A DNA stretch of 64,000 nt. Origin: Altererythrobacter sp. CAU 1644 (GTDB taxonomy: Bacteria > Pseudomonadota > Alphaproteobacteria > Sphingomonadales > Sphingomonadaceae). The notes below the pieces were generated by a model. It searched no databases. It was not told where the DNA came from and was given only the letters and a program-made list of their open reading frames with translations. The translations under genes were made by a program, and so were the position numbers. Within the stretch, counting starts at the first letter, position 1, and the number at the start of each line of letters is the position of its first letter. Positions 1 to 64,000 of this stretch are shown piece after piece. The stretch is from NCBI RefSeq assembly GCF_029623755.1, contig NZ_CP121106.1:1995001-2059000 (forward strand), written 5' to 3'.

Positions 1-1123
1 GCTCGCTGCGCTGGGTGTGCCGAGCGTGGTTCTGGAGGCAGAGGAAACCCCGCCGCGCGACCTGCGTGCCTCGACCTTTCATCCTCCCACGCTGGAGATG
101 CTCGACACGCTCGACCTCGCGCAGCCGCTGATCGCGCGCGGCCTCATCACGCCGGACTGGCAAATCCGTCTACACGAGACCGGCGAACGGGCGGTCTTCG
201 ACCTCGGCCATATCGCCGGTGACACTGGCTATCCCTTCAGGCTCCAGTGCGAACAGACCGTGCTGTGCGAGCTGGCCGAGGAGAAGGCCGCTGGCCATGC
301 TGCGATCGAACTCATTCGCGGCGTCGAGGTGTCATCCGTCTCGGCGGATGAGGATGGCGCAACCGCTGTCGCAGCCGATGGCCGCCAGTTTCGGGGCAGG
401 TATCTGATCGGCGCCGACGGCGGGCGAAGCCAGGTGCGCAAGTCCTGCGGTTTCGAGTTCGAGGGCTTTACCTACCCCGAAACCACCATCCTTGCGACGA
501 CACCATTCGCCTTTCACGAGCATCTCGAAGCTCTGTCCAATGTCAGCTACTGCTGGTCTGACCACGGCACTTTCAGTCTGCTGCGACTCCCTGATATTTG
601 GCGTTGCAGCCTCTATTCGGACGCCGGCGAGACTGTGGAGGAGGCGCTCGATCCGGCGGCCATCGAGACCAAGCTGCAGCGGATCGTGCCGCGCGATGAA
701 CCCTATGACGTCACCGAAATCCGGCCCTACCGCATCCACAACCGCATCGTGGAAACCTATTGCAAGGGCAGGGTGATCCTCGCCGGCGATGCAGCGCATC
801 TCAATTCCCCGTCGGGGGGAATGGGCATGAACGGCGGCGTCCACGACGCCTTTGCCTTGGCCGACGCCCTCGCCGAAGTGCTTGGAGGCGGTGACGAACG
901 CTTGCTCGACCGCTATTCGCGCCGTCGCAAGACGATTGCGCAGGAGCAGATCCTCAAGCAGGCCCATCGCAACCGCACGCGCATGCAGGAGCGCGACCCG
1001 GCTGCGCGGCGCGCCGAGCTCGCGAAGCTGCAAGCGATCTGCGCGGACCCGGCACAGTGCCGTGAATACCTGCTCAAGAGTTCGATGATCGAGGGATTGC
1101 GCCAGGCGGAGACGATCCAGTGA
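1..1123 (+). CDS. FAD-dependent aromatic monooxygenase (5' truncated)
   Basis: Partial flavoprotein monooxygenase of the FAD_binding_3 / p-hydroxybenzoate hydroxylase class. The reading frame is open from base 2, so the N-terminal FAD Rossmann motif lies outside the window. Visible are the central 'IGADGGRSQVRK' DG motif and the C-terminal FAD motif 'VILAGDAAHLNSPSGGMGMN'. Such enzymes use NAD(P)H and O2 to hydroxylate aromatic or N-heteroaromatic rings in the cytosol. Its TGA overlaps the start of the racemase-like gene, so it is co-transcribed with it and with the aldehyde dehydrogenase. The family is certain; the substrate cannot be read from sequence. Confidence 0.88.
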   Translation, partial: LAALGVPSVVLEAEETPPRDLRASTFHPPTLEMLDTLDLAQPLIARGLITPDWQIRLHETGERAVFDLGHIAGDTGYPFRLQCEQTVLCELAEEKAAGHAAIELIRGVEVSSVSADEDGATAVAADGRQFRGRYLIGADGGRSQVRKSCGFEFEGFTYPETTILATTPFAFHEHLEALSNVSYCWSDHGTFSLLRLPDIWRCSLYSDAGETVEEALDPAAIETKLQRIVPRDEPYDVTEIRPYRIHNRIVETYCKGRVILAGDAAHLNSPSGGMGMNGGVHDAFALADALAEVLGGGDERLLDRYSRRRKTIAQEQILKQAHRNRTRMQERDPAARRAELAKLQAICADPAQCREYLLKSSMIEGLRQAETIQ

Positions 1124-1779
1124 TGCATGCTCCTATCGCCCTGATGACGCCGATGGCCAACCCGACGGTCGAACGTGAGATGAGACTGCTGCTGCCGAGC
1201 GAGAGCGATTATGTCGTCGGTCGGCTGGTTTCGGACGTAGAGGATTCGCGCGAACGGCTGGTGCGCTATGCCGAGGAACTCGGCCAGTCGCTCACCCAGT
1301 TCGGGGGAATGCCGCTTTCCGCCGTGGCCTTTGCCTGCACGGCCTCGAGCTATCTGATCGGCATCGAGCGCGAGCGTGATCTCGCCGGCCAACTGGATGT
1401 GCCCGTCTTGTGGGCGGCGGCGGTCATTCGCGATGAGCTGGTGCGACGCGATGTCGGCCGGGTGGCGGTCATTTCGCCTTACCCCGAGCCGATTCACCGC
1501 GCCGGCCTGGCCTATTGGTCCTCCTCCGGCTTCGAAATTGCCTTCGATGCGCGGGTCGAGATCGGCTCCAACGACACGCGGCGAATCTACGACTTGGCGG
1601 GCAGCGAAGCCGAAGGCGCGATCGCTCGCGCCCGCGAGATTGGACCAGACGCTATCCTGCTGTCGGGCACCGGCATGCCGACCTTGGCGCTCCTCGACCC
1701 GCAAGGTTCGCCGCCGATCATATCATCCAATCATTGCCTCGCGCAGGCGATGATGCGCAGTCAGGGGATCAATCCATGA
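1123..1779 (+). CDS. Asp/Glu racemase-superfamily protein (arylmalonate decarboxylase / maleate isomerase-like)
   Basis: 218-aa protein of the Asp/Glu racemase superfamily, closest in layout to arylmalonate decarboxylase and maleate cis-trans isomerase. The first catalytic position holds a cysteine (C72 in 'AVAFACTASSYL'). The second, normally Cys, is glycine (G182 in 'LLSGTGMPT'). Maleate isomerases and racemases use both Cys; arylmalonate decarboxylase uses only the second. Start taken at ATG 1123, overlapping the upstream TGA as TGATG, with GGAGA at 1108-1112; an in-frame GTG at 1120 is an alternative. It sits between a ring hydroxylase and an aldehyde dehydrogenase, so a role on a dicarboxylate or malonate-type intermediate is plausible but inferred. 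Confidence 0.8.
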   Translation: MHAPIALMTPMANPTVEREMRLLLPSESDYVVGRLVSDVEDSRERLVRYAEELGQSLTQFGGMPLSAVAFACTASSYLIGIERERDLAGQLDVPVLWAAAVIRDELVRRDVGRVAVISPYPEPIHRAGLAYWSSSGFEIAFDARVEIGSNDTRRIYDLAGSEAEGAIARAREIGPDAILLSGTGMPTLALLDPQGSPPIISSNHCLAQAMMRSQGINP

Positions 1780-3236
1780 GCGAGCTTTGCACGAGCTATA
1801 TCGACGGGAAATGGACCAGCGGCGAGGGCGCAGAACGCATCCCGGTCATCTCGCCGATCGACGAAACGCAGGTTGCCGAGGTCGCCGAGGCGGATGCGAA
1901 CGAGGTCGATCGGGCGGTGCGCGCCGCCCGCGCGGCATTCGAGCGCGGCGCATGGCGGCATGCGCCGGTTGCCGAGCGGCAGCGGGTGCTACGGAGGATC
2001 GCCGCGTTGATCCGGGAGAACGCTGACGAACTTGCCCAACGCGAATGCGCCAACGCCGGCCTGCCCATGCGCCAGATCCGTGAGCGGCACGTCCAGCGTG
2101 CGGCCGCCAACTTCGAATTCTTCGCCGATTTCATCGGTCAGACCGCGAACGAGAGCTACGAGCAGGAGCCGCCGTTCCTGACCATTGTCAGGCGTGAGCC
2201 GGTAGGCATTGCGGCGCTGGTGGCGCCGTGGAATGCGCCGCTTGCGCTGGCGACGATGGAAATGGCGGGAGCGATCGCGTTCGGCAATTGCTTCATCCTC
2301 AAGCCGTCCGAACTCACCCCGCTCGAATTTGTCCCGCTGCTTGAACTGATGAAGGAAGCGGGCATGCCGGACGGCGTGGCCGGGCTGGTAAACGGGCGCG
2401 GGCCAGTAACCGGGGCGGCGTTGGTCGGCCATCCCGACATCGATGTCGTGGCGTTTATCGGCGGCACCGAGACGGGGCGCCACATCGCCCGTTCCGCCGG
2501 CGGGAACCTCAAGAAATACGTGGCGGAGCTTGGCGGAAAATCGGCCAACATCATCACGCCCCAGTGCGACCTCGAAAGGGCACTCGACGCGGCACTGGTG
2601 GGAATTTTCTCGAACAACGGCCAGCAGTGCCTTGCCGGCTCGCGAATTCTGGTCGACCGAACGATCGCCAAGGAGTTCATTGCCAATTTCGTCGCGCGCG
2701 CCGAGAAACTTAAGGTCGGTGACCCGCGCATGATGGAGACCGAGATCGGTCCGGTCATCAGCAAGGCTCAGTACGATCGCGTGCTATCCTTCGCGGCGGA
2801 TGCCAATGTCCTGACGGGGGGCAAGCGGGCCGAGGGATTCGACAAGGGCTTCTACGTCGCCCCGACCGTTGCACTGGCCGAGGACAACTCGCTTCCCCTG
2901 TGCCAGGAGGAAATCTTCGGGCCTTTCGCGACGTTCCTGACCTATGATGGCATCGATCAGGCGATCGAGATCGCCAACCAGAGCGAGTTCGGCCTGGTCG
3001 CCTACCTGTGGTGCGATCACATGCCGACAGTGATGCGGGCGCAAGATGCGCTGCAAGCGGGCACGATCTGGGTCAACACGCCACTCGCCCGCGATCTGCG
3101 CGCGCCCTTCGGTGGGTACAAGAACTCGGGCGTCGGTCGCACCGGCGGGCTCTCAAGCCGAAACCTGTTCACGGAGGAAAAGGTCGTGACTATGCCCATG
3201 CGCGAGTTCCCGATCGCCAAGCTTGGACAGGGCTAG
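1776..3236 (+). CDS. NAD(P)-dependent aldehyde dehydrogenase
   Basis: 486-aa aldehyde dehydrogenase of normal length. Catalytic cysteine in 'NNGQQCLAGSR', general-base glutamate in 'VAELGGKSAN', and the 'FGPFATF' and 'PFGGYKNSGVGR' signatures near the C-terminus are all present. The sequence resembles semialdehyde dehydrogenases such as the 5-carboxymethyl-2-hydroxymuconate semialdehyde type. It oxidises an aldehyde to the acid in the cytosol. ATG 1776 overlaps the TGA of the racemase-like gene by 4 bp, so it is the third gene of this operon. The substrate is unknown. Confidence 0.92.
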   Translation: MSELCTSYIDGKWTSGEGAERIPVISPIDETQVAEVAEADANEVDRAVRAARAAFERGAWRHAPVAERQRVLRRIAALIRENADELAQRECANAGLPMRQIRERHVQRAAANFEFFADFIGQTANESYEQEPPFLTIVRREPVGIAALVAPWNAPLALATMEMAGAIAFGNCFILKPSELTPLEFVPLLELMKEAGMPDGVAGLVNGRGPVTGAALVGHPDIDVVAFIGGTETGRHIARSAGGNLKKYVAELGGKSANIITPQCDLERALDAALVGIFSNNGQQCLAGSRILVDRTIAKEFIANFVARAEKLKVGDPRMMETEIGPVISKAQYDRVLSFAADANVLTGGKRAEGFDKGFYVAPTVALAEDNSLPLCQEEIFGPFATFLTYDGIDQAIEIANQSEFGLVAYLWCDHMPTVMRAQDALQAGTIWVNTPLARDLRAPFGGYKNSGVGRTGGLSSRNLFTEEKVVTMPMREFPIAKLGQG

Positions 3237-3308
3237 GCGGCACAATTCCGCATGATAGCGCTACCATTTGCCCAGCTGATGCAATCCTAAAAATAATAAA
3301 TTAGACTT

Positions 3309-3318
3309 TGGTATACCA
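3309..3318. promoter_or_regulatory. Palindrome TGGTATACCA (putative operator, motif B)
   Basis: Perfect 10-bp palindrome in the 115-bp gap before the TonB receptor at 3352. The same palindrome, with the same following GA, lies upstream of the DUF1838 operon at 11690-11699. The symmetry (TGGT..ACCA) resembles operators of FCD-type GntR regulators. No other copy was noticed in the window, and the cognate regulator is not evident. Confidence 0.6.
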
Positions 3319-3351
3319 GATGGCACTCTGCGTTCTTGGGAGGACCCGAGA

Positions 3352-5796
3352 ATGAAGAAGTTTCTGTTGTTGTCCGGCGTTGCCATTGCCGCTGTCGCCA
3401 TGCCTGCTCACGCCCAGGATGCCGAGGCGGAAGACACGGATGCAACCGCCCCCCTTGGCGGGCCGGTAATCGTTGTCACGGCCCGCAAGCGCGAGGAAGA
3501 TCTCATCGATGTTCCGCTGTCGATTACCGCGCTCGGCGCGGAGGAAATCGACGAGGCGGGCATCGACAACATCTCCGATGTCGCCTTGCAAACCCCGGGC
3601 TTCTCATTCCGTCAGGGTTTCGGGCGGACCGGCGGCGGCGATGGTGGCGCGAGTGTGCGCCCCTCCATTCGCGGCATGTCGAATATCCTCGGTGCCCCCA
3701 ACGCCGGCTTCTTCGTCGACGGGATTTTCGTGTCGGGCAACATCACCAGCTACCAGCTCGAAAACCTGGAGCGGGTCGAGGTCATTCGCGGGCCGCAGGC
3801 GGCGCTTTATGGACGCCAGACCTTTGCCGGTGCGGTGAATTTCGTCACTCGCAAGCCCGACGACACCTTGCGCGCGGGTCTTGAGGCGACCGTAGGCCAG
3901 TATGATCACTATGAGGTTTCCGGCTATGTTTCGACGCCGCTGCAGACCGGCGTTGCCGCGCTGGAAGTGAACGGCCGTTACTACAGCTTCGGCGGTGATT
4001 ACCGCAACGCCGACAACGGCAAGCGCGACATCAATGCGCAGCAGAGCTGGAACGTTGGCGCCAAGCTGCGGCTGACGCCGAGCGAGGAGTTCGAGGCCAT
4101 TGTGGGGATCGCCTATGGCGAAGATCGCGACAAGGGCTATGCCACCTACAAGTTCGGCTCGAACAACCTGAACTGCTTCGAGCCCGTGGTGACCGGTGCC
4201 TTCTTCGGAATTCCGCTCAGCTCGACGCGGTCGCGCGGCTATTTCTGCGGGGAGATCGAGCAGCCCGATACGCTCGCCTACAACAATGACGAGTTGGAGG
4301 AGCTGGGCTATCGCGGGTTGACCCGCGACTATTGGCGCACCGACCTGACGCTGAACTACTACTTCCCGAGCGGATGGCAGCTGACGTCGATCACCGCCTA
4401 CAACGGTTCGGACAACATCAACGGCTTCGACAACGATCTCTTCCCCACGGACACGCCGAGCCTCTCCATCGGGGCATCATCGACATCGGACTTCAGCCAG
4501 AACGTCCGGCTGCTTTCACCACAGGAAGGCAGGATCCGTGGCTTGGTCGGCGCCTATTACTACCGCCAGCGAGATGGCGAAGGCTTCGACGTCGAAACCG
4601 ATTGGGCCGATCCCCGACTGGGGCAGAAATACCGCTACGATTCCGACGATGGGGTCAACAACTGGGCCGTCTACGGGATGGTCGAGTTCGACGTCACCGA
4701 TGCCCTGACCGTCAGCGCCGAGGCACGCTATCAGGAAGACAAGATCTTCGCCTCGCTTGAAAGCAATGGCGAAAGCGCCGCCGTCACGCCCGCCACCGGG
4801 CAGCGGAGCGAGAAGTACACGGCGTTCCTGCCGCGATTTACCGCCCGCTATGAACTTACGCCCGACTGGAACCTCTATGCGGCCGTGGCCAAGGGCAACA
4901 AGCCGGGTGGATTCAACGACTTGCCGACCAATATCGTGCAGTCATTCCTCGATGACTTCCTCGCCGACGGCATCGATACCTTCGACGAGGAGCAGGTGTG
5001 GTCGTATGAACTTGGCACCAAGGGCCTGATCCCCGGTACCGGTCTCAGCTTCAATGTCGCCGGCTTCTATCTCGACTGGACGAGCCAGCAGCTGACTCAA
5101 TCGCAACCCTATCAGCAGGCGTCGAACGGGGCGTTCACGACCACTCCCTTCATCGTGAATGCGGGTGCGTCGGAGATCAAGGGTTTCGAACTTGAGCTGT
5201 TCGGCCGGATCGCGCCTTGGTTCGATGTTCGTCTGGGCTATGCCTACAACGATGCGACCTTCAAGGATTTCTACGACGAGAATACCGAAGAACTGCTCGA
5301 TACCGATGGACGCCCCAGCTTCCTCGATGCCGACTTTACCGTTCCCAATCCTGCCGATGTCGACGGGCCGAACGGGCAAGTTGCGGGCAACCGCCTGCCG
5401 CAGACGCCGGTCCACCAGATCAACGCCTCCGGCACTCTCCGCTTCCCGATGAGCGACAGGGCGACCGTCTTCCTGCGCAACGATGTCCAGTACGAAAGCA
5501 ATCGTTACGCCCAGGTCCACAATCTTGCGAAGACCGGGGACAGCTATAACTGGAATATCCGTGCGGGCTTCGAGATCGGGGACATCACGGTGACCGGCTT
5601 CGTCGACAATGTCCTCGAAGATAAGACTCCGCTGGTGGTGACGCGCCTGTTCGACTTCAACCGCGGGCTCCTGGTGCCCGATCCGGTGCGCAGGTTCATT
5701 TTCCTGCCCAATCGCCGTTTCACCTTCTATCGCGACTTTATTGTCGGCGCGCCGCGCAAACGGCAGTTCGGCGTGACCGTGAACTGGCGCTTCTGA
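3352..5796 (+). CDS. TonB-dependent outer-membrane receptor
   Basis: 814-aa TonB-dependent receptor with a Sec signal peptide ending near 'AHAQ', a TonB-box-like segment ('VIVVTARKREEDLIDVPLS'), a plug domain with 'RVEVIRGPQAALYGR', and a long beta-barrel ending in aromatic Phe ('VNWRF'). It imports a bulky or scarce substrate across the outer membrane using TonB energy. Start ATG 3352 follows a GGGAGG ribosome site. The TGGTATACCA palindrome lies about 35 bp upstream. Two PepSY membrane proteins follow in the same transcription unit, suggesting coupling to a reductive or inner-membrane step. A siderophore-like ligand is possible but not shown. Confidence 0.93.
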   Translation: MKKFLLLSGVAIAAVAMPAHAQDAEAEDTDATAPLGGPVIVVTARKREEDLIDVPLSITALGAEEIDEAGIDNISDVALQTPGFSFRQGFGRTGGGDGGASVRPSIRGMSNILGAPNAGFFVDGIFVSGNITSYQLENLERVEVIRGPQAALYGRQTFAGAVNFVTRKPDDTLRAGLEATVGQYDHYEVSGYVSTPLQTGVAALEVNGRYYSFGGDYRNADNGKRDINAQQSWNVGAKLRLTPSEEFEAIVGIAYGEDRDKGYATYKFGSNNLNCFEPVVTGAFFGIPLSSTRSRGYFCGEIEQPDTLAYNNDELEELGYRGLTRDYWRTDLTLNYYFPSGWQLTSITAYNGSDNINGFDNDLFPTDTPSLSIGASSTSDFSQNVRLLSPQEGRIRGLVGAYYYRQRDGEGFDVETDWADPRLGQKYRYDSDDGVNNWAVYGMVEFDVTDALTVSAEARYQEDKIFASLESNGESAAVTPATGQRSEKYTAFLPRFTARYELTPDWNLYAAVAKGNKPGGFNDLPTNIVQSFLDDFLADGIDTFDEEQVWSYELGTKGLIPGTGLSFNVAGFYLDWTSQQLTQSQPYQQASNGAFTTTPFIVNAGASEIKGFELELFGRIAPWFDVRLGYAYNDATFKDFYDENTEELLDTDGRPSFLDADFTVPNPADVDGPNGQVAGNRLPQTPVHQINASGTLRFPMSDRATVFLRNDVQYESNRYAQVHNLAKTGDSYNWNIRAGFEIGDITVTGFVDNVLEDKTPLVVTRLFDFNRGLLVPDPVRRFIFLPNRRFTFYRDFIVGAPRKRQFGVTVNWRF

Positions 5797-5821
5797 ACTG
5801 GGGCAACAAGGGGGAGGGCGG

Positions 5822-6898
5822 TTGTCCGGAAATCCAACGACAATACGCCTGATCAAGACCTGGCACCGACGCATTGCGCTGGTGCTGGGTCTTTTCATAG
5901 CGTTCCAGGGCATCACGGGCGCGATATCGCAGTACCGGTTCTGGCTGCTCGGGGCGAGCCAGCCGGGTTACGAGGTGCAGGCCTCTGGCACCGAGGCAAG
6001 TCCTGGCGCGGTGCTGGAAATCGTGGCGCGGGACCTCCCCGGCTTCGAAACGGCACATGTGATGTATCCGGCAGATAATGCGCGCGATACGGCGGTGATG
6101 GTGATGGGCGGGACCGATCCCGCCAAGCGGATGGAGCGAATGGTAACCGTCGACCAATATGCGGGCGGCGTGATCGGTGACAAACCCCTGCAGTCGAGCG
6201 CCGGGTGGATCGGGCTCGCCAACACACTCCACAAGTGGACGATATTCGGTACGACCGGCCGGGTGATCCTGACGCTTGTCGGTCTCGCCGCGGTTGCGCT
6301 CGCGGTGCTGGGAATCCTGCTCTGGTGGAGAACGCGCAAGGCACGACCGCAAAGCCTGCTTGCGCGCATCCATCGGTCGGCCGGATTGGCGGTGGCCGTG
6401 ATCTTGCTGCCGGTCGCGGTGGCCGGGACCGTGCTCAATCTCTTCACATGGTACGAGAAGGACAACGGCCTGCTCGTCACCGCGGCCAACATGCGCGAGG
6501 CGATGGCAATGAGCGCGCCGGTCGCTGTCGCTGTCTCGGTCGACGGCGCTTACCAGAGCGCGCTGGCGCAATTGGATGGGCCGCATCGCCTCGCCGCATT
6601 CTCCCCTGCAGGCCCGCACGCGCGCCATCACTGGTTTGCCTTCAACAGCGGCCAGATGCGCCGCACCGATGTGCTGGTCGATCCCGAAACGGGCGCGATT
6701 GCCGGGATCAAGCCTGCCGGGCTGGTTTCAGGCGGACAGGGCGTGCGCCACTGGCTGTTCCCCGTGCACAGCCTTTACCTGGTCGGCCCTTTCGGAGGCT
6801 TTCTGGCCGCGGTGATGGGGCTCTCGCTCAGTTTCTGGTTCGGATCGGGGCTGGTTATGTGGTGGCGGAACCGCCGCCCTCGGAAGCGCGCGGCATGA
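5822..6898 (+). CDS. PepSY-associated TM protein
   Basis: 358-aa inner-membrane protein of the PepSY-TM family. It has an N-terminal TM helix after 'KTWHRRIALVLGLF', a periplasmic PepSY-like region, two central TM helices around residues 140-220, and a C-terminal TM helix followed by the basic tail 'WWRNRRPRKRAA'. The conserved His ('TWHRR', 'LHKW', 'IHRSAG', 'PVHSLY') are typical of this family, several members of which act in ferric-siderophore reduction. The start is the TTG at 5822, preceded by GGGGAGGG; no ATG fits. It is 25 bp downstream of the TonB receptor and overlaps the next gene by 4 bp. Confidence 0.82.
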   Translation: MSGNPTTIRLIKTWHRRIALVLGLFIAFQGITGAISQYRFWLLGASQPGYEVQASGTEASPGAVLEIVARDLPGFETAHVMYPADNARDTAVMVMGGTDPAKRMERMVTVDQYAGGVIGDKPLQSSAGWIGLANTLHKWTIFGTTGRVILTLVGLAAVALAVLGILLWWRTRKARPQSLLARIHRSAGLAVAVILLPVAVAGTVLNLFTWYEKDNGLLVTAANMREAMAMSAPVAVAVSVDGAYQSALAQLDGPHRLAAFSPAGPHARHHWFAFNSGQMRRTDVLVDPETGAIAGIKPAGLVSGGQGVRHWLFPVHSLYLVGPFGGFLAAVMGLSLSFWFGSGLVMWWRNRRPRKRAA

Positions 6899-8382
6899 GC
6901 ATGGTCAGCGCCCGCACCTACCGCTTCCTGCGACCCATCCATAAGTATGCCGGGCTCCTCGCGGCCCTATGGCTGCTGGTGATGGGCATTACCGGGGTGA
7001 TGCTCGATCATCATGAATGGCGCTGGCTCAACCAGAACAGCGTACCTGCCGAATGGACTTCCGAGCGGGTCGGGCGGCTCGTGCCCGGGACAGTGATCCG
7101 GCACATCGCCGTGGAGGATCAACGGATTTTCGGCGCCTCCGAGCGCGGCGCCTGGTTCTCGGACGATGGCAAGAGCTGGAGCCCGGTCGATTTCGAGGGC
7201 ATCTCCGGCCAGCCGCAGACGAATGGCATTGCGCAACTCGGGGAAGGCTTTGCCGGGGCGTATCTTGCGACCGATGATGGTATCTGGCGCCTCGGTCCGG
7301 ACGGCAGAAGCGCGACGCGCGCCGGGCTTGAGGGCCGGCACCTGACGGCGCTCAGCGAAGGGCACGGCGATGGGACGCTGCTGGCGGTCGAGGAAAAAAG
7401 CGCGTTGGTCGCCTATGATCTCGCGAGCGAGCGGGCCCGCGAAATCGACATATCGGCAAATGTCTCCGGTCTCTCGCCGACCATGCCGCTCCATCGCTTC
7501 GTGATGGACATCCATTTCGGCAGGGCATTGCTGCCGGGCAACTGGTCCATCTGGCTCAATGACCTGGGCGGAGTGGCCCTGGCGGTCCTGTCGATCACCG
7601 GGATCGGCTATTGGTACATAACGCGGCGCGGGCGGCGGCGCGGCATGACGATGAAGACGCAGCGCGGGATCATGCGCTGGATGTTTCGCGGTCATGCCCC
7701 GGTCATCGGGTTGCTCGGGCTGATCCCGATCCTCTACATCTCGCTCAGCGCCTTTCCGATGAACCATATCTACGGCTTCCTCGACTGGGCGCAGGGACGC
7801 GAGATCTCTCGAGCCAGCCTGCCGGCAGCTTATCAGGCGGTGACATTCGATCACGAGATCGATGGTGCTGTCGCCTGGCCCGATGATCCCGACCGCATTT
7901 CGCTAGCAACCCGGTTTGGCGTGCTTGAGACGCGCGATGGTGGCAAGAGCTGGGCTTCCGACATCTCGATCCCGCTCGAGCCGGGGGCGCCGGGCGCCAA
8001 CCTGTTCCGGATCGGGGACACGGTCTTCGCTGCATTCGGCGGGGGTGATAATTTCGCGCGGACATCGGGTTCGGACGAATGGCAGCCGCTCGCGGGCACG
8101 ACGCGCGCACTGACCGGCGGCGCGCGCGATGGTGAGGCGCTCTATCTCAAGAACAGCCAGGCGATCTATCGCGGCGACAGCTTGTCGGCGGAGTTTGCCG
8201 ATACCGGGATCGATTTCGCCTCGGCCGCACCCGGCACGCCGCTGTTCCTCTACATCGTCGACATCCACGTTGGACTGATTTTCCACGACGAATTCAAATG
8301 GGCGAATGACTTGTTCGCTGCCCTGGCGCTCCTTCTCGCGCTCAGCGGGCCGGTCATGTGGCTGCGCCGGAAATGGATCTGA
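6895..8382 (+). CDS. PepSY-TM-like membrane protein with Asp-box (BNR) repeats
   Basis: 495-aa membrane protein built as an internal duplication. Each half has TM helix, periplasmic domain, then a 'DIH.G' motif before a closing TM helix ('MDIHFGRALLPGNWS' and 'VDIHVGLIFHDEFKW'). The two periplasmic domains carry Asp-box motifs ('SDDGKSWS' and 'TRDGGKSWAS'), as in BNR beta-propellers. The start ATG overlaps the upstream stop (ATGA). With its PepSY partner and the TonB receptor it probably forms one envelope system; redox coupling or ligand release in the periplasm is inferred. It ends adjacent to a convergent gene, the two stops forming TGATCA. Confidence 0.75.
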   Translation: MSMVSARTYRFLRPIHKYAGLLAALWLLVMGITGVMLDHHEWRWLNQNSVPAEWTSERVGRLVPGTVIRHIAVEDQRIFGASERGAWFSDDGKSWSPVDFEGISGQPQTNGIAQLGEGFAGAYLATDDGIWRLGPDGRSATRAGLEGRHLTALSEGHGDGTLLAVEEKSALVAYDLASERAREIDISANVSGLSPTMPLHRFVMDIHFGRALLPGNWSIWLNDLGGVALAVLSITGIGYWYITRRGRRRGMTMKTQRGIMRWMFRGHAPVIGLLGLIPILYISLSAFPMNHIYGFLDWAQGREISRASLPAAYQAVTFDHEIDGAVAWPDDPDRISLATRFGVLETRDGGKSWASDISIPLEPGAPGANLFRIGDTVFAAFGGGDNFARTSGSDEWQPLAGTTRALTGGARDGEALYLKNSQAIYRGDSLSAEFADTGIDFASAAPGTPLFLYIVDIHVGLIFHDEFKWANDLFAALALLLALSGPVMWLRRKWI

Positions 8383-9285
8383 TCAGCGCGACAGGAATGC
8401 TCTGACCGTCTCTGCGAGACGATCCGGAATCGCATCGAACAGGCCGTAGGCCACCTCCGGCAATTCCTCGATCTTTGCCCCCGGAATGAGCGCAGCAGCT
8501 GCCCGGCTCTGCTCCTGCAGCCCGTCATGTGGAGCGATAACGAGTACCGGTTCCTCGATCGCTGATAGCGTCGGGGCCAGGTCATTCTCCAGGGCCGAGT
8601 GGAGGGCCCAGCCACCATATATTCCGGCGCGCTGCTTTTCCGCGACCAATCGCGCCACGTCGTCGAGCGACTGACCATCGGCGCGCGAGCCAAACGAACC
8701 CTTCCACATCGACACCAGGTGCGATCCGTCCTCGCTATACTCGCCCTCGGCGCTAAGGGGGCGACCGACCTGCGCCAGCAAGTCGGTCCGCCTGGTCTCG
8801 TCGAAATAGGGCATGGATACGAGCACGACGCGATCGACCTCGGCGCGTCTCGAGGCCAGGTCGGCGGCGATCGCAGCACCCGTATGATATCCCAGCACGT
8901 CGAGCTTGGGACCGAATTTTCCGACCAGCGCATCGAGCATGGCGTCACCATATCCGGCCAAGGTCGGTCGCTCGGCCGGGCGGTCGGATTCGCCGTACCC
9001 AGGCGTGTCGACGGCGATCACGATCCGATCCGTCGCCATGACCGGCAGGAACTGGTCGAACATCCGCCCCGACAGCGCAGTCTGGTGCAGCAGAACCAGC
9101 GGCGGCGCAGCTCCAGCCGAATTATCGGGCGTGGCGACCCGCAGGTGAAGCTGCCCGAATGCGCTATCGAGATACATGCGGCGAACGGCCGGGCAGGCGG
9201 TTTCCGGCAGGGCCCGCGCCGGTGAGGTGAGGGCAAGGAAACTCGCCGAGGCCAAGCCGCCGGCGAAAAGCCTGCGGGTGATCAA
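8383..9285 (-). CDS. Tat-exported alpha/beta-hydrolase-fold protein with Thr at the nucleophile position
   Basis: 300-aa alpha/beta-hydrolase-fold protein. An N-terminal twin-arginine signal ('TRRLFAGGLASASFLALTSPARA') predicts export. The nucleophile elbow reads G-Y-H-T-G with Thr135 in place of Ser, and the C-terminal segment ('LPEVAYGLFDAIP') lacks the usual catalytic His. The oxyanion-side 'LLHQTALSG' and 'VDTPGYGESD' strands are conserved. The TTG start overlaps the stop of the upstream VOC gene by 4 bp, so it is the last gene of the DUF1838 operon. It may be a binding or lyase-type protein rather than a standard esterase. Confidence 0.75.
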   Translation of the reverse strand: MITRRLFAGGLASASFLALTSPARALPETACPAVRRMYLDSAFGQLHLRVATPDNSAGAAPPLVLLHQTALSGRMFDQFLPVMATDRIVIAVDTPGYGESDRPAERPTLAGYGDAMLDALVGKFGPKLDVLGYHTGAAIAADLASRRAEVDRVVLVSMPYFDETRRTDLLAQVGRPLSAEGEYSEDGSHLVSMWKGSFGSRADGQSLDDVARLVAEKQRAGIYGGWALHSALENDLAPTLSAIEEPVLVIAPHDGLQEQSRAAAALIPGAKIEELPEVAYGLFDAIPDRLAETVRAFLSR

Positions 9286-9836
9286 TTGTGCCTCTCGGTC
9301 AGTTCGACCATGTTGCCGTCCGGATCGAACACCATCAGAAAACTCGCATCCCATTCGCTATCGACGCTCTCAATATGCGTCTTTTCGAGCGGTTTGTGAA
9401 CGCGGTAGCCCTTGGCTGCGATCCGCCGGGCGATCTCTTCCAGACCCTCGGCCTCGATCATCATGATCGCGTCGCCAGCGCGCATCGTACCCGGTTCGGG
9501 GAGCGCTCGCTTGTGGCCGTACTGCAGCAGGCCGATCATTCCGATGTAGGGATGCTTGCCCTTCATGATGATCAACTGGTTGGGATCGCCGGGGCTGGCC
9601 CCCTCGACCGGGAGCCCCTGTTCCGAAATCGTTCCGACCTTGCCGACATACCACTGGGTAAAGCCGAGCGTCTCGTAGAAGGCTACCGAGGCCTCGATAT
9701 CGTGCACGACCAGTGTGGCGCGGCGGAGGACCGTGCCTTCGCTGGCCTTGTTCGCTGCTTCCTCGGCCGGTTCAGGAGAAGGAACATGTGCACAAGCGGC
9801 AATGCCCAGGGCGAGCATCGCCACAAGCGCCCTCAT
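9282..9836 (-). CDS. VOC-family lipoprotein
   Basis: 184-aa vicinal-oxygen-chelate (glyoxalase fold) protein with a lipoprotein-type N-terminus (hydrophobic run ending 'GIAAC'), so probably anchored in the periplasm. The domain begins 'LRRATLVVHDIEASVAFYETLGF' and ends 'MVFDPDGNMVELTE'. It shares 'LIIMKG....YIGMIGLLQ' with the VOC proteins at 17108 and 21261. ATG 9836 overlaps the stop of the upstream DUF1838 gene (ATGA). VOC proteins are usually cytosolic metal enzymes, so this exported lipoprotein form is unusual. Function unknown. Confidence 0.78.
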   Translation of the reverse strand: MRALVAMLALGIAACAHVPSPEPAEEAANKASEGTVLRRATLVVHDIEASVAFYETLGFTQWYVGKVGTISEQGLPVEGASPGDPNQLIIMKGKHPYIGMIGLLQYGHKRALPEPGTMRAGDAIMMIEAEGLEEIARRIAAKGYRVHKPLEKTHIESVDSEWDASFLMVFDPDGNMVELTERHN

Positions 9837-10753
9837 TCGGTTTCCCCTCCGTCCGCCGCATCTTCGGCGGCCCGCGCGGCATCGATAATCCGCTTGGCGA
9901 CGGTCCAACTGGTGTCGTTGGGGCGATCGTCATTGACCGGCGGGGGAGCGACATAGGCCGGGTAATTGGCCTTGATCTCGTCCTTGATCTTGTCAGGCAT
10001 CTCGTCCCAGCTGTTGAGCCTGAGGCCGCCGGTGTAGAATACCAGCACGCCTTCGCGGCCGCCCATCTTCATCCACGGGATCCAGCGCGAGATACGGCCC
10101 CATGAGATGACACTGTCGACGACATGCGGGGTACCAGCGTCCTTGATGTCGGCCAGGGGTGCAGTCCAGGTGAGGAATTCGGCGGCCTGGTAATTGTTGC
10201 CGACATATTCCTGGTAATCGCCTGCCAGCGGATTGTCGTAGAACAGCAGCGCTGCGCCGCCGCCGCGATAGGCATGGTCGCCCATGACGATCGGATCGAA
10301 GGTCGAATTGGGCTGGCCCTGCTCGTCGCGCGACCAGCTTGGGCGGCGCGAATTAACCGGGTCGTTGGCGACATGGACCACGTCGACCGTCTCGCCGGTC
10401 CAGGGGTTGTTCCAGGTCCGCAGGATCTCACCGCTCTCGGGATCGAGATAAAACATCACTTCGCGGCTGACCGATCGCGAGCCGACGCCGCGGACCGGAT
10501 CCTCGAAGGCTTCGCATTGCCGCGTGTTCATCGCGATGACGTTGAACAAGTGGCGATCCTTCTCGCCCCGGATGACCGAGTAGACGGTGCCTTCCCAGTA
10601 ATAGACGGTGGGGTCTTCGGTCTCGAGCGAGCAGAACATCTTGGTGTTCATGCGGAAGGCGTCGTCGGCATTCGCCGGGTCGAGCTCCTCCGCCATTGCC
10701 GGAGCAGCAAGGAGTGCCGTCGCGGCAGCGAGTTTGGTCAGGTGCCCGATCAT
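9833..10753 (-). CDS. DUF1838 family protein, exported (copy 1)
   Basis: 306-aa protein of unknown function assigned to DUF1838. It has a Sec signal peptide ('ATALLAAPAMAEE') followed by the conserved block 'SVSREVMFYLDPESGEILRTWNNPWTGE.VDVVHVANDPVN' (approx. residues 95-135) and a Trp-rich C-terminal region ('SWGRISRWIPWMKM'). It is clearly paralogous to the genes at 10750 and 45101. ATG overlaps the stop of the upstream copy by 4 bp. The family has no established biochemical role that I know of. Its periplasmic location and repeated pairing with TonB receptors here suggest a job near substrate entry. Confidence 0.8.
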   Translation of the reverse strand: MIGHLTKLAAATALLAAPAMAEELDPANADDAFRMNTKMFCSLETEDPTVYYWEGTVYSVIRGEKDRHLFNVIAMNTRQCEAFEDPVRGVGSRSVSREVMFYLDPESGEILRTWNNPWTGETVDVVHVANDPVNSRRPSWSRDEQGQPNSTFDPIVMGDHAYRGGGAALLFYDNPLAGDYQEYVGNNYQAAEFLTWTAPLADIKDAGTPHVVDSVISWGRISRWIPWMKMGGREGVLVFYTGGLRLNSWDEMPDKIKDEIKANYPAYVAPPPVNDDRPNDTSWTVAKRIIDAARAAEDAADGGETE

Positions 10754-11652
10754 TGGCCGTCCCCCCCGGCTTTCGCCTCCATCTTCTTCTTGAACACTTC
10801 CCAGCTGGTTTCATTGGGGCGCGTGTCGCCGATCGGCGGCGGCGCGGCATATTGGGGATAGCGGGTGCGCAGCGTCGTGCGCAGCGGTTCAGGCAGGTCG
10901 TCGATCGAGGTGGCTCGGCCACCTACGGTCGCGGTGTAGACCAGCCCGTTGCGATCACCCATCTTCATCCAAGGCAGCCAGCGCGAAGTGCGCGACCAGC
11001 TGATCGAGTGATGCCTTACCGTTGGCTTCTCGCTGTCGAACAGGTCGTCGGCGTAGAAGAAGTCGTTGCCCATCTCCATTGCATGATAGGTGCCCCCGAC
11101 CCAGTCCTGGTACTCGCCGCCGAGCGGGTTCTTGTAGAACAGCGGGGTGTTGCCGGTGCTGATCGCGCGATTGTTGAGCACCCAGTAATCGGTCTTGAGC
11201 GGCTCGCCATTGCTGCGGGTCGCAAAGATCGGTGCGCGCATGTTCACCGGGTCATTGGCGACATGCATCACGTCGAGTTCCTCGCCGGTCCAAGGATTGG
11301 TCCAGCGGTCCTTGACCTCGCCGGTTTCGGGATCGAGGTGGATCATGATCTCGCGGCTGACGCTGCGAAAGCCTTCGCCCCGCTCCGCGTCGCGCACGGT
11401 GGTGCACTGACGGATATTCATGCCCTGGAGGCCGAAAAGCTTGCGGTCGCGCTCGCCTTCGACGCGGCTGAACATCGAGCCCTGCCACCAGTAGATCACG
11501 GTTTCGCCGTCGTTGAGCGAGCAGATCGCCTTGCGCATGATCTTCAGCGCATCCTGCGGGTCGTCCTGGTCGAGAGTTTCCGCATGGGCAGCGGAAACCG
11601 TCAGCGCTAGCGCGAATGCTGACGCCAGGCCCGTTTTTGATCGACGAAACAT
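10750..11652 (-). CDS. DUF1838 family protein, exported (copy 2)
   Basis: 300-aa DUF1838 protein with signal peptide ('FALALTVSAAHAE') and the family block 'SVSREIMIHLDPETGEVKDRWTNPWTGEELDVMHVANDPVN'. The C-terminal region 'SWSRTSRWLPWMKMGDRNG' matches the copies at 9833 and 45101. The start at ATG 11652 has a strong GGAGGG site upstream. It is the first gene of a four-gene operon (DUF1838, DUF1838, VOC lipoprotein, Tat hydrolase-like) and lies 38 bp downstream of the TGGTATACCA palindrome shared with the TonB receptor at 3352. Confidence 0.8.
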   Translation of the reverse strand: MFRRSKTGLASAFALALTVSAAHAETLDQDDPQDALKIMRKAICSLNDGETVIYWWQGSMFSRVEGERDRKLFGLQGMNIRQCTTVRDAERGEGFRSVSREIMIHLDPETGEVKDRWTNPWTGEELDVMHVANDPVNMRAPIFATRSNGEPLKTDYWVLNNRAISTGNTPLFYKNPLGGEYQDWVGGTYHAMEMGNDFFYADDLFDSEKPTVRHHSISWSRTSRWLPWMKMGDRNGLVYTATVGGRATSIDDLPEPLRTTLRTRYPQYAAPPPIGDTRPNETSWEVFKKKMEAKAGGDGQ

Positions 11653-11689
11653 AGCAATATCCCTCCAAACAAGCGTAGGAATGCTATTC

Positions 11690-11699
11690 TGGTATACCA
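11690..11699. promoter_or_regulatory. Palindrome TGGTATACCA (putative operator, motif B)
   Basis: Perfect 10-bp palindrome in the 73-bp gap between the LysR stop and the DUF1838 start, identical to that at 3309-3318. Read toward the DUF1838 gene, TTTGACG precedes it and GA follows it. It marks a separate promoter for the DUF1838 operon, although the LysR gene upstream runs in the same direction. Confidence 0.6.
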
Positions 11700-11725
11700 T
11701 CGTCAAATCTATATTTTTGAGGCTC

Positions 11726-12658
11726 TCATTTGGAGGATTTATATTTGGGTGCGCCGATCCGCTCGGTCAGGCGTTCCAGGAAGATCCGCACCGCCGAAGG
11801 CGGGCGCTTGATCGTGGAGGTCACGGCGTTGAACGTAAGCGACCAGCCGAGGTTCGGAGGAGTGACGGAGCACAGCAGCCCGGCCTTCAGGTCGGCCTCG
11901 ACTAGAGGGCGGGGGAGCACTGTGAGCAATTTCCCCTGCATCAGCATTTCCCGCACCAGCGTGATGTTGCGGATGTCGACCGCGAGGCGCGGCTGATCGA
12001 GTTTTGCTCGGGTGAAAGTGCGACCCCATTCAGGGAAGTTCGAGCGAATATCGCCGATCTGGATCCACGGGTGCGCGGTAAGGTCTTCCAGCGCCACCTT
12101 CTTCTTTCGTGACAATGGGTGTCCGGCACCTGCGACAACGAGCATATCCACGTCCAGCAGGGGATCGATCTTCAGCGCCTTGTCCTGCTGGTTGTCGGCC
12201 GACGTGCCGAGGAGGACCGAGATATCGCCTGAATGCAGCCGATCGGCAGCAGCGGGCAGGACGCCGTGCGAGATATGGATCTCGAGCAGGGGGAACTCTT
12301 CGACCATCTGGCTGAGAACCTCGGTCACCGCGGTCCCGGTTGCGCTGGGCGACATGCAGATATCGAGTCGCCCGATGCTTCCGCTTTCGAGCGCCCCGAT
12401 CTCTTCCCGCGCGAGCTTGATCTCCCGTGAGACGCGCTGCGCGCAGGCCGCCATGATTTCCCCCACCTCGGTCAGGGTGACCGGCCTGGTCCCCCGCTCG
12501 ACCAGCGTGGCACCGACCGCCTCTTCCAGCTGTGCGATCGCGATGCTGAGGGCCGGCTGGGTGATGCCGAGCAAGTCCGCCGCTGCGGTGAAGGACGCCT
12601 TCTCCTGAACCTGAAGCAGGTAGTTGAGCTGGCGAAGGGTCACTTCCATCTGCGGCAT
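11726..12658 (-). CDS. LysR-type transcriptional regulator
   Basis: 310-aa LysR regulator of standard length. The N-terminal winged HTH is 'LRQLNYLLQVQEKASFTAAADLLGITQPALSIAIAQLEE' (residues 6-45), followed by a substrate-binding domain. Start taken at ATG 12658; ATG 12649 is also possible. It lies upstream of, and in the same direction as, the DUF1838 operon, and back-to-tail with the cytochrome gene. Its target may be itself or the neighbouring operon. The inverted repeat CTTAT-N15-ATAAG at 12678-12702 could be its own binding site, but this is weak evidence. Confidence 0.9.
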   Translation of the reverse strand: MPQMEVTLRQLNYLLQVQEKASFTAAADLLGITQPALSIAIAQLEEAVGATLVERGTRPVTLTEVGEIMAACAQRVSREIKLAREEIGALESGSIGRLDICMSPSATGTAVTEVLSQMVEEFPLLEIHISHGVLPAAADRLHSGDISVLLGTSADNQQDKALKIDPLLDVDMLVVAGAGHPLSRKKKVALEDLTAHPWIQIGDIRSNFPEWGRTFTRAKLDQPRLAVDIRNITLVREMLMQGKLLTVLPRPLVEADLKAGLLCSVTPPNLGWSLTFNAVTSTIKRPPSAVRIFLERLTERIGAPKYKSSK

Positions 12659-12677
12659 GAGCAAGAAGTAAATCCTG

Positions 12678-12702
12678 CTTATGCCGCTGTCAAAAACATA
12701 AG
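12678..12702. promoter_or_regulatory. Possible LysR binding site (CTTAT-N15-ATAAG)
   Basis: Inverted repeat with 5-bp arms in the gap upstream of the LysR start. It has the T-N11-A symmetry expected for a LysR autoregulatory site. Short arms make chance a real possibility. Confidence 0.3.
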
Positions 12703-12757
12703 TATTTCTGACGGAATGACTTCGGGAGTTGCCGAGTCTGCTCGTACCCCTCGCGCG

Positions 12758-13231
12758 CTATGGAGCGTCGGACTTCAGCGTCGCGAGGTAGGCGATGACT
12801 TCCTTCCGGGCGGTCTCGTCCCTCATGCCGCCATAGCTCATCTTGCCGCCGGGCAGCGATTGACGCGGGTTTGCGAGATAGCTGTCGAGAGTGGCATCGT
12901 CCCACACGAAACCCGACTCCTTTATCGCCGTGGAGTAGGCGAATGCCTCCTTCGATCCGGCCGGCTTGCCATGGACGTCCCAGAGATTGGGGCCGATCCG
13001 ATCGGGGCCGCCTTCCTCGAAAGTATGGCAGGCGATGCACTGTGCAAGTGCCGCGGGGCGAGCGGCGGTATCGGCAGCAGTCGCAACCGCGCCCGAGGAA
13101 TCGGCCGAACCGCCGTCCTCACCCGATGCAGCGGTGGGGGCCGGCGCAGCGCCGTCATCGCCGCCCGATTGCTCGCTACCGCAAGCAGCCAGGAGGCAGG
13201 TAAGTGCGAGACACATGATTTTCTTTTGCAT
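12758..13231 (-). CDS. Class I cytochrome c lipoprotein
   Basis: 157-aa cytochrome c. The N-terminus is a lipoprotein signal ('LTCLLAACGS', Cys17), followed by an acidic and Ala-rich linker of about 45 residues. A monohaem domain carries 'CIACH' and the distal Met ligand in 'GGKMSYGGM'. It is similar to cytochrome c2/c550 types and would carry electrons in the periplasm. The gene is divergent from the methyltransferase operon, sharing the 122-bp region with operator 13321-13340, so it may be co-regulated. It could accept electrons from a flavoprotein dehydrogenase of this cluster (inference). Confidence 0.88.
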   Translation of the reverse strand: MQKKIMCLALTCLLAACGSEQSGGDDGAAPAPTAASGEDGGSADSSGAVATAADTAARPAALAQCIACHTFEEGGPDRIGPNLWDVHGKPAGSKEAFAYSTAIKESGFVWDDATLDSYLANPRQSLPGGKMSYGGMRDETARKEVIAYLATLKSDAP

Positions 13232-13296
13232 GGCTTCACCTCAATCTCGATGTGCCCCGGAAAATGGGCAAACCCAGTATCATTGCAAACGCGGCG

Positions 13297-13302
13297 TTGA
13301 CA
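13297..13302 (+). promoter_or_regulatory. -35-like TTGACA
   Basis: Consensus -35 hexamer 57 bp upstream of the methyltransferase ATG. A -10 box 17-18 bp downstream would fall at 13320-13326, overlapping the left edge of the operator palindrome, which fits repression by steric block. No good TATAAT is visible, so the promoter call is tentative. Confidence 0.4.
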
Positions 13303-13320
13303 CAAGATCACTGTTCGGTC

Positions 13321-13340
13321 AAATTTGTCCGGACAAATTT
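13321..13340. promoter_or_regulatory. GntR-type operator, perfect 20-bp palindrome (motif A)
   Basis: AAATTTGTCCGGACAAATTT is a perfect 20-bp palindrome around the core TTGTCCGGACAA (13325-13336). It lies 13 bp before the ATG of the methyltransferase operon and in the divergent region with the cytochrome gene. The same core recurs at seven other control regions of the window. Confidence 0.85.
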
Positions 13341-13353
13341 TCAAAGGTGAATC

Positions 13354-14568
13354 ATGGCAACCGACCTGCCACCCCCATATACCGCGCTGACCAGACATCC
13401 AATGATGCCGCGGACGAATCATGACGAGGCAGCGCGGTTCAATTTCCTCACCCATTTCAATCGCTACCTCTCCGGTCCGATCGGAGGTGGCAACAGGCTG
13501 GCCTATGAAAAGCGGGTGCTTCCTGCCTTTCAGGCCGAGCATGGGCGCGATCCCCAGCACCGTTACGAGATTCGCGACGCGATGAACGAAGATTCGTGGC
13601 ACCGCATGTGGTCGGCGATGAAGCGCAACTCGATGGAAATGCGCCAGCACACCGGCCGACAGGCCGTGTTGCGGCAGCTCGATGAACTCGATGCCATGGC
13701 TGCACAGTTCAACCAGCACTCCGGCCAACTTGAGCTTGATCCCTCGATCGAGCAGCCCGAATACCAGACTGCAGTCGATATCCATTGCCAGCCCGGCGGC
13801 TATCACGGCGGCGAGCGTGAGAATGACGTCACCGTCGGCGCGAACTACGATGTCGGCCTGTTCGCGACCACCGGCGGCGCGCTGGGTGGGCTCAACGACG
13901 GCGGCGGTCAGGCGGTAGTCGAGTGGGCGAAGAAGGAGCGGCCCGACTGGTCGCCCAAGCGCATTCTCGATATCGGCTGCACCATCGGTCACAATGCAGT
14001 GCCAATTGCGCAGGCCTATCGCGATGCCGAGGTGATTGCGATCGACACCGCCGCATCCTCGCTTCGCTATGGCGCTGCCCGCGCGGCCGCCATGGGGGTC
14101 AAGAACATCAAGTTCATCCAGGCCTCGGGCGAAGACCTGTCGCGCTGGCCCGATGGCCATTTCGACTGGGTCCAGACGACCATGTTCCTGCATGAGCTGT
14201 CGGCCAAGGCCATGCCACGGATACTTTCCGAAGCGTATCGCGTGCTCGCCCCGGGTGGCCTGATCTTGCATATCGAGCAGCCGCAATATTCCGACGAGAT
14301 GCCGCTGTTCGAGCAGTTCATGCGCGACTGGGACGCGTTCAACAACAACGAGCCCTTCTGGTCGGCGATGCACGGGCAGGACATTTACGAGGCGATGGAG
14401 CGGGCTGGCTTCCCGCGCGACAGCCAGTTCAGCGCCGGCGTGCGGGCCGTGGTCGATCCCGAAATCTTCCCGCCGTCGCCCGACGATGGCGAGGAGGACT
14501 ACGGCCGCGCCGCCATCTGGAACGCCTATGGCGCCTGGAAGCCGCAAGCGCAGGCCGCCGCCGCATGA
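13354..14568 (+). CDS. SAM-dependent class I methyltransferase
   Basis: 404-aa protein whose residues from about 205 to 310 form a class I methyltransferase domain: motif I 'ILDIGCTIGHNAVPIA', 'EVIAIDTAASSLRYG', 'DWVQTTMFLHEL' and 'RVLAPGGLILHIEQP'. The N-terminal 200 residues have no feature I recognise. Its substrate is unknown. It is the first gene of a ten-gene operon and starts 13 bp after the GntR-type operator, so it is the most directly controlled gene of that unit. Its stop overlaps the next start (ATGA). It might methylate or demethylate the substrate early in catabolism. Confidence 0.85.
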   Translation: MATDLPPPYTALTRHPMMPRTNHDEAARFNFLTHFNRYLSGPIGGGNRLAYEKRVLPAFQAEHGRDPQHRYEIRDAMNEDSWHRMWSAMKRNSMEMRQHTGRQAVLRQLDELDAMAAQFNQHSGQLELDPSIEQPEYQTAVDIHCQPGGYHGGERENDVTVGANYDVGLFATTGGALGGLNDGGGQAVVEWAKKERPDWSPKRILDIGCTIGHNAVPIAQAYRDAEVIAIDTAASSLRYGAARAAAMGVKNIKFIQASGEDLSRWPDGHFDWVQTTMFLHELSAKAMPRILSEAYRVLAPGGLILHIEQPQYSDEMPLFEQFMRDWDAFNNNEPFWSAMHGQDIYEAMERAGFPRDSQFSAGVRAVVDPEIFPPSPDDGEEDYGRAAIWNAYGAWKPQAQAAAA

Positions 14569-14924
14569 GCGAGGATTTCGACTGGGTCGAGCGTTCGGGC
14601 AAGCGCGCCAAGGGCAAGCGGCCCGAGTTCTTCGACAGCGAGGCGCTCGACCGGCTCTATTCGGTGGTATTCGCGCTCGCCGCCGAAGTCTCTGCGCTGC
14701 GCGAGCGGCAGGACACGATCGAGCGTCTGCTCGATGCGAACGGGACGCTGCGGCGCGAGGATATCGAGAACTACGAGCCTGATCGCCAGGCCGGCGAAGA
14801 ACGCGGACTAGCGACGCGCGCCTACGTCAACCGGATCATGCGCGGCTTCCAGCAGGCCGTCGAGGCGATGGAGGCCGACGATCCGCCGATCATGGAGTGG
14901 GTCGAGAAACTTTCGAAGGAATAA
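14565..14924 (+). CDS. Small conserved hypothetical protein
   Basis: 119-aa acidic and charged protein without signal peptide or TM segment. The middle ('ALAAEVSALRERQDTIERLL', residues 36-55) looks like a short amphipathic helix or coiled coil. I do not recognise the family. The start ATG overlaps the methyltransferase stop by 4 bp, so translation is probably coupled and the product may be an accessory subunit of the methyltransferase. A 20-bp GC palindrome follows directly. Confidence 0.7.
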   Translation: MSEDFDWVERSGKRAKGKRPEFFDSEALDRLYSVVFALAAEVSALRERQDTIERLLDANGTLRREDIENYEPDRQAGEERGLATRAYVNRIMRGFQQAVEAMEADDPPIMEWVEKLSKE

Positions 14925-14925
14925 C

Positions 14926-14945
14926 TGCGCCGCCCGGGCGGCGCA
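14926..14945. repeat. Intercistronic 20-bp GC palindrome
   Basis: TGCGCCGCCCGGGCGGCGCA is a perfect palindrome between two genes of the same operon, 2 bp after the upstream stop and 13 bp before the next ATG. It would form a very stable RNA hairpin but lacks a following T tract. It may be an mRNA-processing or attenuation element that changes the ratio of soluble to membrane products. Confidence 0.6.
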
Positions 14946-14958
14946 TTGGGGAGGGACT

Positions 14959-15651
14959 ATGGAATTCCTGACAGCCAACGAACTCAGCATCCTGCGATGG
15001 ATCCACATTCTCGCCATGGTCTATTGGCTCGGCGGTGAATGGGGCGTCTTCCAGACGAGCTATCACGTTACCAATCGCAATCTTTCGCTCGAAGAGCGCA
15101 AGCGGCACATGGAAACCGCCTATCGGATCGACATCCTGGCGCGGACGGGAATCGTGCTGCTGCTCCCGCTGGGGCTGCACATGGGCAAGCTGTACGGCTT
15201 CATTCCGATGCTGGAGGGCGCCGGCATCTGGTGGATGTGGCTGTTCTTCGCGATCTGGCTGGCGATGACCTGGACCGCCTTCATCAAGCGCGAGACCGAC
15301 ATCGGTATCAAGGTGACGCGGACCGAGGAATTGCTGCGCTATCCGCTGATCGTGGCGCTGTTCGTGTTCGCCTTCATGGCGCTCGGCGGAAGCGGCCCGA
15401 TCGAGACCGCCGAAGGCAATCACTGGTATCCGTGGAAGATGATCCTCTACGCCTTCGCGCTGATCATCGGATTGTTCCTGCGGCTGGTCATGCGGCGCTG
15501 GACCGAGCGGTTTCGCATCCTCGCCCAGGGACCCGATGCCGCGCAGGAAGCGGCGCTGGAACGGGAGATCACCCAGGCGCGCATCTCCGCCTATATTTAC
15601 TGGATCACGATCGCCACGGTCTGTTTCCTCGGCGCCGTGAAGCCCTTCTGA
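14959..15651 (+). CDS. Integral membrane protein (CopD/HemJ-like), paralogue of the gene at 40309
   Basis: 230-aa membrane protein with about five TM helices. TM1 carries 'WIHILAMVYWLGGEWGVF', a His and a Trp-Leu-Gly typical of CopD/HemJ-like haem or metal membrane proteins. The C-terminus ends 'TVCFLGAVKPF'. The protein at 40309 has the same plan ('YAHLLLFVLWLGADVGVF' and 'TAFLGNVKPLP'), and both genes lie behind the same operator motif. Start ATG 14959 follows GGGGAGGG. It overlaps the following gene by 1 bp. A haem-binding electron-transfer role is inferred from the conserved His, not demonstrated. Confidence 0.72.
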   Translation: MEFLTANELSILRWIHILAMVYWLGGEWGVFQTSYHVTNRNLSLEERKRHMETAYRIDILARTGIVLLLPLGLHMGKLYGFIPMLEGAGIWWMWLFFAIWLAMTWTAFIKRETDIGIKVTRTEELLRYPLIVALFVFAFMALGGSGPIETAEGNHWYPWKMILYAFALIIGLFLRLVMRRWTERFRILAQGPDAAQEAALEREITQARISAYIYWITIATVCFLGAVKPF

Positions 15652-16799
15652 TGAAGGGCCTCGACCGCCGCGCGCTGTTGGGCGCCGGTGCCGGGATCGC
15701 GGCAGCGAGCGCCCTCGACTGGACGGCCTTTGCAGCGCCCGCAGCAGCAGCCGAACGCGGGCCGAACGGGATCGAGATGCGCTCGGACGGGAGCTATGCG
15801 ACCGTCCCGCTGGCGAAGGAAACGATCTCGCTCGCCGTGGCGCAGACCCGGGTCGTGCCGGTCGAGCTCGGCAACGTGGCTCAGGGTCGCCGCGCCAATG
15901 TCCAGCACATGCTCGATGTGATCGACATGGCGAACGGCTTCTCCGGGCCGAAGGACCTGATCCAGTTCCACGAGTTCCCCATCACCGGCTATCGCCACGT
16001 CTGGAACCTCGAGGATGCGCGCAAGATCGCGATCGAGATTCCGGGAGAGGAGACCGAACTCCTCGCCGCCAAGGCGCGCGAATATGGCAGCTGGATTGTG
16101 TTCGGCTCCTACGTACGCGACCCCGACTGGCCCAAGCGGCTGCTGTCTATCACCACGATCATCAGCGACAAGGGCGAGATCGTTGCCAAGGACTGGAAGG
16201 CGCGCAATCTCAAGGGCTTCTTCCCCGGCGGGCGTGAGCTCTTCACCACAACCATATACGATGTGCTCGACGAATATGTCGAGCGCTACGGCTGGGACCA
16301 CGTGGTGCCGGTGATCCGGACGCCGATCGGCAATCTCTTCACCAGTTCGTCGCAGCTCGAGCCGGAGTTGTTCCGCGCCGCGGCGATGAAGGGGGCAGAG
16401 ATCATGCTGCGCACGGCGAGCGGGAATTTCAACGAGATCGATATCCGCGCGACCTCGATGTACAACCGGGTCTATTCCACCATCGCCAACAACAGCGCTT
16501 CGCCCGAGAACCGCTACTATCTCGCCGATTCCAATCCCGGCCATGTCGGCATCGTCGGACCCGACGGCGAATTCATCGAGCAGTCCGAAACCGATTTCGA
16601 AACGCTCGTCTACGGCCGCATCCCGATCGCGAGCTTCCGCGCGCGTCATCGCCAGCCGATCGTCCACAGCGAATTGGTGATGCCGGTCTTCGACAAATAC
16701 CGCAGCCCTTACGGCCCGAACCTCATCGCCGATTACCAGCCGACCGATACCGAAGACGCTGGGCGCTACCTGCGCTCCAAGTCGCGCTGGCCGCAATAG
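15651..16799 (+). CDS. Tat-exported nitrilase-superfamily protein lacking the catalytic Cys
   Basis: 382-aa carbon-nitrogen hydrolase-fold protein with a Tat-type signal ('DRRALLGAGAGIAAASALDWTAFAAP'). The fold is close to aliphatic amidases: Glu108 in 'HEFPITG', Lys183 in 'GEIVAKDWKARN', and 'AMKGAE' downstream. E-to-K spacing is 75 residues, as in AmiE (E59, K134). At the nucleophile position, six residues before the conserved Pro-Glu, there is Ser232 ('TSSSQLEPELFR') instead of Cys. It is probably exported and either catalytically altered or non-enzymatic. ATG 15651 overlaps the membrane-protein stop. A second such protein is at 32938. Confidence 0.82.
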   Translation: MKGLDRRALLGAGAGIAAASALDWTAFAAPAAAAERGPNGIEMRSDGSYATVPLAKETISLAVAQTRVVPVELGNVAQGRRANVQHMLDVIDMANGFSGPKDLIQFHEFPITGYRHVWNLEDARKIAIEIPGEETELLAAKAREYGSWIVFGSYVRDPDWPKRLLSITTIISDKGEIVAKDWKARNLKGFFPGGRELFTTTIYDVLDEYVERYGWDHVVPVIRTPIGNLFTSSSQLEPELFRAAAMKGAEIMLRTASGNFNEIDIRATSMYNRVYSTIANNSASPENRYYLADSNPGHVGIVGPDGEFIEQSETDFETLVYGRIPIASFRARHRQPIVHSELVMPVFDKYRSPYGPNLIADYQPTDTEDAGRYLRSKSRWPQ

Positions 16800-16809
16800 G
16801 AGAGACGCA

Positions 16810-17115
16810 TTGCCTGCCTACATGATCGTTACTGCAAGCATTGCCGATCGCGATGCCTTCATATCGGGTTATGGCGCAGCGGCAGGGGCGCTGGTCGAGA
16901 AATTCGGCGGCAAATATGTCCTGCGCGGGCCGGGTGCCGAATTGCTCGAAGGGGGATTTGGCGAGGGCGCTTCGATGGTGATTTCCGAATGGCCCGACAA
17001 GGATGCGGCGCGCGCCTTCTGGAACAGCCCCGAATATGCCGAGGCGAAGAAGCTGCGCGAAGGCATTGCCGATTGCCAGGTGCTGCTGATCGAGGCTCCG
17101 AAGATCAATGGTTGA
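16810..17115 (+). CDS. DUF1330 family protein
   Basis: 101-aa DUF1330 protein (dimeric alpha+beta ferredoxin-like barrel): 'YMIVTASIADRDAFISGY', 'KYVLRGPGAELLEGG', 'MVISEWPDKDAARAFWNSPEYAEAKKLR'. The function of the family is not established; members accompany catabolic and secondary-metabolite genes. The start is TTG at 16810 with AGGAGAG six bases upstream. It overlaps the next VOC gene by 8 bp. A diverged, exported relative is at 31732. Confidence 0.83.
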   Translation: MPAYMIVTASIADRDAFISGYGAAAGALVEKFGGKYVLRGPGAELLEGGFGEGASMVISEWPDKDAARAFWNSPEYAEAKKLREGIADCQVLLIEAPKING

Positions 17116-17584
17116 TATCGTCAAGCGCACAACGCTGATGGTCCGCGATGCCGAACGGGCAGCGCACTGGTACGAGGATGTCTTCGGCATGAGCCGCTGG
17201 ATGGACACGCCGTTCACGCTCTCGGGGACGCAGCTCGCCGCGGGCAAGAAGGGCGACAAGACCCGCCTTGTCATCATGAAGGCCGAGCATGACGAGATCG
17301 GCATGCTCGGCCTCTTGCAATGGGTCGATCCTCCGCGCGCGGACGTACCAGCAGAATTGCCGACAGAGATTCCGTTCGGAACGCCGATATTCGTGGTTGC
17401 CTCGCAGGATACTGCCGGCGCGGTGGAGCGGGCGCGCGCCTCAGGATCGCGCATTCACAGCGAGCCGACCGAATGGTCGGTCACCGGTGCCGACGGCCGG
17501 GTCAAGGACATGCTCGGCGCCAGCTTCTGGGACCTCGATGGATACTTCTTCGAGGTGAACCAGGTGGTGCGGATCAACGACTGA
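17108..17584 (+). CDS. VOC-family protein (cytosolic)
   Basis: 158-aa single glyoxalase/VOC domain without signal peptide. It begins 'VKRTTLMVRDAERAAHWYEDVFGM' and contains 'TRLVIMKAEHDEIGMLGLLQWVDPP', a segment shared with the VOC lipoproteins at 9282 and 21261, so these three form one subfamily. VOC enzymes include isomerases, epimerases, lyases and ring-cleaving dioxygenases, and the reaction here is unknown. It overlaps both neighbours and is part of the 13354 operon. Confidence 0.82.
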   Translation: MVDIVKRTTLMVRDAERAAHWYEDVFGMSRWMDTPFTLSGTQLAAGKKGDKTRLVIMKAEHDEIGMLGLLQWVDPPRADVPAELPTEIPFGTPIFVVASQDTAGAVERARASGSRIHSEPTEWSVTGADGRVKDMLGASFWDLDGYFFEVNQVVRIND

Positions 17585-18672
17585 TGGCTTCCGCCTCGCC
17601 CCTGTCCGAATTCGATCCGCTGGCGAACCGGCCGATAGACGAGGATGCCAACTACCAGTGGCGCATCGCGCGTCGCCCCCAGGGCAATGTGCGCCCGGAA
17701 GATTTCGAATGGCGGGTCGTGCCGATCCCCGAGCCGGGCGAGGGCGAAGTGCTGCTTCGCACGCTCTATCTCGGCCTCGCGCCGGTTATGCGGATGTATA
17801 TGGCGGGGACTGCTAACACCGGCGACGCCAGGCTCGAGATTGGTGATTTGATCCACGGTCGCGGCGTCGCGCAGGTGGTCAAGTCGCGCCATCCGGATTG
17901 GGCGGAAGGCGAAATCGTGCAGGGGCAGATCGGCTGGCAGACGTGGAAGGTCAGCCGCATGACTCCCCAGGAGAAGTTCTTCCGCATGCCGCGCAACGGC
18001 CATCCGGCCGCCCTTGGTGCAGGCGTTCTTGGGATGACAGGCCTGTCCGCGCACGCCGGCCTGTTCGCTTGCGGCGACCCGCGCGCAGGCGACCGCATGG
18101 TGCTTTCGGGCGCGGCAGGCGGCGTCGGATCGATGGTCAGCCAACTGGCCGCCAACGTCGTCGGCTGCGACGTGGTCGGGATGGCAGGCGGACCTGAGAA
18201 ATGTGCCTTCATTCTCGATCATGGCTGCTCGGCCGCGATCGACTACAAGGCCGACGATATCGCAGCGAAGCTCGACGAACTGCGGCCCGACGGGATCGAT
18301 CTCTATTTCGACAATGTCGGTGGAGAGACGCTGGCGGCCTGCCTCGAACGGTTGCGGATGAACGCGCGGATCGTGCTGTGCGGATCGATCAGCGAATATA
18401 CGCGCGACGAACCGTTCGGCCTCGCCAACTATACCCGCCTGCGGGGCACCGACAGCCTGATGCGCGGCTTTTTCGTCTACAATCACCTCGACCGCTGGGA
18501 AGCGGTGATGGGCGAGATGGCGGGCTGGATCGAGGACGGGAAGCTCAAGCCGGTGCAGGACATCGCCGAAGGGTTCCAGAACATGCCACGCGCGCTCGCC
18601 AATCTCTATCACGGCGCGAATGTCGGGGTGCAGTGCTGCAGCGTTCGCGGCGAACCGGAGGAATGGCTGTGA
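17584..18672 (+). CDS. Zinc-independent NADP-dependent MDR oxidoreductase (CurA/PTGR-like)
   Basis: 362-aa medium-chain reductase of the leukotriene B4 12-hydroxydehydrogenase/CurA type. It has the nucleotide-binding 'VLSGAAGGVGSMVSQLA' and 'DLYFDNVGGETL', 'RIVLCGSISEY' segments. These enzymes reduce alpha,beta-unsaturated carbonyls with NADPH. An insert at residues 110-140 ('IGWQTWKVSRMTPQEKFFRM') is typical. The ATG overlaps the VOC stop as TGATG. In this operon it probably reduces an unsaturated ketone or enoate intermediate. Confidence 0.88.
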   Translation: MASASPLSEFDPLANRPIDEDANYQWRIARRPQGNVRPEDFEWRVVPIPEPGEGEVLLRTLYLGLAPVMRMYMAGTANTGDARLEIGDLIHGRGVAQVVKSRHPDWAEGEIVQGQIGWQTWKVSRMTPQEKFFRMPRNGHPAALGAGVLGMTGLSAHAGLFACGDPRAGDRMVLSGAAGGVGSMVSQLAANVVGCDVVGMAGGPEKCAFILDHGCSAAIDYKADDIAAKLDELRPDGIDLYFDNVGGETLAACLERLRMNARIVLCGSISEYTRDEPFGLANYTRLRGTDSLMRGFFVYNHLDRWEAVMGEMAGWIEDGKLKPVQDIAEGFQNMPRALANLYHGANVGVQCCSVRGEPEEWL

Positions 18673-19124
18673 CCGAGAAACCCCCCGTCCGATTTCAGCG
18701 GGCCAATTTCGTTGTCGCCGATCTCGATCGGGCCCTGACCTTCTATGAGGGTGTGCTCGGCTTCGAAGTCACGGTGCGCCTCGGGCATAATCCCGACAGC
18801 TATTCCTTCCCGGTCTTCGACATTCCGGGCGATGCGACGCTCGGTTTTGCGATCCTCTCCTTGCCGGGGCAGCCGCGTGTGATGGCCTTGACCGAAATCG
18901 GCACCATCTCCCTGGCGCCGGTCCCACACCCGCGGCGCGGCGCGATCGTGCTTGAAACGCAGGATCCCGATGAAGTGATGCGGGCCAGCCGCGCGCTAGG
19001 GTTGCATGTGTATGAGGAAGAGGTCTTGAAGACGCATGACGGTCGGATCGGGCGGGAGATCGGCATCGTCGATTTCGATGACAATCTGGTGGTGATCTAT
19101 CTCATACCCGAGACCGCAGCTTGA
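18669..19124 (+). CDS. VOC-family protein
   Basis: 151-aa glyoxalase/VOC-fold protein ('RFQRANFVVADLDRALTFYEGVLGFEV', 'IGIVDFDDNLVVIYLIPE'). I take GTG 18669 as start: it overlaps the upstream TGA (GTGA) and has GGAGGA six bases before it, whereas ATG 18663 has no spacing to that site. No signal peptide. It differs from the 17108 subfamily. Unknown reaction on an operon intermediate. Confidence 0.78.
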   Translation: MTEKPPVRFQRANFVVADLDRALTFYEGVLGFEVTVRLGHNPDSYSFPVFDIPGDATLGFAILSLPGQPRVMALTEIGTISLAPVPHPRRGAIVLETQDPDEVMRASRALGLHVYEEEVLKTHDGRIGREIGIVDFDDNLVVIYLIPETAA

Positions 19125-20473
19125 GCGCGCCCGAACAGGCCCCCGCTGCGCCCGGCCGCGAGGCGAACCCCTATCCGTCGGCTTTCGCGAGTTGGGCAAT
19201 CGTCGTTCTGTTGACGATCGGCTACATCTTCAGTTTCATTGATCGCTATATCCTCGGCCTGTTGATCGAGCCGATCAAGGCAGAGTTCGGCCTGTCCGAC
19301 AGTTCGATCGGCTGGCTCCTCAGCGCCTTTACCTGGGTCTACGGCTTCGTCGGGATCTTCATGGGCTGGCTGATCGATCGCGGTCGGCGCACGTGGATCG
19401 TGGCGATCGGCATGGCGCTGTGGTCTGCAGCGACCATGGCGACCGGACTGGCCAAGAACTTCGCGCAGCTCTTCGTCGCGCGAATGGGCGTGGGTGTGGG
19501 TGAGGCGACGCTGAGCCCCGCAACATTCTCGATCATCGGCGACAGCTTCCCGCCCGAGAAGCGGGGCAAGCCGATCGCCTTCTACTCCTCTGCGCTGCCA
19601 ATCGGCGCCGGGCTCGCCTCGCTCCTTTCAGGCGCGATCATCGCCTGGACTGCAGCGAGCGGCAGCCAGAGCGTTCCGCTGCTGGGCGAGCTTTCGCCCT
19701 GGCGCTTCACGCTGCTGCTGGTAGGATTTCCGGGCCTGGTATTCTCGGTGCTGTTCTTCTTCGTCAGGGAGCCCGTGCGGCGCCCTGCGCAGGCCGCTCC
19801 CGAAGTGATCGGGGGCAGCGGTTTCCTCGACGCGCTACGATATATCCGCGATAACTTTCTGCTATATTTCGGTTTCGTCATGGTGGTCTGCTGCATGACC
19901 GCGATCGCCTACAGCCAGGGCTTCCTCGCGCCGACATTCGAGCGGACCTGGGGCTGGTCGCCGCAGACCTACGCCTTCGTCAATGGCGTCGCCCTGCTGA
20001 TCATCGGCCCGCTCAACATGATGCTGATGGGCACGATTTCGGATCGCTGGACCTCGAAAGGCGTGCCCGACGCGGCCTTGCGGTTGATGTACATCGGTTT
20101 CTTCATCATGGTGCCGACGGCGGCGCTGCCGATGTTCATGCCGAGCGGCGTCACCGCCTTTGCAGTGCTGTGCATCAACACGGTGGGTATCGGCATTGTC
20201 TCCGCCATCGGCGTCACGGCACTGCTGGTCATCACGCCCGCGCAGGTACGTGGCCAGATCGTTGCACTGTACTACCTCGCGATCAGCTGGTTCGGTTCGC
20301 TGGGGCCGATCGTCGTCGGAGAACTGTCGAGCAGGGTGTTCGGGGAGGGCGAGCTTCGCCTGGCCGTTGCCGCAGTGCCGATCATCTTCGCGATAGTTCC
20401 ACTGGCGCTGATGCCGGTAACCAAGCGGCTTTATCGCCAGCAGATCGCGCGGCTCGGGCTGGGTGCCGAGTGA
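19121..20473 (+). CDS. MFS transporter
   Basis: 450-aa major facilitator protein with 12 predicted TM helices. The loop after TM2 reads 'GWLIDRGRRTW', the MFS G-x-x-x-D-R signature. It resembles the aromatic-acid/anion-cation symporter-like MFS proteins ('Spinster-like') common in sphingomonad catabolic clusters. It probably imports the substrate or exports an intermediate across the inner membrane. The TTG start at 19121 overlaps the VOC stop by 4 bp. Confidence 0.9.
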   Translation: MSAPEQAPAAPGREANPYPSAFASWAIVVLLTIGYIFSFIDRYILGLLIEPIKAEFGLSDSSIGWLLSAFTWVYGFVGIFMGWLIDRGRRTWIVAIGMALWSAATMATGLAKNFAQLFVARMGVGVGEATLSPATFSIIGDSFPPEKRGKPIAFYSSALPIGAGLASLLSGAIIAWTAASGSQSVPLLGELSPWRFTLLLVGFPGLVFSVLFFFVREPVRRPAQAAPEVIGGSGFLDALRYIRDNFLLYFGFVMVVCCMTAIAYSQGFLAPTFERTWGWSPQTYAFVNGVALLIIGPLNMMLMGTISDRWTSKGVPDAALRLMYIGFFIMVPTAALPMFMPSGVTAFAVLCINTVGIGIVSAIGVTALLVITPAQVRGQIVALYYLAISWFGSLGPIVVGELSSRVFGEGELRLAVAAVPIIFAIVPLALMPVTKRLYRQQIARLGLGAE

Positions 20474-21264
20474 GCATCCGCCGCGGGTATTCGGACACTC
20501 CCGCGGTCCAAGTCCACTGGCGCATGGCCGGTGAGGCAGGTGGGGCTCCGGATCTGGTGTGCCTTCATCCAGCGCCCTTCAGCGGCCTTGCCTTCACCAC
20601 CATCATGCCGCTTCTGGCCCGCAATCGGCAGGTCATCGCGCCCGACTTTCCCGGTCATGGCGGCTCCGATCCGGGTCGCGCCGATGCGACCATTGCGGAT
20701 TATGCGCAGGCCATGGCTTCGGTTGTCGAGGATCTGGCTGGGTCGGTGCCGGTCGACCTGTTCGGGTTCCACACCGGCTGCCTCGTGGCGTGCGAATTGG
20801 CGCTGACCCGCCCGCAGGCAGTGCGGCGGCTGGTGCTGGTCGATGTGCCCGCGTTCGATCCTGAAACCCGCGCGGATCAATTGGCAGAAAGCGCCGTGCC
20901 GCCCGGTTTCACACCCGAACTTGAGAGCCTTGCCCCAGCATGGGAGCGCGGCATCACGCGCCGGATCGAGAGCCAGGGGATGGATCGCAGCTTTGCCATG
21001 TTCGTCGAGCAACTGCGGCATGGCGAGGCGATGAATGCCGGATTCCACGCCGGATTCTCATATGAGGTGGAAGATCGCCTGGCGCGCATCGCCCACCCTG
21101 CAACGGTGATCGCAACGCAATCCGGCCTGCTCGACGCCACGCGCCGCGCGGCACGGCTTATTCCCCAAGCGAGGCTGGTGGAACGGCTCGACATCACGCG
21201 GGCGGTGCTCGACGAAGCGGCCGCTGAAACCGCAAGCGAGGTCCTGCGCGCGCTCGACGCCTAG
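20470..21264 (+). CDS. Alpha/beta-hydrolase-fold protein with Thr at the nucleophile position
   Basis: 264-aa alpha/beta-hydrolase-fold protein without signal peptide. Strand motifs 'LVCLHPAPFSGL' and 'IAPDFPGHGGSD' are conserved, but the elbow reads G-F-H-T-G with Thr102 for Ser, and no catalytic His is seen near the C-terminus. It resembles the exported protein at 8383 and the hydrolase at 25948, which keeps Ser. GTG start overlaps the MFS stop. Last gene of the operon; its TAG shares the palindrome CTAG with the stop of the convergent VOC gene. Confidence 0.77.
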   Translation: MSIRRGYSDTPAVQVHWRMAGEAGGAPDLVCLHPAPFSGLAFTTIMPLLARNRQVIAPDFPGHGGSDPGRADATIADYAQAMASVVEDLAGSVPVDLFGFHTGCLVACELALTRPQAVRRLVLVDVPAFDPETRADQLAESAVPPGFTPELESLAPAWERGITRRIESQGMDRSFAMFVEQLRHGEAMNAGFHAGFSYEVEDRLARIAHPATVIATQSGLLDATRRAARLIPQARLVERLDITRAVLDEAAAETASEVLRALDA

Positions 21265-21878
21265 TCGAGCAGTTGGTTGATCTCGACCGCGATCCCGTCG
21301 GGATCGAACACGTTGCAGCCCATCACGCGAATATCTGGCCCGCCATTGCGCCCGGCATAGGTCTGGAGGCGCGTCGGCCCGGTCATGGTCACTCCCTCGA
21401 CAGCGACGGCCGCCGCGCAGCGCGCCTCGGCATCATCGGTGTTGACGACCAGCACCGCGCCGCCCGGACCCAACCGGCGGGGATAGGGCTCTTCGGCATC
21501 GGGCAAGGGCGGATCGAACAGCTCCATCAGGCCGACCCAGCCAATATAGGGATCGTTGGCATTGAGCAGCACCAGGCGGGCGCGGGTGCCCGGCTCGCCT
21601 ACTGGAAGATTGACTCCCGAGAGCGTCACTTCGGTATCGTAATTGACCTTGAGCCCCAGCACGTCGCGGTAGAAGGCGAGGCTCCGGTTCATGCTGCGTA
21701 CGATAACCGTCAGCCGGCGCACATCGGTCGGAATCCGTTCTTCGATCGCGACCCCATCCATCGCCCTGCGTTCGGATTGCGTTTCTGCTGCGGCAGTGGT
21801 CTCGACCGATTCGTAGTAATTGTTGACCGAGCAGCCCGCGAGTAGCCCCGCCAGCGCCAAGAGTGCGATCGATTTCAT
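21261..21878 (-). CDS. VOC-family lipoprotein
   Basis: 205-aa lipoprotein (lipobox 'LAGC', Cys16 of 'LALAGLLAGCSVNN') with one VOC domain from about residue 50 ('DVRRLTVIVRSMNRSLAFYRDVLGL') to the end ('FDPDGIAVEINQLLD'). It shares 'TLSG..L', 'RLVLLNANDPYIGWVGLMELFDPP' with the VOC proteins at 17108 and 9282. It is the last gene of the six-gene minus-strand operon, overlapping the CoA-transferase by 4 bp. Periplasmic location is predicted; function unknown. Confidence 0.8.
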   Translation of the reverse strand: MKSIALLALAGLLAGCSVNNYYESVETTAAAETQSERRAMDGVAIEERIPTDVRRLTVIVRSMNRSLAFYRDVLGLKVNYDTEVTLSGVNLPVGEPGTRARLVLLNANDPYIGWVGLMELFDPPLPDAEEPYPRRLGPGGAVLVVNTDDAEARCAAAVAVEGVTMTGPTRLQTYAGRNGGPDIRVMGCNVFDPDGIAVEINQLLD

Positions 21879-23056
21879 GTGCTTTCTCCTACAGCGCCTT
21901 CGCTGATCAGTGTTTCAATCCGGGCGGCGTCATACCCCAGCCCCTCCAGCACCTTGCGCGCATCGGCTCCCGGGGTCGGCAGCGCCTGTGGCGAACCGAT
22001 CCGCTTGCCGTCCATTTCCAGCGGGATGGTCGGCAGTCTTACCGGCGTGCCGTTGTCGAGCGTGACATCCTCGAGCCCGCCTTCGGCCAGATGCGGATCG
22101 TCGAACATGTCCTGCGGCTTGCCGATGGGGGCGAAGGGCAGGCCGGTGCCATCGAGCTTCGCGATCACTTCAGCGGCGGTGAACTGTCCGATCAGCTCGC
22201 GGATCTGCGGCATGATGTGATCGCGTGCCTGAACACGGGCGTTGTTTTCGCGCAGGCTCTCATCCGCCCACAGTTCGTCGAGATCGAACAGTTTGCAGAA
22301 CTTCTCCCACAAGGCATCGGTGACGACGCCGATGAAGACTGGATCGGTCTTGGTCTCGAACACGTCGTAGATCGCCCAGGCGGAGACGCGCGCGGGCATC
22401 GGCGCGGCGGGCGTGCCTGTGACGGCATACTGCGCCATGTGCTGGCCGACGAGGTAGATCGTCGTTTCGAACAGGCTGGCAGTGACCTTCTGACCTTTGC
22501 CGGTGCGGTGGCGCTCTTCCAGCGCGGCGAGGACGCCGATCACGCCGAACATCCCGCCGGTTACGTCGATCACGCTGGCCCCCGCGCGCAGCGGTTTGCC
22601 CGGCGGCCCGGTCATATACGCGAGCCCGCCCATCATCTGCGCGACCTCGTCGAGCGCGGTGCGGTTTTCATAGGGGCCGGGCAGGAAGCCCTTTTCGCTG
22701 CAATAGATGAGGCGGGGATTGGCCTTGGCGCAGCTGTCGTAATCGAGGCCGAGCCGGTCGAGCGCGCCCGGCCGGAAATTCTCCACCAGCACATCCGCGC
22801 CTGCGATCAGGTCCTTGGCGACCGCGATCCCTTCATCGCTCTTGAGGTCGAGGCAGATCGACTGCTTGCCGCGATTATACATCGGGAAATAGCCCGCGCC
22901 CGAGCCGAGCAGCCGCCGCGTGCGGTCGCCGCCGATCGGCTCGACCCGCACGACTTTCGCGCCCAACCCGGCGAGGATGTGGCCCACGGTCGGGCCCATC
23001 ACCATGTGGGTGAACTCGACGACCCTGATGCCCTTGAGAGGTTGGGGCGCGCTCAT
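21875..23056 (-). CDS. CaiB/BaiF family (class III) CoA-transferase
   Basis: 393-aa CoA-transferase. N-terminal 'LKGIRVVEFTHMVMGPTVGHILAGLGAKVVRVEP' and catalytic Asp in 'GASVIDVTGGMFGVIGVLAALEER' are typical of family III enzymes such as formyl-CoA or succinyl-CoA:citramalate/mesaconate CoA-transferases. It moves CoA between carboxylic acids in the cytosol. Both ends overlap neighbours by 4 bp. Next to HMG-CoA-lyase-like and LeuCD-like genes it probably activates a hydroxy-dicarboxylate for cleavage. Confidence 0.9.
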   Translation of the reverse strand: MSAPQPLKGIRVVEFTHMVMGPTVGHILAGLGAKVVRVEPIGGDRTRRLLGSGAGYFPMYNRGKQSICLDLKSDEGIAVAKDLIAGADVLVENFRPGALDRLGLDYDSCAKANPRLIYCSEKGFLPGPYENRTALDEVAQMMGGLAYMTGPPGKPLRAGASVIDVTGGMFGVIGVLAALEERHRTGKGQKVTASLFETTIYLVGQHMAQYAVTGTPAAPMPARVSAWAIYDVFETKTDPVFIGVVTDALWEKFCKLFDLDELWADESLRENNARVQARDHIMPQIRELIGQFTAAEVIAKLDGTGLPFAPIGKPQDMFDDPHLAEGGLEDVTLDNGTPVRLPTIPLEMDGKRIGSPQALPTPGADARKVLEGLGYDAARIETLISEGAVGEST

Positions 23057-23970
23057 GCGGCGGTCCTTTGATTATAGTCGAGCATCGGCCCGGCATCGGG
23101 GGTGAAACCGTAGAGCGGCTCGCCCGGCAGGGCTTCCTCGATGATCGTGCGCACCTTGAGCAGCTTTTCGAGATCGATCCCGGTCCTGAGACCCATCGAA
23201 TTGAGCATCAGCACCAGGTCCTCGGTCACGAGGTTGCCCGATGCTCCCGGCGCGAAGGGGCAACCGCCCAGGCCGCCGAGCGAGGCATCGAAGGTGGTGA
23301 TCCCTTCCTCCAGCCCCGCGACGACATTGGCGAGGCCCAGCCCGCGCGTGTTGTGGAGGTGGAGTGTGGTGAGCATGTCGCCCACCGCGCCGCGCACCTT
23401 CTTCACCAGCCGCCGCACCTGCGCCGGATCGGCATAGCCGGTAGTGTCGGACAGGCTGAATTCCAGCGCGCCTGCCTCGGCGGCTTTCTCTGCCAGCCGC
23501 ACGACCTGATCCTCGCTCACTGCGCCTTCCATGGTGCAGCCGAAAGCGGTCGACAGCCCGACCGCGAAGTGGATGCCGTGTTCGCGAGCGATATCCGCCG
23601 CCGCGCGGATCTCTTCAAGCATGGCGAGATGATCCTTGCGCACATTCTTGATCGAATGCGTCTCGCTCATCGAGAAGGGGATGCTCATGCCATGCACGCC
23701 CGCATCGGCGGCCAACTGCGCGCCCTTGGCGTTCGGCACAAGGGTGACGACCGTCAGGCCTTCGATACCCTTCGCGAATGCGACCAATTCTGCCGTGTCG
23801 GCCATCTGCGGCAGGAGCTTGGGCGGCACGAAGCTGCCTACTTCGATTTCCTTCACGCCTGCCGCCGCCTCGGCAGCGATCCAGCGCTTCTTGGCCTCGA
23901 GCGGCATCACCCGCTCGATCGATTGCAGCCCGTCGCGCGGGCCGACCTCGGAGACGAGAATGTCGGTCAT
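23053..23970 (-). CDS. Hydroxymethylglutaryl-CoA lyase family protein
   Basis: 305-aa HMG-CoA lyase-like TIM-barrel enzyme. 'VGPRDGLQ' at the N-terminus, the metal ligands in 'HLHNTRGLGLAN', and the flexible-loop cysteine in 'GGLGGCPFAPGASGN' are all intact, so an active lyase is expected. The family cleaves 3-hydroxy-3-methylacyl-CoAs into a ketoacid plus acetyl-CoA; citramalyl-CoA-type cleavage to pyruvate and acetyl-CoA fits the neighbours. Start ATG 23970 overlaps the LeuD-like stop (ATGA). Confidence 0.9.
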   Translation of the reverse strand: MTDILVSEVGPRDGLQSIERVMPLEAKKRWIAAEAAAGVKEIEVGSFVPPKLLPQMADTAELVAFAKGIEGLTVVTLVPNAKGAQLAADAGVHGMSIPFSMSETHSIKNVRKDHLAMLEEIRAAADIAREHGIHFAVGLSTAFGCTMEGAVSEDQVVRLAEKAAEAGALEFSLSDTTGYADPAQVRRLVKKVRGAVGDMLTTLHLHNTRGLGLANVVAGLEEGITTFDASLGGLGGCPFAPGASGNLVTEDLVLMLNSMGLRTGIDLEKLLKVRTIIEEALPGEPLYGFTPDAGPMLDYNQRTAA

Positions 23971-24575
23971 TTCAGCTTCTCCAGATAGATCCACGGACGC
24001 ATGGCCCGGTCGGCCTCCAGCCACTTTCCGAAGTAGTGCTTGAGGTTCGCCAGCGTCACGTCGATCGCATCGAGCCCCTCGAGCAGCATTTCCTTCGCTT
24101 CGGCATCGATCTCGAACTGCCAGCTGCGCTCACCGGCGCTTACCGTTTGCGCGGCACGGTCGATCGTCACCATTTCCCATTGCAGCGAGCGCACTACATC
24201 TTCTGGCAGCTCGATCGGCAACAGCCCGTTGCGGATGCAGTTCCCCTTGAAGATCGGTGCGAAACTTTCCGCGATAATCGCTTCGATCCCGAACTCGGCG
24301 AGCGCCCAGACGGCGTGCTCGCGGCTCGATCCGCAGCCGAAATTCCGGCCCGCGAGCAGCAGCCGCGTGCCAATTGCATCGCGCTGGTTGAGCACGAAAT
24401 CCGGATCGCGCACCAGCTTGTCCCGGTCGAGGTATCGCCAGGGTGCAAACAGGCCCTCGGCCAGCCCACTGCGCCCGGTGGACTTCATTTCACGGCTGGG
24501 GATGATCGCGTCGGTGTCGACATTGTCGCGCAGCAGCGGGACCGCCGGGCTGGTGATGGTGGAAACGGGCTTCAT
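23967..24575 (-). CDS. LeuD-like dehydratase small subunit
   Basis: 202-aa swivel subunit of the isopropylmalate isomerase/aconitase family, with 'DNVDTDAIIPSREM' and 'GRNFGCGSSREHAVWAL'. It pairs with the LeuC-like gene immediately upstream (4-bp overlap). Biosynthetic leuCD is normally found with leuA or leuB. Here the pair sits with a CoA-transferase and an HMG-CoA-lyase-like enzyme, so a catabolic hydratase for a citraconate/citramalate-type acid is more likely than leucine synthesis. Confidence 0.88.
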   Translation of the reverse strand: MKPVSTITSPAVPLLRDNVDTDAIIPSREMKSTGRSGLAEGLFAPWRYLDRDKLVRDPDFVLNQRDAIGTRLLLAGRNFGCGSSREHAVWALAEFGIEAIIAESFAPIFKGNCIRNGLLPIELPEDVVRSLQWEMVTIDRAAQTVSAGERSWQFEIDAEAKEMLLEGLDAIDVTLANLKHYFGKWLEADRAMRPWIYLEKLK

Positions 24576-25951
24576 GCGGCCAGCTCCGCCCGCGCAAAAT
24601 CGCGCGGATCGGCGATGGCGCCAGCGATGGCGCTGGCAGCCACGGTTTCAGGACTGGCGATATGGGTGCGGATGCCCGGCCCCTGCCGGCCCTCGAAATT
24701 GCGGTTGGTGCTGGATATCGTGCGCGATCCCTCGGGAAAACTCTCGCCGCCCGAGTAGAAGCACAGCGAACACCCGCTCATGCGCCATTCGAAGCCCGCC
24801 GCTTCGAAGATCTTGTCGAGACCCTCGGCCTCAGCCTCGCGTCGGACACTCATAGATCCGGGGACGACCAGCGCCTTGCGGATATTGGGTGCGATATGCT
24901 GGCCTTTGAGGATAGCTGCGGCACGGCGCAGGTCGGAAATGCGGCTATTGGTGCAGCTGCCGATGAAGGCCGCGTCGACCGGGGTTCCCGCTAGCCGGGT
25001 GCCGGGTTCAAGGCCGATATAGTCATGCGCGCGCTGCGGCCCCTGCGGCACCGTGCCAGTGACCGGGACTGTGTGTTCCGGGCTGGTGCCCCAGCTCACC
25101 ATCGGGGCCAGCGCGGCAGCATCGATGGTGAGCTCGAGATCGAATCGCGCTCCATCGTCGCTGGAAAGCGTTGTCCAATACGGATCGTCGAAGTCCGCCG
25201 GGGCATAGCGCCGCCCGGCGAGGAAGGCGAAGGTCTTGGCGTCGGGTGCGATCAGCCCGGTCATGGCGCTGAACTCGGTCGCCATGTTGCACAGCGTCAT
25301 GCGAGCTTCCATGTCGAGCGCGGCGACCGCTTCGCCGGCGAACTCGACCACATGGCCTGCTCCGCCGCCCGCGCCGTGCGCTGCGATCAGTGCGAGCACC
25401 ATGTCCTTTGCGGTAACGCCTGCCGCCAGCGCGCCTTCGAAGCGCACGCGCATGCTCTTCGGCTTTGACAGCCGTAACGTGCCGGTGACCATCGCATGCT
25501 CGGCCTCCGAAGAGCCGATCCCCCAGGCAAGCGCGCCGAACGCGCCCTGCGTGCAGGTATGGCTGTCAGGCGCGACAAGCGTCACGCCGGGGAGCACAAT
25601 ACCGAGCTCGGGCGAGATGACGTGAACGATGCCCTGGTCGCGGTCGTTGACGTCGAACAGCGTGATTCCGGCGGCCTGGCAGGCAGCGCGGGTCTCGGTG
25701 ATGAAGCCTTCACCGCCCTCCATCAGGGTTCCGTCGCCGCGTCCGGTGCGCGTGTCGACAATGTGGTCCATGACCGCAAAGACACGCGAAGGATCGCGGA
25801 CCGTACGGCCCATCTCGGCCATTCGCTTGAGGGCAGCCGCGCCGGTCCGTTCGTGCAAGAACACTCGGTCGATTGCGACCAGATGCGCGCCGCCGGGGGT
25901 GCCTGAGACGTGATGCGCGTCCCAGATCTTGTCGAATAGCGTGCGGCTCAC
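24572..25951 (-). CDS. LeuC-like dehydratase large subunit (4Fe-4S)
   Basis: 459-aa aconitase-superfamily large subunit. The iron-sulfur ligands are present in 'IGSCTNSRISDLR' and 'SGCSLCFY', and 'VAPDSHTCTQGAFGALAWGIGSSE' matches the substrate loop. GTG 25951 is chosen as start because it overlaps the upstream hydrolase stop by 4 bp and begins the canonical 'SRTLFDKIWDAHHV'. Together with the small subunit it would interconvert 2-hydroxy- and unsaturated branched dicarboxylates by dehydration and hydration. Confidence 0.9.
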   Translation of the reverse strand: MSRTLFDKIWDAHHVSGTPGGAHLVAIDRVFLHERTGAAALKRMAEMGRTVRDPSRVFAVMDHIVDTRTGRGDGTLMEGGEGFITETRAACQAAGITLFDVNDRDQGIVHVISPELGIVLPGVTLVAPDSHTCTQGAFGALAWGIGSSEAEHAMVTGTLRLSKPKSMRVRFEGALAAGVTAKDMVLALIAAHGAGGGAGHVVEFAGEAVAALDMEARMTLCNMATEFSAMTGLIAPDAKTFAFLAGRRYAPADFDDPYWTTLSSDDGARFDLELTIDAAALAPMVSWGTSPEHTVPVTGTVPQGPQRAHDYIGLEPGTRLAGTPVDAAFIGSCTNSRISDLRRAAAILKGQHIAPNIRKALVVPGSMSVRREAEAEGLDKIFEAAGFEWRMSGCSLCFYSGGESFPEGSRTISSTNRNFEGRQGPGIRTHIASPETVAASAIAGAIADPRDFARAELAA

Positions 25952-27294
25952 GGCGTTTGCTCCGCGAGGATTGCGTGCCAGCGCGCAGCGGACTTTCCGG
26001 CCCGCAGGCGGGCACGGGCACGGCGAGCGATGGCGGCAAGCCCGATTGCGGCCGGATCGAGTGGGATCGCGTGGTCCTTGTCGGCGGCGTACCACGGCTC
26101 GAACAGCGCCTCGGCACGCGCGGCGGACCACGCTTTCACCAGATGCGTCCCGTAACGGTCGGGAGTGAGGTCGGGGTAAAGCTCGGCAGGATCGCCGGGG
26201 GGCAGGCTGGACCAGTCGATCGAGCCGCTTACGAGGGCGTCGGCGGTGGCCAGCACGGCCGAGCGCATATCGTCGAATCCGTCAGACAGGCCGTGTCCGG
26301 GGAGATCGATGGCGATTTCGCCCGCTTGCGGCTCGCCCATCTCAGCCGCGGGCGGATGGAGCACAAGCCTTCCGCCGCGCTGGCCGCGCCAGTGGATCAG
26401 GCCGCGGTCGAGCGCCAGCCAGCCCTCGTTCGCATCCTCGGCAAGGTCGGGGCAGAGCGCTTCGCCGGCATGTTCCTTCAGGAAGGAAAGGCTGGCGGCC
26501 TGGTGATCCGCCGGGGTGGAAACCTTCTCCGCGCGCCAGCCCTCCGGCATATCACCCAGCCGGTCGATATGCGCCTGCAGCGGATCGCCGTCATAGGCGG
26601 TGATCAGGCATGGCGGCACATCGCCGTCGACTGGCGGAATGTCGCGCGGTGCGCGCAAGACCGCGCCATAACCGACGCGATAGGCGTTGCCGGCGTCGAG
26701 CATCTCCATCACCGCCTGGTTGACGCGGGTGACATCGGCATGGGCGACCGAAAGCCGCGCTTCGTCACGCAGGTCGAACCAGGGAAAGAACCAGCTCTGC
26801 TCGAGCATTCGGTTCCATAGCCAGGTCAGGTGCTCGCCATAGGGAGCGGGATGCCATTCGGGCAGGTAGCGCTCGCCGAACAGTGCTATTTCCGCCTCGG
26901 ACCAGATGGCGTAACCGCCAACGGCGAGGCAGGAAAACAACTCGGGGTGCCGCTTGAGAGCGGTCACGAGGATGATCCCGCCCGAATGGAAGCCATAAGC
27001 GGCGCAGCGCGATACCCCCAGCGCCGCAGCGAATTCCGCCAGCGCATCGGCAAATTCGTCGATCTCGGGCTCGTGCCCGTTGGTTTCGGGCAACGGGTCG
27101 GATTGCCCAAATCCGGGCGTATCGGGTGCGAGGCAGGTGAAATGCTCGCCCCAGCGCTGCATCAAATCGGAATATTCCGCAGAGCTGCGCGGGCTCTGGT
27201 GCACCATCAGGAGCAGCGGCCCTGATCCGCACCGGCGATAGTGCACCTTGCGCCCAGTCGCCGGGATGGTCAGGAAATGCCGGGTGATGATCAC
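25948..27294 (-). CDS. Alpha/beta hydrolase with a partial second hydrolase domain
   Basis: 448-aa protein. Residues 1-290 form an alpha/beta hydrolase with 'LLLMVHQSPRSS', 'LAPDTPGFGQSDPL' and a standard nucleophile elbow G-F-H-S-G-G (Ser104). Residues about 300-390 look like the front part of another hydrolase domain ('GLIHWRGQRGGRLVLHPPAAEMGE', 'IAIDLPGHGLSDGFDD') without an elbow of its own. Start taken at GTG 27294; ATG 27342 would place the operator inside the gene and is less likely. First gene of the minus-strand operon, divergent from 27382 with operator 27302-27313 between. Confidence 0.8.
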   Translation of the reverse strand: MIITRHFLTIPATGRKVHYRRCGSGPLLLMVHQSPRSSAEYSDLMQRWGEHFTCLAPDTPGFGQSDPLPETNGHEPEIDEFADALAEFAAALGVSRCAAYGFHSGGIILVTALKRHPELFSCLAVGGYAIWSEAEIALFGERYLPEWHPAPYGEHLTWLWNRMLEQSWFFPWFDLRDEARLSVAHADVTRVNQAVMEMLDAGNAYRVGYGAVLRAPRDIPPVDGDVPPCLITAYDGDPLQAHIDRLGDMPEGWRAEKVSTPADHQAASLSFLKEHAGEALCPDLAEDANEGWLALDRGLIHWRGQRGGRLVLHPPAAEMGEPQAGEIAIDLPGHGLSDGFDDMRSAVLATADALVSGSIDWSSLPPGDPAELYPDLTPDRYGTHLVKAWSAARAEALFEPWYAADKDHAIPLDPAAIGLAAIARRARARLRAGKSAARWHAILAEQTP

Positions 27295-27301
27295 GAGTAA
27301 G

Positions 27302-27313
27302 TTGTCCGGACAA
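27302..27313. promoter_or_regulatory. GntR-type operator TTGTCCGGACAA (motif A)
   Basis: Exact core motif, extended on the right to ACAAATTT, 7 bp upstream of the GTG of the minus-strand hydrolase operon and 68 bp upstream of the plus-strand cysteine hydrolase. One site can serve both divergent units. Confidence 0.82.
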
Positions 27314-27381
27314 ATTTCACTCGACAAGCTCCTACTCGCCATTATTGTCGCTTGTCAAAGCTGAATCAGCGGGAGATTCCA

Positions 27382-28062
27382 ATGACGATGGTCGGCACGA
27401 AGATGGTGGCAGATGGCAAGACTGCGCGCCAGCTCTTCGAAGAGGTCATGGCCAATCCGGCGCGCAAGAAGTTTGGCTTCGGCGAAAAGCTCGCGATTGT
27501 GAATGTCGACGTCCAGCAGGCTTATACCCGTACCGATCTCTACGCGACGGCATACGAGACTGATCCGAAGCAGATCGAGTATATCAACCTTATCAGCCGA
27601 TTGGCGCGTGAGCGCGGGATGCCGGTGGTGTGGAGCCGGGTCGCCTACAAGCAAGATGCCGGGGATGCGGGCGTGTGGGGTACGCGCACCAATACCGAGG
27701 ATTCGCTCCAGAACATCAAGTACGATAGCGAGCGGCATCAGTTCGACCCGCGCTGCGAAATCGGCGAGAACGACCTCACCTTTACCAAGCGCATGCCGAG
27801 CGTATTCTTCGAGACCCCGCTGGCGAGCTATCTTACCTTTCACAAGGTCGATACGGTCGTGGTGACCGGGGGTTCGACCAGCGGCTGCGTGCGCGCTACG
27901 GCCGTCGACAGTCTCAGTCATGGTTATCGCACGATCGTCCCGATCGAGTGCTGCGCCGACAAGCACGAAAGCTACCACTTCGCCAATCTTACCGACCTGC
28001 AGCTCAAATATGCCGATGTGGAGCCGGTGCAGGCGGTGATCGACTGGCTGGAGGCGCGCTGA
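27382..28062 (+). CDS. Isochorismatase-family cysteine hydrolase (N-carbamoylsarcosine / maleamate amidohydrolase-like)
   Basis: 226-aa cysteine hydrolase. The triad is visible: Asp in 'AIVNVDVQQAYT', Lys in 'LTFTKRMPSVF', Cys in 'TGGSTSGCVRATAVD'. The 'TSGCVRATAVD' form is characteristic of N-carbamoylsarcosine amidase and maleamate amidohydrolase relatives, which hydrolyse amides in the cytosol. Start ATG 27382 has GGGAG six bases before it. It heads a six-gene operon with two PuuE-like deacetylases, suggesting hydrolysis of a half-amide formed by imide opening. Confidence 0.88.
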   Translation: MTMVGTKMVADGKTARQLFEEVMANPARKKFGFGEKLAIVNVDVQQAYTRTDLYATAYETDPKQIEYINLISRLARERGMPVVWSRVAYKQDAGDAGVWGTRTNTEDSLQNIKYDSERHQFDPRCEIGENDLTFTKRMPSVFFETPLASYLTFHKVDTVVVTGGSTSGCVRATAVDSLSHGYRTIVPIECCADKHESYHFANLTDLQLKYADVEPVQAVIDWLEAR

Positions 28063-28066
28063 GACC

Positions 28067-28945
28067 ATGCGGGAAGGCGCGCCCGATCCCGGTCTGTACG
28101 ACTATATTCCGTACAAGAACCGTCGGAAGATCGTCTGGCCGGAGGGCAAGACCTGCGCGGTATGGGTCGCACCCAATCTCGAATATTACGAGATCGACCC
28201 ACCCCAGAATCCGCACCGCAAGCCGTGGAGTAGGCCGCACCCCGATGTCGTCGGCTATTCCTATCGCGATCATTCCAACCGGGTAAGCCATTGGCGCATG
28301 GCCGACGTGATGAGCAGGCACGGCTTTCCCGGCTCGGTCAGCCTCTCGGTCGCGCTGTGCCAGCACCACCCCGAGGTCGTGCGGGACGGGGTCGAGCGGG
28401 GCTGGGAATTCTTCAGCCACGGCATCTACAACACGCGCTATTCCTACGGCATGGACGAGGCGCAGGAGCGGGCGATCATCGAGGACTCGATCGAGACGGT
28501 GGAACAGGCGACCGGGCAGCGTATCCGCGGCTGGCTCGCCCCCGCACTGACGCATACGCCGCGCACGCTCGACCTGATCGCCGAATACGGGCTCGACTAC
28601 ACCTGCGACCTCTATCACGACGACCAGGTGCAGGAAGTGAAAGTCTCCAAGGGCCAGCTCGCCTCGATCCCCTACAGCCTCGAGGTCAACGACCACTACG
28701 GCTTCAACGTCTATGGCATGGCTGGCCGCGAATATGCCGATGCGCTGATCCGGCAGTTTGAACGCCTTGCCGCCGAGGGCGAGCAATCCGGTACCGTCAT
28801 GTGCATTCCGCTGCACGCCTATCTGATCGGGCAGCCGCACCGGATCGGTCCGTTCGAGGAAGCGTTGCGGCACATCGCCGCCGATCCGCGTTGCTGGAAG
28901 GCGAGGGCAGGCGAGATCGTCGATAGCTGGAGGGCGCAGCAATGA
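28067..28945 (+). CDS. Polysaccharide deacetylase-family amidohydrolase (PuuE / cyclic imide hydrolase-like), copy 1
   Basis: 292-aa NodB/COG0726-fold protein without signal peptide. Motifs: 'WPEGKTCAVWVAPNLEYYE', 'GWEFFSHGIYNTRYSYGMDEAQER' (metal-binding His region), 'RGWLAPALTHTPRTLDLIAEYGLDYTCDLYHDDQ'. Cytosolic members of this family include PuuE allantoinase and bacterial cyclic imide hydrolases rather than true polysaccharide deacetylases. It starts 4 bp after the cysteine hydrolase and overlaps the next, related gene by 4 bp. Opening of a cyclic amide or imide is inferred. Confidence 0.82.
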   Translation: MREGAPDPGLYDYIPYKNRRKIVWPEGKTCAVWVAPNLEYYEIDPPQNPHRKPWSRPHPDVVGYSYRDHSNRVSHWRMADVMSRHGFPGSVSLSVALCQHHPEVVRDGVERGWEFFSHGIYNTRYSYGMDEAQERAIIEDSIETVEQATGQRIRGWLAPALTHTPRTLDLIAEYGLDYTCDLYHDDQVQEVKVSKGQLASIPYSLEVNDHYGFNVYGMAGREYADALIRQFERLAAEGEQSGTVMCIPLHAYLIGQPHRIGPFEEALRHIAADPRCWKARAGEIVDSWRAQQ

Positions 28946-29859
28946 GCCTCGATGCCAGCTACACGGAATATCCGCACCGCCGTGAAGGTTATGACCATGA
29001 CTTCTACGAATGGTCCAACATCCACGAGCGCGCGCCCATTCGCTGGCCAGGTGACAGGAGCGTCGCGGTGTTCCTGTGCGTGAGTCTCGAATACTTTCCG
29101 ATCACGCCAGAGGACCAACCCTTCAGGGCACCGGGGCATATGGTCACGCCCTATCCCGACTATCGCCACTACACGGTGCGCGACTATGGCAATCGGGTTG
29201 CGGTCTTCCGCATGCTCGATGCATTCGAGAAGGCGGGCGTTACCGCAAGCTTCGCGGTCAATGCAGCCGTGGCGGAACGCTATCCCGAACTGATCGCAGC
29301 GGTGAAGGATGGCGGGCACGAGATCATCGCGCACTCCACCGACATGAACGGCACAATCGCGTCGAGCATGAGCGAAGCGGATGAGCGCGCTCTGATCGCC
29401 GCAGCGATATCGCGGCTGGAAGCTGAAACGGATGTAAAGCCCGCAGGATGGCTATCTATCGCGCGCTCGCAAAGCTGGCGCACCGTCGACCTCCTCAAGG
29501 AGCATGGCCTTGCCTATTGCTGTGACTGGGTGAACGACGAACTGCCCTGGCGCTTCAACAATGGCCTGGTGAACCTGCCGCTCAGCGTCGACCTATCCGA
29601 TCGCCAGATCGTCGAGGTACAGCAGCATTCGGCCGAGGCCTGGGCGCAGATGATGCGCGACGCCTTTGATTGGCTCGCCAAGGAGTCGGCGGAGCAGTCG
29701 AGTGCGCGCCTGCTGCCGATCCAGCTTACCCCCTATATCATGGGCCAACCCTTCCGGATCGAGGCGCTGGAAGAGCTTCTGGCCGACTTCAATGGCCGAA
29801 GCGAGGCCTGGTTCGCAAGCGGATCGGACATCGTCCAGGCGTGGGCCGAGCAGCAATGA
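28942..29859 (+). CDS. Polysaccharide deacetylase-family amidohydrolase, copy 2
   Basis: 305-aa homologue of the preceding gene. 'IRWPGDRSVAVFLCVSLEYFP', 'GHEIIAHSTDMNGTIASSMSEADERALI' and 'AGWLSIARSQSWRTVDLLKEHGLAYCCDWVNDE' correspond to the same fold and metal site. No signal peptide. The tandem copies may form a heteromeric enzyme or act on successive ring-opened forms. ATGA overlaps at both ends place it firmly in the operon starting at 27382. Confidence 0.82.
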   Translation: MSLDASYTEYPHRREGYDHDFYEWSNIHERAPIRWPGDRSVAVFLCVSLEYFPITPEDQPFRAPGHMVTPYPDYRHYTVRDYGNRVAVFRMLDAFEKAGVTASFAVNAAVAERYPELIAAVKDGGHEIIAHSTDMNGTIASSMSEADERALIAAAISRLEAETDVKPAGWLSIARSQSWRTVDLLKEHGLAYCCDWVNDELPWRFNNGLVNLPLSVDLSDRQIVEVQQHSAEAWAQMMRDAFDWLAKESAEQSSARLLPIQLTPYIMGQPFRIEALEELLADFNGRSEAWFASGSDIVQAWAEQQ

Positions 29860-31271
29860 AAGCGATCAACCCGCGCACCGGCGAGACCGACTACGAATTC
29901 GCCGAAAGCTCACGCGATGAGGTGGCTGCGGCCGCCGCACGGCTTCGCCAGCGGCAGACTGAATGGGAGGCCAGGGGCCCGCAAACCCGCGCCGCGGCGC
30001 TGATGCGACTGGCCGATGCGGTCGAGGTACGCCAGGATGCAATCGCCGAGAAGCTATCGGTCGACACTGGCAGGATCGCAGTGGCCCGCATGGAAACGCT
30101 GGGCTTCGTCGGCAATCTGCGCCGCTGGGCCACACGCGGACCGCAGTTGTTTGCCGAATTACCGCAAGACGCGTCGCCCTCCGCGACCCCGGGGGTCGAA
30201 ATCGTCCCGTCGTTCTCTGCCTATCCGCTGTTTGGCGCGATCGCACCGTGGAATTTCCCGGTCATCCTCAGCCATATCGACGCGGTGCCCGCGCTGATGG
30301 CGGGCTCCGCTGCGCTGATCAAACCGTCCGAAGTGACCCCGCGCTGGGTCGAGCCGATGCTCGAGGCGCTCACCGCAGCGCCGGATGTTCCGATCGAATA
30401 TGTGATGGGCGGTCCCGAGGTCGGGCAGGCGTTGATCGAGGCGGTCGACTACGTGTGCTTCACCGGTTCGACCGCCACGGGACGCAAGGTGGCCGAGGCG
30501 GCGGCCCGCGCTCTGATCCCTGTCAATCTTGAGCTCGGCGGCAAGGACCCGATGATCGTTACCGCCAGCGCCGATGCGGAATGGGCCGCAAGACTGGCGC
30601 TGCGATCCTCGATCGTCGCTACCGGGCAGGCCTGCCAGTCGATCGAGCGGATTTTTGTCGCGCGTAATGTTGCGGAGCCCTTCCTTGCCGCGCTCGTCAA
30701 AGAGGCGGAGGCGGTCCAACTAACCTACCCCGATCCGGCGCAGGGCCATATCGGGCCGTTCATCTTCCCGTCGCAGGCCGACAAGGTCGCTGCGCAAATC
30801 GAGGAGGCCGCCGCCGCTGGCGCGCGCGTGCTGACCGGCGGCAAGGTCGAGCGGCTAGGCGGAGGCGCCTGGATGCGCCCGACGGTAATCGTCGATGTAA
30901 CGCCGGACATGGCGGTGATGCGCGACGAGACGTTCGGCCCGGTGCTGCCGGTGGTGGTATTCGATCAGATCGAAGACGCGATCACGCAGGCCAATGACAC
31001 GAGCTACGGTCTTTCGGCCGCCGTCCTCGCCGGATCGCTCGACGAAGCGACGGAAGTGGGCTCACGGCTCGAAGCCGGTGCGATCAGCCTGCAGGACGGC
31101 GCGCTCACCAGCATGGTCGGCGACGCCACCAACCACTCGCGCAAGACGTCCGGCCTCGGGCCAAGCCGCATGGGCGACGAGGGTATGCTGCGATTCCTCA
31201 GGCGACAGGCACTGATCCGGCGCGTCGGCGATGCGCCAACGATCGCGGATTTTGCCGAGGGCACCCGCTGA
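29856..31271 (+). CDS. NAD(P)-dependent aldehyde dehydrogenase
   Basis: 471-aa aldehyde dehydrogenase with 'GAIAPWNFPVILSHIDAVPAL', Glu in 'VNLELGGKDPMIV' and catalytic Cys in 'STGQACQSIERIF'-like context ('VATGQACQSIERIFV'). The C-terminal region has an atypical 'GDATNHSRKTSGLGPSRMGDEGMLRFLRRQ'. It oxidises an aldehyde in the cytosol. The start overlaps the upstream deacetylase stop by 4 bp. It is distinct in sequence from the 1776 enzyme, so the two serve different steps. Confidence 0.9.
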   Translation: MKAINPRTGETDYEFAESSRDEVAAAAARLRQRQTEWEARGPQTRAAALMRLADAVEVRQDAIAEKLSVDTGRIAVARMETLGFVGNLRRWATRGPQLFAELPQDASPSATPGVEIVPSFSAYPLFGAIAPWNFPVILSHIDAVPALMAGSAALIKPSEVTPRWVEPMLEALTAAPDVPIEYVMGGPEVGQALIEAVDYVCFTGSTATGRKVAEAAARALIPVNLELGGKDPMIVTASADAEWAARLALRSSIVATGQACQSIERIFVARNVAEPFLAALVKEAEAVQLTYPDPAQGHIGPFIFPSQADKVAAQIEEAAAAGARVLTGGKVERLGGGAWMRPTVIVDVTPDMAVMRDETFGPVLPVVVFDQIEDAITQANDTSYGLSAAVLAGSLDEATEVGSRLEAGAISLQDGALTSMVGDATNHSRKTSGLGPSRMGDEGMLRFLRRQALIRRVGDAPTIADFAEGTR

Positions 31272-31735
31272 TGGGCAATCGCGCGGCTTTGAAGGCTGCG
31301 ATGCCCGCCATGCTCCTTCACGAAGGCTGGTGGGACGGCTGGTATCGCGATGTCGATTGCGATGGTTCCTTGCTCGACGAGCGTCGCGTTAGAACCCACT
31401 GCGAATTCCCTGACACCGGCGAATGGCACTACCTCCAGCACAATTGGCTGAGCTGGGCTGACGGACGCGAAGCGGTCTACGAATTCGGTGGGCGGCTCGA
31501 GGAGAATCGACTGATCTGGGGCACGGATCGCTTCCGCGGTTACGGCTGGCAGACGCTGGAGGAAACGCTGATGCTCAAACTCGACCGGCTTGACGTGCCG
31601 GGGGCCTATTACATCGAAACGATCAATATCGCTCCCGATGGCAAGAGCCGCGCACGGACGTGGCAATGGTTCAAGGACGGTGTGCCGTGGAAGCGCACTT
31701 TGTGCGATGAGGCGCGGATCGAGGCCCCGCAATGA
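31271..31735 (+). CDS. Hypothetical protein (lipocalin/calycin-like pattern)
   Basis: 154-aa soluble protein rich in Trp and Tyr ('LLHEGWWDGWYRDVD', 'GEWHYLQHNWLSWADGREAVYEFGG', 'TWQWFKDGVPWKRT'). The alternating beta-strand pattern and 'EGWW.G.Y' start recall small beta-barrel (calycin-like) proteins, but I cannot name a family. It overlaps the aldehyde dehydrogenase stop (TGATG) and the next gene by 4 bp. Role in substrate or intermediate binding is only a guess. Confidence 0.6.
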   Translation: MGNRAALKAAMPAMLLHEGWWDGWYRDVDCDGSLLDERRVRTHCEFPDTGEWHYLQHNWLSWADGREAVYEFGGRLEENRLIWGTDRFRGYGWQTLEETLMLKLDRLDVPGAYYIETINIAPDGKSRARTWQWFKDGVPWKRTLCDEARIEAPQ

Positions 31736-32202
31736 TTGCGGCGCTTGCGCTGGCGCTGCAGGGCCTGCCCGCCGCCGAACTTCCTCCGCCACCTGAATCC
31801 ACCTGCGACCAGCCGGTGCTGATGGTCGTCACCGGGACCACGCATGATCGCGAGCGCATGCTCGCCTATGCGCAGGCGATCGCGGCGAGCAAGCTCTACG
31901 AGAAGCTCGGCGGATACTACGTCAACATCCCCGCGCCGCTGGCCAATTTCGAAGGCGAGGCCGAAGATGGCCACGTGACCCTGATCGTGCGCTTTCCCTG
32001 CCTCGAGAACGCGCGCGCCTTCTGGTGCAGCCGAACCTACCAGGAAGAGATCAGGCCGCTACGTCTCGACCCAAGCGCAGGCGACTACATCGTCAGGGTT
32101 TATCCCGAGGCGCCGCTGCGCGAAGATCTGGTCGGCAAGGTTGGTGACAACGGCTATCTTGCCGAATTCTACGGCGCGGCCATCGAACAGGTCGAGGACT
32201 AG
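31732..32202 (+). CDS. DUF1330-like small protein with N-terminal signal
   Basis: 156-aa protein with a short hydrophobic, possibly secretory N-terminus ('MIAALALALQGLPAAE') and a DUF1330/Dabb-like barrel core ('MLAYAQAIAASKLYEKLGGYYVNIPAPLANFEGE', 'TLIVRFPCLENARAFWCSRTYQEEIRPLRL'). It resembles the cytosolic DUF1330 protein at 16810. It is the last gene of the 27382 operon; its TAG overlaps the stop of the convergent gene in the palindrome CTAG. Confidence 0.68.
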   Translation: MIAALALALQGLPAAELPPPPESTCDQPVLMVVTGTTHDRERMLAYAQAIAASKLYEKLGGYYVNIPAPLANFEGEAEDGHVTLIVRFPCLENARAFWCSRTYQEEIRPLRLDPSAGDYIVRVYPEAPLREDLVGKVGDNGYLAEFYGAAIEQVED

Positions 32203-32921
32203 CGAGTCAATTCGACAAGCTCGTAGCGGTTCATCATGTAACCGTCGATCGAGCCATAGACGAGGATCGAGTCTTTGTCGGCCGTCACCCACATGTCGAA
32301 ATCGGGGTGGGTGGTGCCGCCCATGCCTTCGTCGCTGTCGTCGACATAGCGATAATGGCGACACTGGAAGGTGCCCGCTTCGACCGTTTTTTCCTCCTCG
32401 CCGACATATTCCATTGTCATCTCGACTTCGGCAATCTGCGGCGGGGTCGCACCGCGGTGGTCGGGCGAGGGCAGGAAGAAGCGCAGCCTGCGCCGGTGCG
32501 GCCCCTTGGCCGTGTCCATCAGGCGGGTGGTAAAGCCATCGCCCACCACCGGATGGGTGCCGAAAGCATCGAACTCGCCCGCCTCGCGCGTTTCCGAATT
32601 GCGCCCGATCGAGGGCCCGTGGCTCTCACAGATGATGCTGTTGTTCGCGGCGTCATAGGCCATCCAGCCCGAACCGAGGAATTCGTCGCCGAGCGTAAGA
32701 TGCACCAGCAGGTTCTGCGGCTTGCGATCGGCGCCGATATGGCAGACGATATCGCGCAGCACCGTCGGGTCCGGCTCCTCGATCTCGCAGCGCGCGCGCA
32801 TGATCACCGAGCCGTCGCCGTGATGGGTGAAGGTGAACCACTCGCGCCCGCGCTCCTCGCCCTCGCGACCCGGTTTCATCGACGAGTAGCGGATCTTGCC
32901 CGAGACGGTGCGGTGCTTCAT
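32199..32921 (-). CDS. Hypothetical protein (DUF3108-like beta-rich)
   Basis: 240-aa soluble protein without clear signal peptide, beta-rich ('YSSMKPGREGEERGREWFTFTHHGDGSVIMRARCEI...', 'EEEKTVEAGTFQCRHYRYVDDS', 'DFDMWVTADKDSILVYG'). The 'VEAGTF.C..Y' segment is like that seen in DUF3108-type proteins, but I cannot assign a function. It is the last gene of the minus-strand operon headed by the TonB receptor at 37906, 16 bp after the nitrilase-like gene. Confidence 0.6.
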   Translation of the reverse strand: MKHRTVSGKIRYSSMKPGREGEERGREWFTFTHHGDGSVIMRARCEIEEPDPTVLRDIVCHIGADRKPQNLLVHLTLGDEFLGSGWMAYDAANNSIICESHGPSIGRNSETREAGEFDAFGTHPVVGDGFTTRLMDTAKGPHRRRLRFFLPSPDHRGATPPQIAEVEMTMEYVGEEEKTVEAGTFQCRHYRYVDDSDEGMGGTTHPDFDMWVTADKDSILVYGSIDGYMMNRYELVELTR

Positions 32922-32937
32922 CAGATCAGTCCTTGCC

Positions 32938-33999
32938 CTAGATCAGACCGGCAGCGTCGAGCCGCGCGATCACCAGTTCCTGCGCGCGCTTGAAGTAGTC
33001 GCGGTCCGGCACCTGCGCGGTGCCATTCTCCATCATGCCATTCGCCCGGTGGAAGGCCTCGGCGCTCGCTGCATATGCCTCGGCAAACAGACCCGGCCGC
33101 TGTCGCGCGAGATAATTGGTCATCGCCGGCGTTCTTCGCGCCGCGCGCAAAGCTTCGAGGTCGAGCGTGGCGAATGCGGTGAAGGTCTCGCCACTCATCG
33201 ATTGGGCCACGACCTTGCCCTTGTAATCGACGATCTGGCTATTCCCGTCCGCGCTGGCGAGCGGCATCGCCGTGCCCGAAATCCCGGCAGTATTGGCCGA
33301 GACGACATAGGCCATGTTCTCGAAGGCACGCGCCTGCTTGGCCACATCCTTGTTGGTTGCCAGAGGGGAGCCAATCTCGCTCGAGGAATGGCAGAAGACC
33401 TCAGCGCCGCGCATGGCGAGCACGCGCGCAATCTCGGGATAGAGAATTTCCTCAGAAGCAATCGCCGCTAGATTGCCGATCTCGGTCCTGGCGACGGGAA
33501 ACACACCATCGAGCCCGTATTTGTCGAGATAGGCGTTCCACACGTCATGCGGGCTGGGCGCGAACATCGACAACAGTCGGCGATAGCGCAGCACCGTGTC
33601 GCCAGAGGGCGCGACGATGAAGCTGGTCTGGAAATAGAAATCCGGGAAAGCCGCATCGCGCTCATAGGCATTGCCCGCAATGAACATCCCAAGCCGCTGT
33701 GCAAGCCCGCCCAGCGCTTCGTATTCTGGTCCGTCAGCGTCCCATCCAACCCGCGCAGCGAAATCCGCGATCGAAATACGTCCCGGGTAGGAGGTGAAAA
33801 GGTATTCGGGCAGCACGGCGAGTTTCACCGGCTTGCCGCCATATTGCTCGATGAAGATCGCGCTGGTGCGAATTTGCAGTTCCAACTCCGCAATGTGTTC
33901 AAGCATCGCGGCGCGCGCGGCAGCGGTGTCGGCCAATTGCTCGAGCGAACGCGCGGTCAGTTGCATCGCGACGGCGGCATAGGGTGCAAGTGTGGTCAT
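32938..33999 (-). CDS. Nitrilase-superfamily protein lacking catalytic Cys and Lys
   Basis: 353-aa carbon-nitrogen hydrolase-fold protein. Glu65 is conserved ('AVLPEYLFTSYPG'). The Lys position is Arg141 ('GDTVLRYRRLLSM') and the Cys position is Ser182, six residues before the conserved Pro-Glu ('AIASEEILYPEIAR'). Downstream 'AMRGAEVFCHSSSEIG' fits the fold. Unlike the homologue at 15651 it has no export signal. Loss of two of three catalytic residues suggests a non-hydrolytic role, or changed chemistry. It follows the FAD oxidase in the operon by 17 bp. Confidence 0.8.
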   Translation of the reverse strand: MTTLAPYAAVAMQLTARSLEQLADTAAARAAMLEHIAELELQIRTSAIFIEQYGGKPVKLAVLPEYLFTSYPGRISIADFAARVGWDADGPEYEALGGLAQRLGMFIAGNAYERDAAFPDFYFQTSFIVAPSGDTVLRYRRLLSMFAPSPHDVWNAYLDKYGLDGVFPVARTEIGNLAAIASEEILYPEIARVLAMRGAEVFCHSSSEIGSPLATNKDVAKQARAFENMAYVVSANTAGISGTAMPLASADGNSQIVDYKGKVVAQSMSGETFTAFATLDLEALRAARRTPAMTNYLARQRPGLFAEAYAASAEAFHRANGMMENGTAQVPDRDYFKRAQELVIARLDAAGLI

Positions 34000-34016
34000 C
34001 GCGCGATCCTAACCCC

Positions 34017-35570
34017 TCAATTCAGTCCCAGCGAGCCGGGATTCATCAAACCGCGCGGATCGACCTGCCGCTTGATTGCCTGCAACAAGGCGTCGGCTGC
34101 GGGATCGAGGCTGTCGCGATAGCGATATGTCCGCCCGATCTGGAAATGGACCGCGCAGTGCTCGAAGAAGATGTCGACGATCGCCTGCTTGAGTTCGCGC
34201 GCCTTGTCCCACGCGTCCGCGCTGTGGGCATGGGCCGGGAGTCGGGCGAGATGCGCATCCTCGACCGTGTCTTCGATCAGCGGATTGCGTGTATCGGGCC
34301 AGTAGAGGCAGGGCTCGATCACCATGCCGGCCCCGCCGACCGCCGCCACCAGAGTGCCGTAGTGGATGCCGAGACGGTCCATCTCGGCCGCGTTATCATC
34401 GAACAGCTTGCCGAAGGCGGCGAAGCATTCCGCCGCCCGGCTATGCGGCAGTAGACCATGGATTGGCGCCCATCGCTCGCCGTCCGGACCTAACATCGAA
34501 TTGAGCGGGCCGAAGGGATTGGCGCGGATGATCTTGGGGATGGTGTTGGCGACCTCGCGGCCGCCAGCCTTGGCGACGATCTTGCGTGCCGATGCGATAT
34601 CGGCATCGGCCGACGCCTGGTTGCGCCCCTCGGCGAGGATATGGAGCGAGAAATTCGCATCCTTGAGGAAGTCGCGGCCAGCAGCCACCACCCGTGCGCC
34701 TTCCTTGAGCGCGCCGAGCACGCCGCCCTGCTTCTTCATCATGCCGACGAGCTGCTTGGCGTCGCTGGCCAGGCTGTCGCGCTTCATCCGGATGGCATTG
34801 AGATAGGGATCGAAGCCGAAGCATTCGGTGGCGATCCCGCTGCGCTCGATCTCGCTGGCCGCGGCAAACCAACTTGCCTGATCGTCGAACGCAAAACTGG
34901 CAAAGCCATGTGCCTGCGCCTCCTGCACGAGCCGCAGCGCGATTTCCGCCTTGATCCCGAGCGCGCCGGTATCGGCGAGGAACAGCCCGGTCAGGTCGGG
35001 GCCATAGGGGCGGGCGCAGCGCTTGCCGAGCGTGAGCAGCGTGCCGTCGGCCAGTGCGACCTCGAGCCCCAGGCAGCTTTCAGCGGCGGTGCCGTGACGA
35101 CCGGTGCCCCAGAAGATGCCGTTCTGGCTCATCCCGCCGCCGACGGTCGCCTTGAGGCCCGAGAGCGTGCCCCACATCGGCGTGCGCAATCCCAGCGGGG
35201 CGAGCGCTTCGTATAGCTGTGCCCAGGTGCATCCCGCTTCGACTGTCACATACATGTCGGCCTGGTTGATCTCGACCACGCGGTTCATCCTGGCGAGATC
35301 GAACAGCACCGCGCCCGGGCTATCGGCGGTGTAACCGCCCGTATAGCTCATGCCGCCGCCGCGCGGGATTACCGCGTGTCCTGCACCAGTCGCGGCCCTG
35401 ACGGCAGCGGCGAGTTGATGCTTGTCGGCAGGGCGTACCACGGCCGCCAGATCCGCGCCGCGGGCGAAAATGTCGTGAGCATAGAATTCGAGCGTTTCGG
35501 CGTCGGTCAGCACCTCTGCACCGCTCGCCCCGAGCGCGTCCACCAGGCCATGCTCGGCGACGATAGCCAT
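34017..35570 (-). CDS. FAD-linked oxidase/dehydrogenase (FAD_binding_4, VAO/GlcD type)
   Basis: 517-aa flavoprotein with a PCMH-type FAD domain ('AAVVRPADKHQLAAAVRAA', 'HAVIPRGGGMSYTGGYTADSPGAVLFDLARMNRVVEI', 'GGGMSQNGIFWGTGRHGT') and a C-terminal cap ending 'DPRGLMNPGSLGLN', as in GlcD, D-lactate dehydrogenase and vanillyl-alcohol oxidase families. It oxidises an alcohol or hydroxy acid; the electron acceptor might be the cytochrome c at 12758 (inference). Its ATG touches the MFS stop (1-bp overlap). Confidence 0.88.
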   Translation of the reverse strand: MAIVAEHGLVDALGASGAEVLTDAETLEFYAHDIFARGADLAAVVRPADKHQLAAAVRAATGAGHAVIPRGGGMSYTGGYTADSPGAVLFDLARMNRVVEINQADMYVTVEAGCTWAQLYEALAPLGLRTPMWGTLSGLKATVGGGMSQNGIFWGTGRHGTAAESCLGLEVALADGTLLTLGKRCARPYGPDLTGLFLADTGALGIKAEIALRLVQEAQAHGFASFAFDDQASWFAAASEIERSGIATECFGFDPYLNAIRMKRDSLASDAKQLVGMMKKQGGVLGALKEGARVVAAGRDFLKDANFSLHILAEGRNQASADADIASARKIVAKAGGREVANTIPKIIRANPFGPLNSMLGPDGERWAPIHGLLPHSRAAECFAAFGKLFDDNAAEMDRLGIHYGTLVAAVGGAGMVIEPCLYWPDTRNPLIEDTVEDAHLARLPAHAHSADAWDKARELKQAIVDIFFEHCAVHFQIGRTYRYRDSLDPAADALLQAIKRQVDPRGLMNPGSLGLN

Positions 35571-36871
35571 TATGCCACTCCTGCCGCCGCGCGGGTCGGT
35601 TCCGGCGTGTCGTCATCGGGCAGGCTCTCGGGATAGCGGCCGAGCAGCAAGAGCAATCCGCCGCCGATCACGAAGCCGAAGATCGCCACGCTGAGGATAG
35701 GATCGTAGCTGCCTGAGGTATCGCGCACATAGGCATAGATAATCGGAGATAGCGCCGAGAATAACCCGAACGGCATGTAGAGCATGCCGTAGATCTTGCC
35801 GTAATGCGCCATGCCGAAATACCGGCCCGTCAGATATGCGATGAGGTCGCTTTCGGCGCCTGCCGCGAAGCCGAGCAGGAAACCGGCGAGCGCTGCCATG
35901 GGGAAGGTGACGCTGTCGCCCAGCAGCACGAAACACGAGATCGCAGGGAGGCACAGCAGCGGGAAGGCTACGAAGCCCTGCCAGAACCGGTCGAGCAATG
36001 CGCCGGTGATGATCCGCCCGCTGAGGATGCCGATGCCGAGCACGCCCATCACGCTGGCCGCCGTCTGCGCCTCCATGCCGCGATCACCGAGCATGGCGGG
36101 CATGTTGATGAAGGCCCCGCCAAACGCGGTCGCGATCATCGCGATCGAGGCCCAGATCAGCCAGAAGCGATAGTCGCGCAGCGCCGTGCCGAGCTTCACC
36201 CCGGTCAGCCTGCCGCTCGCGCTTTCGATGGCCTTGGGGCGTTCCTCGGGCGTGGGCTCGCGGAACAGGAACCATCCGACCGGTAGCGCGACAAGCAGGG
36301 GGAGCAGGGCCACGATCGCGAACATGGCGCGCCAGCCGTAGGTCTCGATACCCCACACGGCGAGCTTGGGCACGATGATTGCGGCCAGGCTCGTACCGAG
36401 CAGCAATATGCCGAGCGCGAGCCCGCGATGCTTGAAGAACCACAGATTGATCGCGCGACTCCACGTCACCGGGGTCGAACCAATCCCGACCAGCCCGACG
36501 AGCACCCACAGCGCGTAGTAGAGGTAGAGCGTCGAGGTCGCCGCCGAGGTCGGCGTCAGCGAGATCGCGGCGAAGGAGAGGCCGAAGGCGAGCAGCGACC
36601 ACAGAGCCACGGGTCTGACGCCGAACCGGTCCGCGAGCGATCCGAAGAAGGGCGCGAGAAGCGAGGCGATCACCCCGAAGATGGTGATCGGGAACAGGAT
36701 TTGCGTCCGGCTCCAGCCGAACTCGGCGATCATCGGTTCGACGGTAAAGCCGATGACGTTGAACGGGATTGGGGAGGCTCCGCAAGCGACCCCCAGCACG
36801 CCGGCGAGCAGCACGGTCCAACCGCGCGAGAACTCGTTCGGCTCCTTGGTTGCGGTCGGGTCACTCGCCAT
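35570..36871 (-). CDS. MFS transporter (oxalate/formate antiporter-like)
   Basis: 433-aa major facilitator protein with 12 predicted TM helices. 'FFGSLADRFGVRPVALWS' is the A-loop motif; 'GWTVLLAGVLGVACGASPIPFNVIGFTVEPMIAEFGWSRTQILF' at the N-terminus is typical of monocarboxylate/oxalate-formate antiporter-like MFS members. It probably moves a carboxylate intermediate across the inner membrane. It overlaps the VOC gene by 11 bp and the FAD oxidase by 1 bp. Confidence 0.9.
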   Translation of the reverse strand: MASDPTATKEPNEFSRGWTVLLAGVLGVACGASPIPFNVIGFTVEPMIAEFGWSRTQILFPITIFGVIASLLAPFFGSLADRFGVRPVALWSLLAFGLSFAAISLTPTSAATSTLYLYYALWVLVGLVGIGSTPVTWSRAINLWFFKHRGLALGILLLGTSLAAIIVPKLAVWGIETYGWRAMFAIVALLPLLVALPVGWFLFREPTPEERPKAIESASGRLTGVKLGTALRDYRFWLIWASIAMIATAFGGAFINMPAMLGDRGMEAQTAASVMGVLGIGILSGRIITGALLDRFWQGFVAFPLLCLPAISCFVLLGDSVTFPMAALAGFLLGFAAGAESDLIAYLTGRYFGMAHYGKIYGMLYMPFGLFSALSPIIYAYVRDTSGSYDPILSVAIFGFVIGGGLLLLLGRYPESLPDDDTPEPTRAAAGVA

Positions 36872-37904
36872 CGCTGTAGAACTCCGTCAAATTGCCGTCC
36901 GGATCGCGCACCGCGAAAATGTCGACCTCGCCCAGCCCGGCGATTGTCACGCTTTCTCCGGCAAAGGCAATCGTCACACCGTTTTGTTCGATCATCGTGC
37001 GGTAGGCGGCGAAGGACTCGACCGGGTAGCGCAAGGACAGGATGCCGAGGTTGGGTGGATTGGCCCGGGCCGAATGATCATGCCCGGTGAAGCCTTCGAT
37101 CTGCATCACTTCGACCCGGCCGGTCTCGCCCGCTTGGGGGTAAAGCGCAGCAGCCGCGCGCTTGATCTGCGGCGTGTAGTTGTAGGGGATGCCGAAGTTG
37201 GAAAAGGCGGGTTCGGCCGGTTCGTTATTGCCGTCGAACAGTACGCCAAAGCCGAGCTGGTCGCGGTAGAAATCGCGCGCGGTGTGCCGGCTGCGCACCA
37301 TCCGCATGGCGTTGAAACCCTGGCTGATCCGGCCCACCTGAAATCCGGTGAACTCGGGCGAGATGCGCTCGTAAACCGCGAGATTGATGCCATGCGGCCC
37401 CTGCAGCACGACGTTGCGCAGGTCCGAGCCGCCAAACTGGAACCGGATCGGCGGGCTCTCGGCCCACCAGCCCAAATCGAGTGCCTGCCGATAGAGGGCA
37501 GGCACGTTGTCGCTGCGCACCATGATCGAATAGATACCGCCGGTGTCCCAGGCGCGCGCAGCGGGCCGGATCGGCTCCTGCTCCACGCCTTCGAACCTGA
37601 TGAAGCGGATGCACCCGGTCTGGACCTGCGGCGGGCACCAGCGCTCGAAGGTACCTGAGGCATCCCCATCCAGTGCCCAGTAGGAAAGTTCCTCGCGCGC
37701 GATCTCTCCCGAAACGACCAGCCGCCAGCCTCCGGCGTGGCGGAACAGGCGTGTCGCCGGTTCGAAATCCGCGACCGAGACGACTGCCTCTGTCCACGCT
37801 TCCACGCCATGACTGGCTGCTTCCTGCGCCGCAGCAGGGGCGGCGAGAATGAAGCCGGCCGCTGCAAAGAGCGACCGGCTCCTGGCTGGGAGAGCAGCCA
37901 ACAC
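36861..37904 (-). CDS. Exported double-VOC-domain protein
   Basis: 347-aa protein with a Sec-type signal ('SRSLFAAAGFILAAPAAAQ') and two VOC modules: residues about 30-175 ('EAVVSVADFEPATRLFRHAGGW', 'INLAVYERIS') and 185-345 ('AMRMVRSRHTARDFYRDQLGFGVLF', 'VDIFAVRDPDGNLTEFYSD'). I take GTG 37904, two bases past the TonB receptor stop, as start; ATG 37958 inside the receptor gene is the alternative. It is one of three extracytoplasmic VOC proteins in the window. Function unknown. Confidence 0.72.
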   Translation of the reverse strand: MLAALPARSRSLFAAAGFILAAPAAAQEAASHGVEAWTEAVVSVADFEPATRLFRHAGGWRLVVSGEIAREELSYWALDGDASGTFERWCPPQVQTGCIRFIRFEGVEQEPIRPAARAWDTGGIYSIMVRSDNVPALYRQALDLGWWAESPPIRFQFGGSDLRNVVLQGPHGINLAVYERISPEFTGFQVGRISQGFNAMRMVRSRHTARDFYRDQLGFGVLFDGNNEPAEPAFSNFGIPYNYTPQIKRAAAALYPQAGETGRVEVMQIEGFTGHDHSARANPPNLGILSLRYPVESFAAYRTMIEQNGVTIAFAGESVTIAGLGEVDIFAVRDPDGNLTEFYSDGE

Positions 37905-37905
37905 C

Positions 37906-40167
37906 TCAGTCGAAACGGAAACCGACGTCGACGCCGAAGGTGAGCGGCGGGGCGGCATAGACCTGGTTAAGCGCGGTGCTCGCGCGGAAGTACTCGCGGT
38001 CGGTCAGGTTCTTGCCCCATAGTGTGACTTTCCAGCGGTTGTCTTCGCTACGCCAGCCGGCGCGGGCGTCGACCCGGAAACCGGGTTCGACCAGCGACCC
38101 CGGCGGATTGGCGACGAGTGCGAAGCTGTCCGATTCATAGGCACCGTCGGCGCCGAAGAAGACTTCGCCCGCGCCGACCGGGAAGGAATAGTTGAACCCG
38201 AGCAGGCCCTTCCACTCAGGCGCATTCTTGAGTTCGAGCCCGAGCGCGCATTCGACGACCTGGTCGTTGAACGCTGCCGACGGACCAACTGCCGTGATCC
38301 CGGTGCAGGCTGGCCCGCGCGCGCCGGTGTTGATGTTGGAATTGGTGAGCGTACCCGCCTGCAGCGGCGACAGGTTGCGATATTCGGCATCGAGCCAGCT
38401 GGCATTGCCGTAAATGTCGAGCCCGGGGACGGGTTCGAACCCGAATTCGAGCTCGACGCCCTGGATCCGTGCCTCACCCGCGTTCGAGCGGGTAAACACG
38501 CCGCCGCCGGTCGTCGCGCTGATCTGCAGGTTGGTGTAGTCGTTGTAGAAATAGGTGGCGTTGAAGGTCGCACGCCCATCCATGAACTGCGTCCGCAGAC
38601 CCGCCTCAATGCTGTCGAGCTCCTCCTCCTCGACGCTCAGGAAGCAGCCCGCCGGGCTGAAGCAGTCGGACGAGAAGCCGGGCGACTTGAAGCCGGTCGA
38701 ATAGGTTGCATAGACCATCACGTCGGGCGTGATCTTGTAGTCGACCTTGGCGGTCCAGGTGATGTTGTCGGTGCTCACGCTGTCAGTGACTACCGGGATC
38801 ACCACCGAGGTCCCGCGGAAATCGCGGCTTTCGTCGGTCCAGCGCAACCCGCCGGTGAGCGTCAGCGCGTCGGTGAGCGAGATCGCCGCCTGCCCGAACA
38901 GCGAGAAGCTCTCGGTTTCGACATCGTTGGTCACCGGCAAGATGAAGGTGAAGGCCAGTTCGGCGTCTTCGGAATAGTAGAAGGCGCCCGCCGTCAGATC
39001 GACCATGCCGAAATTGGTGTTCACCAGGATTTCCTGGCTGAACTGGTTCTGGTCGGTTTCCTGGAAATAGGGGAAGGTGATGTGGGTCGACAGATCGTCC
39101 TTCAACGTGCGGTAGGCCGTGGTCGAAGTTATCGAGAAGCCGTCGTAGTCGCCCTTCAACTGGTACGAGACGCCGAACGAATCCACTTCGCTGGAGAACG
39201 CGCTGAAGCAGCCAAGCGGCACGAAGGTCGACGGGGTCAGCGCCGAACACGTCACCCCGGGCTGAGGCTCGACCGTGAAGATGTCGTCGTCGGCGTCGGT
39301 GATAACCGTGGGGTTGTCGGAATCGGCGATAATCGAACTCGGCACCGGGTCGGACTTGTCCTTGGTGTAGTCGACGATCGCGAGGAAGCTCCAGATGTCC
39401 GACATCTCGCCATAGAGGCTGCCGCGCACTGCAAACACTTCCTCATCGCCGATCGTCGTGCCCGCCAGGTTGGCAAACGCGCCGTTGGGGTTGAGCTCGA
39501 AATAGCCGTCGCGCTGGCGATAGAGGCCCGAGATGCGGATCGCGCCGCTGTCCCATGCGGCGAGGTTGAGCGAGCCGCGCGCCTGGATGCGGTCGTAATT
39601 GCCGTAGCCGACCTCCCCGGTGAAGGAGGTATCGCCCAGATCAGGGCGAACCGAGGTGATTTTGATCGCGCCGCCATTGGTGTTGCGGCCATAGAGCGTG
39701 CCCTGCGGGCCGCGCAGGACCTCGACTTGTGCGATATCGACGAGGTCCACCAGCGAACCGACGGTGCGGCCGAGGTAGACGTCGTCAATGTAGATGCCCA
39801 CGGCCGGGTCGATCGCGCCACGCGATTCATCCTCGCCGACGCCGCGGAAATAGATCCTCGCCGAGTTTGCGGTGCCGGTGCCAGTCGAGATGACGACGTT
39901 GGGTATCTGGTTCTGCAGGTCGTTGGTATCAGCGATCTGCCGGTTTTCGAGTGCCGCACCGGTGAGCGCGGTGACGGCTGCCGGAACGTCCTGCAGCTCC
40001 TGCGCGCGGCGCTGCGCGGTGACGATGATGGTGTTGCCTTGCGTTGCTTCGGAAGCGCTCTCGGCATCGCCATCATCCTGCGCCCGAACGGACAGCGGGA
40101 CGGTGGCTAGGGCGATCGCTGAAACTAGGCTAACGCTTCTAACGCGGGCGATCGGGCAGGTTGGCAT
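37906..40167 (-). CDS. TonB-dependent outer-membrane receptor
   Basis: 753-aa TonB receptor: signal peptide ending 'VPLSVRAQ', TonB-box-like 'NTIIVTAQRRAQELQDVP', plug with 'QVEVLRGPQGTLYGRNTNGGAIKI', barrel ending 'FGVDVGFRFD'. The start ATG 40167 has AAGGA eight bases upstream. It heads a six-gene minus-strand operon (double VOC, MFS, FAD oxidase, nitrilase-like, hypothetical). The upstream region holds two GntR-type operators, so uptake is part of the regulon. Confidence 0.93.
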   Translation of the reverse strand: MPTCPIARVRSVSLVSAIALATVPLSVRAQDDGDAESASEATQGNTIIVTAQRRAQELQDVPAAVTALTGAALENRQIADTNDLQNQIPNVVISTGTGTANSARIYFRGVGEDESRGAIDPAVGIYIDDVYLGRTVGSLVDLVDIAQVEVLRGPQGTLYGRNTNGGAIKITSVRPDLGDTSFTGEVGYGNYDRIQARGSLNLAAWDSGAIRISGLYRQRDGYFELNPNGAFANLAGTTIGDEEVFAVRGSLYGEMSDIWSFLAIVDYTKDKSDPVPSSIIADSDNPTVITDADDDIFTVEPQPGVTCSALTPSTFVPLGCFSAFSSEVDSFGVSYQLKGDYDGFSITSTTAYRTLKDDLSTHITFPYFQETDQNQFSQEILVNTNFGMVDLTAGAFYYSEDAELAFTFILPVTNDVETESFSLFGQAAISLTDALTLTGGLRWTDESRDFRGTSVVIPVVTDSVSTDNITWTAKVDYKITPDVMVYATYSTGFKSPGFSSDCFSPAGCFLSVEEEELDSIEAGLRTQFMDGRATFNATYFYNDYTNLQISATTGGGVFTRSNAGEARIQGVELEFGFEPVPGLDIYGNASWLDAEYRNLSPLQAGTLTNSNINTGARGPACTGITAVGPSAAFNDQVVECALGLELKNAPEWKGLLGFNYSFPVGAGEVFFGADGAYESDSFALVANPPGSLVEPGFRVDARAGWRSEDNRWKVTLWGKNLTDREYFRASTALNQVYAAPPLTFGVDVGFRFD

Positions 40168-40235
40168 GGTGGAAATCCTTTCCGCAAACTCGGCGCGCAA
40201 GTGGTGCGCGGCCTGCATTTCCCCTCTCTGCAAAG

Positions 40236-40247
40236 TTGTCCGGACAA
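40236..40247. promoter_or_regulatory. GntR-type operator TTGTCCGGACAA (motif A)
   Basis: Exact 12-bp core in the 141-bp divergent region, 68 bp upstream of the minus-strand TonB receptor start. Its centre is 41 bp from that of the second copy at 40277-40288. Confidence 0.82.
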
Positions 40248-40276
40248 TTGCTTGCTTGTCAAGCGGAGAAATGCGA

Positions 40277-40288
40277 ATGTCCGGACAA
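40277..40288. promoter_or_regulatory. GntR-type operator ATGTCCGGACAA (motif A, 11/12)
   Basis: One mismatch to the core; extended to ACAAAT on the right. It lies 20 bp upstream of the membrane-protein ATG at 40309, directly before its ribosome site. Confidence 0.78.
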
Positions 40289-40308
40289 ATCTTCCTAGGG
40301 AGCTTGCG

Positions 40309-40992
40309 ATGGTTCTGAGCGAATTGGGCTATCCGGTACTCGTCTACGCTCACCTGCTGCTGTTTGTGCTGTGGCTGGGCGCAGATGTCGGCGTGTTCGT
40401 GCTCGGCCAGCATTTCCGGCGGCGCGAGACCTATTCGCTGGATCAGCGGATCGCCTTGCTCAAGCTGCTGGTCGAAATCGACATGGTGCCGCGCAGCGCC
40501 TGGGCGCTGATGGTGCCGCTCTCGCTCAGCGTGGTCGACGTCGGCCAATGGTGGGACGTGCCCGGCTGGCTCTTGCTCGGCGCGTGGATCGTGGGGCTGT
40601 TCTGGTTGTGGCTGGTGTGGGATTCGCACCGCCATGACATGACGCCCCGCGCTGCGCGCAATCGCAAGATCGAAGGCTGGCTGCGCTGGTTGGTGGGCGC
40701 ATTCTACCTTTGGCTCGGCGGCCAGAGCCTGCTGGCGGATGCCCCCCTCCAACCTGACTGGCTGGCCTGGAAAGCGCTGCTGTTCGGTTTGATATTCGTT
40801 GCCGCGATCATGATCGACGTCACCTTCAAGCCGGTCGGCGCGCAGCTTGGCGCCGTGCTCGAGCAGGGATCGAGCGATGAGACCGAGATACCCCTGCGGC
40901 GAACCATGGATCGGACGCGGGTGTGGGTCTGGGCAGTCTATCTCCTGCTGTTCGCCACGGCCTTCCTCGGCAACGTCAAGCCGTTGCCATAG
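40309..40992 (+). CDS. Integral membrane protein (CopD/HemJ-like), paralogue of the gene at 14959
   Basis: 227-aa membrane protein with about five TM helices. TM1 'YAHLLLFVLWLGADVGVF' and the C-terminal 'LLLFATAFLGNVKPLP' match the protein at 14959 in position and pattern, so the two are diverged paralogues. The conserved TM1 His and 'WLG' recall CopD/HemJ membrane haem or metal proteins. ATG 40309 has AGGGAG six bases before it. It may be a single-gene unit or be read through into the TonB receptor 107 bp downstream, which has its own operators. Confidence 0.72.
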   Translation: MVLSELGYPVLVYAHLLLFVLWLGADVGVFVLGQHFRRRETYSLDQRIALLKLLVEIDMVPRSAWALMVPLSLSVVDVGQWWDVPGWLLLGAWIVGLFWLWLVWDSHRHDMTPRAARNRKIEGWLRWLVGAFYLWLGGQSLLADAPLQPDWLAWKALLFGLIFVAAIMIDVTFKPVGAQLGAVLEQGSSDETEIPLRRTMDRTRVWVWAVYLLLFATAFLGNVKPLP

Positions 40993-41029
40993 CGCCACAG
41001 TTTTGCGCCTCTCGCAGCAGTGGAAAAAT

Positions 41030-41041
41030 TTGTCTGGACAA
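41030..41041. promoter_or_regulatory. GntR-type operator TTGTCTGGACAA (motif A, 11/12)
   Basis: One mismatch to the core, with flanks AAT and AT. It is in tandem with the exact copy at 41044-41055; the centres are 14 bp apart, so two dimers would sit side by side or compete. Confidence 0.8.
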
Positions 41042-41043
41042 AT

Positions 41044-41055
41044 TTGTCCGGACAA
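41044..41055. promoter_or_regulatory. GntR-type operator TTGTCCGGACAA (motif A)
   Basis: Exact core, 44 bp upstream of the TonB receptor ATG at 41100. It forms a tandem pair with 41030-41041. Confidence 0.83.
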
Positions 41056-41099
41056 ACGACCTTATACCTCGATTAGTATTTTCAATTGGGAGGATTGAA

Positions 41100-43631
41100 A
41101 TGAATCGTTCGCTGTGCGTTTCCCTGCTTGCCGCCACCGTCCTCACGCCGCTTCCGGCGCTTGCCCAGGACGCCGACGAGGCCGATGCCAACCCGCGTCT
41201 GGCCGAAGGAATTCCTGAAATCATCGTGACGGCGCGCAAGACCGAGGAATCGATCAACGATGCCCCGGCGGCGATCAGCGCATTCTCTACCGAAGTCCTC
41301 GACGAACGCGGGCTCAACGATATTGCCGACATCGGCAACCAGACGCCTGGCCTCTCGTTCAGCCAGGCCTTCGGGCGCGATACCGACCGGCCTGTTATCC
41401 GCGGCCTCGGCAACGTGCTCGCCGGCGTGCAGTTCGGTGTCGAATCGGGCGTCGCGATCTTCATCGACGGCGCGCTGTTCCGAGGCGACATTCAGTCGCT
41501 CAATTTCGACGCACTCGAACGCATCGAAATCGTCAAGGGCCCGCAAAGCGCGCTCTACGGACGCAACACCTATTCGGGTGCCATCAACCTGATCACCAAG
41601 ACTCCGGGCGACAGCTTCACCGGAACGCTCCGCGCCCGTGCTGCGGAGTATGACGAGTACATGGTCTCGGGCAGCATCGATATTCCGATCGCACCGGGTG
41701 TCGTGGCCGCGCGTGTCGATGGTCGGTACTACGAATACGGCGGGCAATATCGCAACTCGCTGACCGGCAGGAAGGTCGGCCAGGAAGAGAGCACTAATAT
41801 CGGCGCGACTCTCTATGTCACCCCGGGCGACAATTTCCGCTGGCGCACCCGCGTGTCCTACGAAAAGCAGGACGACGGCTCGCCCGCGCTGTTCCTGACC
41901 GATGCCGGGGACAACAATTGCAAGCCCGGCTTCCGCAGCGCCAACTATCGCACCAGCAGCTTCGCTTTCCCCTTCTGGCCGGTCACCAAGACCTCGACCA
42001 ATGACAACCAGTATTTCTGCGGGGTGATCAAGCCGGGCACGGTGGCGCTCAACAACGATCCGTCCCAAGTGCTTTTCCGCACCAGCCCGTTCGCACCGTT
42101 CGTGCCGACGACGCTCGATGGCACGGCGGTGGACGGCTACTACAAGAAGCGCTGGTTCGTTTCGACCAACATGAGCGCGGACCTGGGCGACAGCGGCTGG
42201 ACCGCCGACGGGATCTTTGCCTACCGCAACGAAGTGGCGCGGACCGGTACCGACTCCGATCACAGCGACGCCTTCGTCTATTTCATCCTGAACCCGCTGT
42301 TCGGTCCGGCAGGCGGCGTGCCCAATCCTGCGGTCGACAATCCGGCCTTTGCCAATACCCACCGCAGCCTCGCCGAAGACGTCAGCGTGGAGCTGCGCAT
42401 TTCCTCGCCGCAGGAGAACCGAATCCGCGGGATGGCCGGGATCTACATGTATGATTTCTCGATCAAGGATCGCGACATCAATTTCTCGACCGGGCCCAAC
42501 GGCTTCCCCTATGGCGGCCCCGGATCCGACGAGGAAACGATCGAGAACACCTCGTTCTTCGGCAAAGTTGAATTCGACATCTCGGATGCACTGACCCTCG
42601 GCGTCGAAGGGCGGTACCTCATCGAGGAGAAGAGCCGGACAGAGTTCACTGCGACCGGCTCCAACGTGTTCGAGGGCGAAAGAACCAAGGACTTCGTGCC
42701 GCGCGTCACGCTCGACTGGCAGCCGACGCCCGATACGCTGGTCTATGCAATCTATGCCGAGGGCAACAAGCCGGGCGGCACCAATGGCTCGGCCGGTGCC
42801 TCGATCGGCCGCGAGAGCTACGAACCCGAAACGCTCAAGGGCGGCGAAATCGGCATCAAGCAGACGCTCGCGGGTGGCCGGGTCCAGCTGAACGTTGCCG
42901 CATTCTACAACGAGCTGTCCGCGGTTCAGTTGACGACTGCGCTGCCGGTGGGCGGCGGGGCGCTGACCTCGGTCGCGACCAACCAGGGCGATGCCGAGGT
43001 CAAGGGCTTCGAAGTCGAACTGACGGCGCGCCCGATGCCCGAACTGACGCTGAGCGGCGGTGTGGCCTACACCGACGCCAAGTTCACCAATGGCTGCGAC
43101 GACTTCCAGTACACGCTCAATTCCGGCGGGTTGCTGATCAGCGATGCGCTGAACCCGACCCCGGCGGAAGCGGCGCTGTGCTCGATCAAGGGCAACCGCC
43201 TGCCGCTGGGTTCCGACTGGCAGGCCAACGGCGCGATCGACTGGCGGTCGAATATCAGCAACAACTCTGAGATCTTCGCCAACCTCAACGGCAGCTACGA
43301 AGGTTCGAAGTATGTCCAGGTTCACAACCTGGCCGAGACCGGCGACACCTTCCTGCTCAACGGACGTGCCGGCGTCTCGTTCGGCAATCTCGAGTTCGCG
43401 GTCTTCGGGCGCAACCTCACCGATGAGGATTCGATCCCGCTCGCCACGCGCTGGTTTGACCTGCGCTACGGCATTGGTGTCGCCAATGTCCCGCCGCAGT
43501 TCGCCACCCCAGGGAACGGGGGGACGGCTGCCGCGGGCGATCCGCTGGCGGACCGCAGTTTCCCGCGTGCCTTCTTCGGCGCCTTGCGCAAGGGCCGGAC
43601 GTTCGGTGCGGAAGTGAAGTTCAAGTTCTAA
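41100..43631 (+). CDS. TonB-dependent outer-membrane receptor
   Basis: 843-aa TonB receptor: signal peptide ending 'PALAQ', 'EIIVTARKTEESINDAPAAIS' near the N-terminus, plug motif 'RIEIVKGPQSALYGRNTYSGA', and a C-terminal barrel ending 'GAEVKFKF'. Start ATG 41100 follows GGGAGG with 6-nt spacing. Two tandem operators lie upstream and a strong hairpin terminator follows, so it forms its own transcription unit. It resembles the receptor at 3352 in barrel motifs ('GNKPGG', 'KYVQVHNLAETGD' against 'RYAQVHNLAKTGD'), hinting at related ligands. Confidence 0.94.
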   Translation: MNRSLCVSLLAATVLTPLPALAQDADEADANPRLAEGIPEIIVTARKTEESINDAPAAISAFSTEVLDERGLNDIADIGNQTPGLSFSQAFGRDTDRPVIRGLGNVLAGVQFGVESGVAIFIDGALFRGDIQSLNFDALERIEIVKGPQSALYGRNTYSGAINLITKTPGDSFTGTLRARAAEYDEYMVSGSIDIPIAPGVVAARVDGRYYEYGGQYRNSLTGRKVGQEESTNIGATLYVTPGDNFRWRTRVSYEKQDDGSPALFLTDAGDNNCKPGFRSANYRTSSFAFPFWPVTKTSTNDNQYFCGVIKPGTVALNNDPSQVLFRTSPFAPFVPTTLDGTAVDGYYKKRWFVSTNMSADLGDSGWTADGIFAYRNEVARTGTDSDHSDAFVYFILNPLFGPAGGVPNPAVDNPAFANTHRSLAEDVSVELRISSPQENRIRGMAGIYMYDFSIKDRDINFSTGPNGFPYGGPGSDEETIENTSFFGKVEFDISDALTLGVEGRYLIEEKSRTEFTATGSNVFEGERTKDFVPRVTLDWQPTPDTLVYAIYAEGNKPGGTNGSAGASIGRESYEPETLKGGEIGIKQTLAGGRVQLNVAAFYNELSAVQLTTALPVGGGALTSVATNQGDAEVKGFEVELTARPMPELTLSGGVAYTDAKFTNGCDDFQYTLNSGGLLISDALNPTPAEAALCSIKGNRLPLGSDWQANGAIDWRSNISNNSEIFANLNGSYEGSKYVQVHNLAETGDTFLLNGRAGVSFGNLEFAVFGRNLTDEDSIPLATRWFDLRYGIGVANVPPQFATPGNGGTAAAGDPLADRSFPRAFFGALRKGRTFGAEVKFKF

Positions 43632-43653
43632 CGCCCTAGAGGCGGAGAAACAG

Positions 43654-43683
43654 AGGGCGGGGGCTGCGGCTCCCGCCCTTTTT
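43654..43683 (+). terminator. Rho-independent terminator
   Basis: Stem AGGGCGGG (43654-43661) pairs with CCCGCCCT (43672-43679), loop of 10 nt, followed by TTTTT (43679-43683). It ends the TonB receptor unit in the short gap before the convergent amine oxidase gene. Confidence 0.85.
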
Positions 43684-43689
43684 CTTGCG

Positions 43690-45093
43690 TTAAAGGCTTT
43701 CGATCACGGCGCGCGCCGCACGTTCGCCGCTCTCAAGCGCGCCCTCCATGCCGCTCGAGTGCTGAGCCAGGTGCTCGCCGGCGAAGTGCAGGCGCCGCCC
43801 CACGAACCGCGTGGCTTCGGCAAGCTTGCCCGCCATCCCCGTCCCGATGTGGTGGTAGATCCCGCGCGCGTAGGGCGACTTCTGCCAGCTGAAAAGGCGC
43901 TCGACCTTGAGCTGGCCTCTTGCCGAAGGGCGCATGGCCTCGATCCGGGCGACGATCTCCTGCGCGGCAAGTTCGCTCGGCATGCGGTCAAGCTGGTCGG
44001 CGCCCGCGCCGGTGGTCCACAGCTTGAGCATCGGCGGATTGTCGCCCAGCACGAACACACGTCCGATCAGCGGATCGTCGGTCCACAATGTGGCGGGAAG
44101 TCCGTCGGCGAGCCAGAACGGTTCGCGGGCCGAGAGATAGGCGAAGCTGGCGCGCGTATAGGGAAGCTCGGCGATCATCTGGGCGAGGGCGGGCGAGAGT
44201 GGGGAGCTGATCGGTAGATCGCGCAGCGCGGCGAAAGGGACGGTGCAGATGCAGTGCCGTGCGCGGAGCGTGTGGTCGGAGAAGCGCAGCGTGACACCGT
44301 CGCTATCTTCACTGATCGCCTGCGTCGTTTGGCCGAGCCGGGGCGCCGCGGCGAGAGCTGCCGCCATCGCTTCGGGCAATGCCTGCGAACCGCCCGCGAT
44401 GGTCGCGACCGGGCCCGGTTGCGCCCGGAAGATTGCGATGGTTCGCGCTAGGTGGACCTGCGACATCCCGGCCAGCGTGTTGCCGTTGAGATTGGCTTCA
44501 ATCAGGCGCAGCGCCTCCGCACTCGCGCCCGCTGTCGCAAAGGAGTCGCGGAGGGAAATGTCGGCTTGCGGGGGCAGGTCGAGCCAATCTGCGGGCTGTG
44601 CCAGTGATGGCAGCGCGCGCGAAAACTGGCGCCCAAGCGAGGCTGGTTCGATCGCCCGTTCGGAGCCTGCCAGCCGGTTTGCCGGACTATCCGGCCAGCC
44701 GGTCGTTCCGACGGTGACGCCGTTCACGTGATAGGCATTGCCCGGCAGGCTGGCGATGCCCGCGCCTTCCCCGGGGCCGTCCTCCAGCGCTACTCCAAGC
44801 TCGCCCACGATGCGTCGAAGGATCGCGTACCCCGGTCCGACCTGGATTCCGCCCGCTTCGGGCGCACCCGGGAGGTCGCGCAGCGTGTGCAGCCGGCCGC
44901 CCACGCGATCGGCCGCCTCCAGCACGACCACGCGCGCACCGGAGCTTTCGAGTAGGCGTGCGGCGGACAGGCCCGCCAGCCCGGCGCCGATAATCGCGAC
45001 ATCGGCGTCGGTCCTGCCCCACGCGATACGCGGCGCCGCTCCGGCCAGGATGGCGGCAGATCCCCCCGCCAGGAAGCTGCGCCGGGTGGTCAT
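43690..45093 (-). CDS. Flavin-containing amine oxidase, Tat-exported
   Basis: 467-aa FAD amine oxidase/monoamine oxidase-family protein. Tat signal 'TTRRSFLAGGSAAILAGAAPRIAWG', then the dinucleotide-binding 'VAIIGAGLAGLSAARLLESSGARVVVLEAADRVGGRL', and a C-terminal FAD motif 'LHFAGEHLAQHSSGMEGALESGERAA'. It is predicted to fold with FAD in the cytosol and then be exported. It may oxidise an amine or desaturate a C-N or C-C bond. ATG 45093 is 8 bp after the DUF1838 stop, in the same operon. Confidence 0.88.
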   Translation of the reverse strand: MTTRRSFLAGGSAAILAGAAPRIAWGRTDADVAIIGAGLAGLSAARLLESSGARVVVLEAADRVGGRLHTLRDLPGAPEAGGIQVGPGYAILRRIVGELGVALEDGPGEGAGIASLPGNAYHVNGVTVGTTGWPDSPANRLAGSERAIEPASLGRQFSRALPSLAQPADWLDLPPQADISLRDSFATAGASAEALRLIEANLNGNTLAGMSQVHLARTIAIFRAQPGPVATIAGGSQALPEAMAAALAAAPRLGQTTQAISEDSDGVTLRFSDHTLRARHCICTVPFAALRDLPISSPLSPALAQMIAELPYTRASFAYLSAREPFWLADGLPATLWTDDPLIGRVFVLGDNPPMLKLWTTGAGADQLDRMPSELAAQEIVARIEAMRPSARGQLKVERLFSWQKSPYARGIYHHIGTGMAGKLAEATRFVGRRLHFAGEHLAQHSSGMEGALESGERAARAVIESL

Positions 45094-45100
45094 CGCAGGA

Positions 45101-46030
45101 TCAATGGCCGCCGGTCTTGCCGGGGGATTCGCCGGCAGCTTCGCGCCGCTGGTCCTCGAGCAGTTTGAACTTGGTCCAGGTCGTCTCATTGGGCCGCGTA
45201 TCGTCCGCCGGCGGAGCATCTTCGTATATCGGATAGTTGGCGCGGATTTCATTCTTGAGCACGTCCGGCAGTTCCTCGAACCCGCCCGGAAGCTTCCGAC
45301 CCATCGCGTTGAAGACCATGATGCCGGGCCGCGAACCCATCTTCATCCACGGCGCCCATTGGGAGATGCGAACCCAGCTCACCATGGGGTAGGCCGGTTT
45401 GCGGCTGTCGAACAGCTCGTCCTTCAGCGCGGCGAAGTCGAAAATCTCCATCGCGTGATACTGGTTACCGACATAGTCCTGGTACTCGCCACCGAGCGGA
45501 TTGGTGTAGAACAGCGGCACTTCGAACGGCATGAAGACATAGGGGCCTTCCTCGCGCAGCGTCGGCAGGCGATAGGGCGCGCCGCTCGAAGTGGTGGCGA
45601 AGCTGGGGCGCTGGTTCACCGGATCATTGTAGATCTGCATCACGTTGACGGTCTCGCCGGTGTAGGGGTTCTCCCACTGGCTCACGACTTCGCCCGTCTG
45701 CGGATCGAGCATCAGCATGATCTCGCGGCTGATCAGCTTCCAGCCGGTGCCACGCTCGGGATCCTCGACCGACACGCAGCGGCGGATATTCATGCCTTCG
45801 CCCTTGAACAGCAGCTTGTCGCGCTGGCCCGGTGAACGGCCATAGATGTTGCCCGACCAGTGGTAGACCGCCGTCTCGCCATCCTCGACGCCGCACTGGA
45901 TGCGCTTGGAAATTTCGAGCGCGTCCTCGGGATTGGAAGGATCGAGCGTGCGCGCCTGGGCAGGGCTGCTCAACGCGATCCCGGCAACGCCCAGTGCGGC
46001 GGCCACGGCGAACTTCTTCAACTTGCTCAT
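45101..46030 (-). CDS. DUF1838 family protein, exported (copy 3)
   Basis: 309-aa DUF1838 protein with signal peptide ('VAGIALSSPAQA') and the family block 'LISREIMLMLDPQTGEVVSQWENPYTGETVNVMQIYNDPVN', plus 'SWVRISQWAPWMKMGSRPG'. It is closely related to the copies at 9833 and 10750 but belongs to the other regulon: operator 46066-46077 lies 35 bp upstream. ATG 46030 is preceded by GAGAGGAAT. It is cotranscribed with an exported amine oxidase, placing its work in the periplasm. Confidence 0.82.
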   Translation of the reverse strand: MSKLKKFAVAAALGVAGIALSSPAQARTLDPSNPEDALEISKRIQCGVEDGETAVYHWSGNIYGRSPGQRDKLLFKGEGMNIRRCVSVEDPERGTGWKLISREIMLMLDPQTGEVVSQWENPYTGETVNVMQIYNDPVNQRPSFATTSSGAPYRLPTLREEGPYVFMPFEVPLFYTNPLGGEYQDYVGNQYHAMEIFDFAALKDELFDSRKPAYPMVSWVRISQWAPWMKMGSRPGIMVFNAMGRKLPGGFEELPDVLKNEIRANYPIYEDAPPADDTRPNETTWTKFKLLEDQRREAAGESPGKTGGH

Positions 46031-46065
46031 CTTATTCCTCTCCCGGGGATTTTCGGACCTCAAAC

Positions 46066-46077
46066 TTGTCCGGACAA
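46066..46077. promoter_or_regulatory. GntR-type operator TTGTCCGGACAA (motif A)
   Basis: Exact core, 35 bp upstream of the DUF1838 start, in the 146-bp divergent region. Its centre is 39 bp from the copy at 46105-46116, nearly the same geometry as at 40236/40277. Confidence 0.83.
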
Positions 46078-46104
46078 AATGACAATTCGTGCTTGACTTT
46101 AGAT

Positions 46105-46116
46105 TTGTCCGGACAA
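46105..46116. promoter_or_regulatory. GntR-type operator TTGTCCGGACAA (motif A)
   Basis: Exact core, extended to ATTTGTCCGGACAAAT (46103-46118). It lies 6 bp downstream of a -35-like TTGACT (46093-46098) pointing toward the CitE-like gene, so a bound repressor would cover the promoter spacer and -10 region. Confidence 0.83.
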
Positions 46117-46176
46117 ATTGTGAAGCTCGAATTTTCCCGGATTGCCGGGATGCCGCTTGGGACCGTTGCCTTTTCG

Positions 46177-47001
46177 ATGTTTGCTGCCTCCAGCCTGTTG
46201 TTTGTCCCCGGTTCGCGTCCGGACCGCTTCGCCAAGGCGGCGGCTGCGGGTGCGGGCCTGGTCGTGATCGACCTCGAGGACGCGGTCGGTCCGGCAGACA
46301 AGGAGACGGCGCGCGAGGCGGCGCTCGAACAGGCGGCGCAGGAGCCGGGCAGGTTTGCGGTTCGCATCAATGCGGTCACGACTGCGGCAGGGATACGCGA
46401 CCTCGCAGCTCTTACTGTTGCTGCAACCTTGCCGCGCACGCTGATGGTGCCGATGGTCGAAAGCGCGACCGAGCTGGACGTGGTGGCCGGGGCGCTGGGC
46501 GATCGCTGCCCCGAACTCATTCCCCTGATCGAGACTCCGCGGGGATTGCGCGATGCGCTCGCGATCGTCGGGCACGACAAGGTCTCGGCGCTGATGTTCG
46601 GCGGCGCGGATTTTTCGGGTGAACTGCGCGTTGCGGTCTCGTGGGAACCGCTGCTCGCGGCCCGCCAGGCGCTGGTGCTGGCGTGCGCCGAGGCGCGCAA
46701 GCCGCTGATCGATGTGCCATTTATCCATCTCGACGACGAGGAGGGGCTGGTGCGGGAATGCGTGCAGGCGCGCGCCATCGGCATTACGGCCAAGGCGGCA
46801 ATCCATCCCCGCCAGGTGCCGACGATCGAGGCGACGTTCTCTCCCACGGCGGAAGAGATTGCCGAAGCCAGGGAAGCCTTGCAGGTGTACGAGGAGAACG
46901 GCGGCAAGGCCGTTCGCCACAAGGGGCGCATGCTGGAAGCCCCGATGATCAAGACCTATCGCGCGATCATTGCGCGAAGCGAGGGGCAAGCGAATGCGTG
47001 A
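46177..47001 (+). CDS. CitE-like HpcH/HpaI CoA-ester lyase
   Basis: 274-aa citrate-lyase beta-subunit-like TIM-barrel protein: 'SSLLFVPGSRPDRFAKAAAAGAGLVVIDLEDAVGPADKETAR', 'PLIETPRGLRDA', 'ALMFGGADFSGEL', 'GITAKAAIHPRQVPTI'. Members cleave malyl-, citramalyl- or 3-hydroxy-acyl-CoA with Mg2+. Start uncertain: ATG 46177 fits family N-termini, while ATG 46150 adds nine residues. It heads an operon with MaoC hydratase, acyl-CoA dehydrogenase and two CoA-transferases, pointing to citramalyl-CoA-type cleavage into pyruvate and acetyl-CoA (inference). Confidence 0.88.
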   Translation: MFAASSLLFVPGSRPDRFAKAAAAGAGLVVIDLEDAVGPADKETAREAALEQAAQEPGRFAVRINAVTTAAGIRDLAALTVAATLPRTLMVPMVESATELDVVAGALGDRCPELIPLIETPRGLRDALAIVGHDKVSALMFGGADFSGELRVAVSWEPLLAARQALVLACAEARKPLIDVPFIHLDDEEGLVRECVQARAIGITAKAAIHPRQVPTIEATFSPTAEEIAEAREALQVYEENGGKAVRHKGRMLEAPMIKTYRAIIARSEGQANA

Positions 47002-47503
47002 CAGTTATGTGGAAGTCTCCCCCGGCAGGTTCCGCGAAGTGCAGGGACGCTACTTCGAGGATTTCGAAGTGGGGCACGTCTACGAGCACCGGCCCGGCCG
47101 GACGATTACCGATGCCGACAACGTGTGGTTCACGCTGCTGACGATGAACACTCATCCGGCGCATTTCGACTATGAGCTGTCGAAGGACACCGAATTCGGC
47201 AAGCCACTGGTCGTCAGCCCGCTCACCATCGCGCTGATGACAGGCATGAGCGTCTCCGACACCAGCGGCAAGGCAATCGCGAACCTCGGCTGGGACGAGG
47301 TGCGGATGACCAAGCCGTTGTTCGTCGGGGATACGCTCTATGCCGAAAGCGAAGTGCTCGAGAAACGCGAGAGCAAGAGCCGTCCGGAACAGGGCATCGT
47401 GACCTTCCGGACCACCGGCAAGAACCAGCATGGCGAGGTCGTGAGCCACTACAAGCGCAGCGTGCTCGTGTGGAAGCGCGGGCACGGCAATCTCGACGAT
47501 TGA
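46994..47503 (+). CDS. MaoC-family enoyl-CoA hydratase/dehydratase
   Basis: 169-aa single hot-dog MaoC protein: 'RYFEDFEVGHVYEHRPGRTITDADNVWFTLLTMNTHPAHFDYEL' contains the catalytic Asp and His pattern (D...N..H), then 'GKPLVVSPLTIALMTGMS'. Relatives next to CitE-like lyases hydrate mesaconyl-CoA or related unsaturated acyl-CoA. ATG 46994 with GAGGGG upstream overlaps the lyase by 8 bp. Hydration of an unsaturated dicarboxylyl-CoA followed by lyase cleavage is the natural reading of the pair. Confidence 0.9.
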   Translation: MRDSYVEVSPGRFREVQGRYFEDFEVGHVYEHRPGRTITDADNVWFTLLTMNTHPAHFDYELSKDTEFGKPLVVSPLTIALMTGMSVSDTSGKAIANLGWDEVRMTKPLFVGDTLYAESEVLEKRESKSRPEQGIVTFRTTGKNQHGEVVSHYKRSVLVWKRGHGNLDD

Positions 47504-47515
47504 GGGATCAGGATC

Positions 47516-48700
47516 ATGGCAACCGCAGCGGCATTGGAAAACCAGATACGGACGATCGATCCGGACGAGGAACGCGCCTTCCTCGACGCGATCGACCGCT
47601 GGCTGGAGCGCGAGGTGATCCCGGTCATCCAGCACCACGATCACGGCGATATCTGGCCCGAGAAGCTGGTCGAACAGATGGCCGAGATGGGTCTGTTCGG
47701 CGCCACCATCGGGCAGGAATACGGTGGCCTCGGCCTGCCTGCCACGACCTATGCCAAGATCGTGATGCGCATTTCCAGCTACTGGATGGCGATCACCGGC
47801 ATCTTCAATTCGCACCTCATCATGGCGGCCGCGGTCGAGCGCTTCGGCACGCCGGAGCAGAAGGCCAAGTGGCTGCCCAAGTTCGCCACCGGCGAAATTC
47901 GCGGCGGGCTGGCGCTGACCGAACCCAACGCCGGCACCGACCTGCAGGCGATCCGCAGCGTCGCGGTGCGAGATGGCGACGACTACGTGATCAACGGCAC
48001 CAAGACGTGGATTTCTAACGCGCTCAACGGCTCATGCTTCGCCATGCTGGTGAAGACCGATCCCAAGGCTGAGCCGCGCTACAAGGGCATGAGCCTGTTC
48101 ATCGCCGACAAGCGGGATGGCCTCACCAACGGCAAGAAATTCGACAAGCTTGGCTACAAGGCGATCGACAGCGCCGAACTGATCATGGAGGACTACCGCA
48201 TCCCCGCCGACCAGCTCATCGGTGGGGTCGAGGGGCAGGGCTTCTTCCAGGCGACCGGCGGGCTCGAGCTGGGCCGGATCAATGTCGCTGCGCGCGGCGT
48301 CGGGCTTGCCGAAGGCTCGCTGCGGCTGGCGACCGAATATGCGCAACAGCGCGAGACGATGGGCAAGCCTATCGCGGAGCACCAGGCGATCCAGCTCAAG
48401 ATCGGCGAGATGGCGACCCGGGCGCGGGCTGCGCGGCTCCTGACGCTTGATGCCGCCGAAGCCTATGACCGGGGCGAGCGCTGCGACAAGGAAGCGGGCA
48501 TGGCGAAGTTCTTCGCCTCCGAAGCCGCGGTCGAAAACAGCCAGGAGGCGATGCGCGTCTATGGCGGCTACTCCTATTCCAAGGAGTACGACATCGAGCG
48601 CTATTATCGCGACAGCATGCTGATGTGTATCGGGGAGGGAACCAACGAGATGCAGCGGATCATCATCGCCAAGCAGCACTTCAAAGAAAACCCGATCTAG
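47516..48700 (+). CDS. Acyl-CoA dehydrogenase
   Basis: 394-aa acyl-CoA dehydrogenase of normal length. 'GGLALTEPNAGTDLQAIRS' and 'NGTKTWISNA' bind FAD and substrate; the catalytic base is the Glu in 'MLMCIGEGTNEMQRIIIAKQ', the position used by short-chain and glutaryl-type enzymes. It introduces a C2-C3 double bond into an acyl-CoA. It starts 12 bp after the MaoC stop in the 46177 operon and would supply the unsaturated acyl-CoA for the MaoC hydratase. Confidence 0.92.
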   Translation: MATAAALENQIRTIDPDEERAFLDAIDRWLEREVIPVIQHHDHGDIWPEKLVEQMAEMGLFGATIGQEYGGLGLPATTYAKIVMRISSYWMAITGIFNSHLIMAAAVERFGTPEQKAKWLPKFATGEIRGGLALTEPNAGTDLQAIRSVAVRDGDDYVINGTKTWISNALNGSCFAMLVKTDPKAEPRYKGMSLFIADKRDGLTNGKKFDKLGYKAIDSAELIMEDYRIPADQLIGGVEGQGFFQATGGLELGRINVAARGVGLAEGSLRLATEYAQQRETMGKPIAEHQAIQLKIGEMATRARAARLLTLDAAEAYDRGERCDKEAGMAKFFASEAAVENSQEAMRVYGGYSYSKEYDIERYYRDSMLMCIGEGTNEMQRIIIAKQHFKENPI

Positions 48701-48712
48701 CCGGTGGGCGAT

Positions 48713-49930
48713 ATGCACCTTCCGCTTTCCGGCTTCCGCGTCATCAGCGCGGAACAATACGGCGCGGGCCCCTATGGCACGATGTTTCTCGCGCAGATGG
48801 GCGCCGAGGTTATCAAGATCGAACCGCCCGGCAAGCAGGGCGCCGATGGCAGGCGCGTGGGCGCAGGCGATACGGCGCGCGCAGTCGGGCCTCATTTCCT
48901 GCGCGAAGGCGAGAGCACCTATTTTCAGAGCTTCAATCTCAACAAGCGCTCGCTGACGCTCGATCTCGGGAGCGAGCAGGGCCAGGGGATCCTGCGCAAG
49001 CTCGCAGCGACCTGCGACGTCGTCGCCAACAATATGCGCGGCGATCTGCCCGCGCGGCTCGGGCTGGATTACGCCTCGTTGAAAGACGTCAATCCGGCGA
49101 TCGTCTGCGCGCATCTGTCGGCCTATGGCCGCGACAACGCCCGCGCCAAATGGCCAGGCTATGACTATCTGATGCAGGCCGAAGCGGGCTATTGCCAAAT
49201 GACCGGCGAACCGGGCGGCGATCCCCAGCGGATGGGCCTGTCGATGGTCGATTTCATCACCGGCACGATCTTCTGCATCGGCCTGCTCGGCGCGCTGGTC
49301 GATGCGCAGCGCAGCGGCAAGGGGCGGGACGTCGATACCGACCTGCTCAGCGCGGCGGTCCACCAAACGAGCTATCCGGCCCTGTGGTACATGAATCACG
49401 GCGACGAGACACAGCGCACCCCACGGTCCGCCCATCCAACTGCCACGCCGAGCCAGATGTTCAAGGCTGCCGACGGCTGGATGTTCGTGATGTGCCAGCT
49501 GCCCAAGTTCTGGGACATTCTGCTCGAGCGGCTCGGGCGCGAGGACCTGCGCGCCGACCCGCGCTTCGCCAGCAACGCGCTGCGCCTGCAGAACCGCGCG
49601 GTGCTGACCGAGTTGCTCGACGCGCATTTCAGCCAACAACCGATGGCGCATTGGCAGGAGCTGCTTGCCGGTTTCGTGCCGGTTGCTCCGGTCTATGAGC
49701 TGGGCGCGGCGCTCGACAATCCGTGGCTCGAGGAAATCGGAATGCGCGACCGCGTCGCCCATCCTGACAATCCGGACCTGCAGGTGCTGGCGAGCCCGCT
49801 CAAGTTCGATGGCAAGCGCCCGCCCAATCGTGCTGCGCCGCTGCTGGGGGCCGACAGCGACGCCTTGCTCGAACAGCTTGGCTACGGGCCTGAAGAAATC
49901 GACTCGCTGCGCGCCAATGGTGTTATCTGA
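48713..49930 (+). CDS. CaiB/BaiF family CoA-transferase
   Basis: 405-aa family III CoA-transferase. 'LSGFRVISAEQYGAGPYGTMFLAQMGAEVIKIEPPGKQGADGRRV' and the catalytic Asp in 'GLSMVDFITGTIFCIGLLGAL' are conserved. Start ATG 48713 is chosen; GTG 48704 would add three residues. It lies between the acyl-CoA dehydrogenase and a second CoA-transferase (5 bp apart). The two may work on different acids, or one may perform an intramolecular CoA transfer as in mesaconyl-CoA transferase; this is not decidable from sequence. Confidence 0.9.
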   Translation: MHLPLSGFRVISAEQYGAGPYGTMFLAQMGAEVIKIEPPGKQGADGRRVGAGDTARAVGPHFLREGESTYFQSFNLNKRSLTLDLGSEQGQGILRKLAATCDVVANNMRGDLPARLGLDYASLKDVNPAIVCAHLSAYGRDNARAKWPGYDYLMQAEAGYCQMTGEPGGDPQRMGLSMVDFITGTIFCIGLLGALVDAQRSGKGRDVDTDLLSAAVHQTSYPALWYMNHGDETQRTPRSAHPTATPSQMFKAADGWMFVMCQLPKFWDILLERLGREDLRADPRFASNALRLQNRAVLTELLDAHFSQQPMAHWQELLAGFVPVAPVYELGAALDNPWLEEIGMRDRVAHPDNPDLQVLASPLKFDGKRPPNRAAPLLGADSDALLEQLGYGPEEIDSLRANGVI

Positions 49931-49935
49931 GAGCC

Positions 49936-51039
49936 ATGGGAAAACTTAGCGGAATCAGAGTCGTCGACCTTACCCAGTTCCTGCCCGGCCCGATGATGAC
50001 GGTGATGATGGCCGATCAGGGTGCAGAGGTGATCAAGGTCGAACCGGCGGCCGGGGATCCGGCGCGGGTGCAGGCGCCATTCGATACATATGACGGTGCA
50101 GAGCAATCGGTCTGGTTTGCCAACCTCAATCGCGGCAAGTCGAGCCAGGTGCTCGATCTCAAGAGCGAGCAGGGCAAAGCGCGCCTGCGCGATCTGGTCG
50201 CCGGCGCGGATGTGTTCGTCGAGGGGTTTCGCCCCGGCGTGATGAAGCGGCTCGGCTTCGATTACGACAGCGTAAGGGCGATCAAGCCTGACATCGTCTA
50301 TTGTTCGATTTCCGCCTTTGGGCAGGAGGGCGCGCTGGCGCACCATCCCGCGCACGACATGGCAGTGCAGGCGCTGGCCGGGTTCCTGTCGGTCAATGAC
50401 GGGCCGGATGGCACGCCGGTGGTCCCAGGCGCGCCCAGTGCGGACATGGCCGCAGGGCTGACGGCGCTATCGGCCGTGCTGATGGCGCTGGTCGGGCGCG
50501 AGCGGACGGGCGAGGGCGCCTATATCGATTGCGCCATGTTCGACAGCATGCTGCCGTGGTGCGCGCATACCGCCGGGAGCGCCATAGCAGGCGGCAAAAG
50601 CCCGAAATCGCAGTCGCAGCGCTCGCTTGGCGGCGCGGGCTTTTACCAGGTCTACGAGACGAGCGACGGAAAACATGTCGTGCTGGGTGGGCGCGAGCTT
50701 CATTTCGCGCGCAACCTCCTCACTGCACTGGGGCGCGAGGACCTGATCCCCATCGCCGACCAGCCAGCAGGCGAACAGGGCGAGTTGATCGCTTTCCTGC
50801 GCGAGAGTTTTGCGACGAAATCCCGCGCCGAATGGGTCGACTGGTTTGCCGACAAGGATGTCGCTTTCTCGCCCGTGCTCGACTTTCGCGAAGCATTCGA
50901 CGAGCCGCATATCGGCGAGCGCGGCCTGTTGGTCGAAGGTGCAGGTGGAGGCAGGCACATCGCTCCGCCGATCCGGTTTGCGGGTGAAGATTGGTCGCCC
51001 GGGAAGGTGCCGGAGCTGGATTCGGGTGGGCCCGGATGA
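49936..51039 (+). CDS. CaiB/BaiF family CoA-transferase
   Basis: 367-aa family III CoA-transferase of the alpha-methylacyl-CoA racemase/L-carnitine transferase group: 'LSGIRVVDLTQFLPGPMMTVMMADQGAEVIKVEP', 'NLNRGKSSQVLDLKSEQGKARL', catalytic Asp in 'GAPSADMAAGLTALSAVLMAL'. It is shorter than the neighbour at 48713 and not a recent duplicate. Last gene of the 46177 operon; it converges with the GntR gene, 8 bp between stops. Confidence 0.9.
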   Translation: MGKLSGIRVVDLTQFLPGPMMTVMMADQGAEVIKVEPAAGDPARVQAPFDTYDGAEQSVWFANLNRGKSSQVLDLKSEQGKARLRDLVAGADVFVEGFRPGVMKRLGFDYDSVRAIKPDIVYCSISAFGQEGALAHHPAHDMAVQALAGFLSVNDGPDGTPVVPGAPSADMAAGLTALSAVLMALVGRERTGEGAYIDCAMFDSMLPWCAHTAGSAIAGGKSPKSQSQRSLGGAGFYQVYETSDGKHVVLGGRELHFARNLLTALGREDLIPIADQPAGEQGELIAFLRESFATKSRAEWVDWFADKDVAFSPVLDFREAFDEPHIGERGLLVEGAGGGRHIAPPIRFAGEDWSPGKVPELDSGGPG

Positions 51040-51047
51040 ACCGCGCT

Positions 51048-51806
51048 TCAGCTATCGACGTCGATATGCATCGAATAAGCGAAGCGATCGCCGGGATGGT
51101 GGCTGACCGAAATCTCGAACACGCTGCCCTGGTTGTCGATGTAGCAGCGCAGGATCTGCAGCACCGGCGCGCCTTCCTCGATCTCGAGCGCCTTGGCGGT
51201 CGCGGCATCAGCCGCCAGCGCCTGGATATCCTGCGTCACGGTCGCCGCACTGACGCCGGTGAGTTTCTCGATCTGGCTGAACAGGGTCTGCGAACTGGCA
51301 TTGAGGTCGAGCGAACCCGCCTCGACGCCCAGCCGTTCGTGAATATAGGCATCGGTCGCCGCGATCGGGAGCTCGCCGAAGCCCTGCCGGCGAACGCCGC
51401 TGAACTTGGTCCAGACCCCGCTGGTGTCCGATGCAATCTGTTCGGCAATGGCTTCGGGCAGGGTGCTCGTTCCGGCCTCGGCATAGATCACCGCGCTGCC
51501 GCGAGCATATTGCAGCAGTTCGCCGACATTCGAGAGCGGCTGGTGCAGCGCGCCGCCGCGCGCCGCCGCCGGCTGGACGGTCGTGCCGGACCCCCGCTTG
51601 CGCTGGATCAGGCCTTCCGCTTCGAGCCTCCGCAACGCTTCCCGCACGGTGAAGCGGCTCACGTCATGCTGCTTGCACAGCGAGGTTTCGGTCGGAAACT
51701 GCGTGCCATTGGCAAACTTGCCGCCAAGGATCGCCTCGCGAAGTTCGCCCGCGAGCTGCAGATAGCGAGGAATTTTGGCTGCTTTGCGGGCAGGCTTGGT
51801 GGCCAA
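51048..51806 (-). CDS. GntR/HutC-family transcriptional regulator
   Basis: 252-aa GntR regulator of the HutC subfamily. Winged HTH at residues 13-78 ('IPRYLQLAGELREAILGGKFANGTQFPTE', 'HDVSRFTVREALRRLEAEGL'), then a UTRA ligand-binding domain (about 100-250). The TTG start has GGAG six bases upstream. It is the only GntR regulator in the window, and lies centrally beside operons that carry TTGTCCGGACAA. The TTGT-N4-ACAA symmetry fits a GntR dimer. I infer it is the repressor of this regulon, released by a pathway intermediate bound to UTRA. Confidence 0.88.
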   Translation of the reverse strand: MATKPARKAAKIPRYLQLAGELREAILGGKFANGTQFPTETSLCKQHDVSRFTVREALRRLEAEGLIQRKRGSGTTVQPAAARGGALHQPLSNVGELLQYARGSAVIYAEAGTSTLPEAIAEQIASDTSGVWTKFSGVRRQGFGELPIAATDAYIHERLGVEAGSLDLNASSQTLFSQIEKLTGVSAATVTQDIQALAADAATAKALEIEEGAPVLQILRCYIDNQGSVFEISVSHHPGDRFAYSMHIDVDS

Positions 51807-51847
51807 GTGAGACTCCGTCGAACCGTTCTAGGGCTTGGAGCGGCGGC

Positions 51848-53074
51848 ATGAGCGACCCGCTGCTCGCAATACTTGTCCGGACCTTAGCGCGGCCCGTCGG
51901 CAAAAGCGAGCGCCAGCGCGCGCGTCTCCACCTTCTCGACTGGCTTGCCTGTGTTGCCGGCGCCCGCGACACCGAAGCGGGCCATCTCGGCAGCGCGATT
52001 TCCTCCCAGCCGTGGGAACGGGCGACCTATCTCGGCAATGTGCTCGAGATGGACGATGTGCACCGCACCGCCTTGCTCCATCCCGGCCCGGTCGTGTGGC
52101 CCGCGGCGATGAGCATGGCCAGCGCATCGATCGAGCAGCGGCTCGACGCAGCGGCGCGCGGTTACGAGGCGATGATCGCGATCGGTGCAGCGTTCGATGC
52201 GCATCACTATGCTCACTGGCACCCGACCGCGACCATGGGCGTGTTCGGTGCTTGCGCGGCGTTCGGTTCGCTGATCGGTTTCGCCCCGATCGAGTATGCC
52301 AATGCGCTTGGCAACGCCGGATCGGTGGCTGGCGGATTGTGGCACATGCGACACGACGATGTGCTGACCAAGCAGTGGCATATCTATCATGCAGTGCGAA
52401 CCGGCAGGGATGCCGCGCTGCATGTCCACTATGGCGCGACCGGGCCGCAAGGCGTTCTCGAAGGTCCGCAGGGGCTGTTTGCGGCGATGACCGAGACACC
52501 GGGTGACCTCGCATCGAACGGAGACGGCTGGCTGATCGATCAGGTCAGTTTCAAGCCCTGGGCCGCCTGCCGCCATGCGCATCCGGCCATCGATGCGGCG
52601 ATGGAACTGCGCCAGGCCGGCAAACTGGAGGCGCCCTTTGCGGTCGAAACCTACGCCGATGCGCTGGCCTTTTGCGACCGGCCCGATCCGAAGACCGAAC
52701 TCGATGCCAAGTTCTCGCTGCAGCATGCCGTGGCGGTAGTGGCGGATGGCAGAAGTGCCGAGCCGCAGGATTTCACCGAGGACGCGATTTCCGCGCTCGC
52801 CGGGCTGCGTGCGCAGGTGACGGTTGCTGAAGATCCGGGGATCACTGCCCGCTATCCGGCGCATTTCGGCGCGCGGGTCAACGGGCTCGAACTGGTCGAC
52901 ACGCTCGGCGATCCCGAGCGACCGGTCGGCGAGAAGGAGATTGTCGCCAAGCTGCACAGCCTCGCCAAATGGGGTGGACTGACCGAGGCGCAGGCAGAGC
53001 GGGCGGTCTCGTTGGCCCTACACGGCGACGACGCTGCTGCACTCGACAGTCTGCTCGAGGAGTGGACGCGGTGA
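51848..53074 (+). CDS. MmgE/PrpD family protein (copy 1)
   Basis: 408-aa MmgE/PrpD-fold protein, the family of 2-methylcitrate dehydratase, cis-aconitate decarboxylase and iminodisuccinate epimerase. Motifs 'HRTALLHPGPVVWPAAM', 'HWHPTATMGVFGAC' and 'VSFKPWAACRHAHPAIDAAM' are present. It acts on tricarboxylate- or dicarboxylate-like substrates; the exact reaction is unknown. First gene of an eleven-gene operon, divergent from GntR with only 41 bp between. A degenerate operator sits inside its first codons (51873-51884). Confidence 0.85.
   Translation: MSDPLLAILVRTLARPVGKSERQRARLHLLDWLACVAGARDTEAGHLGSAISSQPWERATYLGNVLEMDDVHRTALLHPGPVVWPAAMSMASASIEQRLDAAARGYEAMIAIGAAFDAHHYAHWHPTATMGVFGACAAFGSLIGFAPIEYANALGNAGSVAGGLWHMRHDDVLTKQWHIYHAVRTGRDAALHVHYGATGPQGVLEGPQGLFAAMTETPGDLASNGDGWLIDQVSFKPWAACRHAHPAIDAAMELRQAGKLEAPFAVETYADALAFCDRPDPKTELDAKFSLQHAVAVVADGRSAEPQDFTEDAISALAGLRAQVTVAEDPGITARYPAHFGARVNGLELVDTLGDPERPVGEKEIVAKLHSLAKWGGLTEAQAERAVSLALHGDDAAALDSLLEEWTR
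51873..51884. promoter_or_regulatory. Degenerate GntR-type operator TTGTCCGGACCT (10/12)
   Basis: Ten of twelve positions match motif A. It lies 67 bp upstream of the GntR start and inside the 5' end of the MmgE/PrpD gene. The location suits autoregulation of GntR, but two mismatches on one half and its place in coding sequence leave chance possible. Confidence 0.45.
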
Positions 53075-54357
53075 GCCCCACGCAGCGCCTTCTCGAATTC
53101 GCGGGTGCCGACCACACCCTGCCGGAACAAGTACGGGCCGATACGGCGCGCCTGCTGGCCGATACTCTGGCGGTGGGCGCGGCGGGTGCGAACGCACCGG
53201 GAGCCGACGCGATACTCGCTGCCGCCCGGGCAATGGGATCGGGCGCGGAGGCGCGCCTGATCGGTACCGATGAACGCCTGCCTGCGCCAGCGGCGGCGTT
53301 CGTCAATGGCTACCGCATTCACTGCCTCGAATGGGATGCAGTGCACGAGCCCGCCGTGGTCCATGCGCTCAGCACCGTTGTCGCCGCGCTCGGTGCCGCG
53401 ATCGACCGGAAGGGCGGCTGCGATCCGGAGGAAGCGCTGGCGGCGCTCGCCATCGGCGTCGACGTGGCCGCGGGGCTGGGCCTTGCCGCTAGCAGCGGGC
53501 TGACCTTCTTCCGCCCCGCTACAGCGGGCGTGATGGGCGCCGCGCTCGCCGTAGCGCGGATCGACGGCGCGCCGCTCGCTGACACGCTCGGTATTGCCTA
53601 TTCCTCCGCCGCCGGGACGATGCAGGCGCATGTCGAGGGGCTGGCGACATTGCCGTTCCAGATCGCCAACGCCGCCCGCGCTGCCGTCACCGCGAGCGAC
53701 CTCGCCCGCGCCGGTTTCCCCGGCCCGAAACACCCGCTGGAGGGCGAGTTCGGCTATTTCGCGCTGTTCGAGGATGGCGACCTGTCGCGCTACACCGATC
53801 GCCTTGGCGTGGTCTGGCGGATCAGCGAAGTGAGCGTGAAGCCATTCCCCTCGGGCCGCGCCAGCCACGGCGCGCTTGGGAAACTGGAAGAACTCGCACT
53901 CGATCCCGAAGCCGTCGAACGCATCGAGCTTGCCTGCCCGCCGCTGATCCGGCGGCTCGTTTCGCGACCCTACCAGCCCGACATGACGCCCGCCTATGCG
54001 CGGCTCTGCTTGCAGTGGCTCGGCTCGCTGATGCTGACCGATGGCCGCATCGACCCGCGCCGCTTCACGGCCGAGCACATGGCCGATCCCGCCCTCGCAG
54101 CGCTCGCGCAGCGCTTCGTACTCGTGCCCGATGGCAATGAGAATCCCAATGCGCTCTTCCCGCAAGCGCTGGTGGTGACGCTGAAGGACGGATCGCAGGA
54201 GCGCCACGAGATTGCTGCGACGCTCGGCAGCCCCGCCAATCCGCTTTCGCCCCAGCAGGCGCAGCACCGCTTGGCGCTCGCTCGCGAACTCGCTCCGCCC
54301 GATGCCGACCCGCGCATCTTCGACGATCCGCTGTCCTATTTCACGAAAGCCCTATGA
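53071..54357 (+). CDS. MmgE/PrpD family protein (copy 2)
   Basis: 428-aa MmgE/PrpD protein adjacent to copy 1 and clearly different in sequence ('HCLEWDAVHEPAVVHALSTVVAALGAAI', 'TFFRPATAGVMGAALAVARIDG', 'VKPFPSGRASHGALGKLEELAL'). The family His/Lys motifs are recognisable, with 'RPATAG' at the usual 'HPTAT' site. GTG 53071 overlaps the upstream stop by 4 bp. A tandem pair suggests either a heteromer or two consecutive dehydratase/decarboxylase/epimerase steps. Confidence 0.84.
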   Translation: MSPTQRLLEFAGADHTLPEQVRADTARLLADTLAVGAAGANAPGADAILAAARAMGSGAEARLIGTDERLPAPAAAFVNGYRIHCLEWDAVHEPAVVHALSTVVAALGAAIDRKGGCDPEEALAALAIGVDVAAGLGLAASSGLTFFRPATAGVMGAALAVARIDGAPLADTLGIAYSSAAGTMQAHVEGLATLPFQIANAARAAVTASDLARAGFPGPKHPLEGEFGYFALFEDGDLSRYTDRLGVVWRISEVSVKPFPSGRASHGALGKLEELALDPEAVERIELACPPLIRRLVSRPYQPDMTPAYARLCLQWLGSLMLTDGRIDPRRFTAEHMADPALAALAQRFVLVPDGNENPNALFPQALVVTLKDGSQERHEIAATLGSPANPLSPQQAQHRLALARELAPPDADPRIFDDPLSYFTKAL

Positions 54358-55721
54358 CCTACCCGACCTATTTCGAAGCCCTCGACGCCAGGCAGATGCT
54401 CGCCGATTACCCGGTCGGCGAGGGATTCATCGCGCGCTACAAATCGATGAGCCGCGACGAGCTGTTTGCGATCCAGGATGCCCAGTTCCAGCGGCTGATG
54501 AAGCGCGGCTGGGACGTGCCCTTCTACCGGCGGCTGTGGAGCGCGCAGGGTATCGAGCCGGGCGACATCGCGGGGCTGGCCGACATCGGCAAGCTGCCGG
54601 TCTACGACAAGTCCGACCTGATGGCGTCGATCGCCGAGCATCCGCCCTATGGCGATTTCCACGGGATGGGCGATCCCGCGACGCGCAGACCCTCGGTCTT
54701 CCACACCACCAGCGGCACCACCGGCAAGCCGCAGGTGCTGATGTTCGGGCCGAAGGGGCGCGAGGTCGGCAACCTGCTGGTCGGGCGCATGTATCGCTGG
54801 ATGGGGCTGGAGCCGACCGATGTCGTCCAGTCGGTCTATGGCCACGGTATGATCAACGGCGGTCACTACATCCGCGAGGCGGTGACCAAGTTCACCAATT
54901 CAATCTTTCTCTCGGCGGGCACGGGCATCGAGACCCGCAGCGTCAACCAGGTTCGGCTGATGGCCGATTTCGGCGTCACCTGCCTCGTCGGCTTCGTCGA
55001 CTATATCCGCAAGCTGGCCGAGACGGCCGAGGCAGAGGGTCTGTTTGACCAGATCTCGATCAAGATGATCATCGGGCATCTCGGCACGGAGGATCGCTCC
55101 GCCACCGAACAGGCGTGGCACGGCGCCAAGGCCTATGACTGGTACGGCGTGGGCGACACGGGTTCGATCGCGGGCGAGGGGCCCGAACGCGACGGCATGT
55201 ATGTGTGGGAAGACGCGCAATATCTGGAACTGCTGGGCGTCGATGACGGCAAGCCCGTGGCGCATGGCGAAACCGGCGACATGGTCGTGACCTGCCTCTA
55301 CAAGGACGACGTCGCGCCCTGCATCCGCTTTAACACGCACGACATCACGCATGAGCTCGACGGGCGCGGCGAGATCGCCTTCAAGCGGATCGCGGGCTTC
55401 CGCGGGCGCAGCGACAACATGGTCAAGTTGCGCGGGATCAACGTCTTCCCGCACGCCATCGGCGCGATCATCGAGAACCGCGCGGACCTGACGGGCGAAT
55501 ACGTCTGCCACCTCACCCGTGACGACAGCGGGCGCGATTCGATGCGCGTTACGCTCGAAAGCCGGGGCGGCAGCGACCGGGGCGCGCTGGCCGAGGTACT
55601 GAAGCAGGGATTGGGCGTCGAAGTCGACGTGGTCCTTTGCGAGCCGGGCGGCACTGCCTCTGTGACCGAGATCGACACGCGGCAGAAGCCGCTGCGCCTG
55701 ATCGACGAGCGCGCCGGATGA
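54354..55721 (+). CDS. Phenylacetate-CoA ligase (PaaK)-like adenylate-forming enzyme
   Basis: 455-aa AMP-binding enzyme with P-loop 'TTSGTTGKPQVLMFGPKG', 'DWYGVGDTGSIAGE' and 'GRSDNMVKLRGINVFPHAI', the signature set of PaaK-type aryl-CoA ligases (about 430-450 aa). It activates a carboxylic acid with ATP and CoA. ATG overlaps the MmgE/PrpD stop (ATGA) and its own stop overlaps the amidase start. Probably the CoA-entry step for an aromatic or heteroaromatic acid of this operon. Confidence 0.9.
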   Translation: MTYPTYFEALDARQMLADYPVGEGFIARYKSMSRDELFAIQDAQFQRLMKRGWDVPFYRRLWSAQGIEPGDIAGLADIGKLPVYDKSDLMASIAEHPPYGDFHGMGDPATRRPSVFHTTSGTTGKPQVLMFGPKGREVGNLLVGRMYRWMGLEPTDVVQSVYGHGMINGGHYIREAVTKFTNSIFLSAGTGIETRSVNQVRLMADFGVTCLVGFVDYIRKLAETAEAEGLFDQISIKMIIGHLGTEDRSATEQAWHGAKAYDWYGVGDTGSIAGEGPERDGMYVWEDAQYLELLGVDDGKPVAHGETGDMVVTCLYKDDVAPCIRFNTHDITHELDGRGEIAFKRIAGFRGRSDNMVKLRGINVFPHAIGAIIENRADLTGEYVCHLTRDDSGRDSMRVTLESRGGSDRGALAEVLKQGLGVEVDVVLCEPGGTASVTEIDTRQKPLRLIDERAG

Positions 55722-56863
55722 TCGACCGCTACAACGCCTTTGCCTTTCGCGACGGGAGCGCCGTAGGCGGAGAGGGTCCGCTGGCGGGCCTCACCGTCGG
55801 CGTCAAAGCGAACATCGCGGTGCGGGGCATGCCTTACCATGCCGGGATCGGCGCCTGGGAAGATCGCATCGCCGAGCGCGATGCCGAGGTCGTGACCCGC
55901 TTGCGCCAAGCTGGCGCCGCCATCGCGGGCGTCCTCCACATGGAAGAGGCCGCGCTCGGTTCGAAGAGCGACAACCCGCATTTCGGCTCGGTCATCAACC
56001 CCCACCGTGACGGATATTCGCCGGGCGGATCCTCGGGCGGCAGCGGCGCGGCGGTGGCGGCGGCCCTCGTCGATGCGGCGCTCGGCACCGATACCATGGG
56101 CTCGGTCCGCATCCCGGCGGCGCATTGCGGCGTCTACGGTTTCAAGCCCGCGACAGACCACGTTAGCCAGGACGGGCTGATCCCCGCCGATGCCTCGCTC
56201 GATGCGATCGGGCCGCTGGCGCGCGATCTCGACACGCTCGAACAGGTCGCACGGGTCATGAGCGATTTCGGCGATGGGCTCGAGCCCTTTACCGGCGCAA
56301 CGCTGGTCGATCACGGAGTCGAGCTGCACCCAGAGGTCGCGCGCGCTTTCGACCGGGCGCTGTCAGCGCTGAAGGCAGAGCCGGCATGCGAAACGCTGGA
56401 AGACCCGAACGGCCGTATCCGCTTCGCCGGTTTCATCCAGGTTTCCAAGACCCTGGCGGAGGACCTGGCGGATGTCGCAGTATCCGATCGCTTGGCGAAG
56501 CTGCTCTCCTATGGACCCGGGCGGAGCATCGAGGATTGGGCGAAGGACCAGCTCGTGCTGACCCGCACGGCGGAAGCGATGCATGCGATCATCGCCCGCC
56601 ACGGCTTCCTGATCCTGCCGACCGCCCCCAACCCGCCATTCCCGCATTCCGAACCCGAACCCGCCGCGCAGGCCGATTTCACCTGCCTCGCCAATATTGC
56701 TGGCCTGCCCGCGCTAAGCCTGCCGATGGGCTGGACCGAAGATGGCCTTCCGCTCGGAGTCCAGCTGGTTTGCGGGGCCGGGTTCGAGAAGGGCCTGTTT
56801 GCCATGGCCCGCTATCTCGACAACAATCTGCGTGCCTATCGCGCGCCACTCGAAGGAGCCTGA
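55718..56863 (+). CDS. Amidase (amidase signature family)
   Basis: 381-aa amidase with the full Ser-cisSer-Lys set: Lys in 'LTVGVKANIAVRG', cis-Ser and nucleophile Ser in 'SPGGSSGGSGAAVAAALVDAALGTDTMGSVRIPAAHCGVYGFKP'. It is somewhat shorter than the usual 450 aa but ends with a normal 'NIAGLPALSLPMGW...PLGVQLV' segment. It hydrolyses a C-N amide bond in the cytosol. The start overlaps the ligase stop by 4 bp. It supports an amide-containing substrate or intermediate. Confidence 0.92.
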   Translation: MIDRYNAFAFRDGSAVGGEGPLAGLTVGVKANIAVRGMPYHAGIGAWEDRIAERDAEVVTRLRQAGAAIAGVLHMEEAALGSKSDNPHFGSVINPHRDGYSPGGSSGGSGAAVAAALVDAALGTDTMGSVRIPAAHCGVYGFKPATDHVSQDGLIPADASLDAIGPLARDLDTLEQVARVMSDFGDGLEPFTGATLVDHGVELHPEVARAFDRALSALKAEPACETLEDPNGRIRFAGFIQVSKTLAEDLADVAVSDRLAKLLSYGPGRSIEDWAKDQLVLTRTAEAMHAIIARHGFLILPTAPNPPFPHSEPEPAAQADFTCLANIAGLPALSLPMGWTEDGLPLGVQLVCGAGFEKGLFAMARYLDNNLRAYRAPLEGA

Positions 56864-56866
56864 ACC

Positions 56867-57175
56867 ATGCGCATTATCTGCCTGTTCAATCTGAAGCCGG
56901 GCGTCAGCGTCGCCGAATATGAGGAATGGGCCAAGACCCGCGACATTCCGACCGTCAACGGGCTGGGCTCGGTCGAGAGCTTCACCGTGCACAAGGCGAC
57001 CGGCGTCTTCGGCGACGACAGCGCCAAACCGCATTTCGAGTATATCGAGGTGATCGACATCAAGGGCATGGACGCCTTCGTGGGCGACATTTCGACCGAG
57101 GACTTCCAGGCCGCCGCAGCTCCGTTCCAGGGCTATGCCGATGCGCCGCAGTTCATCCTGACCGAGGATCTGTGA
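56867..57175 (+). CDS. RedY/HapK-like small protein
   Basis: 102-aa protein ('MRIICLFNLKPGVSVAEYEEWAKTRD', 'SVESFTVHKATGVFGDDS', 'HFEYIEVIDIKGMDAFVGDIST'). The pattern matches small dimeric barrel proteins annotated as REDY-like/HapK, named after prodigiosin (bipyrrole) gene clusters; their reaction is not well established. The assignment rests on recall of the family pattern, not a search. It sits 3 bp after the amidase and 2 bp before the SDR gene. Confidence 0.68.
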   Translation: MRIICLFNLKPGVSVAEYEEWAKTRDIPTVNGLGSVESFTVHKATGVFGDDSAKPHFEYIEVIDIKGMDAFVGDISTEDFQAAAAPFQGYADAPQFILTEDL

Positions 57176-57177
57176 CA

Positions 57178-57978
57178 ATGGGCCGGTTCGCGGGCAAGAC
57201 GGTGGTCGTCACCGGCTCTGGCAAGGAAAAGGGGCTAGGGCAGGGCGTCCTGCAGGCCTTTGCAGACGAGGGCGCGAATTGCATCGTCTCCGACCTCGCG
57301 ATCGACGCCGAGGCGGAGGGCGTGGCGGAAGAACTGCGTTCGCGCGGCGCGGAAGTTGCGGCGATTGCCTGCGACGTGTCGAAGGCGGATCAGTGTGCTG
57401 CGCTCATCGCCGAAGCGGCCAATCACTTCGGCAGTGTAGATATTCTCGTCAACAACGCCGGGATCGGATTCAAGATGAAGCCGCTGCTCGATGTCGATAC
57501 GAGGGACGAGTGGGACCAGGTGATCGCGGTCAACCTCTCCGGCGCGTTCTACTGCACGCAGGCAGCGGCCCGGCAGATGGTCGAGCAGGGACGCGGCGGC
57601 CGGATCATCAATATCGCCAGCCAGGCGGCGAAGACCGGCTTTCCCCATCTGCCCGCCTATGTCTCTTCAAAGCACGGCATGGTCGGGTTGACGCGAGCGA
57701 GTGCGGTCGAACTCGGCGCGCATGAGATCACAGTGAATGCGATCTGTCCCAACCATGTGACCACCGGCCTTGGCGCGCAGCAGAACGAGTATTTCTCCAA
57801 GCTGCTGGGCTTCGACACGGTGGAGGACTACCTTGCCAATATGAGTGCGAAGAACCCGATGGGCCGCCCGGGGCTCCCGTCCGACACGGCGGCGGCGTGC
57901 CTGTGGCTAGCGAGCGACGAGGCCTTTTATGTCACCGGTGAAGCGCTCAACGTCAGTGGCGGGGAGGAGATGCACTGA
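57178..57978 (+). CDS. Short-chain dehydrogenase/reductase
   Basis: 266-aa classical SDR. Cofactor motif 'VVVTGSGKEKGLGQGVL' (a variant of TGxxxGxG), 'NNAGIGF', catalytic Ser in 'INIASQAAKTG' and Tyr/Lys in 'YVSSK' are present. It oxidises or reduces an alcohol/ketone with NAD(P)(H). Its stop overlaps the start of the PuuE-like deacetylase by 1 bp (TGATG). Confidence 0.92.
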   Translation: MGRFAGKTVVVTGSGKEKGLGQGVLQAFADEGANCIVSDLAIDAEAEGVAEELRSRGAEVAAIACDVSKADQCAALIAEAANHFGSVDILVNNAGIGFKMKPLLDVDTRDEWDQVIAVNLSGAFYCTQAAARQMVEQGRGGRIINIASQAAKTGFPHLPAYVSSKHGMVGLTRASAVELGAHEITVNAICPNHVTTGLGAQQNEYFSKLLGFDTVEDYLANMSAKNPMGRPGLPSDTAAACLWLASDEAFYVTGEALNVSGGEEMH

Positions 57979-58850
57979 TGCCGCTCATCGAAGAACGCAT
58001 CGACTGGCCGGGCGGTGCCAAGCTGGCGCTCAGCGTGGTCGTCAATGTCGAGGAAGGCAGCGAGATGACCATCGCGCGGGGCGATCGCGGGATGGAACCG
58101 GTCGATGAGCTGGGCGTCTTCGTGAAGTCGAAAATGCGCAATTACTCGAATGAATCCAACTATCTCTACGGCATCAAGGCGGGCGCGCCGCGCATCGTCA
58201 AGCTGCTGAAAAAATACGACATCATGGCGAGTTGGACGGTCGCGGCAATGAGCCTCGAGAACCATCCCGAGATCGCCGGAGCCATTGTCGATCTGGGCCA
58301 TGAACCGATCAGCCATGGTTGGCGCTGGATCCACCAGTTCAAGATGGACGAGGAGGAAGAGCGCGAATTCATCCGCAAGGCCGTTACCAGCATCGAGAAG
58401 ACCTGCGGCGTCAGGCCCTATGGCTGGCTGTCGCGCTATCTCCTCACCGACAATACGCGCCGGCTCTTGAGCGAGGAGGGCTTCACCTACCACATGGACG
58501 ATTACAGCGGCGATGTGCCCTTCTGGGATCGCGATACCATCCCCGGCAAGCCCATGTGCATCGTGCCCTATCAGCTCGACAGCAACGACATGAAGATGTG
58601 GACCGATCCGGCGCTAACCCCGCACCAGTGGCTGGACTATGCCAAGGCCAATTTCGACCAGCTCTACCGCGAGGGTGAGGAAGGCAATCCCAAGATGATG
58701 AGCCTGGGCCTGCATCTGCGCATCATCGGACGGCCGGGTAGGATCTGGGCGCTGGAGGAGTTTTTTTGCCACGTCCGGGCGCACGACGGCGTGTGGGTGA
58801 CGACGCGCAAGGCGATCGCGGACCATTTCATGGAGGCAAATCCGGCATGA
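57978..58850 (+). CDS. PuuE-like amidohydrolase of the polysaccharide deacetylase family, copy 3
   Basis: 290-aa protein and the one nearest PuuE allantoinase/cyclic imide hydrolase: 'IDWPGGAKLALSVVVNVEEGSE' at the N-terminus and 'LGHEPISHGWRWIHQFKMDEEEER' at the metal site. No signal peptide, so not a cell-wall deacetylase. It is more distant from copies 1 and 2 (28067, 28942) than they are from each other. Hydrolysis of a cyclic amide/imide is inferred. It overlaps both neighbours. Confidence 0.85.
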   Translation: MPLIEERIDWPGGAKLALSVVVNVEEGSEMTIARGDRGMEPVDELGVFVKSKMRNYSNESNYLYGIKAGAPRIVKLLKKYDIMASWTVAAMSLENHPEIAGAIVDLGHEPISHGWRWIHQFKMDEEEEREFIRKAVTSIEKTCGVRPYGWLSRYLLTDNTRRLLSEEGFTYHMDDYSGDVPFWDRDTIPGKPMCIVPYQLDSNDMKMWTDPALTPHQWLDYAKANFDQLYREGEEGNPKMMSLGLHLRIIGRPGRIWALEEFFCHVRAHDGVWVTTRKAIADHFMEANPA

Positions 58851-59605
58851 GTGTGCGGCTCGAGAAAAATGGAGCGATTGCCCGGCTGGTGCTTGACCGG
58901 CCCGAGGCGAGAAATGCGATCAACATGGACATGTGGCGGGCCTTTCCGGGGCTCATTGCCAACGCCGTGTCCGATCGCTCAATCCGCGTGCTCGAACTGC
59001 GCGCGGCGGAAGGGTCGGGTGCCTTTTGTGCCGGCGCAGACATCAAGGAACTGCTTGCCAATAAGGACGACATGGATTGGCGCGACGCCAACCAGGCCGA
59101 GATCAACCGGGTCCAGCACGAACTGGCGCGCGCGGCGATCCCGACCGTCGCCTTCGTCGATGGCGATTGCGTAGGCGGCGGCTGCGGCCTTGCGCTGGCT
59201 TGCGACATTCGCGTGGCGACCAAGCGTGCGCGGTTCGGCATCACTCCCGGCAAGCTGGGGCTGGTCTATCCGCTGCACGATGTGAAGCTGCTGGTCGATC
59301 TCGTCGGGCCGGGACAGGCCAAGCGTATCCTGTTCACCGGGCAGTTGCTCGATGCCGCCGAGGCGCAGCGGATCGGCTTGATCGAGATCATTGCCGACCA
59401 AACCGACGAACTGATCGAGGATATCCTGGCCGCCTCGACCTATTCGGCGATCGAGAACAAGCACTTTGTTCGCCGTGTGCTCGATGGGCAGGTCGATGAC
59501 GACAATCACACCCTGCGCATGTTCGGTGCAGCCTTCACCCGCGAGGACTTCGAGGAGGGTACCAGGGCCTTCGTCGAGAAGCGTAAGCCGAGTTTCCGCG
59601 GATGA
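58847..59605 (+). CDS. Enoyl-CoA hydratase/isomerase family protein
   Basis: 252-aa crotonase-fold protein. Oxyanion-hole segments 'FCAGADIKELLANKDDMDW' and 'VGGGCGLALACDIRVATKRARFGITPGKLGLVYP' are conserved. The second catalytic Glu position reads 'LGLVYPLHD', without the usual PE.G Glu pair, so isomerase or hydrolase chemistry is as likely as hydration. The start overlaps the upstream stop by 4 bp. Confidence 0.88.
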   Translation: MSVRLEKNGAIARLVLDRPEARNAINMDMWRAFPGLIANAVSDRSIRVLELRAAEGSGAFCAGADIKELLANKDDMDWRDANQAEINRVQHELARAAIPTVAFVDGDCVGGGCGLALACDIRVATKRARFGITPGKLGLVYPLHDVKLLVDLVGPGQAKRILFTGQLLDAAEAQRIGLIEIIADQTDELIEDILAASTYSAIENKHFVRRVLDGQVDDDNHTLRMFGAAFTREDFEEGTRAFVEKRKPSFRG

Positions 59606-60501
59606 GCATCGCGCACGGCACCATCCTCGGGGGGCTTTCGACGGTCCCTGACCTCGAGCAGGCCTTGCGCGCCTATCGCGACGTTCTGGGCCTGGAGCTG
59701 GTCGAACAGAGTAAGATCGATGCCGGGCTCGCGGCGTGCTGGGGCTGCCCCGCGAATGTCGGATCGCCCTATGCAGTGCTGCGCCCGGTGAGCGGCGAAC
59801 CCTGCTGGTTTCGGCTCGTCGAGCAGCCGGACCATCCCGATTTCCGACCGACGCGAAGTTTCGGCTGGGCCGCGTTCGAATGCACGGTGGAGGACGTCTG
59901 GCGCTGGCCTGACGCCCTACCTGAGGATCTTTTCACCATCGTCGGGCCGCCCAAGAACATCGAAAACATGAAGCCGACCTTCATCCCGATGCAGGCGCTG
60001 GGGCCGGGGCGCGAGATGATCTACCTCAACCAGGTGCTGGTGCCAGAATCCGACCTGTTGTTGCCGCCCGCGCGCTCGCCCGTCGACCGCATCTTCATCT
60101 GCGTACTGGCGGCGACCGATCGCGAGAAGGCCATCGCCTGGTACCGCGAGGCACTTGGCCTTGAACGGGGGGCGGATTACACCATCCCCTACACGATGAT
60201 AAACAAGGCCTTCGAGCTCGCGCCGGACACATTGACGACGCTGACGATGATCCAGCACGCGCGGATGCCTATCGTTGAGATCGACGATTATCCTGCCGCA
60301 GCAACCGAGCGTCCGCGCCATGCGGATATGCTGCCGCCGGGGAATGCGCTGGTGACGCTGGCGATGCGCGACCTCGATACCTGCCAGGTCGAATGGATTT
60401 CGCCTCCGTCCGACCGGAGCGGGGCGCTTTATGAGGGCCGCCGGGTAGCGACCACAGTCGGGCCAAGCGGGGAGCTGGTGGAATGCGTGGAGGTGGGATG
60501 A
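59602..60501 (+). CDS. Double-domain VOC protein (extradiol dioxygenase/glyoxalase superfamily)
   Basis: 299-aa cytosolic protein with two VOC modules, residues 1-150 ('IAHGTILGGLSTVPDLEQALRAYRDVLGLELV') and 160-299 ('RIFICVLAATDREKAIAWYREALGLE', ending 'GELVECVEV'). The two-module length matches type I extradiol dioxygenases and related lyases, but the H-H-E ligands are not clearly placed. The reaction is unknown. ATGA overlaps link it to its neighbours. Confidence 0.78.
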   Translation: MSIAHGTILGGLSTVPDLEQALRAYRDVLGLELVEQSKIDAGLAACWGCPANVGSPYAVLRPVSGEPCWFRLVEQPDHPDFRPTRSFGWAAFECTVEDVWRWPDALPEDLFTIVGPPKNIENMKPTFIPMQALGPGREMIYLNQVLVPESDLLLPPARSPVDRIFICVLAATDREKAIAWYREALGLERGADYTIPYTMINKAFELAPDTLTTLTMIQHARMPIVEIDDYPAAATERPRHADMLPPGNALVTLAMRDLDTCQVEWISPPSDRSGALYEGRRVATTVGPSGELVECVEVG

Positions 60502-61256
60502 TGAAGCGACTGCTTGTCTCGATCCTTGCGGCGCTGTCCTGGGCAGCGGCGGTGCAGGCGGAAACTCCGCCGCATGGCCCCCGCGCCATCGTCGAGAGGG
60601 CGATCGCGGCACATGGCGGGGAGGGCTGGCTCGAACCGGGCACGCTGATCCTCGCAGGCGAGGCCGAATTCTACGACCCGAAAACAGGTGCGGTGCGGAG
60701 CCGGTCGAACGATTACCGCATGTGGCGCGAGTTCGACCGTGACCGCCAGCAGGCGCACAGCGCCGAAGGCAAGGTCCGCATAACCGCCCGCGATGGCGAG
60801 CGGCTGATCTTCGAAGTCGGTTTCGATGGAACCACGACCTGGACCGAGCGCGGCATCCTGCCCCAGGCCGAGGCCGACGCCTATTGGGCTAACAATTTCG
60901 GCTTCGGCATCATCCGCTCAGCGCTGGCCGAGGGGTTCGTGCTGGAAAGCGCGCCGACACGGAATGTCGCTGGGCATGAAGTCGATCTCGTGCGTGTCAT
61001 CGATCCTGGCGGACAGCCAACCCTGTTCGGTTTCGACCGTGAAAGCGGCTTCATCCGCTATCTCGGCTTCTCGAGTCCGCGCGGCTTTCACGAGCGGATC
61101 TACGACGATTTCGTGCGGCTGCCCGAAACCGGCTGGGTGCAGGCACGGGAAGTGACGCTGCTCTACGACGGAGTGAAGAGCAATACGGTTTTCTGGAAGC
61201 AGGTCGCGGTGGGTGAGCCCGTTGATGCCGCGGTCTTTGCGCCGCCGCAGCCATGA
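60498..61256 (+). CDS. Exported protein, LolA/outer-membrane lipoprotein-sorting-like
   Basis: 252-aa protein with Sec signal ('LLVSILAALSWAAAVQAE') and a beta-rich half-barrel pattern ('HGGEGWLEPGTLILAGEAEFYD', 'RLIFEVGFDGTTTWTERG', 'VTLLYDGVKSNTVFWKQVAVGEPVDAAVF') like LolA/LolB-type lipid- or ligand-binding proteins. Periplasmic binding of a hydrophobic ligand is possible; function unknown. Two adjacent ATGs (60498, 60501) follow GGAGGTGGG; the first gives the ATGA overlap. Confidence 0.7.
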   Translation: MMKRLLVSILAALSWAAAVQAETPPHGPRAIVERAIAAHGGEGWLEPGTLILAGEAEFYDPKTGAVRSRSNDYRMWREFDRDRQQAHSAEGKVRITARDGERLIFEVGFDGTTTWTERGILPQAEADAYWANNFGFGIIRSALAEGFVLESAPTRNVAGHEVDLVRVIDPGGQPTLFGFDRESGFIRYLGFSSPRGFHERIYDDFVRLPETGWVQAREVTLLYDGVKSNTVFWKQVAVGEPVDAAVFAPPQP

Positions 61257-61564
61257 GCCGCCTGTTCGCCTTTCACTGCCTTGATGGCGAGAACGGCGCG
61301 GCCTTGCGCGAGCGCCACCTGTCGGCGCATCTCGCGCATGTAGAGGTCCACATTGGCGATTACGCGGTGGCCGGTCCACTCAAGCGCGATGGCAACACGG
61401 TCGGCTCGCTGCTCGTGATCAAGGCCGATGACGAGGCCGAAGCGCGCGCCAAATTCCAGGCCGATCCCTACTTCGCCGCGGGTGTCTGGCAATCGATCCG
61501 GGTGAGCGAATTCTCCGCGGTCGCGGGTGACTGGGTCGGCGGTGCCGCCTGGAAGCGCCCTTAG
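61253..61564 (+). CDS. YciI family protein
   Basis: 103-aa YciI-type dimeric alpha+beta barrel protein: 'LFAFHCLDGENGAALRERHLSAHLAHVEV' with the conserved His-Asp region, 'AVAGPL', 'ADDEAEARAKFQADPYFAAGVW'. Some relatives are dehydrochlorinases or muconolactone-like isomerases; most are unassigned. Last gene of the 51848 operon, overlapping the previous gene by 4 bp and ending 9 bp from the convergent cupin gene. Confidence 0.88.
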   Translation: MSRLFAFHCLDGENGAALRERHLSAHLAHVEVHIGDYAVAGPLKRDGNTVGSLLVIKADDEAEARAKFQADPYFAAGVWQSIRVSEFSAVAGDWVGGAAWKRP

Positions 61565-61573
61565 ACCCAGCCT

Positions 61574-62431
61574 TCAGTAGTTCGCCTGAGGCACGAAAGG
61601 TGTTTCGGCGAGGTGGGCGAGTTCGGGTGGCAGGATCGGGCGATAGGTTGCGTCGAAGTCGAACGGCGCCTCATCCTTGGTCCACACGTTCACATGCTTG
61701 CCACCGACGAAACGGATCAGCGAGGTCGCGCCCCAGCGCGCTCCGAAGGGGCCATGCGCGATGCCTGGGGGACGCCAGAAATAAGCGCCCGGATACATGG
61801 TGCCCTGCGGTCCGGTCAGCGAGCCGCCGAGCAGGAAGGCCTCCTCCACAACCGGATGCATCTCCTGCGGTCCCTTGTCCTCCGGCGGCTTGGCCTGTGG
61901 CAGGATCAGAGAGAGGAAGGTTCGTTCGCCGGTGTTCGGATCGGTCCGCAGGTTCTTGCGCCCGATGCCGAGGTGGCGGAGATTGGGGTCGTTGAGCGTC
62001 ATGTCCCAGCTCATCTTGCCCGCATCGAGATGCTGCACCGCGCGGGGTGACATTTCCGCCGCGCCGTCACCCGGCTCGAACACCAGTGTCGGCTCGCGGT
62101 CGTAGAAGGCGAGCACGACGCAGCCCTGCGGAGCGCGCATCTCGTGCCTTGTCCACCCCGACGGGAGGAAGGCGTAGCTGTCCACCGGATAATAATGCCC
62201 GTCCATCTCCAGCGCCCCGTCGAGCACGAAGAACTCCTCGTCGGCGAGGATGTGCTCGGGGCCTTCGCGCGACCATCCAGGCGGGTAACGCAGCAGGATC
62301 GAGCACGCGCCGTCGGCGGGATCGCGGCTGAGCAGCTTGTATTCGGCATCGGGCCGGGCAAGCCCGGGGCCGATGCGCCGCCACGGCAGCATCTGTGCGA
62401 ACAGGAATTCGATGTGACCGCGTTCGAGCAT
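61574..62431 (-). CDS. Bicupin protein (DUF4437-like)
   Basis: 285-aa protein with two cupin-like halves: residues about 40-120 ('CSILLRYPPGWSREGPEHILADEEFFVLDGALEMDGHYYPVDSYAFLPSGWTRHEM') and 160-260 ('EMHPVVEEAFLLGGSLTGPQGTMYPGAYFWRPPGIAHGPFG'). His/Glu residues typical of cupin metal sites are present in each. It may be a metal-dependent dioxygenase, decarboxylase or isomerase. It lies 6 bp downstream of the quinone oxidoreductase stop and is likely in the same operon. Confidence 0.76.
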   Translation of the reverse strand: MLERGHIEFLFAQMLPWRRIGPGLARPDAEYKLLSRDPADGACSILLRYPPGWSREGPEHILADEEFFVLDGALEMDGHYYPVDSYAFLPSGWTRHEMRAPQGCVVLAFYDREPTLVFEPGDGAAEMSPRAVQHLDAGKMSWDMTLNDPNLRHLGIGRKNLRTDPNTGERTFLSLILPQAKPPEDKGPQEMHPVVEEAFLLGGSLTGPQGTMYPGAYFWRPPGIAHGPFGARWGATSLIRFVGGKHVNVWTKDEAPFDFDATYRPILPPELAHLAETPFVPQANY

Positions 62432-62437
62432 GGCGGA

Positions 62438-63415
62438 TCAGGGTAGCAGGACGGTCGAGCCCGTCGTGCGGCCGGCTTGCAAGTCTTCATGCGCCTTGGC
62501 CGCGTCCTTGAGTGCGTAGGTCTGGCCGATCGTGACCGACAGGGCGCCGCTGGAAAACATGTCCCAGACACGCTGGGCTCCGGCGGCTCGCTCTTCCGGT
62601 TCCTCGTAATAATGGAACAGCATCGGGCGCGTGTTGTAGAGCGAGCCTTTGAGCGCGAGGACTCCGACATCGACTGCCCCCACTGGTGCGTCGGCATTGC
62701 CGAAATTGATGATCAGCCCGCGCTTGCCGGTTGCATCGAGCGAAGTTTCCCAGGTCGAACGACCGATCCCGTCGAAGGTCACGCGCACGCCAGCACCCCC
62801 GGTGATTGCGCGCACACGCTCGGCGGTGTTCTCTTCCTTGTAGAAGATCACGTGGTTCGCACCGGCGGCTCGGGCGGCTTCGGCTTTCTCTTCCGTAGAA
62901 ACTGTGCCGATGACTTCGGCCCCGATGTGGTTGAGCCATTGTACCAGGAGCAATCCGGTACCTCCTGCCGCGGCATGCACCAGCACCGGCCAGCCTGCTT
63001 CGACCTTGCCGCAACGCTCGACCAGGAATTCGGTGGTGCAGGCCTTGAGGATCGCCGCGGCTGCCGTCTTGTCGTCGATGTGATCGGGCAGGCGGAACAG
63101 CTGGCTCGCGGCAATGTTTCGACGGGTCGCGTAGGCGCCGAGCAGCGGACCGAAAGTCGCAACGCGGTCGCCGATCGCGAAGTCACCCACGCCGTCACCC
63201 ACGGCAACGATCCGTCCAGCCGCCTCGAGGCCCATCCCGCTCGGGAGCTCGACCGGGTAGATCCCGCGGCGATGGTAGGTGTCGATATAGTTGAGGCCGA
63301 CCGCGGCATGCTCGATCGTGACTTCGCCCGGGCCCGGGGCGGGGAGTTCCTCATCGATCCATTCGATGACTTCGGGGCCGCCATGTTGCCGGAAGATCGC
63401 GCGTGTCGTCTGCAT
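62438..63415 (-). CDS. NADPH:quinone oxidoreductase-like MDR protein
   Basis: 325-aa zinc-free medium-chain reductase of the quinone oxidoreductase class: 'LNYIDTYHRRGIYPVELPSGMGLEAAGRIVAVGDGV', 'VLVHAAAGGTGLLLVQWLNHIGAEVIGTVSTEEKAEAARAAGANHVI', 'GSLYNTRPMLFHY'. It reduces quinones or enones with NADPH in the cytosol. Start ATG 63415 is 4 bp after the stop of the truncated upstream gene. No operator motif is visible locally; the promoter of this operon is outside the window. Confidence 0.9.
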   Translation of the reverse strand: MQTTRAIFRQHGGPEVIEWIDEELPAPGPGEVTIEHAAVGLNYIDTYHRRGIYPVELPSGMGLEAAGRIVAVGDGVGDFAIGDRVATFGPLLGAYATRRNIAASQLFRLPDHIDDKTAAAAILKACTTEFLVERCGKVEAGWPVLVHAAAGGTGLLLVQWLNHIGAEVIGTVSTEEKAEAARAAGANHVIFYKEENTAERVRAITGGAGVRVTFDGIGRSTWETSLDATGKRGLIINFGNADAPVGAVDVGVLALKGSLYNTRPMLFHYYEEPEERAAGAQRVWDMFSSGALSVTIGQTYALKDAAKAHEDLQAGRTTGSTVLLP

Positions 63416-63419
63416 GGTC

Positions 63420-64000
63420 TCAGGATCCCTCGGTCTGGCTGGGCGAGCGGCTGCAACTCGCCTGCACCCAGCGCAGGTTGACCCCGACCATGCCAGCATC
63501 CGGCGATGCCCAGCTGTAGCTGACGGCGCGAACCGGGTCATCCTTGTGGACATAGAGTACCAGCGCCGGCTTGTTACGGCTGCCCTTGGCCCAGGTGACG
63601 TTGCGCAACCGGATCGTCACGTCCGGCGCCAAACCCTCGCCTGGGACGGAGATGCGCCCGCCCTGATCGAAATTGGGCAGGTTGCGGATGAAGCTCCAAT
63701 CCTCGCTTCCATCCGGCTTGCCCGCGAACCGCAGGACAGAGATCCAGCAGAAGAATTCGCGAGCCGGGCGCAGTTCGCTGCCAGCGATCTGCCAGCCTCC
63801 GGTTTCGCGCGGGGCAAGGCCAGGGATCGGCCCTTCCTGCCAATCGCCGAGCGGCTTGCGGAAGGCATCGATCGACCGCCACTTGCCACCGTCAGCGAGT
63901 TCGAAGCCGACCCATTCGGGTCGATCGCGGCCTTCCTCTTCGGCGAAGTATTCGTCTTCGGTGTTGGTCCAGATGCCGGGTGACAGGCGATCTTCGGCGG
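63420..64000 (-). CDS. Hypothetical protein (5' truncated by window edge)
   Basis: The frame is open from base 64000 leftwards to the TGA at 63420, giving at least 193 residues; the N-terminus is beyond the window. Internal TTG/ATG codons are not the true start. Visible segments include 'LSPGIWTNTEDEYFAEEE', 'EWVGFELADGGKWRSIDAF', 'GGWQIAGSELRPAREFFCWISVLRF' and 'RAVSYSWASPDAGMVGVNLRWVQASCS'. It is Trp-rich and probably beta-rich. I do not recognise the family. It is probably the upstream member of the quinone oxidoreductase-cupin operon. Confidence 0.65.
   Translation of the reverse strand, partial: AEDRLSPGIWTNTEDEYFAEEEGRDRPEWVGFELADGGKWRSIDAFRKPLGDWQEGPIPGLAPRETGGWQIAGSELRPAREFFCWISVLRFAGKPDGSEDWSFIRNLPNFDQGGRISVPGEGLAPDVTIRLRNVTWAKGSRNKPALVLYVHKDDPVRAVSYSWASPDAGMVGVNLRWVQASCSRSPSQTEGS

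Follow-up and report, generated by a model that had tools for sequence, protein, structure and literature searches.

A conserved palindromic operator and a HutC-type GntR regulator on a putative imide-to-malate catabolic island of Altererythrobacter sp. CAU 1644

A stretch of 64,000 nucleotides from the sphingomonad Altererythrobacter sp. CAU 1644 (the window) carries a short motif, TTGTCCGGACAA, in the control regions of a series of catabolic operons, and this raises the question of which regulator reads the motif and which compound the marked genes might degrade. Exact copies lie at 13325..13336 (operator 1), 27302..27313 (operator 2), 40236..40247 (3a), 41044..41055 (4b), 46066..46077 (5a) and 46105..46116 (5b), and copies with one mismatch occur at 40277..40288 (3b) and 41030..41041 (4a). 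A window search confirmed these positions, which had been given in an initial annotation, and the perfect 20-bp palindrome that it had claimed for one copy was found at operator 1. All eight copies are intergenic, as is another exact copy at window-equivalent position 64097, 97 bp beyond the window end, in a 51-gene block of which only 3.1% is intergenic with the block limits as drawn in the analysis. Two further sites, at 5822 and 51873, carry two mismatches, bringing the window total to 10, against a mean of 1.56 and a maximum of 5 in 100 shuffles. Genome-wide (3,241,744 bp, a single contig) there are seven exact copies, within 51 kb altogether, against 0.117 expected from base composition, so that an equal random frequency of the motif is rejected; three copies carry one mismatch, namely the two in the window and one at 3148978 inside a 573-aa ORF. 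The reversed motif, used as a control, yielded one exact genomic match and two at up to one mismatch.

Operator 1 is located between a cytochrome c gene (12758..13231, minus strand) and unit A (13354..21264, plus strand), the first half of which encodes a methyltransferase-like protein, a small partner, a membrane protein, a nitrilase-family protein with a Tat-like N-terminus and a DUF1330 protein, while the second half encodes two VOC proteins flanking a curcumin-reductase-like MDR protein, an MFS carrier and an alpha/beta hydrolase. Units B and C diverge from a common promoter region that contains operator 2. Unit B (21261..27294, minus) comprises an alpha/beta hydrolase, LeuC-like and LeuD-like proteins, an HMG-CoA-lyase-like enzyme, a class III CoA-transferase and a lipoprotein-like VOC protein, and unit C (27382..32202, plus) an isochorismatase-family hydrolase (C1), two PuuE-like CE4 hydrolases (C2 and C3), an aldehyde dehydrogenase, a protein of unknown type and a DUF1330 protein with a signal-like N-terminus. 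Operators 3a and 3b share the control region of the divergent units D and E, of which D (32199..40167, minus) encodes a TonB receptor, a VOC protein with a signal-like N-terminus, an MFS carrier, an FAD-linked oxidase, a nitrilase-family protein and a DUF3108-like protein scoring below the cut-off, and E (40309..40992, plus) a membrane protein related to A3. Operators 4a and 4b precede unit F (41100..43631, plus), a second TonB receptor. Operators 5a and 5b lie in the divergent promoter region of unit G (43690..46030, minus), whose two products, a DUF1838 protein and an FAD amine oxidase, each have an export-like N-terminus, and unit H (46177..51039, plus), with a RipC-like C-C lyase, a RipB-like MaoC hydratase, an acyl-CoA dehydrogenase and two class III CoA-transferases. 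Behind the 64097 operator is unit K (61574..64000 in the window, minus), encoding a protein of unknown type with a signal-like N-terminus (extending to 64058), a Zn-type dehydrogenase and a cupin.

Block J (51848..61256, plus) is a conserved member of the island, with two MmgE/PrpD proteins, a PaaK-like ligase, an amidase, an SDR, a third CE4 hydrolase (J6), an enoyl-CoA hydratase, a VOC protein and a protein of unknown type with a signal-like N-terminus; in this genome it lacks a convincing operator that could be assigned to it, so that one belonging to the block is at best doubtful. The heading of the initial annotation spoke of seven transcription units, one fewer than its own list, and its figure of about 32 genes was too low, as there are 37 in units A to H, in addition to the divergent cytochrome c and the three genes behind 64097. 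The cytochrome c gene exists (one CxxCH motif; PF00034, 30.7 bits, cut-off 21.3; a lipoprotein-like N-terminus by sight), and it is still only a possible member. It adjoins A1 in one relative (G060) and lies near E1 in another (G004).

Operator placement in relatives was counted for matches of at least 40% identity with 300 bp of upstream sequence, accepting sites with up to one mismatch. A site precedes B1 in 12/13 relatives, C1 in 12/12, H1 in 13/13, E1 in 12/14, G1 in 11/14 and F1 in 5/5, and the operator 2 promoter recurs in a wider set of named loci, with a site at B1 in 64/67 and at C1 in 64/78. No such site was found within 300 bp upstream of B2-B5, H3-H5 or J2-J7 in the relatives, and other interior-type genes have one in single relatives (C2 1/12, C4 1/13, D3 1/15, H2 1/14, J8 1/11). 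D6 (4/14), A3 (4/7) and A5 (4/8) are preceded by a site mostly where gene order is altered, and A1 in only 6/14. The predicted operators thus recur at equivalent promoters across a conserved island of some 50 genes and are rare 5' of interior genes.

The candidate reader of these sites is the product of the gene at 51048..51806 (minus strand), proposed on the basis of profile matches and co-occurrence. It carries an N-terminal GntR helix-turn-helix (PF00392, 74.9 bits, cut-off 27) and a C-terminal UTRA ligand domain (PF07702, 57.1 bits, cut-off 23.8), in agreement with its earlier description as HutC-type, and it falls short of the HutC equivalog TIGR02018 (87 vs 220) and of the NCBIfam equivalog cut-offs among the matches listed, the best being TransRegRv0792c (91.6 vs 400). 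With orthologues called at E <= 1e-30, the protein is present in 23 of 199 family genomes, all 23 of which carry the motif, 21 in at least two copies; the 176 genomes that lack it never carry more than a single copy, and only 13 of them carry that one (Fisher p 3e-21, and 2e-26 for at least two copies). Such co-occurrence could arise from joint inheritance of one island. In a set of 47 named genomes, each with C1-C2-C3, 35 possess both GntR and operator, 10 neither and two one alone, an agreement of 45/47 (p 2e-8), and the 10 with enzymes and neither partner argue against joint inheritance as the sole cause. The recognition helix is near-invariant across 24 aligned rows of the 26 orthologue rows. 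On this comparative evidence the regulator named in the initial annotation very probably pairs with these operators.

It appears highly improbable that another regulator reads the operators and that GntR is a passenger of the island. There is a LysR-type gene, recognised by sight, at 11726-12664, and one MAG (L031) has the operator with no GntR detected; against this, motif multiplicity tracks GntR over the 199 genomes, the motif is absent from 10 of the 11 enzyme loci without GntR (which is found in 36/47), and a palindromic site is suited to a GntR dimer. The compactness proposed earlier for the regulon holds in this genome and does not extend to all others, since 7/23 GntR genomes have no exact copy within 60 kb of GntR on its contig, which indicates that the compact layout is common rather than general. 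Those seven include a fragmented assembly (G022), one genome with four scattered copies (G038), two with a single distant copy each (G132, G101), and three of a single genus with two copies each elsewhere; in one of these, G030, a copy still adjoins D1- and E1-like genes. At the other extreme, 36 copies are distributed across the genome of G072. Inclusion of GntR in its own regulon, also suggested in the initial annotation, is weakly supported by a copy at up to one mismatch in the 300 bp upstream of GntR in only 5/15 relatives; here the nearest candidate is the doubtful two-mismatch copy at 51873..51884, which lies within the 5' end of the neighbouring PrpD-like gene.

HutC/UTRA-type GntR regulators typically bind short palindromes with TTGT...ACAA half-sites. 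The proposed regulon resembles those of the HutC, TreR, NagR and DasR types in its winged helix-turn-helix and UTRA domains, in these half-sites and in its nearby catabolic targets, and differs in the CCGG centre and in having about nine units on one island. We propose that GntR binds the palindrome AATTTGTCCGGACAAATT at six control regions, five in the window and one immediately beyond its end, and would most likely repress the nine units (A-H and K) until a pathway compound occupies its UTRA domain. Repression is considered likely, in preference to activation, because it is the habit of the GntR family. The single inducing substrate suggested in the initial annotation may apply, as an inference.

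The nine units would form one conserved catabolic island, and a HutC-type GntR regulon linked to imide-to-malate catabolism is, in our view, a reasonably probable overall explanation. A large N-heterocycle would enter the periplasm via the TonB receptors and be cut by exported oxidases, VOC proteins and hydrolases into small cyclic imides, which MFS carriers would import. The CE4 pair would open the imide to a half-amide, from which the isochorismatase-family enzyme would free ammonia to give a disubstituted maleate; the LeuCD-type enzyme would add water to yield a malate, and after activation by a CoA-transferase the HMG-CoA-lyase-like enzyme would produce pyruvate and an acyl-CoA. The combination of genes had earlier been said to match no nameable pathway, which still applies to the whole, but cyclic-imide catabolism is a possible reading of the core, and we regard the imide-to-maleate-to-malate sequence as evenly balanced between right and wrong.

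Among the profile models applied to the island genes, no enzyme reaches an equivalog cut-off for the proposed reactions. The CE4 domain (PF01522, cut-off 23.1) is found in C2 (38.2 bits), C3 (35.3) and J6 (47.4). Among solved structures with a name, the PuuE allantoinase 3cl6 is closest to C2 and C3 (94 and 91 bits), level with the unnamed entry 1z7a, yet both proteins score far under the PuuE equivalog cut-off (110 and 108 vs 424.6). B2 falls below the LeuC equivalog TIGR00170 (524 vs 560) and exceeds the LeuC subfamily model NF009116 (635 vs 531), and B3 exceeds the leucine-biosynthesis LeuD equivalog-domain model TIGR00171 (173 vs 116), so that plain isopropylmalate-type activity is possible for the pair. 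In the fermentation of nicotinate, dimethylmaleate hydratase, of the LeuCD family, hydrates a disubstituted maleate, and dimethylmalate lyase then cleaves a C-C bond to release pyruvate. The sequence proposed here is similar, with cleavage probably proceeding instead via a CoA ester and the HMG-CoA-lyase-like enzyme.

A core of isochorismatase-like hydrolase, two PuuE-like CE4 hydrolases, LeuCD-type hydratase, CoA-transferase and HMG-CoA-lyase-like enzyme recurs on plasmids. On a Sphingomonas plasmid the C1-C2-C3 trio accompanies LeuCD and a methylisocitrate/dimethylmalate-lyase-family enzyme, and on a Burkholderia plasmid it accompanies another such enzyme and a hydratase of another subfamily, which exceeds the TIGR02087 LeuD/DmdB family cut-off (143.5 vs 108.95). 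Smaller clusters with the trio occur on pJE1, TomTYG65 and Acidiphilium, Burkholderia, Comamonas and Salipiger plasmids, and on an Agrobacterium plasmid the CE4 pair is accompanied by an amidase. A lyase gene of the methylisocitrate/dimethylmalate family adjoins the trio on 3/7 plasmids examined; such a gene was found in 2/80 named loci and is absent from the present island. LeuCD is missing from 3/7 plasmid clusters, and a LeuC-like gene is present in 69/80 named loci, the other 11 having none on the examined stretch, in some cases a short contig.

As to the substrate, a large multi-ring compound is suggested by the abundance of C-N hydrolases together with the pair of TonB receptors and the exported oxidases, and a tetrapyrrole, from which hematinic acid or further maleimides would arise, could fit. 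More specifically, and quite tentatively, the island may enable sphingomonads and some Steroidobacteraceae to obtain carbon and nitrogen from a tetrapyrrole such as a bilin or a chlorophyll or heme breakdown product. Oxidation in the periplasm would yield maleimides, among them hematinic acid and methylvinylmaleimide, to be opened by the three CE4 enzymes and amidases. Since the maleate of hematinic acid is a one-carbon homologue of 2-methyl-cis-aconitate, enzymes of the aconitase, PrpD and, on plasmids, methylisocitrate-lyase families could have been recruited, and that maleate would end as pyruvate and glutaryl-CoA. Hematinic acid is reported to result from oxidative cleavage of heme, bilirubin and chlorophyll, and to be a product of ChuS, a bacterial heme protein (PMC10343206).

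The same imide-to-malate core could instead serve a non-tetrapyrrole heterocycle bearing an imide or lactam, such as an alkaloid, a pyridine, a vitamin-type compound or a man-made imide, and we see this as a serious possibility, short of an even chance. Occurrence of the trio in the smaller plasmid clusters implies that the imide step is not bound to one large substrate. The fungal nicotinate pathway is also relevant, since the available portion of its description (PMC9304392) presents HxnM, characterised by deletion, as a CE4-like, PuuE-related cyclic imidase that acts before the amidase HxnN, on a different ring and, in that portion, with no mention of LeuCD, HMG-CoA-lyase-like or TonB components. 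For a small ring, nevertheless, a pair of TonB receptors plus several export-type enzymes and seven genes of C-N hydrolase families (C1, C2, C3, J6, J4, D5 and A4, with an eighth just beyond) would seem too much machinery, and the island families examined included no recognisable hydroxylase specific for pyridines or purines. That several separate pathways, for nitrogen compounds, itaconate-like acids and aromatics, share the regulator through a common inducer or niche is rather unlikely: the three CoA-transferases, two lyases and at least five VOC proteins would suit it, as would the modules that are shuffled or missing between relatives, but modules stay together with one operator in 14 relatives, which were chosen for clustered sites. 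Highly improbable is a purine-like pathway, with allantoin- or carbamoyl-type ureides as substrates of the CE4 and isochorismatase enzymes. Their closest solved structures include PuuE allantoinase and N-carbamoylsarcosine amidohydrolase, whereas their scores are far under the PuuE and RutB cut-offs and, to our knowledge, ureide breakdown has no use for LeuCD-type, HMG-CoA-lyase-like, PrpD-like or CoA-transferase genes.

Our literature searches listed no description of the operator or pathway, nor of a catabolic route for hematinic acid. A sharply marked regulon, in which nine units would share an operator and a regulator, offers a genome-scale handle on an apparently undescribed catabolic route; it places the poorly known DUF1838 and A3/E1 membrane proteins, tandem CE4 hydrolases and export-type VOC proteins in one testable pathway, and it provides a concrete candidate for the bacterial fate of maleimide-type end products of tetrapyrrole breakdown.

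Finally, unit H and block J may serve a second, itaconate-like branch. Unit H resembles the itaconate degradation operons (Rip/Ict-Ich-Ccl) in combining a CoA-transferase, a MaoC hydratase and an HpcH-type C-C lyase, but its enzymes are relatives rather than members of those families (hydratase 236 vs 340 for the RipB equivalog, lyase 215 vs 375 for RipC), and an acyl-CoA dehydrogenase and a second CoA-transferase are additional here.

A motif scan of the window returned, position for position, the six exact copies of the 12-mer palindrome TTGTCCGGACAA and the two one-mismatch copies that the initial annotation had claimed; the copy at 13325 forms a perfect 20-bp palindrome. The genome-wide search which that annotation had proposed, covering the chromosome of 3,241,744 bp (one contig), yielded seven exact copies against 0.12 expected from composition. 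Six of these lie in the window and the seventh at window-equivalent 64097, such that all seven fall within 50.8 kb, or 1.6% of the chromosome. Intergenic sequence constitutes only 3.1% of the block and contains all eight window copies (one mismatch or fewer) as well as the copy at 64097. Another one-mismatch copy, at 3148978, was not taken as a target because it lies inside an ORF of 573 aa. The consensus pooled from 109 sites, chosen at no more than one mismatch, widens to AATTTGTCCGGACAAATT, and since the pooled flanks are alike only within the 18-bp palindrome, the reading of the motif as a mobile repeat was rejected. A literature search with the exact 12-mer gave a single match, to a stem-cell study, and the papers listed in the literature searches included none on the operator or the pathway.

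The initial annotation had placed these operators in one regulon under the HutC-type GntR protein (51048..51806, minus strand), which carries a UTRA domain. This regulon, with GntR as the putative reader of the operators, is well supported by co-occurrence in two sets of genomes and by shared placement in relatives. The first set was drawn from the bacterium's own family; of its 199 genomes, one being CAU 1644, 36 contained the exact motif and 23 a GntR match (E <= 1e-30). All 23 GntR genomes carry the motif and 21 carry two or more copies, whereas among the 176 genomes lacking GntR one copy was found in 13 and two copies in none (Fisher p values of 3e-21 for motif presence and 2e-26 for two or more copies). 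The second set comprised 47 genomes carrying the enzymes of unit C, one of the proposed operator-headed transcription units (A to H and K, with genes numbered in order within each). They correspond to 47, mostly on long contigs, of 80 named loci selected from 416, and include 11 of the 15 loci showing no site at one mismatch or fewer. GntR was found in 36 of them and, with the operator sought in the locus stretch rather than the whole genome, 35 carry both and 10 neither; L017 has GntR without the operator, and L031, a MAG, the operator without GntR. This agreement indicates that operator presence tracks the regulator more than the enzymes. At least three of the 47 genomes, recognised by identical GntR coordinates, are also among the 199 and the two tests are therefore not fully independent. 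Across the GntR orthologues the recognition helix, SRFTVREAL, hardly varies.

Two observations count against a simple picture. Seven of the 23 GntR genomes have no exact copy within 60 kb of GntR on the same contig and, of the 140 exact copies across these genomes, 36 belong to a single 3.4-Mb genome, G072, where they are dispersed genome-wide. Ten sampled G072 copies (L162-L171) lie in unrelated GC-rich, coding-looking surroundings with unshared flanks, and G140, of the same genus, has zero exact copies. Besides its full-length GntR, genome G060 carries an extra copy broken into two overlapping frames (G060:C1:135068-135813).

A comparison of sites in relatives, also proposed initially, showed the same blocks recurring in island stretches of 15 genomes, selected for clustered sites from the 22 other GntR genomes, with a gene order that is mostly H1-H5, GntR and J1 onwards. 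Sites with at most one mismatch were counted within 300 bp upstream of each gene, after dropping hits below 40% identity or without 300 bp of upstream sequence. They precede B1 in 12/13 relatives, C1 in 12/12, H1 in 13/13, E1 in 12/14, G1 in 11/14, F1 in 5/5 and J9 in 6/8. Lower frequencies at A1 (6/14), D6 (4/14), A3 (4/7) and A5 (4/8) reflect gene positions that vary between relatives. One relative each has a site upstream of C2, C4, D3, H2 and J8, and none has one, by the same count, upstream of B2, B3, B4, B5, C3, H3, H4, H5 or J2-J7. Among the 80 named loci, sites with no more than one mismatch precede B1 in 64 of 67 and C1 in 64 of 78, and these loci include two from Steroidobacteraceae (L081 and L092), whose genomes also carry GntR at 47-48% identity. 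The weak spot in operator placement is the gap between GntR and J1, the first gene of block J (51848..61256, plus strand; J1-J9), where a site of at most one mismatch precedes GntR in 5/15 relatives and J1 in 3/14. In CAU 1644 the region holds only a two-mismatch copy inside J1. Autoregulation, the earlier suggestion that GntR itself belongs to the regulon, is possible but weakly supported.

Through the operator at 64097 the regulon would gain unit K (64058 down to 61574, minus strand), encoding a protein with a signal-like N-terminus (K1), a Zn-type dehydrogenase and a cupin protein (K3). K1 has relatives in eight of the 16 stretches from related genomes and, by coordinate comparison, each of these eight has a site of at most one mismatch within about 150 bp. 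Units A-H hold 37 genes, 38 with the divergent cytochrome c and 41 with K, and the whole block reaches 51 once GntR and block J are added, several gene starts having been picked by eye. Just past the 64097 operator, and oriented toward it, lies a second isochorismatase-like gene (window-equivalent 64169-64813, minus strand; L011), about 39% identical to a plasmid relative of C1.

Families were assigned by Pfam and NCBIfam profile scans. The gene products include two TonB receptors and two MFS carriers for transport, an FAD-linked oxidase and an FAD amine oxidase, and C-N hydrolases comprising two nitrilase-family proteins, an amidase, an isochorismatase-family hydrolase and three CE4 (PuuE-like) hydrolases. 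There are also LeuC- and LeuD-like subunits, three class III CoA-transferases, an HMG-CoA-lyase-family protein (274 bits; subfamily cut-off 246), RipB- and RipC-like enzymes, two PrpD-family proteins, several VOC proteins and others. Eight N-termini, those of A4, B6, C6, D2, G1, G2, K1 and J9, were judged by eye to be export-like.

Conservation of neighbouring genes is highest for B5-B4-B3-B2-B1, followed by the operator and C1-C2-C3, and a plausible core for the pathway can be inferred from them. The PuuE-like C2 and C3 would open a cyclic imide, and the isochorismatase-family C1 would de-amidate the opened imide to a maleate. Substituted maleates and malates are substrates of LeuCD-family enzymes, to which B2 and B3 are similar. 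The class III CoA-transferase B5 and HMG-CoA-lyase-like B4 could then cleave a 2-methyl-3-alkylmalyl-CoA to give pyruvate plus an acyl-CoA. A known CE4-type cyclic imidase is HxnM of Aspergillus, described as a PuuE relative (PMC9304392). Against the proposed chemistry, B3 passes the leucine-pathway LeuD model and 11 of the 80 named loci lack a LeuC-like gene in the stretch examined; none of the equivalog cut-offs for the proposed reactions was reached. The whole pathway still matches none that can be named, as the initial annotation held; what is new is the island with its pathway rather than the type of regulator.

Relatives of C2 occur on 47 plasmid records, of which seven were examined. 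On pJE1 the C1-C2-C3 trio lies beside two LeuCD pairs and relatives of the CoA-transferase and HMG-CoA lyase (60% and 58% identity), with relatives of D4 (FAD-linked oxidase), D6 (DUF3108-like), K3 and J8 also present and a methylisocitrate/dimethylmalate-lyase-family enzyme near the trio. A Burkholderia plasmid combines the trio with a hydratase of another subfamily (above cut-off for LeuD/DmdB and homoaconitase-type models) and, nearby, another methylisocitrate-lyase relative. That the trio is accompanied on these two plasmids by unlike genes for the same chemistry raises the likelihood that a hydration-cleavage sequence follows the imide step. Three plasmids count against this chemistry: LeuCD is absent from the stretch examined, and the trio or the CE4 pair instead keeps company with ligase, oxoprolinase-type or amidase genes. 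GntR had no plasmid match at E <= 1e-40, and a scan of six plasmids at up to two mismatches gave a single operator match, with two mismatches and far from the trio.

Photosynthesis reaction-centre genes exceeded cut-off in 9 of the 23 GntR genomes compared with 24 of the 176 others (p 0.005). Three of the nine positives share one genus and the CAU 1644 genome has none, so that the association is given little weight and a link to the host's own photosynthesis was set aside.

The membrane proteins A3 (14959-15651) and E1 (40309-40992), distant paralogues at 24% identity, belong to a helical family in which a single histidine (H16 of A3) is invariant across 19 aligned sequences; in G004 a cytochrome c lies near E1. 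The DUF1838 family of G1 received no mention among the literature matches listed, and papers with that word alone would escape the search. Left of the island are two further DUF1838 paralogues, 41-46% identical to G1, with a TonB receptor and an alpha/beta hydrolase (8383-11706, minus strand; 3352-5796, plus strand) and a LysR-type gene, assigned by eye, at 11726-12664. The window scan found no operator at one mismatch or fewer in this cluster, which is perhaps a related one under a different regulator.
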